Below, piece by piece: positions 1 to 64,000 of a DNA stretch of 64,000 nucleotides (its first letter is position 1; each line of letters opens with the position of its first letter). The stretch comes from Ulva prolifera. Taxonomy: Eukaryota > Chlorophyta > Ulvophyceae > Ulvales > Ulvaceae. The notes under the pieces were generated by a model. That model had not been told where the DNA came from and searched no databases. It was given only the letters and a program-made list of their open reading frames with translations. The DNA is taken from NCBI GenBank assembly GCA_023078555.1, contig CM041197.1:310001-374000 (forward strand). The letters run 5' to 3'. The position numbers and the translations under genes were made by a program.

Positions 1-2964
1 GCTTTTGCAGCAGCCTCGACCATGAGGTCTGCAGAGACAGGCGCCACGCCGCCGCACTCCCGAGCGCCGATCTGGCACCCGACCGCTGCGCAGCCCTCAA
101 AGCTGCTGTCACCGGCTTCCAAGTCCACCCAGAACCCACAGCCACATTCACGCGCGGTTACTCCACATGCATTGAGGCGTGCGAGCACATTCACATGCAC
201 CCCCATCAACACACACCGCGCCACCTCGCAGTCGGCCATGGCCAGCTGCGCAACCGCTCCGTCATGCGTGCATCTGGCGATTGCCGTGCCACCGCCCCTG
301 CTGCCCCCTGCCACAGCTGCCTGAACTGCGGACAGCATCGCCGTTTGGCCACTCGCGCCGCAGACGACACAGGGGACATTCTGGACGTTTATCACGGCGC
401 CAACAACTACGCCCGTGTGGCAGTCAGAGATGCTGCCGCCCTTGATGCGGGCCTTGACCGGGCCCGCCACAAACACCCCGGTGTCCTTGGCGGCAACAGT
501 ACATCGCACGATCGAAACGTCCGCCGCAGCGTCCCCGGCCCACACGGCCGTAACAGCTTTGGCAAGCACACAATCGACAAGCTTCACGATCCGGCGGCCC
601 GCCTGCCCCGGCGTAGCAGGCAGAGCCACGTTGGTGTGGTTCGCATGCAGCGCGGTGCGCTTCGCGGTGAACACACCCCCGCTTCCCACAACGCTCACGG
701 CGATCTCCGCGTCGTCGATGCTGCAATCCTGTGTCGCAACCCGCCCCTGATTATTCACCACGATGCCGTAACGACACGGGCCTGCTACGGCCGACTCCAA
801 AACTGAGGCAGATGCATTACCCCGCACCTCTATTGCGGCATGCGCCAGGTTGCGAAAGCGGCAGCGGCGGACGGCACACCGCGCGGTCGCCTCCATGGCA
901 ATCCCAAACTCTTTCGTCAACCCCGCGCTGTGAAATTCGCAGTCCTCGACTGCGACGTTCCCCCTCACCAGCATGCCCAGCCCTTGGTCACTGGAGACGG
1001 TCACGGCACAGTTCCGCACGCTCACCTCCGCTCCGGGGAGGGGGATCTCGATGGCCCCTGGGAATCCCGCGATAGAGCAGCGCTGCACCTCCGCATGCAT
1101 GCAGTGCAGCCCGAGGCTGGCAGACCCCTGCCCGCAGTGGCGGACCTCGCCCGCCCTCCGCAGCGCCTCCAGGCCCGGCGCCCCCTGCCGCTCGCCCTCA
1201 AGCCCCCGGAACACGCAGCGCGCCAGGTCGACACGGCTTGGGTGCCCGAAGAAGGCCCCAGACACACAGTCAACGAGCTCGACGCCGTCAAGGGCAACGG
1301 TGTTGGACTCATCGTCCACCGTGTCCGCCTCGATGCCGGCAACGCAGCGGCGCACGCTGCCTCCGCGCACGGTCAGCCGGCTGCTCGTGCACAAGTACGC
1401 TGTGCCACCGCTGCCTTCAAGGAGCAGATTGCCAGCCCGCATGTGGGTCGGCCCCGGCAGAAAGAGCGTCTGCACGTCATGTATGTTTGTGTTCACAGCG
1501 GCCACCGTGGCCTGGCTGACAAGCACACCAATGACACCGCCGTGGACACGGCAGCGCAAGAGCCATGCGCGAGCGGCCGCCGCAACTGCAACCACGCCAA
1601 CTGACTTGCGAGAACCCCCTGTGGTCTGCCATTCCTGGCCATCCTGGGCACGGAACTCACAATCCGTGGCTGTGAGCTTCGCCCCATCCTCGGCCGCGCA
1701 CGCCGTCAAGGCCCCCTCATAGCGGCCGCCCTTGAGCCGCAGCCGCGTGCTCGGCGAGGCGATCAGCATGCACACGGCCTGGCTCTCGGCGGTGCAGTGC
1801 TCCAGCGTTGCGCGGCCGCCGACGCCTTCAACATTGAATCCGACAGACACGGCTTCGCTCACGCAGGCGAAGTGGCACAGCGTCGCTGCCGCTGCGCTGC
1901 CATCGTCAACGGCCAGAGCTCTCGCCGCGGCGACGCGGCCGCGCACGGTGCAGCGCTCCAGCTGCAGAGACACGCAGCCGATGCCTCCCGCGTTGCCGGA
2001 CGCCCCGATCGCAACAGAGTCATCAAGCTCGGGCGTGGTCATCTCGATATTGCAGCCGCGCAGGAGCGCGCCACTGCGGCGGCTCACGAACACCCCCCGA
2101 TCGCTGCCCACGATCTGCACCCCCTGCAGCTCCACCCTGCTGCGTGTGGCATAGAACGCAGTGTAGAGATTCTTGAGCTGGCAGGTCCGCAGAATGGCCG
2201 TGCCGCGGCGCACTGCCACGCCAGTGTCGCCAAAGGGCACGCCGCCCACGAAGCCGCCCCGCACGGCACAGTCTTCCAGCGCGGCACGGCTGCCGGCTTC
2301 GTTGACGATGATGCCAAACTCAGCCCTCAGAACGAGACACCGGCTCATCGCAACGGCCGCGCCTGCCTCGAGGATGATGCTGGTGCGGCAGTCCCGGAAG
2401 GTGCAGCTGTCGAGGGTGGCTGAGGTGGCTTGGCCGCTCAGCGTGAGGCCGACGTGGGAGTGAAACACCCCACAGCGGCGGAGAGAAACGGCTGCGCCAT
2501 GCACGGCGTAGATGGCGGTGAAGATGAAGGTGCAGTTCCGGAATGATCCGCTGAATCGTGCACCTGCGCACATGACGACGCCCCCTGCATGCATGGAGTA
2601 ACTTCTATCTGAATGTATTTGTCGGCTTTGCACAGAACAAGATCAGGCTTGCGAACAACATGGGCCCCAACAAATCGTGGGCCATGGCGTGGAACAGCCT
2701 TGAGCTCGGACCTTTGAAGGTGGTGCCGTGGAAGTGTGCGCCGGCGCCGGCCAGCAGCAGCACCCCCCGCTCCGGCAGCTCGATGACTCCCGAATCAACA
2801 GCGCAGCCCGCAGAGGCCGTCCGCCACACTGCGAAGGCATTCTCAGGCGCCGGCGGCATTTGGGACTGAGGCCAAAGAGGCGCCGTACCGAGGCGCAGGC
2901 GGGGCACCTTTGGGGAGGAGAGGGCCGCCACGAGGTCCTCGAGCACCTCGATCCTCGCACCGCC
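1..2964 (-). CDS. Parallel beta-helix (right-handed) repeat protein, 3' end cut by the window edge
   Basis: Reading leftward, one frame stays open from about 2584 to position 1, roughly 860 codons, and leaves the window without a stop. It consists of degenerate turns of 20-30 residues with a recurring core of hydrophobic-x-C/S-hydrophobic followed by a Gly-rich turn, for example LEDCAVRGG, LRTCQLKNL, LERCTVRG, VEDCEFHSAG, VRRCRFRNLA and MADCEVARC. More than twenty turns are visible. This is the signature of the pectate-lyase-like Beta_helix fold, also found in FBXO10/11-type proteins and surface carbohydrate-active proteins. A preceding exon (about 2634-2964, after a ttgcag acceptor) has the same style (RGVLLLAGAGAHFHGTTFKG). 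It can be joined in frame across a 49-bp GT-AG intron (2585-2633), which is shorter than other introns here, so that junction is tentative. No catalytic residues are recognisable. A structural or binding role is as likely as an enzymatic one. Confidence 0.8.
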
Positions 2965-3299
2965 CTGCAACCAGTGGTGTCATTTGACGTCTGGGGATCG
3001 TGAGGCGGAATTCGCTAGGTGCAGGAAGGACACAGTGCGGTGCTGCTGCCAGGTGGGCTGCATGATCTCCGGACAGTGATCACAGCGGTCACTGCGATCC
3101 CCACATCGAAGGTGCCGACGAGGACGTCAGGCAGAAGTGAATTATCCACAACGCCCTGTGATGTACACGTAATGGATGTTCCAGGTCGTGCAGATTTCAA
3201 TACGCGTACGGCTGCAGCTGCAACGACCCGTCAGAGTACGTCCATGGCTATATCTGGTGCCACATACCAAACAGAGCATATGCAGCGCCGAGACGCACC

Positions 3300-3547
3300 G
3301 CATTGAAGTATGACTGAGTGAAAGCTCCTTGTTTCTGGCACGTTGCCCCTTGCCATGTCAGATCCGCTTTGGGGACGTAGTCCCGGCTGGCCACGCCGCT
3401 CTGCTCAGGCAGCGCATCTCCGCAGGTGGGACACTCGAAAATCGAAAATTTGGCAGCAGGGAGGTAGGCAACGTGGCCGCATGTTGGCAGGCGGCACCGC
3501 ACAGGCGTCTCAGCGCCGCTAGCCCACACCTCGAATGCCTTTTGCAT
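3300..3547 (-). CDS. Zinc-binding (RING/ribbon-like) exon, probable first exon of the beta-helix gene
   Basis: An ATG at 3547 opens a frame with two cysteine clusters: CRLPTCGH, then after about 16 residues CPTCGDALPEQSG. The C-x4-CGH...C-x2-CG spacing suits a small zinc ribbon or a half RING/IBR finger. It lies a few hundred bases upstream of the beta-helix exons on the same strand. A short open stretch at about 3080-3200 (minus; GVVDNSLLPDVLVGTFDVG) may be a linking exon. Joining these exons into one gene is inference, and I could not fix the donor site. A separate small zinc-finger gene is the alternative. Confidence 0.45.
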
Positions 3548-3549
3548 GC

Positions 3550-4945
3550 CTACGTCTACGCAGCCGGGTGCACAAGAACGCTATATCACATTGCTCAACA
3601 GCAATTGACGACAGGACTGACACCAAAACTGAAGCTACGTGCTACCTCTTTCAAAAACGCTGTCCGATGCACGGGACGTTATGTTGTTGCATGAAACAGT
3701 GCCGACGTGCCACTCAGACAGACGTTCAGCTGCGTAATGGTCGAGCACCTCACTCTTAGGCCCTTCAACATGCAGGGCGGGCTCTACGTGCAAAATGGAT
3801 AGTCTATGCGCTGTTGTTCTTTGTGACCACTTCCTGGGACACGTCGAAGCTCGCAGATGAGGCGTGGAACGTCGCGGGAACAATATGAGAATGGCTGAGG
3901 CCCGCCTTGCTTGCTTTGTCCTTGTAACACACAGTCACACTACCACGCCGCACTGTGCGCTTGGATGCCAAAACCCGCAGGTGGTTGGCATTCCTGCAGT
4001 AGAGCCTGTCTTTGCGGCCCACCGTAGACAGAATGTCCTTTTTACAGAATGACCACCATGCCCCGGGGCATTAGGCCTGATGCCACCACTGGCTGAAAAA
4101 CATGCGTGATCAAGACGAACTGCATGTGCCGCCGCAGAACAAACTGAAAAACAGTCACCAATCATCGCTGAGCACCGACCGGCGCTCACTAGGCACAACA
4201 AGAGCAGTCCCAGCAATGAAACAGCTCTGGGGGAATGTCGACTACCTCCAGCAAATTATAATTTGCTCTATAGAGCAACATGGCAGTAGGACAAGGGATG
4301 ATTGAAGCAGTCTATGAATACTCTCAGCACCTTCCAGGCCTTTACGAGCCGCTCTCATTCCTGAACGGCGTGCATGTGGCCGGCATGTCGATCAGTCCCG
4401 GTACAGCTGTACCTTTTGGACGTGTATATCGCACAGATGGACACCATCATGCGCATGACACATCACTCAGCACCCAAAGCCACGGACTGGAGGTGTCCTT
4501 GACACAGTTGTAATTGTACATCGTTACACAAGGGAAGTTGAATACACTACTGCTGTGGAGTGTCACACATGCACTGCTCTGTAAAGGGCAGCCATATTTC
4601 ATGGAAAGTGTGCGCTCGTGGCGCCTGCAAGACTGGCACCGTCAGCACTCAGCAGCACACGAGCTATCAGTGCGTCATTGTACTGGCCCAATCAAGCAGC
4701 CCTCGTTGCCTGATTCTACTCGATCTGAACCTCAAACCTGAAATGCAAAGAAAGGAAGCCTGCGCTAGATCTACTACAGGTAAGAAGGTGGCAAGAGGAC
4801 ATCTGCCATATTGTTGTCAACTGAATGTACACGCCCTGGTACAGCCCCAGCAGCGATCAACGGCCGCTGCAATGGGGGCCGGGGCCGACCGTCACATGCA
4901 AGTTTTTGTACGTGCGTCCCGTGAGGGACTCGGCCACTCCAGCGG
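3550..4945. other. Intergenic stretch, no gene recognised
   Basis: No frame shows a domain or consistent coding character on either strand. At about 3905-3935 a short plus-strand piece (ending ttgtccttgtaacac) matches the 3' end of the LINE family seen elsewhere in the window. This is probably a very short, old 5'-truncated copy. Confidence 0.5.
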
Positions 4946-4948
4946 CGC

Positions 4949-6623
4949 TTACTCCTCGTCAGCGGCGTCATCGGCGGTGGGGAGGCGGCAGGTGGTGGGC
5001 GCCTCGATGGTGCCCTCGTAGAAGGAGGGGATCGGCGCCGAGATCCGGCGGCAGCGGGACTCGTCGTCGTTGCGGCGCACGCAGTGGTAGTCCGAGTTGC
5101 AGCACGGCAGCGTGCCGGAGATGCCGGGGCCGCGGCAGATGCGGTTGTTGCGCGCACACTCGCTCGTCTTGCCGCAGACCTCTATCTCAATGCTGCAGCC
5201 GTCGCTGTGCTGGCTGGCGCGGGAGATGGCCGAGGTGATGGCGGACGCGGTGGCGGTCAGCATCCGCTCCTCGATCGCAAAGCCGAAGTCGGTCACGAAG
5301 CTGGTGTCTACGCCGACTGCAGCACACGCACAGGTGTTAGGCGACGTATGAACGTTCAATGTCTGCAAGAACATGATGCAAGGTGCTGGCTATGATATGG
5401 ATGCTGCATCGTGAGGGTCTTCTGTGTGCTTGGGTGCAGCCACCCAACTCCCATGGAATTGTCCTGGCATCATTGTCTTGGCGATCATGTCACCGTAGTG
5501 CAGGAGGCAGTGAAGCAGGGGCGCACGGGCACAGGTCTCGGCGTACGCGGCGGCAACGGCCTCCACCCAGATCTCCTCAAAGACGTGCGCGTCGGCGAAG
5601 TTGGAGACATCGCAGCCGCAGGTCTCGGCGGATGCAAAGCCCTCGGCGAAGGCCTCGGCCTGCGCCCGCGCGACGACCTCGATGTCAGACTGCGCGAGGC
5701 CGCAGGCGCGTGTGTCGTCCCCTCCGCTCGCCTCGCAGAAGACGTCGGCCTGCGCCACAGCCTCGGCCAGCGCGTGCGCCGTCGCCTGCGCGATGCTCAT
5801 GGAGTCGGCGGCGTTAACGTCGGTGTCGCCGTCGTCAACGTTGCAGGCGTACGAGCGCGCGGCCGCGGCAGCCTCCGCGATGCCGTCAACCTCGATCACC
5901 CGGCCGCCGGCGTGCACGTCGAGTTCGCAGCGCGCAAAGTAGTCCCCGACCTGGGCCTCGTTGATGACGTCGATGCTGCAGCCGTCGTTCGCGCCGGAGC
6001 GGATCGTGCCGACGACGCCCGCGAGCACCTCCGCGACGGTCTCCTGGATGTCGTGCACGATGGCGCTACCCTGGGCCGAAGAAGACTCACCCGCCTGGCT
6101 TGTAGCGCTGATCTGCAGCACGGGTGGATGTCACATTGGAAGGGATCCCTGATCATTGAAGTCCATCTGTTCAGCTCGCATAGTAACATGGAAATGCAGA
6201 AAAGTCACACTGACGCCGTGCGTGAGCATGCAGTGCGTGAGCATGCAGTGCGTGAGCATGCAGTGCGTGAGCATGCAGAGCCGGTGAAGTCGGGCCACAC
6301 CTCCACCCAGGCTTCTGCGGCCGCCTCCTCCACGAGCTGGCGGCTGGTGCGCGAGATCGCGTCCACGGCGGCTGTGCACTTGCCGCACACCTCGGTGTCG
6401 GCGTAAACGCGGCTGATGGCCTCGCCGTAGGCGACGGCACGGGCCTGCGCGGACGCGGTGCCGGACGACGATGCCCGCGCGTTGCCGGTGGTGGCACAGT
6501 CGGCGGTGACCTCGGCGATGGCCTCGGCAAAGGCGCGCGCCACCGTGGCCACCTGCGTGTCGATGTCCCTCACCTGCAGCTCCTCCGCCTGCTCGCCGCA
6601 CGCGTACTCGCCGATCTCGACCC
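4949..6623 (-). CDS. Secreted Ala/Cys-rich repeat protein with C-terminal cystine-knot-like module (3' exons)
   Basis: Three exons join in consistent phase: 6301-6623, 5527-6112 and 4949-5316 (stop at 4949). The two upstream exons are very rich in Ala, Glu, Gln and Ser with regularly spaced cysteines, in segments such as VARAFAEAIAEVTADC, AQATAHALAEAVAQADVFC and ARAQAEAFAEGFASAETC. These look like helical repeats of about 40 residues with paired cysteines. The last exon ends in a compact Cys-rich module starting EVCGKTSECARNNRIC and continuing with CC and two further Cys, in a C-C-C-CC-C-C order reminiscent of inhibitor-cystine-knot modules. Cysteine pairing in an Ala-rich chain implies an extracellular or cell-wall product. 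The 5' exon is unresolved: hydrophobic stretches exist at about 6640-6700 and 7060-7115 but I cannot choose between them. No function is assigned. Confidence 0.65.
6218..6277. repeat. 15-bp tandem repeat, four units, inside an intron
   Basis: Four near-identical copies of GTGCGTGAGCATGCA sit just downstream of the predicted donor at 6300 of the Ala/Cys-rich gene. On the minus strand the repeat could be read as ACSRT x4 if the donor were missed. The phase-compatible donor (GTGTGG) places it in the intron. Confidence 0.8.
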
Positions 6624-6629
6624 CTGCAG

Positions 6630-9600
6630 CAACAGCGAAGTCAGCCGTCAGGCACGTGCTCATGAGGAATATCCGTATGTGGGCGTACTGATGGAGAAAC
6701 ACTCCCGATGAATTGAGATGGCGGATCGCATCCAGGCGGCAAGCATCAGATTTCAGCGGCCAAGGCACAATGTCTTTGCGTGTACATGGGAGCTACACAC
6801 GCAGGGGAGTATGTCTGGAGGGAATGTAGGCGGCGGACGTACATGCTTTCGACACCGCGTCCTGGAGCTCCACCCGACTCGATGAACTGCCAGTGATGCG
6901 GCAGCCACTCGAGCTCTGCGCAGCGGCCCCTGCACTGCCACACACCACCACTGTCACCACTGCCTGCTTGCATGCCACACATGAATGGCCATTCCACACT
7001 GTCCAGACACATGAGGACTGGGTGGTCCCACAGCATGCATGTTTTGTGGCTCCGGTCATGCTGCGCGTGATCAGCAGCGCGAGTGCCAGGCGCAAGGGCG
7101 CTGCAGCATGTGCAAACAAGCATCACGACGGGGCAACAGATCTAGAGTGCACACCTTGTAGGCACATGGCAACTGCCATGCAGGCTGCGGGGAAGTACTT
7201 GGAAGCGATCGGCATGGTGTCCGGCCTGCACATTGTACTCAGGTGGTGATCATCTGATGCCGGCCAGCGATGGGATTGTGGACGTAGTGCAGTATGGCCA
7301 ATTGGATTAGGTGATGCTTGTGACATGCACATGGTCCATGGGGTTTGTACTTGATCTGCTTGCTTCTTTCGCGGTGTATCATTGTCCACTATGAGCTGAT
7401 TACAGAGTAGGACGATCACGTGTGCTGCTGGCAGCTCTGGATGAGGGCCCTAGATGTCAAAAGGTGTGTGTCGGTCTTTGCCAGCGACTGTGTTGCACGG
7501 ATAAAGGCGGTGAGGCGGTGAGGCGGACAGCACCGGGGAAATCGCTGTGTCGCTGACTCGCTGCGAGCTTCTACCGTGTATGCAGCCAGCCGTGCAAATC
7601 TGATCAACAGCTGTAGCTGTAGATCGACCAAGGAAATCTCATATCTCAGGCTGCGACCAGATGCTGTGATGTTGGTAAGTGTGCCGCAGGAGTCGGAAAG
7701 CTCACCTGTTGATGAGGTGTGTTGAGGTGCTGGTCTTGAGCTCGATCTTGCTGCTGAATCTGTTGTCAGATGAAAAGTGAGACGACGTGTTGGTGTCGAG
7801 AGGCTGGGTGGAGAGGGTAGGCAGGACGTGAGGGTGAGGTATTGAAAGCCGAGCAACTGTGGCATCTTAAATACAGCTTTGGACGTGTCTTTGGACGTCC
7901 GCGGCGATCAAAGAGGCCGCATGCTTTCGGATTGCCACGAACGGATGTTCGCAGCTGCGCTTCGTATGCGGCGTGTTGATCGTGCAGCAGTTTTGGAGCA
8001 TGCGCCGCGGTGAGATGTGCGCTCGCAGCGGTGGGAGAAACCGCAGGACTGTCCAAGAAGACCCTCACGCCACATCTGCACAGCTGCGGGATTGAGTAAA
8101 ACGTATTGGAAGGCGCCGGGTAGATGCGCTGGCTGGGCGACGGGTTGTGTACACGATGGTCACGGATCCCCGGCGCATGGACAGCAAGATGACCCGGCCA
8201 CGGGATAGCCGGCTCCTAGACGAGCCAAATTGCAGCCTGGTGAGAGCTTGACTGCTGAAGTTGCGTCGACAGTGTTGACAGTGTGACCTGCTTGTATTCA
8301 GATGCAGGTGCATGATTGCGGTCACACCCGATACACGTAGAGACGTTCGACTGTTGCGCAACCCTTGGCTGTACGACCCATGCCCTCCTCCTTCTCGACA
8401 TATTCCCGAAAGGCAATCCATCTACCGGAAGCAGAGGGATATCGTTATGGTTGCTGAGTGTTGCTGTAGACCGTCGGTCCCACGACCGACAAAGTTGACC
8501 TCGGCGCGCATATTGCTGACCAATCATATTCTGACCATTATTAAACTGCAGCAGATCAGAACCACGATGTCAGACAACGAAAATACAGTGCACTCCATCA
8601 CGACCGCCGTTGACCCAGCCGTTGTGGCAGAGTTATTGCTCACGACGCACACATCCACTGGGCTGAATCCTGAATGGTCCGCCCTTGACAGCACCAAGGC
8701 TGCGTAGAGAAATGTGGCAGATTCAATATAGCGAGGGCTGGTGGTACTGGCTTGCAGCAGAGTGTCCTTGGTCAAGCTTGACCTGGCACTTGGGGTACAT
8801 GGCCCTTATCGCCATGCAGCTCGCCTGCCTCAAAGTGACGCCATCAGAAACCAACTCCTTGAACGCCAGGACTGCTGCTTTGCATAGATACAGAAAAACC
8901 TCATAATATGCGTCTTCCCTATTGCTGATAGAGTGGTGTACGGTTGCAAGGCCTTCGTCGGGACCGGTTCTTTGTTATGCAGACGGTGCCGTCAAACGCC
9001 CTGGCTCTGGTGTCAGAAACAGACTGTGTCCGAATAATGTAAGTTTCAGCTGACGTGTGATCCTACATCAGGCTGGTTGCTGTCTCGACGGTTCGTCCAG
9101 ATATTCGCTTGCTGTCGAAACCATCCAGCCTGGCTGGCGCAGGGCGGAGAACCACACGAGGATCGATTCGCAGAGTTTCAGCTGTCACAGCATTGTATCC
9201 ACGGCGTGCAGTGGCTTTGAAGATTTCTTGTGGAAGCATGCGCGTATAGCGTCGTCTTTGCTGGTAAGCGCTACTCCTTGGTTGCCGTTGACAAAGTGCT
9301 CACTCAGGCATCACACGAGTAGGCTTGAAGGTCAGACAGGTCTCCAGTGAAATCTGCGGCATCCCCACATGGTCCTCAACCGTTTTTGGAGTGCATCGTC
9401 ACTCACCAGTGTTTGACGTCCGTTGTTCAGCATGATACTTACCAAATGAAAGCTGTGCAGCGCATGGCACAATGTGCCACAGCGGCAAGCAAGACTCCAT
9501 GTGAACACTTCACCACGACAGATCACCAGATGGACTTAATCGACGCACAGCAACACCTGCTTGTCAGCATATCCAGTAGTACATGTATCACCTGGCCTGA

Positions 9601-9740
9601 CATGTGGCGTCACAGCTTCCCTGCACTGCTATAGAATGCGTTGCAGTTACAAAGGGATGCATGTTAGCTTCACATGAACCCATGCAACATCAGATGTGCT
9701 GAACGTGGCTGTCGCCATGTCCTGATCTCCAGTGGCAAAA
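6630..9740. other. Intergenic stretch with LINE-end remnants, no confident gene
   Basis: The 5' exon(s) of the Ala/Cys-rich gene should lie in the first few hundred bases. Pieces at about 7345-7375 (plus-like, ttgcttctttcgcggtg) and 7490-7535 (minus-like, ggataaaggcgg...cagcacc) resemble the LINE 3' end, so two degraded copies are likely. Between 7540 and 9740 several frames of 80-150 codons exist on both strands, but none has a domain, convincing composition or a partner exon. Confidence 0.4.
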
Positions 9741-9952
9741 TCCAGGTGTGTCACAAGGATAAAGCCGGCAGCAGCGCGAAAGAAGCAAGCAGACCAAGCA
9801 TACACCCAGACACCCACGCACGCCACACCCATCACGCACAGATAGCCCATCACGCCCTCAGCAAACGACACAGATCCGCAGACCGCCAAGCACATACCCA
9901 CACACCCACACACACGCACACACAAACCCAACAGCCCACACACAACCACACA

Positions 9953-11735
9953 TGGGCTCCCAAAGGGCCTCGGTCAAGGTCTCGCAGCTCCCTCCACGGC
10001 CGGCACCGCGTCACCCTCTGCCACCTCCCCGCCCGCCAAAGCCCCGGCCGCGCCCTCAGCCCCTCTTGGCGCCCAGGCTTGGCCCCCCCTCTGCAGCGAC
10101 GCCTCCGCCACGCCCGCGCGCGATGACGCCGCCGCCGTGCTCGGCGCGGCTGTGCTCAGCGCCGCCGTCCTCGGCCCTCGGAACCCCCCAGCGTCCCCCG
10201 ATGCGTGCCCCGCGGCACCGCATCCAACCTCTTCCACAGCAGCCCCCCCCGATCCCTCAGCCTCCCTGGCCTCGGCCGCGCCCGCACCCACTCTTGGCGC
10301 CCAGGTCCCCATTCCCACCACCTACGCAGCTGCTGTCGTGTTGACGGATGACGTCGAGATGACCGGCCCAACCCCGGCATCGCCGGCCCCAGCAGGCCCC
10401 GCAGCGGCCGCAGGGGACCTCCCCTGTGTGCAGGCAGCCGCCCGCGCGCCTTGCGTCGGACAGCCGCACGCGAGCCCCGCGCATGACGCCCCACCAGCCA
10501 TCCTCCCCAGGTCACGCGTGGGCGCCCAGCGGGGCGACATACTCGCGTTCTTTCCGGGCTCGCCGGTGATCGGCGACGTGTGTGTCACTCACCCGCTTGC
10601 AGGTTCCAACGTTCGCGCGGCTGCGCTGCGCGACGGCGCCTCGGCGGACGCCGCCGACCGGCGGAAACGCGACAAGTACGGCCGCTCGGGAGTCGGAGGG
10701 CTCAGCTTGGTCCCGCTGTCGCATGAAACATACGGGCGCGTGGGCCCGGCGGCGTTCGCATTCCTGAACAGGCTCGCCGATGTGGCTGCAGGGGCAGGCG
10801 CGGTCTCACGGCGGCGCTTCCTGGAGAATGCGATGCGCGACATCTCCACGACGCTCTGCCGCGCCGTTGCACGCCAGGTTCACGCCGCTGCCCCGCTGAT
10901 GGCGCGTCACGCGGGCAAGGCGGTACTGACGGGACTTGCGGTCCCATGTGATGATCTCTCGCCGCTCACTGGCCATCCGGCCTGAGCGGCGAGCCGCCCG
11001 CGGCGTCCTCGTCGCTCTCTCGCGGGCCGGGCGCCGTCCGAGGCTCGGACGCGCTGGTAGGCGGCGTGTGCTGCCGCGGCCGTGTGCCCCGGCCCCCGAA
11101 CACGGCGCGCCTCGGGCGTGCTCCGTTCCGGGTGGGTCCGCGGATGGGGGCGCCCCCGTGTGTGTTGTTCCGGCGCCCGGGGCTGGCCTGATCGGGGCGT
11201 TGGGGCGGGGGTCCTGGGGGCCCCCGGCGGCTTCCGTGTGGGGCCGGCGCCGGCCAGGCCGCTGCGTGGGGCTGCTGCTGCCGCGCGGGCGGCGGGGTCG
11301 TGTAGCGTGTTGGCGTGTGGGTGTGTGTGTTGGGGGTCGGGTCTGGGCCGCGTGCGGGTGCGTGGGTGCGTGGGTCGGGTGTCAGTGAGTGGTTCGTGTG
11401 GTAGTGTGTGGGAGCGTGGGGGTGTGTGTGTGCTCGTTGTGCCTTGGCGTTGGCTGTGGCTCTCCTGCTGCGTGCGCATTGCGTTTCTTATGCTCTCCCT
11501 TTTGGTCCTGGCGGTGCTACCTGCCCCTCCAGCTTTTTCCTTTGTAACACACAACCACACAGCTGTTGCTCTCCTGCTGCGTGCGCTTTGCGTTGTTCGT
11601 GCTCTCCCTTTTGGTCCTGGCGGTGCTACCGGCCCCTCCGGCTTTTTCCTTTGTAACACAACCACACAGCGTTGTTTATGCTCTCCATCTTAGTCCTGGC
11701 GGTGCTACCGGCCCCCCGGCTTTTTCCTGTGTAAC
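9953..11735 (+). mobile_element. Longer LINE copy (plus strand) nested in another LINE
   Basis: It begins at about 9953 directly after the target sequence ACACAACCACACA and ends in ctttttcctgtgtaac at 11735, followed again by ACACACAACCACACA. It carries an open frame (9954-10985), then a GC- and GT-rich 3' UTR of about 600 bp. It is 5'-truncated, because no reverse transcriptase domain remains. The family terminus, GTAAC with a microsatellite-like target instead of poly(A), recurs throughout the window. Confidence 0.75.
9954..10985 (+). CDS. C-terminal part of a LINE polyprotein with a probable restriction-like endonuclease domain
   Basis: The frame is open for about 343 codons and starts inside the protein because the element is truncated. 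The first half is low-complexity Ala/Pro-rich. The second half is folded-looking: RGDILAFFPGSP, GDVCVTHPLAGS, ADRRKRDKYGRSG, LSLVPLSHETYGRVG, then a helical tail with MRDISTTLCRAVARQVHAA, ending near GLAVPCDDLSPLTGHPA. An acidic residue before a beta strand (DVxVTHPL) followed by a K-rich KYG block is common in the C-terminal nuclease-like regions of algal and fungal LINEs. Assigning a PD-(D/E)XK nuclease is inference from that pattern. A related tail is seen at 50.16-50.38 kb. Confidence 0.6.
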   Translation, partial: GLPKGLGQGLAAPSTAGTASPSATSPPAKAPAAPSAPLGAQAWPPLCSDASATPARDDAAAVLGAAVLSAAVLGPRNPPASPDACPAAPHPTSSTAAPPDPSASLASAAPAPTLGAQVPIPTTYAAAVVLTDDVEMTGPTPASPAPAGPAAAAGDLPCVQAAARAPCVGQPHASPAHDAPPAILPRSRVGAQRGDILAFFPGSPVIGDVCVTHPLAGSNVRAAALRDGASADAADRRKRDKYGRSGVGGLSLVPLSHETYGRVGPAAFAFLNRLADVAAGAGAVSRRRFLENAMRDISTTLCRAVARQVHAAAPLMARHAGKAVLTGLAVPCDDLSPLTGHPA

Positions 11736-11748
11736 ACACAACCACACA
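11548..11748 (+). repeat. Three successive LINE 3' ends at one target sequence
   Basis: LINE termini (tgctacc...cctcc...cttttt cctttgtaac) end at about 11547, 11657 and 11735. Each is followed by (AC)ACAACCACACAGC. The second and third units are only about 95 and 65 bp long. The order fits repeated insertions of very short 3' fragments into the same or regenerated target, or tandem duplication of the end. Confidence 0.75.
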
Positions 11749-11859
11749 GCATCCACCACCTCAACGCCTGTCGCCGTGCGACAGGGCCGCGCCCAACACA
11801 CCGCCACCCGAGGCCGCCTATCCTGGCCGCCCGATTGCCGGGGGCCGCCCCAGCTGTGA

Positions 11860-13050
11860 GGTGCATGCGCGATGTCACCGCACCACAGCAGGCCGCAGGT
11901 TTGCCGCATGCATCAAACTGCACCTCCTGTTCAGGTGCCGTGACAGTCATTCCGTACCACCCAAAATACCCTCAGACCTTGGCGGCGGGTGCAGCAGCCC
12001 ACCTTGAATGCGCGCACAGTCACTGTATGCACCATGCCATATACGACTGCTGCAACTGTAAGCCTCATACGCTCAACCTGTGAGTTTTTGGGCGGAGTAT
12101 CGGTCTGGGTTTGAGTCACCTGACGCGCTTGACTGCCGTAGATTTGCTGTTAGTAACTCGTAAATTTGCTGCTAGTAGCTCGGTATGCCTGTTGGGGTGT
12201 GACTTCCAGCGATGCCTAGTCCATGGTCGCAAAGTTGGTGCCATCTGTCACACCCCCCTCGAGGGTGGCTGGGCGTGATGCCTGCGCTCATCCGAGTCGA
12301 TGTCGGCGGTGTCTATGTTTGAACCGTTCAGAGTAGTGCATCATCGCAGTCTCCCCGACTTGCTTTGACTTTATCGCAGTCTCCCCGACTTGCTTTGACT
12401 TTCACAGATGGACAGCGTCGGGATGCAGCATGGGCACTTGCTGGCGACATGTTGACACAATTGTGGCAAGTTCTGACGTGGATGGCTGAGCCTGAAACAC
12501 TGGTACCGAGTGTATCATCCTTGCATTCAGGCCTGCAGTTTTGTCAACATAAGTCCTGAGGCCGGTGCATTTGCGCGGTGTTGCAGGCACTTCCAATGGT
12601 CGATGCGAAGTTCAGTTACAAAAGAGTGAACGGGAGAAAACAAACACTGAAACCGAATCTCATCCGAATCAAATGCAACATACACTCACACACACACGAA
12701 CACTACAACCGCACTCACAACTCAGTCCGGCAGGATCGCGTCCTCCAGGCCCGCATCATATCGCAACCCTGCGAAGTTCATAGTGCCACCTGTACACATG
12801 ATGGCATATGCATTGATTGTCGAGTCGATCCTGTCGTATCGGTGAAACAGAGCTATGTGACGAGAAAGCTTTCGTAAACACAGCATCTCTGTGCAAATTG
12901 AAATCTGTGCCCCACTGCAGGCCATGTGTATTGAGCTAGGTCGTTCATGCATGTATGCACCTGGTTTTCCCTCAGCCGCGCTTGAAAATCGGCCGTGTGT
13001 CTCGGCACGGCGCCACCTAGTCACTCACGCTGCTCGGCACCGCGCTGTGT
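11860..13050. other. Intergenic stretch with short tandem duplications
   Basis: No gene recognised. A 30-bp unit (atcgcagtctccccgacttg... followed by ctttgactt) is present twice in tandem at 12341-12400. A 22-bp unit around tttgctgttagtaactcg is imperfectly doubled at 12141-12183. CA-rich sequence occurs at 12680-12720. Confidence 0.5.
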
Positions 13051-13066
13051 GTTACACCGCGCTGTG

Positions 13067-13142
13067 CGTGGGTGTCTTGGTGTTTGCTTCGTCTGCTTGC
13101 TCCTTTCGCGGTGCTGCCCGACTTGCTGCCTTTGTCCTTGTA
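13067..13142 (+). mobile_element. Very short LINE 3' end with target-site duplication
   Basis: About 75 bp of the family's 3' end (gtgggtgtcttggtgtttgc ... tgcctttgtccttgtaac) is flanked on both sides by ACACCGCGCTGTGCG (13052-13066 and from about 13142). A further partial CACCGCGCTGTG copy lies just upstream. Confidence 0.8.
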
Positions 13143-14076
13143 ACACCGCGCTGTGCGGCTGCCGATTGCGCCGACCTTCGAGTCGCCGAACTGGCTGTAT
13201 GAAAGCATTGACCAACCGAGATGTTGAGAGGAACTCAATAGAGCATGTCGGCCTGTCGAGCCACACCACAATGATCACCCGGACCACGTCCAGCACGCTG
13301 CTCATCAAATCCGATCAATCTGCTGTATTGTCTGATCCGCACACTTGTGCTTGGGTGACGTGGCCGTTCACTAGCGCAAGCCATCTCGAGATATATCTCT
13401 GAGATAGCTATCCAAAACGCCGCGCTATCCAAAACGCCGCGGCGGCCGCAAGTGCCATCTCGAGCCAACGGCGCCGTCGGCGACGGATCGTCGCACTAAT
13501 GGTGGGCGTCAAGATATCACGCACGCATGTCCACCTGAGGCGCCCGCCATATGCATTGCGCTCAAGTTCTGGCCGTATACGGACCTCGCCTCAAGTGCGA
13601 GGTAGACCCCTCAAGCCACACGCACCATGCGCGTGGCTCCGTGTGCGCGAGCGTATGTTCCGTCCAAGACTGGAGCCGGCGGCCGATGCAGTGCAGATCG
13701 AGGATGTCCAGTATTATTCGAGGAGTCTGCCTCATCGACGCCGCAGCTTCTTGTGCAGTGTGTCGGAAGATGGACAGCCACAGCTATCTCTAGAGATAGC
13801 CACAACGCACTGGCTTTGACAGATCTAGATCTCGTTCGGTTCTGTTTGATCGCACCAGCAATCATCGCACTCGCAAACTCGCGCTGTGCATGGGGCAGGT
13901 GCGTAGTACGTGCCGAGACGTACCTCGCACCAAATTTCCGGCGCCCTGCATGCGGTCAAGCTTTTTGTGCACAGTCGTGCATTTCCGGCAGCCAACTGCG
14001 AGCTAGCAACGCATGCATGGCGAAGCCGGCCCTTACCCGTGCAGCTGCAACCCCGTGCGATGCAGTTCCGCTCCGG

Positions 14077-14086
14077 CAATATATAC
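14077..14086 (+). promoter_or_regulatory. TATA box of the heme peroxidase gene
   Basis: CAATATATAC lies about 170 bp upstream of the peroxidase ATG at 14253, in sequence without other features. It is followed by a C/T/A-rich leader with no upstream ATG in the last 150 bp before 14253. The position implies transcription starting near 14105-14115. Confidence 0.55.
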
Positions 14087-14252
14087 CAACGCCTGAGACA
14101 CAGTCATCATCCACCCCAGATCATCTACATCTCATTCACATCCTCTGGAGTCGACTCCATCACCTTCAACACCTTCCCTGCCTGGAATCCGACTCACAAC
14201 CTCCACGTCCAGTTGTCTACACAACTGGCAGCTTCTCCGTAGAATTCAGACC

Positions 14253-16523
14253 ATGCTCAAGTCAGCTGCATTTGCAGTCGGCCTGCTGGCCATCTGCCAG
14301 GGCGCCGCAGCGCAGCGCACCTTCTCGGCAGATGCTGCTGTTGCGACCGACAACAGCGGAGAGGCGGGGAACGCCCCGGGGGCGCTCAACACCGCCGCCG
14401 AGGAGGTCAGCGGGGGGAACACCGTCGAGCTGGAGAGGCAGGAGCTCGTGCCTGTGTCGACTCTGCCCCGCACCTGCGACTGCCTCGCTGCCACCACCGT
14501 GGTGCGCAACGAACAACTTGTCCCTTCCGGTTAACCATTACACAGACCAACGTTGGTCTGTGTAATGAACAGCGCTGTAGGCTTGCACAGCAGCCGTTGA
14601 CCAGCTTTCTCAATTGTGTCAACACAGCTATCACATACTGAATGCAAATTTGCACTCGGAGATTGTTTGCTGAAAATGTTATGATGAACTGCATTACGAG
14701 AGGAGTTCCGGCAGTGAAGTTTGCTGTTTACCTTGTTTCCTCCAGCATCTGTTGATGAGAAATGTGCACACCTGCATGCATACACGGTGTATTCACAGGC
14801 TTGAGATTGTGATATAAACATTGACCAGGGCTGGCAATGCAGGAGGTAGACGACATCAGGGGCATCAGCAACGAGTTTGCAGCGAACGGCAACGCCAAGA
14901 GCTCTGCCGGCCTCTCCAACATGGTCTGGGGCTTCGGCCAGTTCCTCGGTGCGCCCCCACACGCATGTCCTCCATGCAGTAGCATTTGCAAAGCCGATGG
15001 CCTTGATCGGTGACCGTGTCGATCCTGGTTCTGTCAATTTCAATGAATATCCTGCCGAAGCAGCAGGCACGCCTGCGTGCACCCCGCCACACAGCATGCA
15101 TGCATGCATGTGCACGAGCCACCATGACCCACGTGACACTATGCAGACCACGACCTTGCACTCACGATCGAGGACGAGCGGGGGCCCACCATTGAGGTGG
15201 AGGCCGTCATGGAGGGCGACCCCATGGAGCTGCACCGCGCCGTCACCACCTTCCGCCGCGGCTGCCGCACCACCCTCAACGTCCACACCGGCCTCGTTGA
15301 CGCCGGCCCCGTCTACGGCACCGACGAGGCGTACATCCAGAACACCCTCCGCGAGCCAGACACCTGCCGCATGCGCGTGGCTGATGGGGACTTCCTGCCG
15401 TTGACGACCTCCGCCGACGGCGACGGCCGCTTCTTCTTCATCGCGGGCGACGTGCGGGTGTCGGAGCACGCGTTCCTGGCGTCGCAGCACACCGTGTGGG
15501 TGCGCGAGCACAACCGCATCTGTGAAGAGGTCGACGAGGACCCTGCACTCGCCGGGATGTCCCAGGACGAGAAGTTTGACCTCGTGCGGGAGGTGGTGCG
15601 CGCCAAGTTCCAGCAGGTCGTCCTCACGGAGTTCCTGCCGGCGCTCGGCATCACACAGGCCGACCTCGAGGGCGCGGAGCGGCTGATCAACACCCCTGAC
15701 GTGTCCGTGGAGTTCAGCATGGCGTACCGGCTGGGACATGACCTCATTGGGAACGACGTCGGCGGGATCGACATCGCCGGGGCGTTCAACGCAGAGAACT
15801 TCCTCCTGGACAAGTCTGGCCCCGCAGGCAACCCGACCGTGACGTACAAGTCCAACGCCAACAGCCTGATCAGCAATATCATGCTGCAGCTGTCCACCAC
15901 CTCCGCCAACGAGATTGACGGCAAGCTGTCCGACGCGCTGCGCAACTTCCTCTTCGGCCGCGACATGGCGGAGGACCTCGCAGGCCGCAACATCTTCCGC
16001 GGCCGCGAGCTCGGAGTGCCGACGTATGCTGGCGTTGCGCAGTGCTTTGGCCTCGAGCATGACGCTACGGTGCGGCTTTCACCCCACAACATACCCCATG
16101 CCCCAGATATTTTCTTTGCTCTAAGCATGTCCTGTCGATGATCTGCCGGACCTGCATAATGGACACAGTACTACCAACCTACGGGCCATACTTTCCTTCC
16201 CAATATAGCCGTTCTCGGTCAGCAGCTGTCAGTATCCAGAGTCTCACTGGCACAGCGGTATGCAGGTGGAGGCAGAGACTCCCGACCTGTGGCTCGGCCT
16301 GCTGCGTGAGCCCAAGGCCGCCGGCTCTCCCCTCCCCCCCACCCTCCGCGCCGTCCTCGTCGAGCAGTTCCACCGCAGCTTCTTCGGCCCCGGCGGCTTC
16401 TACTGGCGCCGCAACGTGGAAGCGATCGGGGCCTTCCGCGACGAGGTCGAGGGCAGCACGTACGCCGCCATCATCTCCGCCAACACCGGCGCCTCCGTCT
16501 CCGGCAACGTCTTCCTCACCTAG
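14253..16523 (+). CDS. Animal-type heme peroxidase (peroxidasin/peroxinectin-like), secreted
   Basis: The four-exon model is 14253-14501, 14843-14948, 15147-16069 and 16266-16523, in frame throughout and about 510 residues long. Donors are GTGCGC/GTGCGG and acceptors ATGCAG. The first exon encodes a signal peptide (MLKSAAFAVGLLAICQGAAA) and a short acidic pro-region. Family hallmarks: the distal His in WGFGQFLDHDL, split by an intron at the D codon; the catalytic Arg in VREHNRICEE after the conserved RVSEHAFLASQHTVW run; the proximal His in YRLGHDLIG; GRELGVPTYAGV; and DLWLGLLREP with QFHRSFFGPGGFYWRRN near the C-terminus. The family oxidises halides or phenolic substrates with H2O2. This one should act outside the cell or in the secretory pathway. 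The exon 1 donor is the least certain choice (14499 and 14519 also keep the frame). The region before exon 2 is shorter than in animal relatives. Confidence 0.9.
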
Positions 16524-18290
16524 ACGTTGCCTGACATGTCGGTGACATCACCGACACACACACCTGTATTTCTCACAGGTGTGGCGGCGGAGGAGCATTC
16601 ATGCATGCATGAGCTTCGCCAGGCTCCTCACAGCCCCTGGAGCATGCTCTATGCGACACGCATGACAGGCATGTATGTTTTTGCGCCGCATCACCCGATG
16701 ACGAGCCGATGCAGGCCTCACAGATGTAGCTCTGGTGTGCTCTGCACGGCGCAGAGGGCAGTAGGTAGAAGGGCAGTTACGTAGAGTACAGACCGTCTTG
16801 GGTATAAGTCCGGATGCAGGTGTCCGGCACCACACTTTTCGTTTCAGCTTTCAGGCAGTGTTTCTTCGCTGCGCCTCTTGCGACAATTGTTCATCCGCAG
16901 AGGCCTACTTCCTTTCTTGGAAGCATGGGCTCGGCCTGGGGCAACCTAGTCGGTGAAGTGCTCTTGTGAGGAGTGCTCACACAATTACATGTTGAACTAT
17001 GATCAGATAAGATGACAGACTGTAACCTTATCGTCAATGAATCGTCAGAGTATGGATGCTTTCCCCATTCTGACTCTGCAGAGTGTGTGGAGAAGACATG
17101 CGCAATTGACCAGCACGTCTGTTGTCTTGTATCTGTGAAATCCTCCAGGCCAAGCCTGGCCTTGGATCCCGGGATTTGTGAGTCACACCAACTCAGCCCC
17201 TTGATCACATGCCGTGACTCATCACGTGTTCGCCTGCCACGCCTACACACTGCCTGGCCAACACTGCCTCTTCCTTGTGGCATGATTGCGACGCTTCGCA
17301 GTCGCACAGCGCCATGCATGCGCAGTCACATGAACCTGGGCCCCAATCACTTGGTGACCTCAAAAGACCCCAGTCACTGGCTCTAGCTCTGACTCATCCT
17401 CTGTAGCAGTCCCAGGTGTAGCGGCATGCGCCCCTCCCGCGCAAACACATCAATAAACACACCCCACCTTCAGCTACCAAAATCGTTACTTGTTTGCGCC
17501 CAAGTCCCTGCACGCGCCACTGATGCGGCAGATCTACAGCGCATCCTCTTGGCCTGTTCTTGGCCTATGCATGGTGCCGCGCCGGGTCGCAGCCCCCAAC
17601 CCCCTCTAGGCCTCTACCTTCCATAGACGCAGAATGTTCGCCCCATCCCTTTACCATTGTCTGTGTGAAAGCCGGGCCGGCGCAGCCTGTCATCGCCTCA
17701 TCTGCGGTCCCTGGGCCGTGAGATATCTAGAGTTATACACACAGTGCGCTTGACCTTCCATGCGTGCTGTGCACAACATTACCATTTTACTGTGTGATTC
17801 TGTTGGTATGACAGAGCTGCTGTCGAAGTAGCTTGCGGTGGACTGGACAGGGCGCTCATCCGAAGCCTGATGCTGTGCACGCGTTGCAATACATGAGCCA
17901 AGCTGTCAGTGACCGCCATGCATATGGATCTGAGATCTGCACATGGCGACGTGGCATTGCTGACCGCTCAGGTGCAGGCATCTGCTTTAATATTGGAACG
18001 AAATGGATGCATTCCAGACGGTAGCTAAGCCACCTGCAGCTGTCGCGGGACAGCCTTCCAGCCGTGCAACCGCTCGTGTACGCGCCCAACATGCTACGAT
18101 ATATAATAATGGGATTTCGCGGGCCCTGCTCAATCATTGATGATACCCGCCCCCCCGCGGATGCGCAAAGTTGCACGCCAACTAGACACGCGCCAATTGC
18201 AGAGCACTCTGCAGCTTCCTCCGAATACGCTGCATATGTAGCGCGCAGCTGCAGACCGCAGGCTTAAGCTACTGTAGATGTAGATGGGCT
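16524..18290. other. Intergenic stretch, no gene recognised
   Basis: Downstream of the peroxidase stop there is no recognisable coding sequence for about 1.8 kb. AT content rises after 16.8 kb. Frames up to 140 codons exist on both strands but lack domains and exon-like borders. Confidence 0.5.
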
Positions 18291-18308
18291 CAACGTCTGT
18301 ACCTACCC

Positions 18309-18480
18309 CCGCCCTTATTTTGCCCTTAGAAAGTGACATGTCGCCCTTACTGTCGCCCTTAGATTTCGCCCTTATTTGGGGTGGCACTTTTTGAAGCCTA
18401 ATTAAGGGCGGCATGATTTAACGAATGGCAAAAGTAAGGGCGACATGTGAATCATTATTCCGGCAATACTGTAAGGGCGG
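18309..18480. repeat. Inverted array of GCCCTTA / TAAGGGC motifs
   Basis: GCCCTTA occurs five times between 18309 and 18375. Its complement TAAGGGCG occurs three times between 18400 and 18480. A perfect 15-bp pair, ACATGTCGCCCTTAC and GTAAGGGCGACATGT, sits at about 18337-18351 and 18433-18447. The segment can fold into a hairpin and looks like the end or whole of a small non-coding element. Confidence 0.75.
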
Positions 18481-18728
18481 AGCCCCCTTAATTGACCATT
18501 TTATTTATTAACATAATCGGGCGCCCGCCCTTCTGAGGCAGGTACGCTGAACCAGATATGCTACGGCGGATCCGCTCTACCCACAAGGGCGGGGAGCATC
18601 CGCCGTAAAAAAAAAGTGCCCACGCACAGCTGATGCGGATTGGCTGCACGGTCTGCACCATCCGCATCAACCAGCAGTGTGGTGCACCTGCGTGTGGCAT
18701 GATGCTGCAACGAGCGGGATGCAATCGA

Positions 18729-18881
18729 GGCCGTTGGCTTGTGCGTGACGAGGGATGTGCTGCACCACATCCCACGACACGCACGAGCCTGCGGACATGA
18801 TTAATGCAATCGAATCCGCTGGCTTCTGCGTGACGAGGGATGTGCTGCAGCACATCCCTCGTCACGCACAAGCCAACGGCC
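18729..18881. repeat. Palindromic repeat cluster with a perfect 36-bp inverted repeat
   Basis: The 36 bases at 18729-18764 (beginning GGCCGTTGGCTTGTGCGTGA) recur exactly as reverse complement at 18846-18881. The central repeat at 18821-18847 forms, with 18848-18874, a 54-bp palindrome with one mismatch per arm and no spacer. Three copies of the core GTGACGAGGGATGTGCTGC therefore occur in two orientations. It resembles a foldback/MITE-like element, and no ORF is needed to explain it. Confidence 0.85.
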
Positions 18882-18907
18882 ATGGTTGCTGCACGTCCAT
18901 GTGACGG

Positions 18908-20120
18908 TTGATCCGCCTCGTTGAATTGCATGCCGAAACAAGGTCAAGAGTCATCAAGGTCAAGAGTCTGTCAATAAACACAGGCTTCGCTTCTTGTTGC
19001 ATCGTTAGGCTCCAGTCCGATGACGGCGTCTTGCAACTCGCTGACGTTGTGTGTCTCAATGGCCATGTCAGCGCGTTTTGCCACTTGTACCCGTTCTATG
19101 AACCTGCAGTACGGATGTATTGTCAGACTGAAGGATAGAATGCAACGAAATCATGGCACGTGACTCAGTTGTGACAGTGGTGAACCTCGTTCCGCATTCA
19201 CGACATGACAGGTTACTTGACGTGAGAATATGCGTTGATGGTGGCTCGCACCATCCTTGAATCGTTGAATGCCTCTTCCTGTCTCACGCTTCGTACAGTT
19301 CGTGCCTGTTCTCCTGTCGGTTCTGGTACCTGCGGTCCACCGCGCAATCAAACCAGTCGCCACTGTTACAACGCTGCAGCGATCATCCACGGCCTGGTCA
19401 CGTTGGACGGTGTAGGTTACATATGTGTTTGACTGTCCCAGGCACTATGGTATTGTGGCCTGCGGCAACTACAAGCCACCATCAACGAAACTAACACCGT
19501 GCAACCTCGCATCCAACGTCGAATTGCCGGCAGTCAGCGCTGGCGAGACTTACAAAAGCCTGCAGGTGCTTTTGTGCGTGGTCTCAACAGGCAGATCGAC
19601 TGTGGATGTGGCGTATCAGGAACAACAACGGGGTCGGCATTGTGTTCCTACCTCGGTCAGACACACCTGCACCGGCAGCATGGAAATGTAGGTACTGTAC
19701 CTTGCTTGTGTGTTGATTGGCCGACGTCTCTCGGGCTAGCATCTGCGCCGTTTTAGTTACCGAACGCGCAGGTCCGTTGACCGTGGAGACGCTGACGAGA
19801 ATTGATGCGGTTCGATATACGTGAAACTCAAGAGCCATTACAAGCAGACAAAGTGACAGGCTTGCCGGATAGGCGTGCATGATGAAGTGTCAACATGACA
19901 CTGCGAGCGGGGCCACAACGGTGCAGTACACTGTCGCGCTTTGGAGGTCCAAGCCACCCTCGATACGTCGTGCGCGTGCACCGAACATCCATCAAGCTGC
20001 CGGCGATCGCACGCACACGATCATCGACCTAAAAATCGAGTTGGTTGATGTGTATGAGTGGACATGTCATTCATTGCTGATTTTGGGGACCTCCGTTACT
20101 GCTCAACGCTGATTCCAGTG
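18908..20120 (+). other. Possible upstream exons of the 20-23.6 kb block
   Basis: Open plus-strand stretches have fairly ordinary protein composition: 18908-19138 (QLADVVCLNGHVSAFCHLYP) and 19499-19756 (RIQRRIAGSQRWRDLQKPAG). They could be exons of the gene block that follows. I see no domain and no decisive splice sites. Confidence 0.25.
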
Positions 20121-20147
20121 CCTCGCGCCTGCTTGCTGTTCCTGATT

Positions 20148-23100
20148 ATGGCTTCGATAGTGTTCTCCTCACCTGGTCGCCCTGGTAGTCGGGGCGATTT
20201 TTCAAATGACAGTGGCTCGGACGGAGAAGACGATGTGGCTCCTGCGACTGGCACTGCGGATCAAGGGTTCACGGCTGCAGCCATGTACAAGTTGTGGACA
20301 GAGGACGTCTGCACGATATTGCTCGAGTTAGGTCTTAACACGGATGATATGCCTATGATGATAGAGGCAGCTCAATCTGTGTGTCACCGCATGATTCACT
20401 GGATTGAAACCTCACCCCAGGTACCTGTACTTGCCTTGTCACTCTCGCCATCCCCCTGTGTGGCCCACTGCTTTGCAGAAGACAGTTGACAAGTGTCTCA
20501 ATTAGCTCAGTCATTGCAGTCGATGAGGTGCTAATCTAGGGTGTCTGCCGGCGCAGGGAGTTCCGCGTGAAGACGTCATGCGCCAAAAGTTCAAGGTAGT
20601 GATCAACAGTTGCAGCACTAGGCTGCATATGTATGTGGGTGCCTTTTCGGCGCCAACGCCAGCATCCCTCTTGGCGGGCTGTGACAAACTGCTGCGTGGG
20701 TTGTGCGAGCCTGGTGGATTTTTCGAGGACCTCACAAAACGCCTGTTTGGTGTGTCCGCCACTGATGTTTTGCGTGTTATTCCAAGCGTTGCTCCCACCG
20801 GTGCTTCCACCCATGCGTCCCTACCGCTTTGTGGTGGGGGGGGGGGGGGAGGGGGGGGGGTGATTCTGCGGCAACTGCTGGCGACACCTTCACCACTGGA
20901 GCTGCTGCCCCTCCACTTGACACATGCCTAGGTCCGATGCGGTCTCTTCCGACTGGGCTGTCCATCGTTCAAAAGGCAGGTTGTCACGGGCACATTCAGT
21001 TTGGATTCAGTGATCCGACTCAGCTCGGTCTTCTCCTTGCATCGGTCGTGAATGTCAACTTGACCTGGGAAGAGAAGAAGCCCAACACGTCCCCTGTCAT
21101 ACTGAGTGCGATCAATGAGATCAAACGGCACCCGCTGTTCTCGCTGCGCCGGACTTACAATGACAAAGTCGAACCCGCTGCATGGTGCGGGATTGCAGCT
21201 TGTTACGTGACTGGATATTGTTGCTGCCGACTGGAGTATGTCCACTTCCCCTCTAATGAGCTGTCGCCGAACATAGTAAACCGTGTTTCCAGGTTCAGGT
21301 CATCTGCGCAGATTTCCCTGGCTGTGGTGTACCTTATTGGACAGCGTCAGTTGTTCACACATGGCGTGTGCTCGCAGCTGCCACCTGTCGTGTGGGCCAT
21401 ATTATTCGGTGCCATGACAGATTCCTCCGGTTTGTGTCCAGAGACAAAGTTCTACCCTCAAATGGTGCGTCATAGCTTCATGATTAAGATGCACCGGCAT
21501 CAATGCGTCACCAGCCAACCTTCCTGTACTGAATGTGTAGGTACACCGGCTTTCAGCAGAGGACATTGGTATGCTGACTGCATCTACTCTGTCTGAATCA
21601 TTGCGAGCCGCACAGGGTGTGGTCCCAGATGGTTGTAAGACCCAATTTCCAGATTATTTCAAATACTTGCTTTTTACGAGTGTCAAGACTACTCCAGTGG
21701 AACATTTGTTCGACAGGTTGAAGGAGCAACTCCAGAGTAATATTCTCTTTCCTTGGCTGTGCAATGTTGCGCTGCTGTGGGTGACATGACCTAGAAACTA
21801 ACGAAAATGTTGTGCCTGTATAGATCTAACCCACAATTTCAAGGAATATGCTTGCCAACAGGTGATGCGCCAGGCTCCAATCGCTACGGTTCGCAATGCG
21901 CTGAATGAGAAGGGTGCGGGGGGACCAGTCACTATCCCCGAGATGCTGGACGCCATGGAAACCAAGGCTGTGGCTGATCGCGAGAAGCAAAGCAAGGATC
22001 CCATCCTGAAGTTGGCCTCAAGAGTGTACCCTGAGGGCGAGCTTCGAGCAGCTGGTGTGCGGCCATTCTGGTGTTGGCACTGCCTCATGATTTTGGTCTC
22101 AGACTGTACATGCGCTCCAACGGCTCTATACCTGGTCCAGCAGTGTTCGGTTTCATGTAGACCACTGCATGCTCGAGGCCGACCTCCTCGCTCAGGCTTT
22201 GCACGGGATTTTCTCCAACGGTGACGATGGTATCTTGGCCGGGCCCATGGTCCTGCTCATGCTTGCGTGGCTGACCAAACAAACTGACAAGATTCAGGTG
22301 GTGACTACACTTGATGAAGGCGGTCACCAGCCGGTCCGTGCTATCCTAGCTACTGGTCGTGATGGGTGGTGCCCACCCACACTATCATTCTCAGTGCTGT
22401 GTTGGGGTCTGACGCAGGTGCGGCACTCATGGATGCTGAGTACTGTTTGTGGCGATAAACGTGCAAACTACAGCAAACTACATGCAATGGATTTCTTGCA
22501 GGTAGTCAAGATTGTGTGTGGGGGGGGTGCCCAGAATAACTCAGATGTTCCCTTGCATAACGGGGTGATTTGTTATGCCTATGCTGTCCTTCGCGGGGCT
22601 GATCCCCGAACGAAGGATTCAATCGTGCAGACGCTGATTCCCGAGTGGGACCCAGATGCTGAGATATTATCAGACGTTGGCCGACTGTTATATGCCCATG
22701 CTCTGGATGGCAGGCACACAAACGCAATCCAGCTTCTGCCAATGCCAGCGGACTTCTCTTGTTGGTGTGCAGAGGCGTTGCATCCTGACACTTACACTGG
22801 CGTCTTGCAGATCAAGCTGTCAGCCTCATCAAATGACTCCACCGCGCCGGCCAATGACAATTCTACCGAAGTGACGTGTCCAGCCACGACCTCTCATAGG
22901 GATTCTACCAGCCCGTTGGCTCTGGTCAACGCTCCCCCGCCAACCGGAGACTCCGACAACATGGTGGCGGCTTCCGTTGCTGCCCCTGCCGCACAGTTCG
23001 TGAAGATGGCGCTCAGTGGTACGCCCTTGACATCAGCTCAGCACACTGTCCATGTCTCACTCCAGTCACCTGGTGGTGTACGGCAGCTGTTGTCGAATGT

Positions 23101-23649
23101 GCTTCTTCTTTGAACTTCTGCAGTGCGTTTGACTGCCACGTACATACATCAGTATTGTATTGGCCTGACTCGACCTCTGTCATGGCGAGCCTTCCGGGGT
23201 ATTGATCGCTTCGCACTGTTGCGACAAGAGGCGCTTACTAGCAGTCATATCAAGTTTTGATAGCTTTTGCAGACATCCTAGACCTTCAACCCGGCGATGG
23301 TGACAGTGGCGATGAGGCCGACCAAGGTCCTCGCAAGACCAAGACCCTGAAGACAATGGCCTCTGTTCTGCGTGGCCGCTTTGGACGCAATAGCCGTCAT
23401 CGCAGTACACGGGCTCTGCATGCTCACACCAATTACCTCAGGAAGTCAGTGAAGAAATTGATGACGCAGGCGAAAGGAGCTACTGGCCCCGACGAGCGGG
23501 AGAGGATCCTGAAAAGAGCTCGAAGCATCACCCAGGGATGTGATGCGATGACAGCCTATCACGCTAGTAGGGGAGGGGCGTCCATTGCCTTCCTGGAGTG
23601 GATCCGGGCAGCCAAGGCCAGTTGGCCGTGGCCAGGATACGGACCGTGA
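20148..23649 (+). CDS. Uncharacterised multi-exon coding block
   Basis: An ATG at 20148 opens an acidic exon (ASIVFSSPGRPGSRGDFSND) ending at 20420 with a phase-0 GT donor. The next exon starts at 20557 (GVPREDVMRQKFKVVINS). Further open, intron-bounded stretches follow at about 20930-21590 (DPTQLGLLLASVVNVNLTWE), 21600-21750 (TTPVEHLFDRLKEQLQSNIL), 21860-22060, 22160-22310 (ADLLAQALHGIFSNGDDGIL), 22500-23113 and 23257-23649. The last encodes a basic protein segment (DQGPRKTKTLKTMASVLRGR). The composition is that of real proteins, but I recognise no domain. A homopolymer G tract at about 20835-20860 makes frame continuity there uncertain. The protease gene downstream on the same strand suggests one unit, either a large host gene or the cargo of a DNA transposon. 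Both are open. Confidence 0.45.
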
Positions 23650-23908
23650 TTTGGCTCAGCGGTTCTGCTTTAATGTTAGAATGGTGACTGTACTGCCGAT
23701 GGCTGGTGACTGTTGTACCGCTTTCAAAATGTTTGTAATGCTATTTTGCAGTGTCAATGTCAAAAGAGGATGAGCCTTCTCTACTCCATGAACCTGATGA
23801 TAGTATTATCCAGCGTGCACAGTTAGATTCACGACATATTAGTGCTGTTTATCTGACTCGAGTTTTACAGTGAGTATTACAAGTGACATCAGCCTGGGGC
23901 GTGGCTCC

Positions 23909-24113
23909 CTCGTAGCCAAATGGCGAGTTTTGCGCCTATGCTGCCCATGAAGTGGAAAGGACCAAATATTAGATCGGTGTCCGGGTATTCGTCAATCCGA
24001 GATGACAAAATAATATATTCTGATCACTATGGGATGACGCTATTTCCGGACAGCATTATATTATTTGGTCATTTACGTGCTTGACAGCACCTTCAGGTAG
24101 TGGCTACGAGGGT
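23909..24113. mobile_element. Small foldback (MITE-like) element, about 205 bp
   Basis: Outer inverted repeats CCCTCGTAGCCA (23909-23920) and TGGCTACGAGGG (24102-24113) enclose a second inner pair, GACCAAATA / TATTTGGTC. The interior is AT-rich and non-coding, unlike its surroundings. No target-site duplication is obvious. Confidence 0.5.
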
Positions 24114-24851
24114 ACATGTCGAGGCAGGCTGCTCTACTGCACGGTCTGCACGATCGTCGAGTATCAGCAACGATCAAGCTCTGGCAAGCGGGAGATAATC
24201 AGATGATGTCTACTCTTGAATAGGCAATCGTCAGCAGCAGGCGAAGAGCGCCTTGGTGTTTGTGGCTGCCATGTGCTGCATAGCAGCCTGTGGACTCTAG
24301 CTCGCATCCCACTGCTATATCCGCCAAAGCCAACCTCACAAAACTTTGCATGGTTAATTTGAGAATTTTTGGAGTGGTTCTCCCGGCTTTTCATGACTTG
24401 AACGAGAATAAACAGAAATGCCAGTGAAAGCCCAGATCTCTGCACAGTGCCCAGAATCCCGAAACAGCCGCGAATCTCATTCGTCAGGTCACAAATTAAG
24501 GGGATGCCGGGGAGTACGTTTGGCTGTCCCCATTTTCTTTTTCAACTTAGATCAACTCAGACCCGAGGCCAATGCATCTACAGTCTCTTCCAGACCACAG
24601 TTGTTCTGCAAAAATGCACCAGCGATATACACGAGACATGGTGGGGTAGGCGGAGACGTTGTCCTTGAAGATGCCAGTGTGCGCTATCACGTGTTGGTGC
24701 GGCAGCAAGAGTGAATGGTATTGGTCGACACAATGCAAACCCACTTGAGTGTGTGCAGAACGAGATACATCAAGTAGCAATCTGCCCGTTCACAAGACCA
24801 GACCTCCTCCAATATCACTAGCCTTGGAGGCTGACCCTGTTTACACAAACA

Positions 24852-25670
24852 CTAGCCTACAGCACCAGCATCATCATCCTCATCATCGATATCTAGTTGT
24901 CCAGGATTCACTAGGAGATTCAATCGAAATTGATGGAAGCCAGACAGTAGATGACCCTGGCTACGAGCGAATCGTGCCCAAAGGCCCCTGGTCTGGCTTG
25001 ACCTACTGCTGCTGGCAGGCTCCCAACCTGCCTTTCGCCTGGAGCACGCGAAATCTGGCATGACAGACACCGGTGTTGCAGACACCAGAGTCGATAGCAC
25101 CTCGCAGTATGCCCGCCCAGCATAAGCGTCATCACTTCTGAATCGCCCAGCAGTGAACGCTCGCAAAGCAGCTCTAGCTCCACTCACGGCACGTGCACGA
25201 ACAGCACGTTGGTGGGCCTTTCCCTGCTCTTGGGGACCATTGCCACCAGGGCGTGCCGCTCTGAAGGCACTGATCTTAGAACGGATTGAACTGTTCAGTG
25301 CACCATACCCTTCCGGGTCCCCCCCCTCCCCAACACGGGCCCACGCCAGGCGGTCGCATCCAGCTACAGCAGCTAGGGGATCAATCCTTTTGGCAGCTTT
25401 GGTAGGGGTGGAACCTGTTGCCGGATACAGAGCACTCGGGCATAGGCGATGACACCACCTGATGAAGGACACAGTGGATGACTTTACGTAGATTGGAGAG
25501 CCTTCCGTTCCAACATTTTCCGGTATGTAGTACGGCTGGAACGCATGATCCTCCTCGTCAACGTCACAAATAAGGAGGTCTAGAGCTCCACAGAGCAGGA
25601 ACGCCCACCTGTCTGGTGGCAGCCGCCACGCGCCATTCACCAGATCGGACACTGAAACCTGAAGAAGCAT
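24852..25670 (-). CDS. Hypothetical protein, 272 residues, acidic C-terminus
   Basis: An ATG at 25670 starts a continuous frame to 24852. The N-terminus is globular-looking (LVNGAWRLPPDRWAFLLCGA, then DVDEEDHAFQPYYIPENVG). The middle is Arg/Ala-rich (RAVRARAVSGARAALRAFTA). The C-terminus is DIDDEDDDAGAVG. No family is recognised. Its 5' end lies about 30 bp from the acceptor of the divergently transcribed protease exon at 25699, so the two genes may share a spacer, or this frame may be part of the same element. It may be one exon of a longer gene. Confidence 0.4.
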   Translation of the reverse strand: MLLQVSVSDLVNGAWRLPPDRWAFLLCGALDLLICDVDEEDHAFQPYYIPENVGTEGSPIYVKSSTVSFIRWCHRLCPSALYPATGSTPTKAAKRIDPLAAVAGCDRLAWARVGEGGDPEGYGALNSSIRSKISAFRAARPGGNGPQEQGKAHQRAVRARAVSGARAALRAFTAGRFRSDDAYAGRAYCEVLSTLVSATPVSVMPDFACSRRKAGWEPASSSRSSQTRGLWARFARSQGHLLSGFHQFRLNLLVNPGQLDIDDEDDDAGAVG

Positions 25671-25698
25671 TAGTAACTTCAGCAGCTACAATGTGCAG

Positions 25699-26749
25699 GT
25701 ACACAACTGCGACCCGACGTTTACGAACGGCGCAGGGGTCAACAAATGGTCTTTTCATGATAGATGCCCGATTTTGGACAGTGACATCTGGGCGTGCACT
25801 GTGCAGCCCATGAAGTGGTGGAAAAACGACCAAGACATTAACCCCAGCGCGGGAGGTGTGCATTGGATCCTCTGCACGTTTGTCAACATAAATCAGATCG
25901 ACTGGCGTGTAGAGGCCCCCAATACAGACATGGCCCGCATATTCGTGTTCGACTCCCTTACATCGGCGGTGTCCGAGGACGAGATGACATTAGTTGTACA
26001 AGCGTTCACTCAGTTCTTGTCAAAGGCTGCATGTGACCTGCACCAAACGAGCCCAGAGGTGGCTCGTAGGACCATTGCCGCCATCAAGTGGGACAGGGTG
26101 TGACTTTTGTCTCCATGACTGTATCTACCGATTCTGCAATCATGTGTTACATGATCATCCCATGTACTGGACCCAGCAATAGTAATGGTCGCCCCACAAG
26201 GCGTCTTGCATGTAGGTTTGTGTACCACAACAACCAGCTCTGCAATCTGAGCTGATAGATGAGGGCTCTGTGACGCCCGGCCTCAACACGTGCGGCATCA
26301 ACGCCCCCTACTTTTTCAAACGCTTCTTAGAAGGAGTCGTAGCAAATGTGAAGCGTCCACGCCAATCTAAGCGTCGCCCACCTCGTGTGCCAGCCGCTGC
26401 ATGTGTCACTCCTTTGACGTGGGTGCAAGGGCACATGGCGGGTCCCCTGTCCTCAGAATCCATGGAACAAGCACGCGGATCGGGAATGAGATACCTTCTT
26501 GAAGCTATCGACAAGCACACCGACAGCGGACCGGCGGGGCCGAGCGATCGAGATGTGAGCAGGCGACTGGACCAATTGTACCCGGAAAGCAGGTAAAACA
26601 CCCCTTCTCAGTGCTTCCCAGTGTGGGGTAGACCTTCTCTTAGGGTAGGTCGCTGTCACTGAGAAGTTTGAATGAATGACTGCCAATTCAGGTGGTACAA
26701 GAGGGGGGAGGTGGCACAACATCTGGAATGGGCACCGCAGCTGAAGTGA
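25699..26749 (+). CDS. Ulp1/SENP-like C48 cysteine protease (C-terminal exons)
   Basis: Three exons fit in phase: 25699-26097, 26216-26592 (phase-2 end) and 26692-26749 (stop TGA). The papain-like C48 order is visible: a region with ILDSDIWACTVQPMKWW, the catalytic His in GGVHWILCTFVN, the Asp in ARIFVFDSLTS, an oxyanion Gln in CVPQQPALQ and the nucleophile Cys in LNTCGINAPYFFKRFLEG. Cellular members cleave SUMO or other ubiquitin-like tails. Similar domains are also carried by several DNA transposon groups. The N-terminal part must lie upstream (24.4-25.5 kb plus strand has candidate stretches) but is not resolved. Its neighbours are the uncharacterised block upstream and a satellite array downstream. 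Confidence 0.7.
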
Positions 26750-27162
26750 GGACTAAAGCACTGGCATCGTCAGAGGTACAGGTGCATCGCAAGATCGTTG
26801 ATGAGGGATTAATCGAAAGGCGTTGTACTGAGCCTGCTATCGTTGGGAGTCAATGGCCTGGTACATGCAGGGCAGCTGTATGAGGTGCCCTTTGAATTGA
26901 ATCAGAGGCGGCAATTCTGTTGAAGGGAGATCATGTTAAGTAATGATGCATCCCTGCCAGCACAGCTGCGTATTGCTTGCGAACGATTGTGTTGCGCTGA
27001 TCTCAAGGCGCCAATGTAGGGGACAATGAACCGATGTCTGTCAAGGTTATACATCCAAAGCAGTACTGAAAACTGAGACTCATGAACATGCCGTTTGTAT
27101 CCTGCGATGTGCTTCTGTTCTTACACGAGCCTATGGACTCCAGTTAGCGGAGGCCAGTTAGC

Positions 27163-27905
27163 GGCTGCATGTGATCACATCACTAACATCCACATGAGGG
27201 CTATCTCAGCCCACCGACAGGCACGAGCACTGGCATCACCAGCCCAGCTGTATTCGTGGCCAGTTAGCGTGACAGCCCATTTGCAAAGAGGCTGGTGAAT
27301 AGTTTGATGTATCTCTGCTGGCCATAATACCAGTGGCTGCATGTGATCACATCACTGCCATCCACAGGAGGGCTATCTCAGCACACCGTCAGGCACGAGC
27401 ACTGGCATCACCAGCCCAGCTGAATTCGTGGCCAGTTAGAGTGACAACCCCTTTGCAAAGACACTGGTGAATAGTTTGATGTATCTCTGCTGGCCAGAAT
27501 ACCAGTGGCTGCATGTGATCACATCACTGACATCCACAGGAGGGCTATATAAGCACACCGTCAGGCACGAGCACTGGCATCACCAGCCCAGCTGAATTCG
27601 TGGCCAGTTAGAGTGACAACCCCTTTGCAAAGACACTGGTGAATAGTTTGATGTATCTCTGCTGGCCAGAATACCAGTGGCTGCATGTGATCACATCACT
27701 GCCATCCACAGGAGGGCTGTCTCAGCACACCGTCAGGCACGAGCACTTGCATCACCAGCCCAGCTGTACTCGTGGCCAGTTAGCGTGACAACCCCTTTGC
27801 AAAGAGGCTGGTAAATCGTGTGAAGCATCTCTGCTGGCCAGAATACCAGCGGCTGCATGTGATCACATCACTGACATCCACAGGAGGGCTATCTCAGCAC
27901 ACCGA
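27163..27905. repeat. 172-bp tandem satellite, about 4.4 units
   Basis: The marker GGCTGCATGTGATCACATCA starts at 27163, 27335, 27507, 27679 and 27851, exactly 172 bp apart each time. Units differ by a few substitutions, and the fifth is cut after about 55 bp. A fragment of the same motif (cagttagcggaggccagtta) precedes the first unit. The array is not coding. Confidence 0.95.
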
Positions 27906-28363
27906 CAAGCACTTGCATCATCTGCACAGCCGTCCTCGTGTCCATCCGGTGTTTCCATAACCACATGGCCAGGGGGACTGATCTCCAAAGCGCCCGCAGT
28001 GGCACTCTCATTTAGTACGAAGAGCACAGGCATCACTTGCCGCAAGCAGTGTCGTAAGATGTCTGCAACTGTCCGTAGCCGTAGACGCTCGCGCCTGTGG
28101 TTCATACAGTTTCCAAAATCTCCATTGCAGATTGGTGAAGCATGATGTGCCCGAGCTTCCAAATGGCTATGCCGCAGCGATGGTTTGCCCTGCTCGTCCC
28201 TGAACACCATTGCAGCCGTATATTGCCGATTTTCACATACATATAATTTGCGCTGTATAATCAGATCGTGGCGCGATCTGTGCGTGTGGGGCCTGTTCAT
28301 AGACCAGATGCTCCAGTAGCCCGCTTCGCGATGGCGCATGATGAGCTCCGCTAGAGACAACAC
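27863..28363 (-). CDS. Hypothetical ORF running into the satellite
   Basis: The minus-strand frame is open for 166 codons (AELIMRHREAGYWSIWSMNR ... RLRTVADILRHCLRQVMPVL). Its last 15 or so codons lie in the final partial satellite unit, so the native C-terminus has probably been replaced. It looks like a real protein segment, but no domain is recognised. It may be a truncated gene or an exon of a mobile element. Confidence 0.3.
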   Translation of the reverse strand: MLSLAELIMRHREAGYWSIWSMNRPHTHRSRHDLIIQRKLYVCENRQYTAAMVFRDEQGKPSLRHSHLEARAHHASPICNGDFGNCMNHRRERLRLRTVADILRHCLRQVMPVLFVLNESATAGALEISPPGHVVMETPDGHEDGCADDASACRCAEIALLWMSVM

Positions 28364-28369
28364 GTCATA

Positions 28370-30030
28370 AAACTTTGAGCAAATTGGTAAACATGTTCAT
28401 AGTAGGTTTAATTTTGTATCACTGACGGATTAGCTTCTAGCGGTGACACGCAGCCGTCCTAAGCTCTGCCCAAGTGTGTCCTCAGGCTGATTGACCTCCA
28501 GAAATGCCGCGAGTCTCCAGAGCCCAAGTTAAGCCTGAATGAAACCAAATATGTTCCCATGAAAGGATATACACGCTTTGATCGCGCTGTTCGTGAGCAT
28601 CGTAACAGCGCCGGCCGACCGAGTCATCCTCGAAGACAGGCACAGTGCAACTGCGTCCGTAGACCACAACGAACCGGATAAAGCATATCATGCGTCAATA
28701 TCATATTGAACATGGTCATTTCGGTTGAAATCACATCAAAAGGCGACTGTTTCTGCTCCGACCTATCCGCCCTTGTCAGGCCCGCCCTTGTAACATGAGC
28801 CAGGACGTGTACAGACGAAGGTGGTATGTGTGGAGGTTGCAGTCCCCGGTCGCAGTATATATGCAGCGCCGGTCTTGGCACGGCAATGGGTCGTCGCAAT
28901 TCTGGGGCTTCGAGTTGTGACGGTGGGCGCACGTACACACATGTGCCGACATGCACACGAACGTGATGGTAAGGCGTCGATGCACGGAACACCCGTTGTG
29001 AGCCTTGCGAGGCAACTTGGATTCGTTCGTTCCCGAAACCTTCTCAGGGAGTGCGGGGCGAGGTTCAATGCTGCAAAGCCTGAACCTGGCTTGCAGGCAC
29101 AGGGGTTCAGGGTGACGTCACCGCACGGCCATGCAGCGTCCGCATGCAGATGGCATGCGCCCTCGTGCTGTCGCTTATGCTAGTTGTACACACACAAGGT
29201 TACAAATTTTTGAACAGGTACATGCAAACACAACAGAAATTTGTTGCAGAAGTTTGAACGAGCATGCACAGGCAATCGCCACCGTGACGGCAGGAGTGCA
29301 CTCGGCTGGGCCGGGACATCTGCGCAAATGCAACGACGCACCTCGAATCGCTGTGCCGGGTCGAGCACTGGGGTCACTGCCGCTTACGAAACTTTGCACC
29401 GCTGACATTGGTGGCAGCATTCATGCATTACCTAGCCAAATCCTGGCTGAAAGTGGCAGTTTGTGGATATCGGTATCAGGTAAGAGACAAAACCAGCTTC
29501 AGCTGCAGGTGAGGCGGTTGAGCATCTCATGAGCACACGGCTGTCTCTAGCGCTGCAGCTGTTGCCTGTCGCTGATGACCTGCTTGGCTGCTTCCGGTGC
29601 ACGTGGGAAGCCCAGGTGTGCACAGGAAAGTGCAGGTGTGGAAGGGCTATAGCTGTGCACAGGGTACAGAGGTGGGCTCTGTATGTAGTATAGTGTTACA
29701 GAGTACGGACTGCAGAGTACAGAGGAACTTTAGCTCAAACGGTTGGGCACAAAAACACAGCAAAAGACTTGCATGCACGTGCCCACACGATTCCGATGCT
29801 GTGTATTCTAGCAATATGCACGTAGCAATCAAGCTGAGTCACGGGCCAGTGCCATGCGGGCTTCCCGGCGGCTGTGAACGCAGCGTCTAGTACCAGGCTA
29901 ATTAATTATAAGCTCCCGCTCTCCTCTGTGACTTTCACCACACCGATCCCGCTGGGCACCCCTTCGTGGGCTTGGACTGAGTCTAGCACAGTCGACGTCG
30001 GGGCCACAAGAAGTGCCTCATACGCATTTG
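28370..30030. other. Spacer with one candidate plus-strand exon
   Basis: A stretch at about 29235-29479 (HAQAIATVTAGVHSAGPGHL ... SGSLWISVSG) ends exactly at a good donor, cag|GTAAGAG. It may be an exon of an otherwise unresolved plus-strand gene, with 29900-30045 (SVTFTTPIPLGTPSWAWTES) as a possible partner. No homology is recognised. Confidence 0.25.
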
Positions 30031-30044
30031 CGCAAATCTACTCA

Positions 30045-30532
30045 CCTGGCATCATCCGGTTGCCTGATGCCACGGCAGCGGCACTGCACTTGCACTGGCC
30101 AACCAAGGAGCCAACTCTGGAGCCCAGGAGCGTTGGCATGCATGATCGTCCTGGACAAAATGCCACGGAGACGGATGGGTGCGCTGCACAAATTCCGGTG
30201 ATATGAAGCTGCCCTGCCTTGCCTACTTTACTAGTCCACCGTAGCTCTGCATGCGCAGGCCCCAGACGACGAGCAGCTCAGCGCGCCAGGGCCACTAAAC
30301 CAGAACCCTTGGGATCGGGAACAGCAGCTGGTACATATCAAGCGATGCACTGTCTGCCAGTGCGGGCTGGCCCATAGGGTACATCTACTGTGTAGAATCT
30401 GGCCACTCTGACGGCGGCTGTACACGGAAAATCGTCCAACCGGTGTACACAGACCTTGTACAATGTCCATGTACAGCATGCATGCCTGCATCCGACTGCA
30501 CAGTGCCGACTGCCGTCGCGCCCACATCACCT
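30045..30532. repeat. 3' flank of nonaspanin copy 1, duplicated downstream of copy 2
   Basis: This segment matches 37335-37859 in order: tctactcacctggc, ctggagcccaggagcg, a ctctgcatgc region, acacagacctt, then agcatgcatgcctg just before the stop. The duplicated unit that produced copies 1 and 2 therefore included about 500 bp of 3' flank. On the minus strand both carry CCAG|GTGAGTAGA, a strong donor-like site, perhaps a 3' UTR intron. Confidence 0.7.
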
Positions 30533-33500
30533 CTACACATCACCATCAGGATCGCCTTCACTAGCACCCCCCGCATTGCGCGTGGACCCCTCAAGCAGCT
30601 GTTCCCCGCAGTCCTCCGGATCCTCCCCACGCAAAGGCACCCCCTCAGCATCGAGGTGCGAGTAGGCGAGCCACACGAACGCGAGCGACGCCGCGAAGCC
30701 GACGGCGCCGAGGCACAGGTACACCGCAAAGGCAACAACAGACATGTAGCAGGTGTACAGGAGCAGGGCGAGGCCGTGCGAGGCTGTGGCAGGGATGTAC
30801 ACTTTGAGGAAGATGCAGGAGTAGCCGATGAGGTAGGCGGCGGTGGCGCCGCCGCGGTGGAAGGAGCGCCACCACCAGTTGTAGTCCTGTGATCGGAGCT
30901 GTGCATACCTGCAGCGGGGAGAAGGTGCTGACATGTTGACAGCATCTGGAATATGACGGCGATGTGCAAACACGACTAGTGTACCAGCACAGCCGCTGCG
31001 CAGGCCCCCAAAACTCGTCAATATTGGACTCTTGCTGCACAGGCAGGCCGTGTGCATGGCCGCCATTATGAACAAGAGGATTAATGCCAGCTTTGGTAAG
31101 CCTATTCCACAGGCACGATCAATACTGGTAATGGTACTAGTCCTGGTTACTGAGGAAAGAGTAGGTGCGCACGTCATGATGATGGAGCATTGTATGGTGA
31201 CGAGCACCATGAGCCCGAAGACGACGAGGAGGAAGCCAAACTGGTGGAAGAAGTAGCCCCGCCACATCGCTGACATCACGTAGTAGAGCCCGATGTTGAT
31301 AGTGCAGAACGGCAGGAGGCCGGCGACGGCGTAGAGCACGAGTGGTCTAGTAAGAAGCCGGGGCGGAGGAATATTGCGGGGGGCTGTGTTGGTGTTCCCC
31401 GGCCAGACGATGAGGGGCGTACGGGAGGCCTGATATCCGCCGAGGACTGCCAACGGGAAGCTGATGACAAGCCAGATGAGGTAAACACTGTCGATTTGGT
31501 CAAGGATCGGCGAGACGGCTCCCGAGAAGGACGGGTACGTAGTTGCATGTTTGTGCACGAAGCCGTAGATGCATGCTGCCCAAAACATGACACCTGCATG
31601 GGGCCGCGGCCTGTGACCGAGGATGTGAGTGTCATCTGTGCGCCCATGCACATGCACCCCAAAGCAAGCTCATGCCACGTCGGCCGAATGCACTGATCAG
31701 GGCTGGCCAATGCCTTACGAGCCCGGCGCTTGGCTCCAACTGCTCAGGTGTAACCCGCATACGAGGGGAGCGCAGCACAAAGGTACATGTATGCGTTTGC
31801 GATTCTTGTATTGTGCCAATACTCTGCTGGTCCTGGGTAGTGACGGCAGTGCAACCTCATGTACTGAAGGCCCAGGCGGGGGAGTGCGACTGCGCACCAG
31901 GTAGTTCAATCGCCGTCGCGAAGCACACCCCACTCCACCAGCTGAACTTCGAAGAGTGCTGCGATGACGAGCGCGCCATGTTGCGCCAGAGCAACACCGA
32001 CGAGAAGCCTCCAGTGATAGAGAGGGGTGCGTAGAGGAGGATGGCGGTGGTGAGCAGGGCGCCCCGCCTCGCAGGCGACAACAGCCCCAGAGCCGCAAGC
32101 ATGAGTGTTGCTGCAACAGTGCACAGGACATGCACACCTCCGCCGAAGAGTGACGCAAGGTGAACGGCTGCGGCGGGCTCACGGAAGACGTCTCCGGAGA
32201 CGAGTGTCCAGCCCGCCTCAGCCGATGGGTCCTGCACATAGGGAGTGCTGTTAGTGGGCTGGTGGGCCGAATGCTCAAGGAAGCGGCTGCGCAGGAGGAG
32301 ATCCTACTCGAAGCGCATTGCAACTCGCATACCATGTTGCGCACGTGAATGTCCGTGAAGCCTCGCCTGAGGGCAACGGCTCAGGACGTGTGTGCGCACA
32401 GCGGATATGGTAATGTCGCGACCCTGTGGGCTGCGGCGTGTCCTGCAAGACGTTTTCACTTGCATGCAGGCTTTGGACAAGATGCAGCCTGCGGGGGCGG
32501 GTCGTGTGCTGAGCACGGCCGTCGTCCATCGCTTCATGCCAGCACTTCCAGTTCTGTTATAGAGAGTTGTGATCATTGACAGCGCAAGCGCGGCTGACGT
32601 CTGCTGAAGCAGCTATGTGTATGCAGAGCACAATGGACAGCTCTTCAAGAGAAGAAAGTTTCCGAGGTCCCAAGTGATGGCAAGCCTGCAAAAGTGGGGG
32701 TGCTGATCCGGCCATTCCGGAGAGCATGCATGCAATGAAATTCGCAAGTACAAGCATTGTCTGATTTGCAATGCCCAGCGCTGCGTTATCTCACCTTGCC
32801 CTGCACGACTCGGCGAAGAATGTTGTTTTTGGCGAGGTCGCGGCGCACAGTGCGCAGAAAGATGATGGCGACCATCATGGACAGCACCAGCACCGTGGCC
32901 AGCGAGTTGAGCACAGAGAACCACTGCACCTCGTGCGCGCCGGCGGGGCTGTGCAGATAAGCGTCCCACCGGCGCGTCCAATTGATGTCGGTCTCCTGCC
33001 AGTACACGTCGTACGTGTACACGATGTCCTCGCCCTCAGCAACCACCTGCACAGTCGTGACGCACAAATGGCATGCATTCAACCGGCCCACAGTGCGCGG
33101 TCAGCGTGAAGTCATGCAACGTGTTCAGCATACATAAAAACTGTGGGAACGAGACATCTCAGCACATGTTATCATGGTGTACCTGCAAACCAATCAATTA
33201 TATTGCACCAGCCCATTCGCACAGTTCCGAAGAGGCACACCTGCGGCTCTGGATTGCGGGGGTCCCCCCAGGGTCGGCACTTGAAGCTCTTGAGGGGCTC
33301 GCCCTCAGGCTTGAGCCGCTTGATGCTGCAGGGCATTACCTCAAAGCCGACCACCTCCCACCTCACCTTCGCCTCCTGCGCCACAAGTTTAAGTGACTCA
33401 GCGCATCATCCGTGCGCTTGGATACACGGGCGCCAGCCGCAGGCTGTGCTACTCGCAGCACCGTCGACCTTCAAGTTCCGGGCTCGGCCTGTGCGCACAG

Positions 33501-36150
33501 CGCACAGCACGCAGCACACATCACGCAAGATCAGTCAAGGGTGAGTGTCGGTGCGTGCGGGAACGCGCTGATCATGGGAGCTACACACGCCGCTGTCCGA
33601 CGGCGACCCCGAGGATGGCATCAGCCTGTCTCATGGTCATGTGGCCGCATGTAAAGATGTGAGGCCACTGTAGCCGCCGACAAGTTCCGAAAGAAAGGCA
33701 GAATGAATGCCCGACGGCCCGAGGCAGCCGTGGGGCGGCGCTGCCAGCCGCAGCGACACAGAGCAGCTATACACCGTGACGCCATGTATGCATGTACGAA
33801 TATCTGCGCGGGGCATATCACATGGCGGGTGTACCGAGGTCGTGGAGTCGCCGCCTCCGCTGGCGTCGCCGGCGTCACCCGCGCTGTGGCGCCGGGGCAC
33901 GCCATGCATGTCCGCTCCACTGGCCTTGTGTATCAGAACGTTGAAGGCGAGGTGATTAAATATGATGTATTCGTTCGTGTCTCTGGTCTTCGCGCCGAGG
34001 TCAAAGCCAGGGCTCAGGTCGGTGATCACCTGCATGCATGTCAGGCCATGTGCTGTGCATGCATGACGGGCTCGCATCCGCGCATCACACATGCCAGGAC
34101 CAGCAGCAATGTCCATGTGAAAGCACCGGTACTAGAGGTTGCTAGTATTCTGAAAATTGATATGGATACATCGCATATGTTGTGTTCTTGTCTGGCAGCC
34201 CGACACTCTTCGAATCAGACACTACTAGCAGTACTGGCACCCATCGAGCATTTCGGGGAGGGATCGGGTGAGAGGGATGCAGACACTGTGGCTGTGGTAG
34301 AGCATGGAGGCGCCAGCAGTGCGCGTCACGCAGTCCTTCGAGGGCTCTCATTTGGAGGTGAAGCTGGCTATGCGCGATCACGTAGCAAATATCACACGTG
34401 AACAGCAGGTGACGAGCGCTGCACCTGTTCGAGGTCGAAGGTGGTGAGCGGCATGCCGTCTGCAGCCATTTGAATGCTGTAACCCTTGTCAATCTTGTCT
34501 TTCAGGTCCTGCAGGCGTATGTGCATGTGGTGTCTTCCAAGTTGAACAAGGCCACAGTGACGGACGGCCTGCGCTGGTTCTGGTGCATGCATGCGGGCCG
34601 GGGCGAAACTTTCATTTGCATTGAAAGTCAAAGTCACAGTACGGCCATGCTCAGCTTGGCTTGAATGTTAGTGCGCGGGGCTCAAGGCCTGGTGAGTACA
34701 TGCACAAGTACGTATACAACGCAAGCTGATGTCCGCTGGGACTTGATGGGAATCGCGGGGTATACAAACCAGCTCAACCTAGGCTGGTGCACGTGATGCG
34801 GTGACTCTGATCCCGAATTCCCCGCTGCTGGTGCGAGTCATACAGCAGCTCCGGGCTGGAAGACACGGAAACTAACACAGCATCGACTTCACCGACTCGG
34901 TATCATCAGCTTCCGGATGATAGCAAATGCTACGATTGTGAGCAGTCTTCACGCAAAAGTGACAACTACTTAAAGAGTCGGAATAGTCAATTTTCTGTGT
35001 ATGCCTGCTACTTTGATTCGTTACGCCGCAGTGCATGACAGGCCACCTATCTTGTGTGAAGCGTATCTCGAGATCAGTGGCAGTGGCAGTGGAGATGACA
35101 GTTTCAGCTGTCTATCACAAGCCCATGATCACTTCAGGATGGGCTGTGGTGCTTACCTCAGCTTGCGCCTGGGTGAGGGGGCCAGCCGATCCATCAGCGC
35201 ACGCCTCCTTCACTGTCTCATGCACCTACAACCACTGCTGACACTGTGTCACCTTTCAACAACAGGCTCCAACAGAATTGGTACACATTCGATATGACAA
35301 AGCCAGTACATGATCCGCGACCAGCGCATCCTACTCAGAAAAGTTTAGACTGGTTTTCTGAAGTTGATGCCTCTCAATTTTACTGCAAATGGCATCTGGC
35401 TCAGAGACGCACATTCACGCGCAGTTCGTATGGGGAATTGAACCGGCCCAGCCCTGACAGCTTGGTTCCCAGAATCTCCTTCTTTCTTTTCACTCCACCT
35501 TTGGTCTGGCAGAATGGCAGGGAGTAGTACTGAAACGGCAACTGTGCCTCAGAGGAGGTGAGCGAGTCCACTTCCACTGCACAAAGGCGTGACAATCAGC
35601 GATAGCCCGTAGTTCAGATAGATTGATACTAAAAGCATTCAGCATTTTGTGATCAGGTAGGCGTGTGTTTAATGCTAGCTCGGGGTGCTGGAGAGGCAGC
35701 TGTACCAGTCGCTGCAGTCGGACCAGAGGGGATGCATGAGCATCAAGACCCGACAACACGATCTACACTACCGGGGATGTTGACAATTGTGGCACACAAC
35801 GGTCAGTCGTGTACGTTCTTTGCGGATACAATTAGGTAGGCGAAGATGAACTTTACAACGTTAACCTGCCACACATCGCTGAACGAGTGGACACTATTTA
35901 AGAACGTGATTCCGCCGGGGGAGCTCACGGAACAGACACATGGCGGTCAATTTTCAATAGATTGCGAAACATATCAAGCCTGTCGCCATGGCAATTTGGC
36001 CAGAAGCTCACCCCCGAGCTTCTCTCCTTGCTCATACTTCTTCGGCTGGGCTCCGAAGAACTCGAAAGCATTTGCAGTGAGGAAACAGGCGAAAATAAGT
36101 AGAATCGCGTGAATTGACGAGCACATCAGCAGGCAGGGCGATGCCGGCAT
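30533..36150 (-). CDS. Nonaspanin (TM9SF/EMP70 family), copy 1, subtype A
   Basis: The ten-exon model, 5' to 3', is 36012-36150, 35413-35576, 35157-35225, 34425-34508, 33901-34029, 33241-33375, 32795-33046, 31898-32231, 31173-31593 and 30533-30908. All junctions are GT-AG and in phase, giving 700 residues. A signal peptide (about 1-28) leads into a lumenal domain with KYEQGEKLGVEVDSL, PFQYYSLPFC, GRFNSPYELRV, NHLAFNVLI and VGFEVMPCSIKRL. A YTYDVYW...RRWDAYL block then precedes the first membrane segment (WFSVLNSLATVLVLSMM). GDVFREP, LSPARRG, YPSFSGAV, IWLVISFPLAVLGGY, YYVMSAMWRGYF, YNWWWRSFHRGG and YLCLGAVGFAASLAFVW are family landmarks across nine or so helices. Nonaspanins guide transmembrane cargo in Golgi and endosomes. 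After the last helix there is a hydrophilic tail of about 45 residues ending DPDGDV, not the usual KxD. Confidence 0.93.
33490..33535. repeat. Intronic CGCAGCA-type minisatellite, also in copies 2 and 4
   Basis: The homologous intron between exons 5 and 6 carries a variable run of the 7-bp unit ACGCAGC. It is short here, longer at about 40740-40775 (copy 2) and longest at about 57815-57845 (copy 4). Flanking cacatcacgcaagatcagtc is shared by copies 1 and 2. Confidence 0.7.
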
Positions 36151-36159
36151 CGTCTGGCC

Positions 36160-36900
36160 TGGAGGAGCTGCGTTTGCAGCACAACTGGCTCAACGACTGC
36201 AGCGCGTGATCTAACCTCGCTCAACGGGAATTGCAATTCACATGTATTTAACCGTCAGTAGATCGGTCCAAGCGGGCGCTTCGACCTTGCTTGCTACGCG
36301 AGGGAACGCTGGCCGATGGGCTCTGCAAGCGTGCAGCTGACGATCCGGTTGCCCAAGCGAGTGAAAATTACTGCAGGTCACGGGATCTCAACGTGCCTTT
36401 TGGCTCCGCGACTTCATTTTGAACATTCGCGATTGCATGCGTATGTGCGTGTCCAGTGCTGCGAAGTTGGCAGTTCACTGCACGGAGGTATTTGGGTCCA
36501 GATCATTTACAACCCAGATAAAAGCGAAGCTGGCCCAAATAAAAAACACGTTCAGACACCAGTGATTCTAGCTCGGGAGCTAGCTCGGACATCAACGTGC
36601 ACGGGATCGGGCCTCACAAACAGGCCGTCGGGGCTCGAACGCTGCAAACGGAAAGCTGCTACACAGCGTGATTCTGGATGCGTTGGTGTGCGGTTCCCCT
36701 GGTTGCCGCGGTGCTACCTGCCTTCCTCGCTTTGTCCTCGTAACACAGCGTGATGCTGCCTCAGCTGAGGCTGAGCTCAGCCAATCTCAGTAGACGGCCC
36801 CACGTCGTGATGACCACAGGTGTGCACAAGCTTGTGCGTCGCATGCATGCAGAAGGATCTTCTGAAAAGGTGCACACAGCATGAGCGATGATGGTGACTG
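36160..36900 (-). promoter_or_regulatory. Conserved 5' flank of subtype-A nonaspanin genes
   Basis: The 600-700 bp upstream of the ATG of copies 1, 2 and 4 are alignable. All share an aacgtgcc/aatgtgcc block followed by tccgcgactt. At 36798-36827, 44268-44296 and 61121-61150 there is the best-kept run, CCACGTCGTGATGACC, then (A/T)CAGGTGTGCACA. It contains a CACGTC core of the type bound by bZIP factors. Conservation above the flanks suggests a shared promoter element, or simply recent duplication. Confidence 0.5.
36673..36742 (+). mobile_element. 70-bp LINE 3' end with target-site duplication
   Basis: ACACAGCGTGAT occurs at 36661-36672 and 36743-36754. Between them lies ...ttgccgcggtgctacctgcc...tttgtcctcgta, the family's 3' end. 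It inserted into the 5' flank of copy 1. The corresponding place upstream of copy 2 lacks it, so it postdates that duplication. Confidence 0.8.
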
Positions 36901-37859
36901 CCCCTATGGCCGCAGCGGGGCTCCCACTCCTTGGTTTTCTCGTCGCTGTGGGGGACTGTGGCCAGCCCGCCACAATTGCAGCTACTAGTGCTACTAGTGC
37001 TACAACCTGCAACCTGCAAACTGCTCGTGGAGGCATGGCGGCGCCGCGTCATCGCTCGCAACGGCATCGCCTCCGCGGTGGAACCAGACCTGAGCAGGCT
37101 CCCCAAAGCCCCCGAGGCCTCGGCCGCGGCCTGCCAGCTCGCCCGGCAGCACCCCGCACGTAACCCTCCACCAGATCCTTACCCATCTGCCCCGGCCGCG
37201 CCCGCAACCTCTCATGGCGCCAGGCTCTGCCCTCCATCGTCCCCGCGGCTCTCTGCTCCCGCGCACACGATGCCCCAGATGCCCCCAGCAAAACAAGCGT
37301 CATGTAAAGAGACTCCACTTGTACCGCAAGTCTACTCACCTGGCGTCATCCCGGTGACATCCCAGGCCGCGTCCGCAGGCACTGCACTCGGCTATCTAAG
37401 GCGCCGGCTCTGGAGCCCAGGAGCGCTGTCATGCATGATTGCCCCATACAGCATGTCACGGTGACTGACGGTCGTGCTGCACGTCCTCTGGTGACACGGA
37501 GCTGCCCTGCCTTGCCTGCTTTCCCAATCGACTGATGCTCTGCATGCACACGCCCACGACGCCGAGCAACTCGGGTCACCGGGGTCAATCAAGACTCCTT
37601 CGGATCTGGAACAGCTGCTACACATCAACCGATGCGCTTTCTGCCCGTGCGGGCTAGGACATCTGCTGCGTGAAAGTTCGCCGCTCTGACGGTGACTGTA
37701 CGCGACATCCTAATGGTATACACAGACCTTGTCCACATCAATGTAAATGCGTGCATGCACAGCATGCATGCCTGAACGCTACTGCGCAGCACATGCTGCA
37801 ATCGCGCCCATGTCACCTCTAAACATCGATATCACCATCAGGATTGTCATCACCAGCAA

Positions 37860-40800
37860 CTATGTGGCCCCCTCAAGCAGCTGTTCCCCGCAGTCCTCTC
37901 CATCCTGCCCACATACAGGCACCCCATCCGCCTCGAGGTGCGAGTAAGTCAGCCACACAAACGCGAGCGATGCCGCGAAGCCGACGGCGCCGAGGCACAG
38001 GTACACCGCAAAGGCAACAACAGACATGTAGCAGGTGTACAGGAGCAGGGCGAGGCCGTGCGAGGCTGTGGCTGGGATGTACACTTTGAGGAAGATGCAG
38101 GAGTAGCCAAGGATATAGAGGGCTGTGGCGCCGCCGCGGTGGAAGGAGCGCCACCACCAGTTGTAGTCCTGTGATCGGAGCTGTGCATACCTGCAGCGGG
38201 GAGAAGGTGCTGACATGTTGACATCATCTGGAATATGGCGGCGATGAGCACGCCACACACGACCAGTGTTCCAGCACAGCCGCTGCCCCTGATGTACAAA
38301 ACTCATTGCAATTGATATCATTATTTCTGCTGCACGGACAGGCCGTGCGCACGGCTGCCATCTTCAGAACAAGAGGATCGGAGCCGGCAAGGTGAGCCTA
38401 TCCCACAGGCGTGATCGCTACTAGTAATAGTATTAGTGTTGAGCACTGAGACAGGAGCAGGTGCGCACGTCAAGATGATGGAGCATTGTGTGGTGGCGAG
38501 CACCAAGAGCCCAAAGACGACGATGAGGAAGCCAAACTGGTGAAAGAAGTAGCCCCGCCACATCGCTGACATCACGTAGTAGAGCCCAATGTTGATAGTG
38601 GCAAAGGGCAGGAGGCCGGCGACGGTGTAGAGCACGAGTGGCCTAGCAAGAAGCCGGGGCGGAGGTATGTCGCGGGGGCCTTTGTTGGTGTGCCCCGGCC
38701 ACATGGCGAGAGGCGTGCGGGAGGCCAGGTACCCGCCGAGGAACGCCATCGGGACGCTGATGACAACCCAGATGACGTCAAGACGCAGGAGCTGTGCAAA
38801 GATCGGCGAGACAGCGCCCGAGAAGGATGGGTAAGTCGTTGCGACTTTGTGCACGAAGCTGTAGATGCATGCTGCGGAAATCATGGCGCCTGCATACATA
38901 TGGGGCCGCGGCTGGTGACCTGAGGACGAGCGTGTGCACACATGTAATCGGTGCCTGCATGCGTCACGGTGGCCGAATGCACTGTTCAGGGCTGGCCAAT
39001 GCATCACGACCCCCACAATCCACCCGCCGCGTGGTCTCCACTGCTCAGATACAACGTTGTATCCCCAAAAGAGAGGAGCTAATCACATGGGGACACACAT
39101 GTGTGCGATTTTGGTACTGTGCGCATTGCCTGCTAGTCCTGGGCAGTGACGGTAGTGTAATCTCTTGAACTGAATGCCTACGAGCGAGGGGGAAGTGTGA
39201 CTTCACACCAGGTAGCTCGACCGCTGCCTTGAAGCACACCCCACCCCAGTGGCTGATTCGTGAAGAGTCCTGAGACGCCGAGCGCGCCATGTTGCGCCAG
39301 ATCAATACCGCCGAGTAGCCGCCCGCCACGGAGAGGAGTGCGTACAGGAGGATGGCGGTGGTGAGCAGCGCGCCCCGATGCGCAGGCGACAGGAGGCCTA
39401 GAGCAGCAAGCATGAGTGTTGCAGCGACAGTGCAGAGGACGTGCACGCCCCCGCCGAAGAGCGATGCGAGCTGAACTGCAGCGGCGGGCTCGCGGAACAC
39501 GTCGCCGGCAACGAGCATCCACCCGGCCTCGGCCGAAGGATCCTGCACGCCAGGGGCAGTGGGCCGGAAGCGGGCCCTTGTGATGCTTCTGGGTCATGCA
39601 CATCGGGAGTGCCACAAGTACAGCGTGTTCATGAGTATACGGAAGCGGGCTTGAAACCATGTGCGCACATGCATGAAACCAGGTGTCTGAAGGTGCTACT
39701 CGACAGGACGCGGGACAGGACGCGGGACGTGTGTGCACCGCGGCCATGGCGCAGCAGAGCCCCATCTGCAAGCAGAATCTCAAGCGCACATGGTGTCACA
39801 CAGGCTAGCGCTGAGAACACCATGAGTCAGGGAAAATGCCCTATGCTTGGCACAGGCTACTCCTGCATGCACTGAGCCCTGTGCCCACGCTGCAAGGCAT
39901 TGAGCCATCTACTCGACAGGCTGTTATGGACGCTGACAGGTTAGCCGAGGTGCACTCCGGCACATGGGCAGCTGGCGTGCTGATCGGCTCATGAGCTGAC
40001 CGGTCAAGAGGTCATGTGAATTCAAGTGTGCCCACACCTTGCCCTGCACGACACGGCGAAGAATGTTGTACTTGGCGAGGTCCCGGCGCACAGTGCGCAG
40101 GAAGATGATGGCGACCTTCATGGACAGCACCAGCACCGTGCACAACGAGTTGAGGACGGAGAACCACTGAATCTCGGGCGCGCTGGCGGGGCTGCGCAGA
40201 TAGGCGTCCCACCGCCGCGACCACTCGATGCCGATCTCCTGCCAATACACGTCATACGTGTAAACTATGTCCTCACCCTCAGCAACCACCTGCACAGCCG
40301 CAATGCATGAGCAGCATGCATGCGTGCGTGCAGCCGAGCCTTGCGTTTGGAGACTGTGCAATATGTGCAGGCGCTTCGTACTTGAGATTGAAACACTATT
40401 CCTGCAGGGCAGTCAGGCAAACTGCATCTTTACTGGTAGCACATGTGCACAGTCAGGCTACAGGGGGCAAACCTGCGGCTCTAGGTTGCGGGGGTCCCCC
40501 CAGGGTCGGCACTCGATGTCCTTGAGGGGCTCGCCCTTAAGCCGCTTGATGCTGCAGGGCATCAGCTCAAAGCCAACTACCTCCCACATCGGCTTCGCCT
40601 CCTGCGCCACAGATGTAACAGACTACAGCTAATCATAAGTGCAGCATCGGTGTGCTTGAATGCATGGGCGCCAGCTGCAGGCTGTGCTACTCGAAGCACC
40701 ACCGCCCTTCCAGTGCCGGCGTCGTCCTACGCACATGGCACACAGCACGCAGCACGCAGCACACAGCTCACATCACGCAAGATCAGTCCACGTGCACTTC

Positions 40801-43673
40801 AAGGGTGTATATATGTACGTGAGGGGACGCGATGAGCATGGACGCTGCACACACGGCTGTCCGTCAGCGACTGAAACGGGACGGAATCATCCTCACATAC
40901 ATGTGGCCGCATATGAAAACGTGCGGCCTCTGCAGCTGCCTACACATTGCGAATGAAACGAAGAAAGAACGAGCTACGGCCTGGGACGGCCGCAGCGATA
41001 CAGATCTGTGTCTAGAGCAGCCGCACACGCCATGTATGCATGCATGTATGCACATCTGCGCAGGACAAACCACATGGCACGCATACCGTGGCCATGACGT
41101 CGCTGACTCCTCTGGCGCCGCCAACGTCGCCTGCATTTTGGTGCCGTCGCGCGGCATGCATGTCCGCTCCTTTGGCCTTGTTTATCAGAACGTTGAAGAC
41201 GAAGTGGTTGAAGATGATGTAGCCGTTCGAGTCGCTGGTCTTCGCGCCGAGATCAAACCCAGGGCTCAGGTCGGGGATAACCTGCATGCATTCCGGGCCA
41301 TGCGCGGGGGCATGCATGACGACCCACCAGGGCTCGAGTCGCATCCGTGCCTCACTGCGGCGACAACATGCCAGGAGAAGCAGCACTGTTGATCTGGAAG
41401 CACCGGCATCAGAGGGTACTAGTATTTTGACAATCAACATGGATGCAGCGCACATACTGTGTATACTTGATTGGCAGCCTGACACCCTTCGTGACAGATG
41501 GTACTAGCATGCAGAGCGGGGAGGGAGTGGGTGAGAGAACTGCAGACCCTAGTACTGGCAGGGCATGGAGGCGCCAGCAGCCACGTCACGTGGTGCCTCG
41601 ACAGCTTTCGTGTGGCAGGTACAGCTGTACGCGCAATTACATGCTTGCATTTACGAGAAACAAAGAACCACATATGGACACCAGATGACGATGGGCGGGG
41701 CCGCACCCGGGAACGGGCCGATTCGAGGTCGAAGGTTGTGAGCGGCATGCCGTCGGTAGCCATATGAATCCTGTAGCCCTTGTCAATCTTGTCTTTCACG
41801 TCCTGCAGGTGCTTAGGTAAAGTAAAGTAAATCAGAATTTACAAAGCCGTATCCTATTGGACACAGGTGCATGTGGTGTCTTCCAGCCTGGCCTTTGAAC
41901 AAGGCCATGGACGGCGCGCACTGATGCAGGTGCATGCATGCGGGCCGGGCCGAAATTTGGAATGAAACTGAAAGACAAAGCGCGGGCAGCCTGAGCCAGG
42001 CATGCATGCGAGCGCGCTGGGGTCGAGGCCTGATGTGCACATGCACTAGGCAATTTATAATTAAACACGAGCTGATGCCCACTGGGACTCGATGGGAGTT
42101 GCGGGCAGAAAGTTGATCAGAACATCAGTGCTTCAAATTGGGCCAATTCAATGATGATGCGTGATGCGGTGCCTCTGCGTCCGCACGAGCAAAAGCCACT
42201 GATTCCTGACATACGGCTGCAGTGTGCTAGACGACACGGACACTAGTACCAACACAGCAGCAACCTCCTTGCACAAGGCTTCCGGATGAAAGCGAATGAC
42301 ACACTTGTGAGCACTTTCCAGGCAGAAGGGTTGGCTAGTGCGTGTGTTACAAGGATAAAGGCAGCAAGGCGGGCAGCACCGCGGGAGAGTAAGCAGGCGA
42401 AGCACACACCCAGACACCCACGCACGCAGCACCCGGATGGCCATCACGCCCAGAAAACCCGCCACGCTCCCAGCAAACAACACAGATCCGCAAACCGCCA
42501 AACACACCCACACACCCACACACGAACGCACAAACCCAACGGCCCACACACGGCTAGTGCGTGTATGCCTAATACTTTGGATGTTTCAACCATGTGGCAG
42601 TGCGGGGACAGGCGACCACCGGTGCTGCGACAAGCGCATGTCAGTGGCTGTGAAGAAGACAATTGCAGCCGTCTCGGACAGAAACCAGCCTGTGATCACT
42701 GCACCCTGAGCGGTGGTGCTTACCTTGACTTGCGCCAGAGTGAGGGGGCCAGCCGATCCATCAGCGCACACCTCCTTCACTTTCTCATGCACCTATACAG
42801 CAACTATTGATTCAATGTCAACTGTCAACAGCAGGCTCCAACAGAGTTGGTGCGCATCCGGTATCACAAAGCCAGCGCAGCATCCGCAACGAGCGCATTT
42901 CAGACTGATTGTCTTGAGATGATGCCTCCCGAATGTTCTGCAAATGGCATGGATCCAGCTCTGAGACGCACATTCACTCGCAGTTCATACGGGGAGTTGA
43001 ATCGGCCCAGCCCTGACAGCTTGGTCCCCAGAATCTCCTTCTTTGCTTTCAACCCACCTTTGGCCTGGCAGAATGGCAGGGAGTAGTACTGAAATGGCAA
43101 CTGTGCCACAGAGGAGGTGACCGAGTCCACTTCCACTGCACACAGGCGTGTCCATTGGTGATAGCGCATGGGTTACATTTGGTGCATTGAGCGTTTTCAG
43201 CGCAGGCGGGCATGTGTTTCAAGCTGGCTCGGGGTGCTAGAACGGCAACTGCCAGTTGGTGCATCAGAAGGGATGCATGAGCATCCCGATCCGAGAACAC
43301 AATCTATATTACCGGGAATGTTGAAAATTGTGGCACAGAAAGGTCACTCGTGTACATCCGTAGGTAGCTAGCTATATATAGCTGAAGATGAACTTACAAC
43401 CTGCCACGCAACGCTCAACGCGAGGACACTGTTTTAAATCTCGAACCCGCCGGGAACAGTAACAGAACAAATACATGACGGCCATCGTTTCTTCGGTTGA
43501 AAGACGTGTCAAGCCTGTCGCCATGGCAACTTGGCCGGAAGCTCACCCCCGAGCTTCTCTCCTTGCTCATACTTCCTCGGCTGGACATCGAAAGCATTTG
43601 CAGTCAGGCAGGCGAAAACCAGCAAAATTGCGTGAATTGATGAGCACATCAGCAGGCTCGGCGATGCCAGCAT
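37860..43673 (-). CDS. Nonaspanin (TM9SF/EMP70 family), copy 2, subtype A
   Basis: The ten exons, 5' to 3', are 43547-43673, 42972-43135, 42724-42792, 41707-41802, 41126-41281, 40473-40601, 40038-40289, 39209-39542, 38469-38889 and 37860-38190, in phase, 692 residues. It is the closest relative of copy 1: exons 2, 3, 7, 8 and 9 have identical lengths, and long identities include YYVMSAMWRGYFFHQFGFL. The signal peptide (SIHAILLVFACLTANA) leads to DVQPRKYEQGEKLG. Exons 4 and 5 are slightly longer than in copy 1 because the homologous donors are lost and the next in-phase GTs are used. Those two borders are the weakest part of the model. The tail after the last helix is about 35 residues and ends EQLLEGAT. 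A LINE lies in intron 3. Confidence 0.9.
42346..42551 (-). mobile_element. 5'-truncated LINE in intron 3 of nonaspanin copy 2
   Basis: 206 bp running from the 3' end (gttacaaggataaaggcagc) through the CA-rich UTR. It is bounded by an exact 13-bp target-site duplication, GGCTAGTGCGTGT, at 42333-42345 and 42552-42564. Confidence 0.9.
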
Positions 43674-44670
43674 CGTCTGGACTGGAGGAGCTGCGTTCGC
43701 AGCACAACTAGCTAGCGCTCAATGGCTGCAACGCGTGATCAAACCTCGCTCAGGTTGACTTGAAGTTCACATCTAAGTACTACTCGGTAGACCCGTGCAA
43801 GCGCGCGCTGCCACCTTGCTTGCTGTGTTGACAAGAGGGAACGCTGGCTGATGGGCAGCCAGGCACGCGTGCAGATGACGAACCGGTTGCCCAAGCGAGC
43901 AAACTGCAAATCACTGCAGGCCGCGTGATCGTCAGAGGCTCTCAACGTGCCTTGTGGCTCCGCGACTTGTCCATTTTGAACACACGATGTCATGCACATG
44001 TGCGTGTGTCTTGTGCCGCGAAGCTGACAGTCCACTACACGTCGGAATCTGGATCCAGGTCATCAGCAGCTACACAGACAAGACCGGAACTGGCCTAACC
44101 TCCAGGCATGTACAGCTGCAGGCATCGGTGATTCGAGCGCTGGAGCTAGCTCGGGCATCACTGTGCACGAGATTGGGCCTCACAAACAGGACACCAGGGC
44201 GCCAGCGCTGCAAACGGAAAGCTGCTACGCAGCTCGTTGCTGCTTCAGTCACTTGCGATGGACGTTTCCACGTCGTGATGACCACAGGTGTGCACACGCA
44301 TGCATGCAGCCGGCAATTAATACGCGAAGCGCTGTGCTCAACTGTGCTAGATGTCCAATGATCAAGTTCTGCAAGAAATGATGGCTGTACATGTCACCGT
44401 CCCAAGACTGGTGCGCAATCAGGCTGATGTTTGCCCAATCGTTGTAACATCTGACTAGAGTGTCACAGTCGAGTACAGGCAAACACAGCAGAAGCTTGCA
44501 ATTGTCTTGGAAGACAAGACTGGAGGGGATTGAATTGCCACAGGGCAAGGCCGGAACATGTGGTGTCTGTCCATGAGTGTCATGTAACCAGCAACAACCA
44601 GTGCCTTTTATACTTTACAGGGTACAGTACTGTATACATATAGGTACGTACCTAGCATAAGATGTGTGTC

Positions 44671-45311
44671 ACAAGGACAAAGGCAGCAAGTCGGGCAGCA
44701 CCGCGAAAGGAGCAAGCAGACGAAGCAAACACCAAGACACCCACGAACAGCTCACCCATCACCGGCGTAGCAAGCGACACAGACCCGCAGACCGCCAAGC
44801 ACACACCCACACACCAGCACACACACGCACAGACCCACACACCCACAAACCCAAACCCACACACGCGCACGCACAAACCCCACGGCCGACACACAACATC
44901 ACAACCACCAGCACCACAACGCCCGCCGCCGCACGACAGGGCCAAACCCAACACACTGCTGCCTGAGGCCGCCCATCATGGCCGCCCGATTGCCGGGGGC
45001 CGCCCTGGCCCCAAGACCCACCCCCACCCCACCAAGCCACAGCATACCACGCCAGCCCGGCACACCGCCGCGCAGCCCCGCCGGCCCACGCCGCACCGCA
45101 CCTAGGACACTGCATCGCCCAAGCCGTGCCGCAGTCCCCGCACATGCCAACGAAGGCATCCCGCACACCCATCGGACCCGGCCCAGCTGGAGTCAGAGGC
45201 CACAGGCCGGTGGCGTCAAGCGGACGGGGCGCCCAAGGGGCACCCCACCGCTCAGGCCGGATGGCCTGTAAGCGGCGAGAGGTCATCAGACGGGACTGTG
45301 AGTCCCGTCTG
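44671..45311 (-). mobile_element. LINE copy, 641 bp, with exact 14-bp target-site duplication
   Basis: ATAAGATGTGTGTC at 44657-44670 is repeated at 45312-45325. The element includes the family's 3' UTR and the last codons of its ORF. The stretch ggcctgtaagcggcgagagg at about 45264-45285 is the complement of the region around 10955-10995 in the longer plus-strand copy. Exact duplications indicate a recent insertion. Confidence 0.92.
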
Positions 45312-45325
45312 ATAAGATGTGTGTC

Positions 45326-46431
45326 TGTCCGTACAACATGATGTCTCGCATGGACTGCGTGAACAACCCCTCACGCCTTTGCCCGCTGCCGACCTTCCTG
45401 GAGCAGGTGCAATACGAGCTGCACGATCCGAAGTGGCGGCCGGAGTGCTACTTCAACTCTACGGTGCAGCCACACCTGCCTCAACCCGCTCATGCATACA
45501 CAGTCTCCTTGCCGGGGTTGCAATGCCTTGTGCATACATGGTGTCCTGTTTTGTGTCTTGCGTTGCAATAACTACCTGCCTCTCTGGCTCTGTCCATGCA
45601 TATGTAACAAAGGACAAGATTCACGGGCAGGAAGCATGACCGAGAGCGAAGCACGGCTGCTGCATCTTTGTAGAGATCTTCCATACATGTGGTGCACCGC
45701 TGTCACAGAGCACAGCGACCTGCGCCCCGACACAAGCACTGGTGCTCGTTTCAAACTTCACCCTCGCCAGTGAAGCTGCCTGCTGATGATGTTAAGTTGA
45801 TTGTTGAACCGCGGGCTAGTGCGGGACGGATATGAAAGGAATTGTGTCTCTCTGCGGCCCGTGGTCAACAGGCATGCAGCTCCGAGTCTTCGTTGCCAGC
45901 ATCGTGATGCTATAGAGTAGGCTACGGGTGGACTGATGTGGCACTCAGCGCGCGTGGCATGACTCTACATACAAACAAAAGGGTCTCGACGCAATTCCTG
46001 CCTACATCAACGCTCTTCAGTCACGGTGGCCAGGCATATGGCTGCCTGGGCTCTTCAATGTTCTTCCAATGTCTGATGCAATGGGTGGCAGTCCTTCAGA
46101 CCGCAGTCGGGCCTTGCTTGGCTGCCATGTGTCACTAGTTCAGAAGCAGCGCAGCTAGCAGGCTTACAGTAGGTTCACGCTATCATGGTACACTCACTGG
46201 CCATGCTGTGTTCATCTGCACCAGGCAGTGCTCCCACGTGCTGAGACGACAACGTCACGTCGACACTGCCAGCACCTACCACAGTCGCCTACACTGGAGA
46301 TCAATAACGATGTAACAAGACAAGGTGACACGCGTGGTGTCTGCCTGTGTTGGGATGGGCGCTCTTCACGCCCTGACATCCACATCGCCACCCCCGGCAA
46401 CTCGTGGCACAGAGTTCGCCTGCAGTGGCAA
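45326..46431. other. Spacer with a possible plus-strand exon fragment
   Basis: Plus-strand 45337-45464 reads MDCVNNPSRLCPLPTFLEQV then QYELHDPKWRPECYFNST and meets a GT (acg|gtgcag), which looks like an exon. The LINE at 44.67-45.31 kb inserted immediately upstream of it. No family is recognised, and no partner exon is certain. The rest up to the stop of copy 3 is featureless. Confidence 0.3.
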
Positions 46432-47108
46432 CTAATGACCGTCCACGTGCTCTCTGCCGTCCGCGGCCACGCCATCAAAACGCGAAGACGCCAGCCACAC
46501 AAACGCGAGCGACGTGGCAAAGCCGACGGCACCCAGGCCGATGTACGCCACCAGCGCGACTCCGGACATGTAGCAGGCGTACAGCAGCACGCTGGCGCTG
46601 TGCGAGGCGATCTCGGGGAGATAGACAAGGAGGTAGTACATGGCGAATAGGAGGACGAAGACGGCGGTGGCGCCGCCGCGGTGGAAGGAGCGCCACCACC
46701 AGTTGTAGTCCTGTGCGCAGAGCTGCATGTACCTGCAGCGGAAGCCCCACATAAAGTAAGGGCGTTGTAGGGGATGCAAAGCAAAGTGCATGCTGCATTG
46801 TAGTACAGCGATGGGGCAAAGTAGGCTTGGCACTGCCGGTCGTGACTCACTCGGAGGTACAGAAGGGACAGCTACATTGATAGTTGTTCAGGCAACAATA
46901 TGCAGGAAGGCAGCGCGCTCGACACATGTGTACATGACTGCGGCTGGCGGCACAACGTGGGAAACTGACGTCAGTCGACTCTGTCTATCCTCTAGTCAGG
47001 CTCGGCCGAAGCGGTACAAGCAGTTGCCGGTCTGATACCATGCTCCTCAATGTGCACACAGAGACATGTGCCCGCCCCCCTCAATGTGCACACAGAGACA
47101 TGTGCCCG

Positions 47109-47139
<31 letters not shown>

Positions 47140-50100
47140 TGCTGCAATCGTGTACGCAGAATGATCAGCATATCTGCCTACAGCCGCGCTTGACAGTGAG
47201 CTAAGCAACCGTGTTTGCCGCGCCAATACGCGTGAAGTCGCGGACGCCGGTGTAGACAGGCATAGGAGCGGTGGCCACGCGCGCACATGTCACCAGCATG
47301 ACGGTGCCATTTTGCAGACAGGCAGCTGTGTACAAGGGCAGCGCACGTGCACAGGATTGACATCTGGGCTGTGTTGAGCACGGTCAGGCCGCAGCTGAGC
47401 AGGAGGACGCGATGCGGGACGTGGTGGCTGCGCCAGGCCGCCCCCATTCCAAAGTCCAGAGCGATGTACAACGTGCTGAGCGGCAGCAAGCCCGCGTACG
47501 AAAACATCACGTATGGGTTCTCAAACCAGCGAGACGGTGACACGGTGTGGGGGGCCATATTGGTGTGCTTCGGCCAGGAGAGGAGTGGGGCATGGGCGGC
47601 CATGTAGCCACCAGGGTACGCCACGCCACAGCTGATAAGCAGCCTAAGCACCACAGGGAGGCCTGGTCGTGAATACTGCAAGCTGAATGGGCGCGGAGTC
47701 CTGCCAGAGTCGATGGCAGAGAGCATGGTGTTGAGGACGACGAAAGATAGGAAGATTGCGCCTGCAGACGTAGTCAGGGTGTTATGCAAGGGCAAGCGTT
47801 GTGTGAGCATGCATGGGCCGCATGCATGGGCGGCCTTGAGAATTCACCACCTCGTGTGGTGTGTGCGCCCATGCACCCCCGTGTGTTTATGACAGGAAGA
47901 CATTGTGCGGGCAAACGTAAGCCACAGCGAAAATCATGCCAAGACATGCAAGGTTTTGTTGCACGTGCAACCGTGAGGTGCCGGCCAGCATTATACAGGT
48001 AGTGGAGAGCAGCAGTGTTGGGTCACCTTGCAGAATATTCGGGACCGCGACCCAAAAGGTGAGCTTGGATTTGGGATTTGTTTAATGTGTATGGGCCGGA
48101 CGACCCAACGCGGATGGAAAAGTACACCTCGCCCACACTGCACGTCCTGGGGGCCATGAACATGACAGAACGGCGCACAAGGCTAGGGCCCTTAAGGCCT
48201 GCACGGCCTGATCTGCTGCTATGTGCAGTTTGCACGAGAACCTGTGAAGACAGCAGTGAAGTTGTGCGATGCACCGAGGAGGTTCAAGAGCGCACCTGGT
48301 ATGGCGAACGCCGCTATCAGGCACACCCGCCTCCACCCGACTGACGAGCGCTGTAGATTGCACCACAGCCACACCGTGCAGTACGCAGTGACAAACTTTG
48401 TTATCGCGAGCCGGACTAAGGTGGCCGTGGCGGCCAGCGCGTCCCACGTCGTGGGCAATGGGGAGCCCGTAGCCGCGAGCCCGAGTGCAGACGCGACAGT
48501 CAACAGGACGTGCACACCCCCGCCGAAGAGCTCTGCAAGCTGAGCGGCAGCGGGGGGCTCGCAGAAGACATCGCCAGCGACGCGCATCCAGCCGAAAGCC
48601 TCAGGTCTCTGTAGGCGGGGCACTCGAGTGTTCTCTAGCACGCGTGCATAGCATGCACGGTGGTAGGCATGGGCTAGATTATGCAGGGGATGATGTTCTA
48701 GATGCAGTATTGGCGCTTAGATGGTGATGCGGCTACCGGCTGCACCATGGTCGACAGTTCCCCAGGGACGACGCCACCCCGATACTTAGATCGCGTCAAG
48801 CTTCCTAATTATAAGCTGCTGAGGGAAAATTGAGTATTGATGGCAGGCCTACCAGCAAGAGTCTCTCCAGATCTGGGATTGGAGTGCAAGGGGCGGTCGT
48901 TGGACACCTGTGACCGGGCCCGGGGCTGCCAGTGGCGGCCACACCACACAGGAAGGCAGTCATGTAGCTGTGCTTAAATCTCAACAACATGAATCAGGCA
49001 TCGTATCATCACTCCTGCTGGAAGCTAGAGCATGCTGTGGTCACACTAAAGCAGCACGGGTCCGAAGCTGAGGTCAGATGTACCGTAAAACCCGTCCAGA
49101 CGTGTCCCTATAATTCAAACCACACGCCTCTGCCACGGCACACACCTTGCGATCACCTATTGGTCCGTGGTGGATCTTGTGGTTGGCGAGGTCACGGCGC
49201 ATGGTGCGCAGCAAGGCGGCCACCGCACTGACGGAGAGCAGCGCCGCCAGCATCAGCGCACTGCACACGGTGGACAGGTTGATCTCGGCGCCACCCGTGG
49301 ACACGCGTAGGTACGCATCCCAACGGCCCGACCACTCGATGTCAGAGCCCGTCCAGTACACGTTGTACGTGTAAACGATCGCCTCGCCCGGGGCGACTAC
49401 CTGCACGGCAAGCAATGACATACGCGCAATGACATAAGCCACATGATGTATGAATATGTACGACACACATGCCGACTCGGGGCTGGGCAGGCCTGAGCTG
49501 AATCCGCTTCGACCATTCAATTTCGAAACCCGATTTTGAATTCACGATGTGACAGAGCATGGCACGTCTTCCAAAATGCTGAGTCTAGCTGCTCATCTGA
49601 AGACATGCTGCATAGTACACGATGGGACACTGCAAGTCATCGTGCAGCTGCTACCGCAGGCGGCACCGCTGCTACTTGTGGCAGCCACCGGCGGGCTGTT
49701 GCATCTGTTTAGACCCATGCACTCGTCCGATTTTGAATTTATTTATTTTTGACGGCACGTGCGCACCTGTGGCTCGGGGTTGCGGGCTAGGTCCAAGGGC
49801 AATTCGGCGCAGGTGATGTCTTCCAGGGGCTCGCCCTTGAGCCTCTTGATGCTGCACGGCAGAACCTCAAAGCCGACGATCGCCCACATCGTCGATACGT
49901 GCGATTCATCCTGCGCAGCACGGACACCTAAGTGCACAGGATACAGGCCCGCACGTGAGAAAGCTCCCGTCCGAGTCATTGAGGCACAGTGGCACTTCAG
50001 CACAGACCGCGTCCACACTGTGGCAGCAGCTCTTGACGCATGTGTACACATGCGCTGCCAGCTGCCAGTGGTTGCAGCGTGCCGAAAGCTACTGGGCAGT

Positions 50101-50431
50101 GCCAATGAGAACCCTATATAGCATATATATATATATATATATGGCACATATAGAATTGAATTGAATCACTTCAAGTTGAATCGGCTGGCGGAGGTTGCGT
50201 CTCGGTGTGGCAAGGTGAACCGTGCTTTGTTTGTGACGAATGCTCTGCGCCGGTTGAGTGTGGCGTTGTGCAAGGGGAATGCTCTTGTGCTCCGTGCGGG
50301 GCTTCAATCTTTGGCTGGCATCACCGGCCGAGCTGTGGTACGTGCTCGTGCCCGGACTAGTGCCATGACTGCGTGAGTGGATTTGCGTGTGTATTCCTGG
50401 CAACGGCTCGCTTCCCGGCCTCTGTCCTTTG

Positions 50432-50501
<70 letters not shown>

Positions 50502-53500
50502 ATTTGGATGCCTTGCAGCATTCAGTACACAACATTCAGGCAAAGCTCAAAGCTGTGGATGGGCCGGAGTAGATGTGCATGAGCACTGGGGCATGCACAC
50601 CGCCCCATGCATCATATGGCTGCAGTACGTTTGATTGCATCAATCTGACATCGCGAAGAGATGCCCATGCAGGATGTGGCAGTGCAGGCATGCACTGCGC
50701 CCAATATTAATGCACAGCCACACATGTATTGGCTCTGGACATCTGTCGCTACTCTTTCAACTCATGCATCGCGTTGCGCACCGCACTACTAGTAGCTCTG
50801 TGGCCATTCCCATTGCCCACCGACTTGCCAGCCTTCTGCGCAGCAGGCGGTATGCTGTTGCCGTGCAGCCTGTTCACCAATACGACAAAAGTGAGGTGGT
50901 TGAAGACGACAGTGTCATTGCCGCGGACAGCGCCGAGCGGAGCGCCCAGCGGCACCGGAGCGCGGACCTGCATGCATGTGCGGGGCGTCACTGATGAGCA
51001 TACATGGCGAGCCACCGGTGGAACACACACCTTCCTGGATCGCCCATGCACTGCGCGGCTGATGCTTGAAATTTACTGCAAAATATGGATTGGCCAGACT
51101 CGATCTGTAGAGCTCTGCGCCGAGTGAGCGACACACAGCCGCGGGGAGACATGCCGGCGGTTTCTGACATGGGTGGCTCCGCGCCTGAGCCCCCTCTTGT
51201 GTCTAGTTCACTTGAGCCCCACCAATGCACACGCCAACACTTACTCACGGTGCAAAGCACACTGGTTGTGGCACATGCCAACAGCGCCAGCGCCACAGCA
51301 AGCATTCGACAGATAGAGGAATGACGTGTGGTTGGCATTCATGAAGTCAGTGAAGTCAGCACTGTCCAGGCACGAGGGTGTAGGCAGTCAGCATGTCAAG
51401 ACAGCGTGGCCACGAGTGATCACTGGCAGGCCCTGCGGGAAGCATGCTCGTGCGCACCTGCGTGTGCTCCAGGTCAGCTGTGATGACCGGCAAGGTATCG
51501 AGCTCCATGTGAGCGCGGTAGCCCTTGCGGATTTTGTCTGTGAGGTCCTGCAAGCGCGTCTATGCATGTGGTGTACATCACGGTCATTTACCGCATGTAC
51601 CCAGACCCGCCGGAGCGGTGGTACATTTCACAGCTGGAAACTCGGTCGAGGCGTCTCTCAGATCTGAGCCTCCGTGTGCATGGAACAGCTAAATTGCACA
51701 ACTCAGGGCGTGAGGATATCTGAGGGAAGGAGATGCAGAATATGTCCGTGCCAGCGACGCTGACATGGCATGGAGCCGGCTACACGCATGCCATCACCTG
51801 TGCCAAGCATACTGGGTAGATGTGATGCATGCTCATAGACGGCCCTGACTCATCGGATGAGGGCAGCCCGCCACCGTCGTGCCCCTGGGAGTTGCTGTGG
51901 CGATGCTAGCGGCAGTGAACCGGCAAGATGACCAGATGTTCTTGAAGATGACACACTTCGAAGTGTTACAAGGACAAAGGCAGCAAGTCGGGCAGCACCG
52001 CGAAAGGAGCAAGCAGACGAAGCAAACACCAAGACACCCACGAACATCTCACCCATCACCGGCGCAGCAAGCGACACAGATCCGCAGACCGCCAAGCACA
52101 CACCCACACACCAGCACACACACGCACAGACCCACACACCCACAAACCCAAACCCACACACGCGCACGCACAAACCCCACGGCCGACACACAACATCACA
52201 ACCACCAGCACCACAACGCCCGCCGCCGTACGACAGGGCCAAACCCAACACACTGCCGCCTGAGGCCGCCCATCATGGCCGCCCGATTGCCGGGGTAGAT
52301 ACTCTCTCCTGGACGAGCAGGCATGCAGACACTGGCGGTTGGGCGAACATGTGAATAGCAGGCTCTCAGATGCTGGCATTGTTGTTGGCTGCACTGAAGG
52401 GACGCTGGAGAGACTCACCTCGGCTTGCTCTGCATTGAGAGCACCAGCTGAGCCATGGCTGCAGGCATGCTTCACAGCCTTATCACCCTGCAAACAACAT
52501 GCTACCATTCCCTACCGTGCTGTGCCGTTGTGCACATTCGACCTGATGAGTCTCGAGTCAATGCTATGGGCTGGTCAGTGCGATATCTAGCAGCTGGCCA
52601 GGTGTCTACTGGTGCGCAAGCTGTGGTGCTGTTGCATGACTACAGGTCCGTGCCCGCATTCAGCATGACAGAACAAGAACACTGATCAGAGTACTTTCGT
52701 CGGAACGTGCATTCAGGCAGCAGTGTCTCCGTTTGACGCTCATGGATGGCATGGCAAGCATTGGTTGGAGCGTACAAAGACTCTGAAGTGATATGGCCCC
52801 GGGGAGTTGTATTGTGCATGCCCTGCCAGGAAAGTCCACAGGGCAGACCAAGATTTCCTCTGCTTTACTCCTGATATAGCTTGGCAGAATGGCAGCGAGT
52901 AGTAAGCATATGCTACTTGAGCCTCTGAGGACGTGAGGGAACCCACTGCCACTGCAGAAACATTCAGCCATCGAACCGCATCACCATCGAAACAGCAAAC
53001 AGATCAGCAGTCTTTTAACACCGTCAGCATTGTCATGGCTGAGCTGGTCTGGGTACTGCGCGTCGCGGAGGGCTGGAACAAGTTGCTCGTCAGCGTCGCA
53101 GGCCACTATCGCCTCGGTGCCTTGCAACGCTACAGACGGCGCCACTTGCCGTGAAACGTCTTCGTAGATGGCTGCTTGAAGGAAAGCCTTCAGTCCGTTG
53201 GGAGGGCAACGTCAGCGGAAGACATTCGCGAATGATGCCGGTGCCAATAGCCACGTCGTGCACGTCAAACGCAACGTGTCCATGGAAGAATGCTCACATG
53301 GCATCAAGGTCACTGACAATCACCGAGAGCAACATTACGATTCACGTCCGGCTGTCAAGTTCCATATGACTGCCGCATACACTCAGGATATGATAGAAGC
53401 TGGAGTCCTCAGCGACCACAGGGCTGCCTGCGCACCTTCAATGCTCTCTCCGATTGTGTACCCATTCGGCTGGAAGTGACTGGCATTGGCTGTAAGCAGG

Positions 53501-53556
53501 CCGGCCAACGCTAGCACGATCACGTGTATGAACGGGCCCCGCCCCTCACTCGACAT
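46432..53556 (-). CDS. Nonaspanin (TM9SF/EMP70 family), copy 3, subtype B
   Basis: The ten exons are 53436-53556, 52776-52951, 52419-52487, 51458-51547, 50821-50967, 49767-49910, 49146-49400, 48296-48608, 47347-47761 and 46432-46732, in phase, 676 residues. Intron positions and phases equal those of copy 1, but the sequence is much more diverged. The N-terminus is MSSEGRGPFIHVIVLALAGL. The lumenal part has YYSLPFCQ, NHLTFVVLVN and VGFEVLPCSIKRLKGEP. The YTYNVYW...GRWDAYL block is kept. Usually constant membrane positions vary: YPSFSGAV is replaced by a different sequence, and MWRGYFFHQ by AWRSHHVPH. The last exon keeps YNWWWRSFHRGG and ends after a short tail, REHVDGH. Introns carry two LINE fragments, an (AT)n tract and a poly-C tract. 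Confidence 0.87.
47046..47135. repeat. 34-bp tandem pair ending in a poly-C run
   Basis: A unit beginning CTCAATGTGCACACAGAGAC is present twice in tandem. The second copy ends in about 27 consecutive C (47109-47135). It lies in the last intron of copy 3. The exact C count is likely to be unreliable in any assembly. Confidence 0.85.
50123..50499 (+). mobile_element. Second LINE family: truncated copy inserted in an (AT)n microsatellite
   Basis: AT repeats at 50123-50142 and 50436-50499 flank about 290 bp on the plus strand. The 50161-50376 frame encodes a LINE-like C-terminal tail (LRRLSVALCKGNALVLRAGL ... RARARTSAMTA) comparable to the tail of the 9.95-10.98 kb ORF. The UTR ends cctctgtcctttgtaac. 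The AT tract is both target and duplicated flank. It lies in intron 5 of copy 3. Confidence 0.7.
51963..52296 (-). mobile_element. 5'-truncated LINE in intron 3 of nonaspanin copy 3
   Basis: Nearly identical to the first half of the 44.67 kb copy (ttacaaggacaaaggcagca ... gcccgattgccgggg), ending abruptly at 52296. It sits in the same intron (between exons 3 and 4) as the LINE of copy 2, but it has a different length and truncation point. No clear duplication of the target is visible. Confidence 0.85.
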
Positions 53557-55067
53557 TGTATGGGCTAGCTGCAGCGGGACGTCACCGAATTCGCTCACTA
53601 GTACTTGGAGCAAAAGCGTCGATTGTATAACGTTATATAATGCACAGCTTACTCGTGTTCAATTGTTTGTAGCTGCAGATCCCAAGCAATCCTGTGGAAA
53701 CGTGTGCTGGCCCAGTCTGGTAAATCAGCCGATCCTAGATTGCAGCGACTGTCAGTCTGAACAAGAGCTGTCCACGGTCTGTATTTCCCAGTCGCAGGGC
53801 TGCGGCATTCACTGTCAATGCGGGAATCACGTCAGCCTCCATTGTTTGATGTGACATTGGTGTTTGTCTGAAAGACAGCAGGAGACACTGGCTGCAGCTG
53901 ATGCAGCTCGATGTTGCATATCCTGCACTGGCAGGTTCGCAGTCATGACTAAGCTTTGTTCTTGCCACAGCATTGGGTGCAGCATCAATTGAGGAAACGT
54001 CATGAGAAGTTGCTGTGCAGTCCAGTGTACTAAGGCAGACTGAGGTAGTGCACTGTGTGCATGGCATGCATGTGCATGCATAGGTCTGATTAGGTCTGTG
54101 TTGCAAGGATAAGGTGGCCAGGCCGGCAGCACCCGAAAGAAACGAGCAGATCAAGTACACACCACACACTGTTGGCAACATTCACCACGCTCCAGTAAAA
54201 CGACACAAATCCGCAGACCGCCACACACCCACACACGCACACATACACACATCGCCCCGAACACACCTACACAGCACCCACCACCTCAATGCCTGTACAG
54301 TACCAACTGCGATCTGGTGATTGCGCATCGAGCTATACTATAACGGCTGCTGCAGTGTACATGTCACCGCGCCTTTGCTACGGTCCACCGCCACGCAGCC
54401 CCAGAAACTTGAAGCACCAGTTTTGCATCGCACCATCATGCATATGGAAAAGCTGTGCCGCAGCGCCGTATACGTACCCACAATCGGACAGCAAACGGGT
54501 GGCGTTCGGAGTGCACCCCCACGGCGGCCTGCTCACGCGCACGCATCTCTATAGTATACCTTCGTGCATCCATGCATGATGGCGAGGGTGTGTGCACACC
54601 CCGCCCCCGCGACAGCGCCCCGCCATGGCCTGGCAGCACCAGCACGGCGGCACGCCGAGCCCCCTCGAGCTCCTAGGATCCCCTTGTGGCCACACATGCG
54701 CATGCCGCACTCATCTGCCGAGCTGTAGCCCGCACCGCCGTCCTGCGGGCCACGGCGGCACAGCGTGACGTGGCAATTCTTCGCTTGGGAGTAGTCCAGA
54801 GCCGCGAGTGACGCCTCTTTGCTCGGGGCTCCAGCTGAGATCGACATGCCCACAACACCCACACGACCGCGCACGTGCACCAGGATCACAGTATGCTGAC
54901 TACCCCAGGAGCCCCTCGATACTGCCCTCCATATATGCATGCTGCGGCAACGGCTCCCGAACTCCGCCCGCTTAGCCACGCCTCGAACGCCTTCAGGAGA
55001 ATCCCAACAAGCAGACAAAACGGGGATGTACAGAATGTTCTCATCCGCAGGGCAGCCGGCACCACCA
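53557..55067. other. Spacer between copies 3 and 4
   Basis: Contains the degraded LINE at 54.1-54.3 kb. A minus-strand frame at 54533-55105 (includes TVILVHVRGRVGVVGMSIS) shows no domain and overlaps the stop of copy 4, so I do not call it a gene. The upstream region of copy 3 does not align with the subtype-A flanks. Confidence 0.4.
54099..54292 (-). mobile_element. Older degraded LINE 3' end
   Basis: The sequence ttgcaaggataaggtggcca ... ggcagcacccgaaagaaacg ... cacacacgcacacat is the family's 3' end with many differences. A short direct repeat TAGGTCTG lies just left of it. Confidence 0.65.
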
Positions 55068-58000
55068 CTAGACCTCACTATCTGCATCGCCTTCACGAGG
55101 TGCACCTCCCGCCTGGCCTGTCCGTACCTTCAACAACTGCTCCACGCAGCCCTCTGCGTCTCGCCCAACCTCATGACCAGGCGCCCCGTTGACATCAACA
55201 CGGGAGTATGCTAGGCACACAAACGCGAGCGATGTCACAAAGCCGACGGCGCCGAGGCAGAGATATGCCGCATAGGCAACTACAGCCATGTAGAAGGCGA
55301 ACCGCACCAGGGCAAAGGGGTGCAAGGCGGTGGCCGGGATGCACGCCATGAGAAAGAAGCAGGAGTAGCCAAGGAGATATTGGGCTGTGGAACCGCCGCG
55401 GTGGAAGGACTGCCACCACCAATTGAACTCCTGTTCATTGAGCTGCGCATTCCTGCAGAATGCAGCACACACTACTATGTACTGGCAGCATCAAGAACAG
55501 GCTGGCAGTGTGCGCGGCAGGCTCCACGAGTATACATGCACTGCTGGTATACTGGCACAGCTGGCAGTTCTTCAGGTGATCAGTACGAGTCATTCGGCAC
55601 GGTCAGGTCGTGTCGGCGACCGGAAGGGCATGCGAGTTGCCGCCGGCACGGCAATCGTATCACACTGACATGGTCGCTATCACCATTGGGTAACGAAAAA
55701 TGGGGAAAACAACAAGCAGATACGCACGTGTGGATGACAGAGAGCTGCGCAGTGATGAGGGCTGCCAGCCCGCAGATGGTGAGGAGGAAGCCAAACTGGT
55801 CGAAAAAGTAGCCCTGCCACAGCGCTGGCATCACATAGTGGAGCGCGGAGGTAAGAACTAGAAACGGCAGCAGGCCTGCAACGGCATTCATGAATAGGAC
55901 AAGCATTCTGCTACGCGACCGGGGCGCCGGGATGTCGCTGGGGGCTTTGGTGGTGCGTGTCGGCCAGGTGACGAGAGGCATGCGGGAGGCCAGGTGTCCA
56001 CCAAGGAATGCCAAAGGGACGCTGACAACCACCCAGACGATGTAAAGGCGGAGGAGCTGTGGAAAGGGCGGCGGGACAGCCCCCGCTAAGCCTGGGTAGA
56101 AGAAATCCTCAAGAATCGTTTGAGTGAAGGTGCTGAGGAATGTTGCAGAAAGCACGGCGCCTGCACATAGGGGCATGCACGTGGCTGTTGAAGCAGGGGA
56201 CGGCCATGCATATGCAACCTTTTTTTGCATATGTGTGAGTGCACCAGCATGAACTGTCCAGACCTGGCCACCGCTTTATGATGCGCACATTGTATCGCCA
56301 TCAGCCGCGACGGCGTGGCCGTCAACTGCTCGGGAGCAATCCCCATGGCTGCCAGTGTTTAAGGGGGTCTCAATGCGCAGGTACACATGGCACATGCGTG
56401 CAAGCTACATGTACTGTGATCATTGCTGCAGGGCACTCGCTCTACTCAAAGCGCAGGTGCCATGGGGATGTGCGACTGCGCACCAGGCACTTTGACCGCC
56501 TCCTGGAAGCATACCCCGCCCCAACGGCTGATTTTTGAAGAATCCTCACTTCCCGAGCGCGCCATGTTCCGCCAGAGCCACACCGCCGAGAACCCGCCAA
56601 TGACAGACAGGAACGTGTAGAGGAGAATTGCAGTGGTGAGCAGCGCCCCCCGCCTCGTAGGGGACAGCATCCCCAGAGCAGCAAGCACGAGTGTAGCTGC
56701 GAAAGTGCAAAAGACGTGCACGCCTGCGCCGACGAATGATGCCAGCTGAACGGCAGCGGCGGGCTCACGGAAAACGTCGCAAGCGACGAGCATCCATGCA
56801 ACGTTGGCTGTTGGCTCCTGCACGGCGGGAGGGATGATCCTAAAGCGCGATCATCGACATGAAGGCACTTTTTTTTAAGGAATATGTTTTGAGGCGCATG
56901 GACGAGCCACAGGGCGGGTTCTGCACTGGGTGTAGGCAGATGTACATCAGTGCGTTGCGAAGTGCGCTCAGGTGGTCTTCAAATGTCACTGGGCACTGTC
57001 AGCACGGCTACGGCCCACCACTGGTGGCACTACTACTAGCAAACCCCCACCACAGCGTGCTGACTCAGCACTGATCAGCTGACCGTGTGAGAGGGACTGC
57101 ATACCTTGCCCTGCTCGAGGCGGCGGAGGACCTTGTTCTCGGCGAGGTTGCGGCGCACGGTGTGCATGAAGATGACGCCGATAAGCACGGACAGCCACAG
57201 CGCAGTGAGCAGAGCGTTGCGCACGGAGAACCACTGCACCTCGGGCGTGCCGGCGAAGCCGCGCAGGTAAGCGTCCCACCGCCGCGTCCACTTGATGTCG
57301 ACCTCCTGCCAGGACACGTCGTACGTGTACATGATGTGCTCGCCCTCAGCAACCACCTGCACAGCCGTGACGCATGAGCGCCATAACTCACGACCCGAGC
57401 TCATCGTCTGAAGACCGTGACCATGTGCAGCAAACACCATTCCGGAGCACGGGAGATTACCCACCGAATGTTGAATGACAGACCTGCAGAACATTCAAAT
57501 GAATTGCGCATGTACATGCCCACAGTCAGCGCTAGCCAGAGGCACACCTGCGGCTCTAGGTTGCGGGGGTCCCCCCAGGGCCGGCACTCGATGTCCTCGA
57601 GGGGCTCGCCCCTGAGCCGCTTGATGCTGCAGGGCATCACCTCAAAGCCGACTACCTCCCACATCGACTTCGCCTCCTGCGCCACACATATAGGTACTCG
57701 AGAGTTGTAAGCACAGTTGAACAGTATACAGGCGTTTGACACACCGCTGCCGATTGTGCTCCTTCAAGCACCGTGGTGACCGCTGACCTTCCAGTGCCTG
57801 CCTCGTCCTGCGCACGCAGCACGCAGCACGCAGCACGCAGGACACAGCACGTACAATCTGTGATCATTCTCAGGGTGGATATCATGGCGCTCTGACTCGG
57901 AGGATGGTTGCTGTGCTGTACACATGCCACTGTTCGTCTGCAACAGGCCATGGGAGTCAGCCAGCTTGAACTTCATGTGTCTGTGTGTAAATGTCGGCGA

Positions 58001-60497
58001 AAGATCTATGTGAGGCCACTGCCTGTGCTGTCCAGAACAGAGCCATGTTTACAATGACATATACAGAAGCAAAGAACACTTGTCTGAGGCAGTCGTGCTG
58101 TGGCACTGCTGGCCGTAGTGACACAAAGCAACTGCACCGTGTGACACGACATCAGCGGAGGGCATTATCATATGATATGGCATGCGCACCGGGTCAGGGA
58201 TGCCGCTGCCTGCGCTGGTGCCGCCGACGTCGCGCACGCTGCTGAGCCGCGACGCAGCATGCATGTCCGCTCTGCGTGCCTTGTGTATCAGGACTTTAAA
58301 AGCGAGGTGGTTGAAGATGACGTAGTCTTTCGAGTCGCTGGTCTTCGCGCCGAGGTCAAAGCCAGGGCGGAGGTCGGAAACCACCTGCATGCATGTGATG
58401 CCACATGCATGCATGCTGAGCCAGCAGGGCCTGGATCACATCAGCACTCCACTGTGGCGACAACATGCCAACCTCAACAGCACCGCTGATTGCCAACCAC
58501 TGGTAATTGAAGCCACAGTCTCGGAGGGTGTTGCGACGATATAGAACAAATTTAGCCCCGACGATCTTGAACAAATCTGGATCGACGGCTACAAGCGCAA
58601 TCATGCAGTCTAGATCACATGTGGACAGCAGGTGACGTGCGCTGCACCTGTGTGAGGTTGAAGGTGGTGAGCGGCATGCCGTCTGCAGCCATCTGAATGG
58701 TGTAGCCTTTGTCAACCTTGTCTTTGAAGTCCTGCAGGCGTGTGCGGTGTCGTATAACAGGGCCATGATTGGCCTGTACTGTTTGTTTCCATGAGTGAAC
58801 CTTCGTTCATGGAGGTGCATGCATGCAGGCCGGGCAGCGATGGAAATCCATCTTGATAGCACAGACATGCTAAGCAACTTGAAGGCTTGCACAGAAGTAA
58901 CTACAGAAGAGTGGAAGGGAATAGACAAATACAGCAAACTGTTCTCTTCCAAATCAACAGCCACACACAAACGGGTTGCATATGAGTGGGCTGGGCTTGC
59001 AATTGGGCTTTGCACATGCAACACCAGGTGGCCATGCATATGGAGACAATATTGCAACAGGGCACTGATGCATCTGAGTGTTGCTGACTCGGAGTGTACA
59101 TGTTGCTGGTTATACAGTGTTTGGGTCAGATAATAGATTTTTTTTTGTAATTATCATTTAAACGATTTGGGCTTTTCCATTCGATGCTGGGAAATTTCTT
59201 GGAAGCCACTGCCGCCAGCCATACAGTGCACGCGGGGTGGAAGGTGCAGACTCAACAGCACAAATTTCGTTGCGCCTGATGGTGGCCGGTGATTCCCTCG
59301 TGAACAGTGCTCAGGCAACAGTGGACGTTAGCTTGCATGCGTACCCCGTAGGCTACCACATAGGCCAGTTCATTCGTGTGGCAGTATGCGGATGGGCGAA
59401 CACATGTGGCAGAAATATTTGATTAATCAAAGCAGTTTAGCCGCGGCCTGACATCTGTATACAACCCCATTTTCACTTCATGCTGATTGCTACCAGCTGG
59501 TAGCAATCACTGGAGCCTACCTGAACTTCAAGTTGTGAGTGAGCCGAGTGAGCGGGCCAGCTGATCCATCAGCGCACACCTCCTTCACTTCCTCATGCAC
59601 CTACAACAACTATCGACGCCATGTCAACTGTCAACCGCAGGCTCCAACAGAAGTGATGCCCATTGGACATTGTAAAGCCAGCACAGAATCCGTGATATCG
59701 ATCGATCAGCGCATTTCAGACTGATGCATCTAGCTTTGAAACGCACATTCACTCGCAATTCGTATGGGGAGTTGAACCGGCCCAGGCCGGACAACTTGGC
59801 TCCCAAACTTTCCTTCCTTTTCTTCAACCCACCTTTCGCATGGCAGAATGGCAGGGAGTAGTACAGAAACGGCACTTGAGCTTCAGAGGAGGTGACCGAG
59901 TCCACTTCCACTGCACGACACCGTGATCTCTGGCGACATCACGTGGGGTAGACAGACTTACAACTGGAATCATTCATCCGTTTCAGTACACGCTGGCATG
60001 ATTTCCACGCTCACTGGTGTGCTTGAATTGCATCCGTGCCAGAGCATGCATTCGCACCAGGAGGAATGCATGGGGACCTCCGACAACACGACAGGGTCTG
60101 CCGTGCAAGGTTGAGATAGTCGCAGAGAGACGTGACGCCGTGTTATGTACACATTGACAGGACATCAACCTAAGTGGAGACAAACGAGGCAATCTGCCAC
60201 GCATCGCCTAGCAAGCGCAACCCGAGCACACACTTTGATAACGCAAAAACGCCGAAATAATTGGAATTATTGAAAGTTTCGACATGTAATTGCAATTATT
60301 ATCCCAGTCAAAGCGACATGTCAAGCCCGTCTCCATGGCAACGGGGCCGGAAGCGCACCCACGATCTTCTCTCCTTGCTCATATTGCCTCCGTCGGTCTT
60401 CGAAGATTTCGAAGGCTTCCGCTGTGAAAGGACTAGCAATTAGAAGTAACACTGCGTAGATTGACGAGTATATCAGCGGGCATGGTGATGCCGGCAT
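55068..60497 (-). CDS. Nonaspanin (TM9SF/EMP70 family), copy 4, subtype A, one irregular exon border
   Basis: The exons are 60359-60497, 59747-59910, about 59523-59600, 58648-58731, 58238-58384, 57548-57676, 57105-57356, 56484-56817, 55728-56160 and 55068-55452. Nine exons join in the same phases as copy 1: signal peptide SIYAVLLLIASPFTAEA, RRQYEQGEKIVG, YYSLPFCHAKGG, NHLAFKVLI, VGFEVMPCSIKRLRGEP, YTYDVSW...RRWDAYL, GDVFREP, LSPTRRG, MPALWQGYFFDQFGFL and FNWWWQSFHRGG. Exon 3 starts normally (VHEEVKEVCADGSAGPLT), but the donor seen in copies 1-3 is altered. The next GT (ttcag|GTAGGC) would leave phase 2 before a phase-0 exon. So copy 4 either uses a noncanonical donor or an earlier GT (gag|GTGTGC), or is impaired. 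The tail is about 50 residues, ending GDADSEV. Confidence 0.82.
57815..57845. repeat. Expanded ACGCAGC run in the exon 5-6 intron of copy 4
   Basis: Four consecutive 7-bp units plus a variant unit. They sit in the same place as shorter runs in copies 1 and 2, showing length change since duplication. Confidence 0.75.
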
Positions 60498-61690
60498 CGT
60501 GTTGAGGAGAAGCAGCGCTCGCAGCACAACCCCTTCAACGACTACAACTCGTGATCTAGCCTTAGTGAAATACAAATAGTATCAAAGTAGTACATAGCCG
60601 ATCCGTGCAAGCGCGCGCTGCAGCCTTGCTGATGCGTTGCTGATATGGCCTATACCTAGCTAGCTATGCAGGCGTGTAGCTGACGATGCAGATGCCCAAA
60701 CGAACACAGTGCTGCAGGTTCTTCAATTGTCACATGTGAACATGTCTCAATGTGCCCCATGGGCCATGGGCCATGGATCCGCGACTTGGCCATGCGAACA
60801 CTCGAAATTGCATGCTCGTGTACGTAACTTCTGTTGCTATGTGGCCACGCGTGGACAGCGTGATTTTTGGATCCGGATGACGAAGCTAAGACTGGCCCTG
60901 GCACAAAGCGTGCTCAGTCATCAATGACACCAGCCAGCACCAGCAGCTGGGGTGGTAGCTTGGAGATCAAGTTGCAAAGGATTGGCCATCGCAAATTGGT
61001 CCCCGGGGCTTAAACGCTGCAAATACAAATGGCGTTTTAACGTAATAGTGCGTCACGTTTCTGCTCGACGCTGCTTTAGCCACTTGGCATGACTCATGTG
61101 ATGCATATCCAATGGACGTCCCCACGTCGTGATGACCTCAGGTGTGCACAAGCATGTGCGGCGTATGCATGCAGAAGGTACACGCAGAGTGATCTCATGG
61201 CGTGCATGCTTTGGGGCATTGGCGTTGCCCTGGCGGTTCCACCTGCCACTCCGATTTCGTCATTGTGACACGCAGGATGATACGAGGAGGCACAGGATGT
61301 CAAAAAAACGCCGACAGCGGTGCAGGAGGCTGTGCTCGATCATGCCAGATGTCCAAGGAACGAACTGCACACATTTGTGAAGGGACAACAGCTGTCTTTC
61401 ACCATCGGGTACCTTTCGTCCGGTCTGCACTGAGGCTGCTGCATTTCCGATTGTTGCAAAAGCTGAATGAACTACGCTGGTACGGGAGGCTGCAACAGCC
61501 ACAAGGAAAGGTGCACGGGAATGTGCTCTGGCAGAATAACACTGGCAGCACCTCTCAATGCACGGCCAAGGAGAAACACAAACAACCATTCCCCGATGGG
61601 CCGTGATGCAGCAACATCCCCAGCAGGCCACCCGATCAGGGACGATGATGTGATCACCAGCGCATTGTGTCAGAGCACAACCACACACAT
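60498..61690. other. 5' flank of copy 4 and spacer
   Basis: Up to about 61200 this aligns with the 5' flanks of copies 1 and 2, including the CCACGTCGTGATGACC element at 61121-61150. A tggcggttccacctgccactcc...cattgtgacac stretch at 61224-61270 resembles a degraded LINE 3' end. No gene recognised. Confidence 0.5.
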
Positions 61691-61693
61691 CGG

Positions 61694-62107
61694 TGGCATG
61701 GGCCGGCGGGGCTGCGCGGCGGTGTGCCGGCCTGGTGTGGTGTGCTGTGGCTCGGGGGTCGGGGGTGGGGTTTGGGGCTACGGCGGCCCCCGGCAATCGG
61801 GCGGCCGGTATGGGCGGCCTCAGGCAGCAGTGTGGTGGGCGTGGCCCTGTCGTACGGCGATGGGCGTTGTGGTGTTGGCGGTTGTGTTGGTGTGTATGGA
61901 CTAAGTTGTGGGCCGTGGGGTTTGTGCGTGCGTATGTGGGTGTGTGGGTGTGTACTTGGCGGTCTGCGGGTCTGTGTCGTTTGTTGCGCCGGTGATGGGT
62001 TTTCTGGGCATGGTGGGTGCCGCATGCATGGGTGTCTGGGTGTTTGCTTCGTCTGTTTGCTTCTTTCGCGGTGCTGCCCGCCTTGCTGCCTGTGTCCTTG
62101 TAACCCG
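61694..62107 (+). mobile_element. 5'-truncated LINE, about 414 bp
   Basis: The plus-oriented family 3' end (gcggccccc ggcaatcgggcgg ... cgcggtgctgcccgccttgc ... gtccttgtaac) lies between CACATCGG at 61686-61693 and CACATCGG at 62108-62115. It sits between copies 4 and 5. Confidence 0.85.
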
Positions 62108-62115
62108 CACATCGG

Positions 62116-62844
62116 TATCCAGGAGAACACTCTATAGGCGCTCTGCGGCCCGCGGTCAACAGGCCGGAACTGGGACCTAGTGGCCAGAACCGAGAATCTA
62201 CACATCAGACTGCAAGTGGACTGCTGCGGCTGTCAATGCAGTCGACGTGATCTGACAGACGGAGGCTGTCCATGCCATCACCTTCTTGTGATCGTTGAAC
62301 ACAGTGGCCGTGGGTAAGGCTGCCCGGCCTCAGAAAACATGCAATGCTCACGTACCTGCCATCAGAAAAGCACCTGGATCCGCTGACATGCATCGCAGAT
62401 CCCGCATCAGCACAGCTGGCGGGCTGCTAGAAGTCGGGCACACTGTCGTGGCATACATTTGCACAAGCTGGTGGCCTTGTGCTGACATGTGCAGGGCACA
62501 ACGACACTGCCAGTGTCTACGACTGTCTTCGATTGTCAACAAAACAATGCTGAGACGAAAAGGTGACACTGATGGTGTGTAGCGTTGTGATGCCGGGCTC
62601 GTTTCACATCAGCCTCCACATCAACATGGGGGTCATGCAGATGCCCATGCAGGTTCGCCAATCATCTTCCAGCATCGAGTGCAGTGAGACACCAGCACGC
62701 CTGTCCCCTGGCCCCTCAAGTCCACTCATGCGACTCACATGACAGCATGCATCCAGTAGCCTTACAGCAGGCTTGTGGCTGTGGGATGTGCTGAAACGAG
62801 CAGGTGGAAACTCCAGAGTCTATCGGTTCCGCGCCGGGCCCGCT
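62116..62844. other. Spacer downstream of copy 5, no gene recognised
   Basis: No domain or exon-like frame on either strand. The segment at 62760-62844 leads into the stop of copy 5 and is probably its 3' UTR. Confidence 0.5.
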
Positions 62845-64000
62845 TCATGTCCTGGCCTCCACATCACCACTCCCGTCAGCTGCCTCCCCAGAGCGCGCCT
62901 GCGCCGATGGCTTCTCGCAGTCCACGTGCTCTCTGCCGTCCGCGGCCACGCCGTCAAGACGCGAATACACCAGCCACACAAACGCGAGTGATGTGGCAAG
63001 GCCTACGGCGCCCAGGCAGAGGTACGCCACCAGCGCCACGCCGGACATGTAGCAGCTGTACATCAGCACGCTGGCGCCATGAGATTCCATGGCGGGGAGG
63101 TGGCTGTGGAGGTAGTGTATGGCGAAGAGGATGAGGAAGACGGCGGTGGCGCCGCCGCGGTGGAAGGACCTCCACCACCAGTTATAATCCTGAGCGCAGA
63201 GTTGCAAGTACCTGCAGCGAGAGCCCCGCAGTTGGAGACTGGGAGGACGGCATGACAGAGACGCACTGCAGTGCGGTGTAAGACAGCAATGACAAGGAGA
63301 TGCGTGGCATTGGCGACGGTGTTTCCTGGACAGCTTGTATCAGATCAGGTGGCTTCATGGCAACAGGCAGGGTCCTTGCTACGGCCGGTAACGCGGCGCA
63401 GAACGCTAAATGCGAACACCGACATGTTGCGAAGCACGTCCGGTCAAACTAAGCAAGAAGCGGTAATAACATCTGCTGAGAGCGTGCGAGGCGCTTCTGT
63501 GAATGTTTTCCACCCTACATGGACCCTACTTTGCTGGCGAAAGTTTTCACCGAGTACACATCAAACAAACACGCACATCCATCCGCATGTCCGCTTGTAG
63601 CCACACTCAAGTGGATCACCTGGGCACCGATACGTTTCTCGTTGCACCGGCCGCGGGTATGTTTAGGCATAGCAGCGGCAGCCACGTCACCATTCTAGGA
63701 GGCACCTTTTGACAGCTGGAAGCAGTTACAGAGGAAGGCAGCGCACGTGCACACGATCGAGAGCAATGCCGTGTTGAGCACGGTCATCCCGAAGGTGATG
63801 AGCAGGAACCCATACTGGTTGCAGAAATGGCCCTGCCAGGCCGCATCCATTGCAAGGTGTAGGGCCATGTACATGGTGCTGAACGACATGAAGCCGGTGT
63901 ACGAAAACATCACATACGGATTTGTACTCCAGCGGGGCGCCGGTATGGGGCGTGGGGTCGCATTGGTGCGCTTCGGCCAGCGGACCAGGGGCATGCTGGC
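62845..64000 (-). CDS. Nonaspanin (TM9SF/EMP70 family), copy 5, subtype B, 5' part beyond the window
   Basis: The last exon is 62845-63211 and the penultimate exon 63747 to the window edge, with the same border phases as in the other copies (AC|GTGCGC donor, CTGCAG|GTAC acceptor). Encoded landmarks are WPKRTNATPRPIPAPRW, NPYVMFSYTGF, AAWQGHFCNQYGFLL, CAQDYNWWWRSFHRGG and YLCLGAVGLATSLAFVWLVY. NPYVMFSY, the AAWQGH region, CAQDYNWWW and GVAADGREHVD are shared specifically with copy 3, so the two are sisters. The C-terminal tail is about 40 residues and ends DVEART. Eight upstream exons should follow to the right of 64000. Confidence 0.88.

What the first reader, a model, noticed from the sequence alone, without database searches (positions are those of the whole stretch)
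30533..64000. Tandem array of five nonaspanin genes in at least 33 kb
TM9SF/EMP70 genes are usually few and dispersed in eukaryotic genomes. Here five head-to-tail copies on one strand keep the same ten-exon structure and intron phases, and copies 1-3 are uninterrupted. Such an expansion suggests dosage selection or diversification of cargo recognition, since the lumenal exons vary most.
Basis: partly seen in the sequence, partly recalled or inferred. Interest (0 to 1): 0.8.

Follow-up and report, generated by a model that had tools for sequence, protein, structure and literature searches.

The report
Seaweed nonaspanin array without Golgi tag
A green seaweed carries a row of five related genes for Golgi sorting proteins, and all of them, unlike the ordinary copies elsewhere in its genome, lack the short end tag that normally holds such proteins in the Golgi, so they may work elsewhere in the cell.

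Summary
Five head-to-tail TM9SF/EMP70 genes (A-E) lie on the minus strand at 30533-68661; the fifth gene's 5' part is outside the window. Each has ten exons with shared intron phases and 45 of 45 introns are GT-AG; D has one frameshift, in exon 3. The genome is Ulva, very probably U. prolifera: its plastocyanin is identical in 98 of 98 residues to PDB 7pcy. At least 12 TM9SF loci were found: this array, a second array on contig C4 (three genes and a remnant), and three dispersed genes. Tree and dS indicate duplication of a two-gene block, then of one gene. Constraint is clear: dN/dS is 0.33-0.53 among A-E, and A, B, C and E have no premature stop where neutral drift predicts about 9-15. The new point: the C-terminal KXD/E Golgi-retention motif, kept by C4d and the three dispersed genes (4 of 4), is absent from the other seven array genes and the remnant. 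Most likely these are divergent, functional nonaspanins outside the normal Golgi-retained pool; localisation is untested.

The parts
30533..36150 (-). Gene A: ten-exon TM9SF/EMP70 gene, 722 aa, stop TAG at 30535-30533, no KXD/E end, acidic tail ending ...EDCGEQLLEGSTRNAGGASEGDPDGDV
   Evidence: Exons 36150-36012, 35576-35413, 35225-35157, 34508-34425, 34029-33835, 33375-33241, 33046-32795, 32231-31898, 31593-31173, 30908-30533; Pfam EMP70 435.8 bits
37860..43673 (-). Gene B: ten exons, 705 aa, sister of A (82% aa identity), tail ...GEDCGEQLLEGAT
   Evidence: Exons 43673-43547, 43135-42972, 42792-42724, 41802-41707, 41281-41087, 40601-40473, 40289-40038, 39542-39209, 38889-38469, 38190-37860
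46432..53556 (-). Gene C: ten exons, 689 aa, sister of E, tail ends early at TAG (46434-46432)
   Evidence: Exons 53556-53436, 52951-52776, 52487-52419, 51547-51458, 50967-50782, 49910-49767, 49400-49146, 48608-48296, 47761-47347, 46732-46432 (end of exon 8 set by homology); Pfam EMP70 304.7 bits
55068..60497 (-). Gene D: ten exons, sister of A+B, frameshift in exon 3 (probable pseudogene, or a gene that skips exon 3)
   Evidence: Exons 60497-60359, 59910-59747, 59600-59521 (frameshifted), 58731-58648, 58384-58190, 57676-57548, 57356-57105, 56817-56484, 56160-55728, 55452-55068; the best model with frameshifts forbidden needed an 8-nt exon
62845..64000 (-). Gene E, 3' part (exon 10 63211-62845 and most of exon 9 64146-63747); the gene continues outside the window to 68661 (window numbering; L009)
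   Evidence: Exons 68661-68532, 68100-67931, 67626-67552, 67157-67074, 66726-66535, 66078-65950, 65645-65391, 64867-64555, 64146-63747, 63211-62845; 704 aa (end of exon 8 set from the DNA); Pfam EMP70 370.6 bits
44666..44998 (+). 333-bp dispersed repeat in the B-C gap; second copy at 51963-52295 in intron 3 of gene C
   Evidence: Self-blast 98.2%; 40 genome places over at least 332 of the 333 bases at 98% or more, itself included, out of 1052 first-look candidates of which 40 were scored

Best explanation
This is a lineage-specific tandem expansion, in an Ulva genome, of a TM9SF (EMP70/nonaspanin) gene whose canonical form survives as C4d on another contig. SHOWN: five adjacent genes with a shared ten-exon structure; one clade; X X Y X Y order, implying duplication of a two-gene block followed by duplication of A/B; purifying selection on most copies; one frameshifted copy (D); [quoted passage not shown] lower identity to C4d in the membrane part than in the lumenal part. 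INFERRED: the proteins keep the nonaspanin job of escorting membrane proteins through the secretory pathway, but without the COPI-binding end they are not held in the Golgi and act later (trans-Golgi, endosome or surface) or through another signal. Changes in the membrane part, where TM9 proteins are proposed to bind glycine-rich transmembrane cargo, would alter cargo choice. A link to ulvan wall assembly or adhesion is speculation by analogy with Arabidopsis TMN1.
For: Gene models and introns; Pfam; genome-wide count (lower bounds by the tool's own note); trees and AU tests: alternatives pairing D with E or B with C rejected at p<1e-5; dS A-B 0.30, A/B-D 0.48-0.51, C-E 0.59, between the two types 0.88-1.03 (ranges); dN/dS 0.33-0.53 for the 10 pairs of A-E, with the upper bootstrap bound below 1 in all 28 pairs tested; 0 premature stops in A, B, C and E against means of 9-15 in neutral simulation, 0 of 500 runs stop-free in each of three settings; KXD/E present in 4 of 4 canonical proteins and absent in 7 of 7 others and in the remnant C4b; literature passages on KXD/E and COPI (PMC6348303; PMC8096605) and on glycine-rich TMD cargo (PMC4510845).
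Against: No expression or localisation data. D is frameshifted and C is strongly diverged, so part of the array may be decaying. dN/dS of 0.33-0.53 also fits relaxed constraint. The KXD/E loss may not be one event: remnant C4b groups with KXD-bearing C4d in the best tree (support 81-88), although a single KXD-less clade is not rejected (AU p=0.22). In A-B, C-E, A-E and E-C4d the lumenal and membrane dN ranges overlap, and A-C4d overlaps slightly. Retention of canonical residues is significantly lower in the membrane part in only 4 of 7 copies taken singly. Exon models come from an aligner that favours open, frame-keeping exons, so the absence of stops is partly built in. Tails are shortened in B and C relative to A and E.
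Confidence: 0.55

Rival explanations
1. Birth-and-death decay: a tandem family under relaxed constraint, most copies of which are on the way to pseudogenes, with no new function. The KXD loss is then just degradation.
For: D frameshift; remnant C4b without recognisable exons 6-9; lone exon-4 fragment at C1:10315482-10315605; canonical membrane residues lost (36-59 of 76 kept); dN/dS up to 0.70 for C4a.
Against: Zero stops in A, B, C and E over dS 0.3-1.0, where neutral drift predicts means of 9-15 stops; 45 of 45 introns of A-E are GT-AG; all 28 dN/dS upper bounds below 1.
Confidence: 0.25
2. Dosage amplification: more of the same nonaspanin is needed.
For: Multiple adjacent copies with parallel structure.
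Against: 42-82% aa identity, loss of KXD/E, unequal divergence across the protein.
Confidence: 0.05
3. Diversification of lumenal cargo recognition.
For: Exon 5 (lumenal linker) is the most variable exon in A-B (65% aa identity) and in C-E (46%, exon 9 next at 48%); A-B lumenal dN is slightly above membrane dN.
Against: Lumenal identity to C4d exceeds membrane identity in 7 of 7 copies; A-D and B-D dN is higher in the membrane part.
Confidence: 0.1
4. Assembly artefact or uncollapsed haplotypes.
For: None found; a 333-bp repeat lies between copies.
Against: Copies differ at dS 0.3-1.0, far above alleles; the contig is 12.5 Mb long and the window has no N.
Confidence: 0.02

Closest known systems
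Canonical TM9SF (TM9SF2/4, Arabidopsis TMN/EMP12, Dictyostelium Phg1A)
   Same: EMP70 domain over most of its profile (A, C, E), hydrophobic membrane half, WWW(R/Q)SFHRGG motif in all five copies
   Different: No C-terminal KXD/E in the array copies; acidic tails; more diverged; tandem arrangement
C4d, the canonical paralogue in the same genome (C4:4009573-4014313)
   Same: Ten exons with the same phases, 43-57% aa identity to A-E
   Different: Ends VKAD (KXD/E); longer lumenal exon 5 (411 nt); closer to the dispersed gene C1s than any array copy is (lumenal 38%, membrane 42%, against 30-36% and 25-39%)
Dispersed plant TM9SF families
   Same: Multigene families: 47 in wheat and 21 in Arabidopsis as given in PMC10800943 (passages read)
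   Different: That paper reports no tandem or segmental TM9SF duplicate pair in wheat; here 9 of 12 loci found are in tandem arrays

Membership tests
TM9SF / EMP70 (Pfam PF02990) as a homologous family | EMP70 domain over the curated cut-off | tested here: met
   A 435.8, C 304.7, E 370.6, C4c 311, C4d 539.5 bits, cut-off 27; B and D above cut-off exon by exon
TM9SF / EMP70 (Pfam PF02990) as a homologous family | Signal peptide, large lumenal domain, nine membrane spans | tested here: inconclusive
   Simple hydropathy finds 6-9 segments in A-E against 10 in C4d and 9 in C1s, leader included where detected; no dedicated predictor or structure was used
Canonical Golgi-retained TM9SF | C-terminal KXD/E that binds COPI | tested here: not met
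   Absent in A-E, C4a, C4c (7 of 7) and in the remnant C4b; present in C4d, C1s, C3p, C3m (4 of 4). The array copies A-E are therefore not filed as canonical Golgi-retained TM9SF. COPI binding itself was not tested
Canonical Golgi-retained TM9SF | Golgi localisation | not testable with these tools
   No imaging or fractionation data
Tandemly arrayed gene cluster | Adjacent, same strand, common descent, more diverged than alleles | tested here: met
Functional protein-coding genes | Open frames and purifying selection | tested here: met
   For A, B, C, E; not met for D, which has a frameshift in exon 3
Functional protein-coding genes | Spliced transcripts | not testable with these tools
   No RNA data available

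The most novel reading that the evidence does not exclude
Ulva has evolved a subfamily of nonaspanins that natively lack the COPI/Golgi-retention tag and work as post-Golgi or surface escorts with altered intramembrane cargo choice, possibly serving the sulfated wall polysaccharides or adhesion of the seaweed. It would be a natural version of the KXD deletion studied in cell lines.
Probability: 0.3. Interest if true: 0.6.

Novelty: new variant of a known kind. Interest (0 to 1): 0.42.

Why it matters
The KXD/E end is described as a consensus of TM9SF proteins that binds COPI, and in human TM9SF2 deleting it abolished restoration of Gb3 synthesis (PMC6348303, passages read). A set of constrained natural paralogues without it, beside a canonical paralogue with it in the same genome, gives a direct test of whether nonaspanins can work without Golgi retention, and which part selects cargo.

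Tried and rejected
Extra array members upstream of E: the model 'F?' was a chain of chance exons. Full-length C4b: only exons 4, 5 and 10 are recognisable. C3p and C3m were used only from the membrane-proximal part onward because their 5' exons could not be modelled reliably from C4d; C3m's model needed a frameshift in its unreliable 5' part. Solved structures: no PDB chain matched C4d at E<=0.001 (query an early model with part of the exon-5 linker missing). Viral contigs: 95 pattern matches, no relative confirmed. Literature: no paper held all of nonaspanin, green alga and gene family; a search on Ulva with TM9SF/nonaspanin/EMP70/transmembrane nine listed 15 of 37 papers, none of the 15 holding the word Ulva (the other 22 were not seen); the listings (titles and abstract starts only) showed nothing on this family in Ulva. 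Searches were literature searches that supplied papers used here. The KXD/E primary paper (PMC4642860) is not held, so KXD/E statements rest on passages of PMC6348303 and PMC8096605. Structure prediction was not tried, because spliced proteins are not contiguous translations of the window. Other green algal genomes were not available, so how old or widespread the array is could not be tested. A [DE]xxxL[LI] sorting signal in the EQLL tails was considered and rejected by eye: the spacing does not fit the recalled consensus. Tests of positive selection beyond pairwise and per-exon dN/dS were not run.

Full report
WHAT IS THERE. The window is C2:310001-374000 of an 88.9-Mb genome in 44 contigs. 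All have ten exons; phases are 1,0,0,0,0,0,0,1,2 in A, B, C and E, and in D apart from the frameshift; 45 of 45 introns are GT-AG. E's 5' part lies beyond the window. D's exon 3 is frameshifted; with frameshifts forbidden the aligner resorted to an 8-nt exon, although exon 3 is a symmetrical exon whose skipping would keep the frame. Gaps between genes are 1.5-2.8 kb, and the longest ORF of each of the four gaps has no Pfam family. Spliced A, C and E match EMP70 over most of its profile; B and D match exon by exon.

THE ORGANISM. Its spliced plastocyanin is identical in 98 of 98 residues to PDB 7pcy, with 1iuz next. That 7pcy is the Enteromorpha prolifera protein is recalled; NCBI resolves that name to Ulva prolifera. 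The genome is thus Ulva, very probably U. prolifera or a close relative.

THE WHOLE FAMILY. A Pfam search of the genome gave 44 matches, 44 of 44 within 12 loci: five in C2; four on C4 (C4a, remnant C4b, C4c, C4d); and one each at C1:2.74 Mb (C1s), C3:6.63 Mb (C3p) and C3:10.44 Mb (C3m). A protein search with E gave 64 matches, 63 of them in these loci and one in an isolated exon-4 fragment on C1. A search with C1s (53 matches) found no further locus. Nine of the 12 loci sit in two arrays. By the tool's note such counts are lower bounds.

HISTORY. On 394 columns the C2 copies form one clade (support 96), with (A,B),D and (C,E); C4a and C4c are sisters; C4d lies nearest the dispersed genes (support 92). 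With remnant C4b added (631 columns), the best tree has the same C2 clade (support 100) and puts C4b with C4d (81-88). Forcing D with E or B with C is rejected (AU p<1e-5), whereas a single KXD-less clade (p=0.22) and a single C4 clade (p=0.18) are not. Gene order is X X Y X Y, most simply explained by duplication of a two-gene block X-Y followed by duplication of one X. The dS values fit: X-Y 0.88-1.03 (six pairs), D against A/B 0.48-0.51, C-E 0.59, A-B 0.30, with overlapping bootstrap ranges for D against A/B and for C-E. C4b looks like a mosaic: it matches C4d at 93% over 126 nt (exon 4), 98% over 130 nt (exon 5) and 89% over 251 nt (exon 10), but its tail is of the KXD-less kind.

ARE THE COPIES ALIVE? 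dN/dS is 0.33-0.53 for the ten pairs among A-E and 0.33-0.70 for all 28 pairs with C4a, C4c and C4d; the highest upper bootstrap bound is 0.84. Neutral simulation from A's coding sequence predicts means of 9 to 15 premature stops for the branch lengths concerned, with 0 of 500 runs stop-free in each of three settings; the models of A, B, C and E have none. This shows constraint over most of their history, not present expression. Counting is Nei-Gojobori; dS near 1 is close to saturation; and the aligner favours open exons, so the stop count is not wholly independent.

WHAT CHANGED. (1) C-terminus: C4d ends VKAD, C1s VKID, C3p IKAE, C3m IKSD, so KXD/E is present in 4 of 4. A-E, C4a and C4c end otherwise, 7 of 7, as does C4b. 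The residue in the place of the lysine is D, E, N or A in the others and the stop is lost, so the tail runs on for 11-39 further residues (my count from the sequences). Net charge of the last 30 residues is -2 to -9 in the seven against 0 to +2 in the four. A, B, D and C4c share EQLL. Published passages state that TM9SF proteins carry a consensus C-terminal KxD/E that binds COPI, that masking or mutating it affects COPI binding and localisation, and that deleting it from TM9SF2 abolished restoration of Gb3 synthesis (PMC6348303, passages); and that it is a Golgi retention signal conserved among TMN homologues (PMC8096605, passages). (2) Membrane part: identity to C4d is lower in the membrane part than in the lumenal part for 7 of 7 copies (A 54 against 61%, C4c 39 against 57%; the smallest gap is E, 47 against 49%), whereas the canonical pairs show the reverse (C4d-C1s 42 against 38%; C3p-C3m 57 against 50%, but on only 34 lumenal columns). 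dN is 0.279 (membrane) against 0.147 (lumenal) for A-D, 0.245 against 0.146 for B-D and 0.581 against 0.344 for C4c-C4d, with non-overlapping ranges; A-B, C-E, A-E and E-C4d show no clear difference and A-C4d overlaps slightly. Residues shared by C4d and C1s are kept less often in the membrane part in 7 of 7 copies, individually significant in 4 of 7.

HOW IT LIKELY WORKS. TM9 proteins are proposed to be intramembrane cargo receptors for glycine-rich transmembrane domains (PMC4510845, abstract and passages). Keeping that job, losing the COPI tag and changing the membrane part most simply yields escorts with different residence and different cargo. This step is inference. Arabidopsis TMN1 is reported to be needed for rhamnogalacturonan deposition (PMC8096605, passages), and TM9SF2 for the heparan sulfate enzyme NDST1 (a study cited in PMC6348303), so a role in the rhamnose-rich sulfated ulvan wall (composition recalled) is conceivable but untested.

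VERDICT. A real, mostly intact, lineage-specific tandem expansion of a known family. Neither dosage nor lumenal diversification is the best reading. The unexpected feature is consistent absence of the Golgi-retention tag in constrained copies. It is a new variant of a known kind, of moderate interest until localisation is shown.

Noticed in passing
window 44666-44998 and 51963-52295 (related stretches near 9761, 11734, 13061, 42337, 61695): A 333-bp dispersed repeat, 98% identical between the two sites, with 40 scored genome places at 98% or more out of 1052 first-look candidates: apparently a young abundant mobile element, one copy inside intron 3 of gene C.
   Followed up: partly
window 15137-16141 (+): Part of an animal-type haem peroxidase gene (Pfam An_peroxidase, 145.5 bits).
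   Followed up: no
window 27163-27912: 172-bp tandem repeat, 4.4 copies at 93%, next to a 20-27 kb stretch of long ORFs; the five tested there had no Pfam match. That it looks transposon-like is an impression.
   Followed up: no
C1:10315482-10315605 (L022): An isolated exon-4 copy of the array type (66% aa identity to E) far from any TM9SF locus found: a stray duplicate.
   Followed up: partly
C4:3992592-3994279 (L013): C4b, a TM9SF remnant with exons 4, 5 and 10 and a long GT-type repeat between; very close to C4d (98% over 130 nt at exon 5) but with a KXD-less tail, suggesting gene conversion.
   Followed up: partly
L009 7631-9998 (C2:381631-383998, +): Large ORF with a right-handed beta-helix domain (88.6 bits) on the opposite strand, about 3 kb upstream of gene E.
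   Followed up: no
C4c, C4:4000270-4000551 (L013): Exons 5 and 6 are fused in C4c (282 nt): an intron loss within the array type.
   Followed up: no
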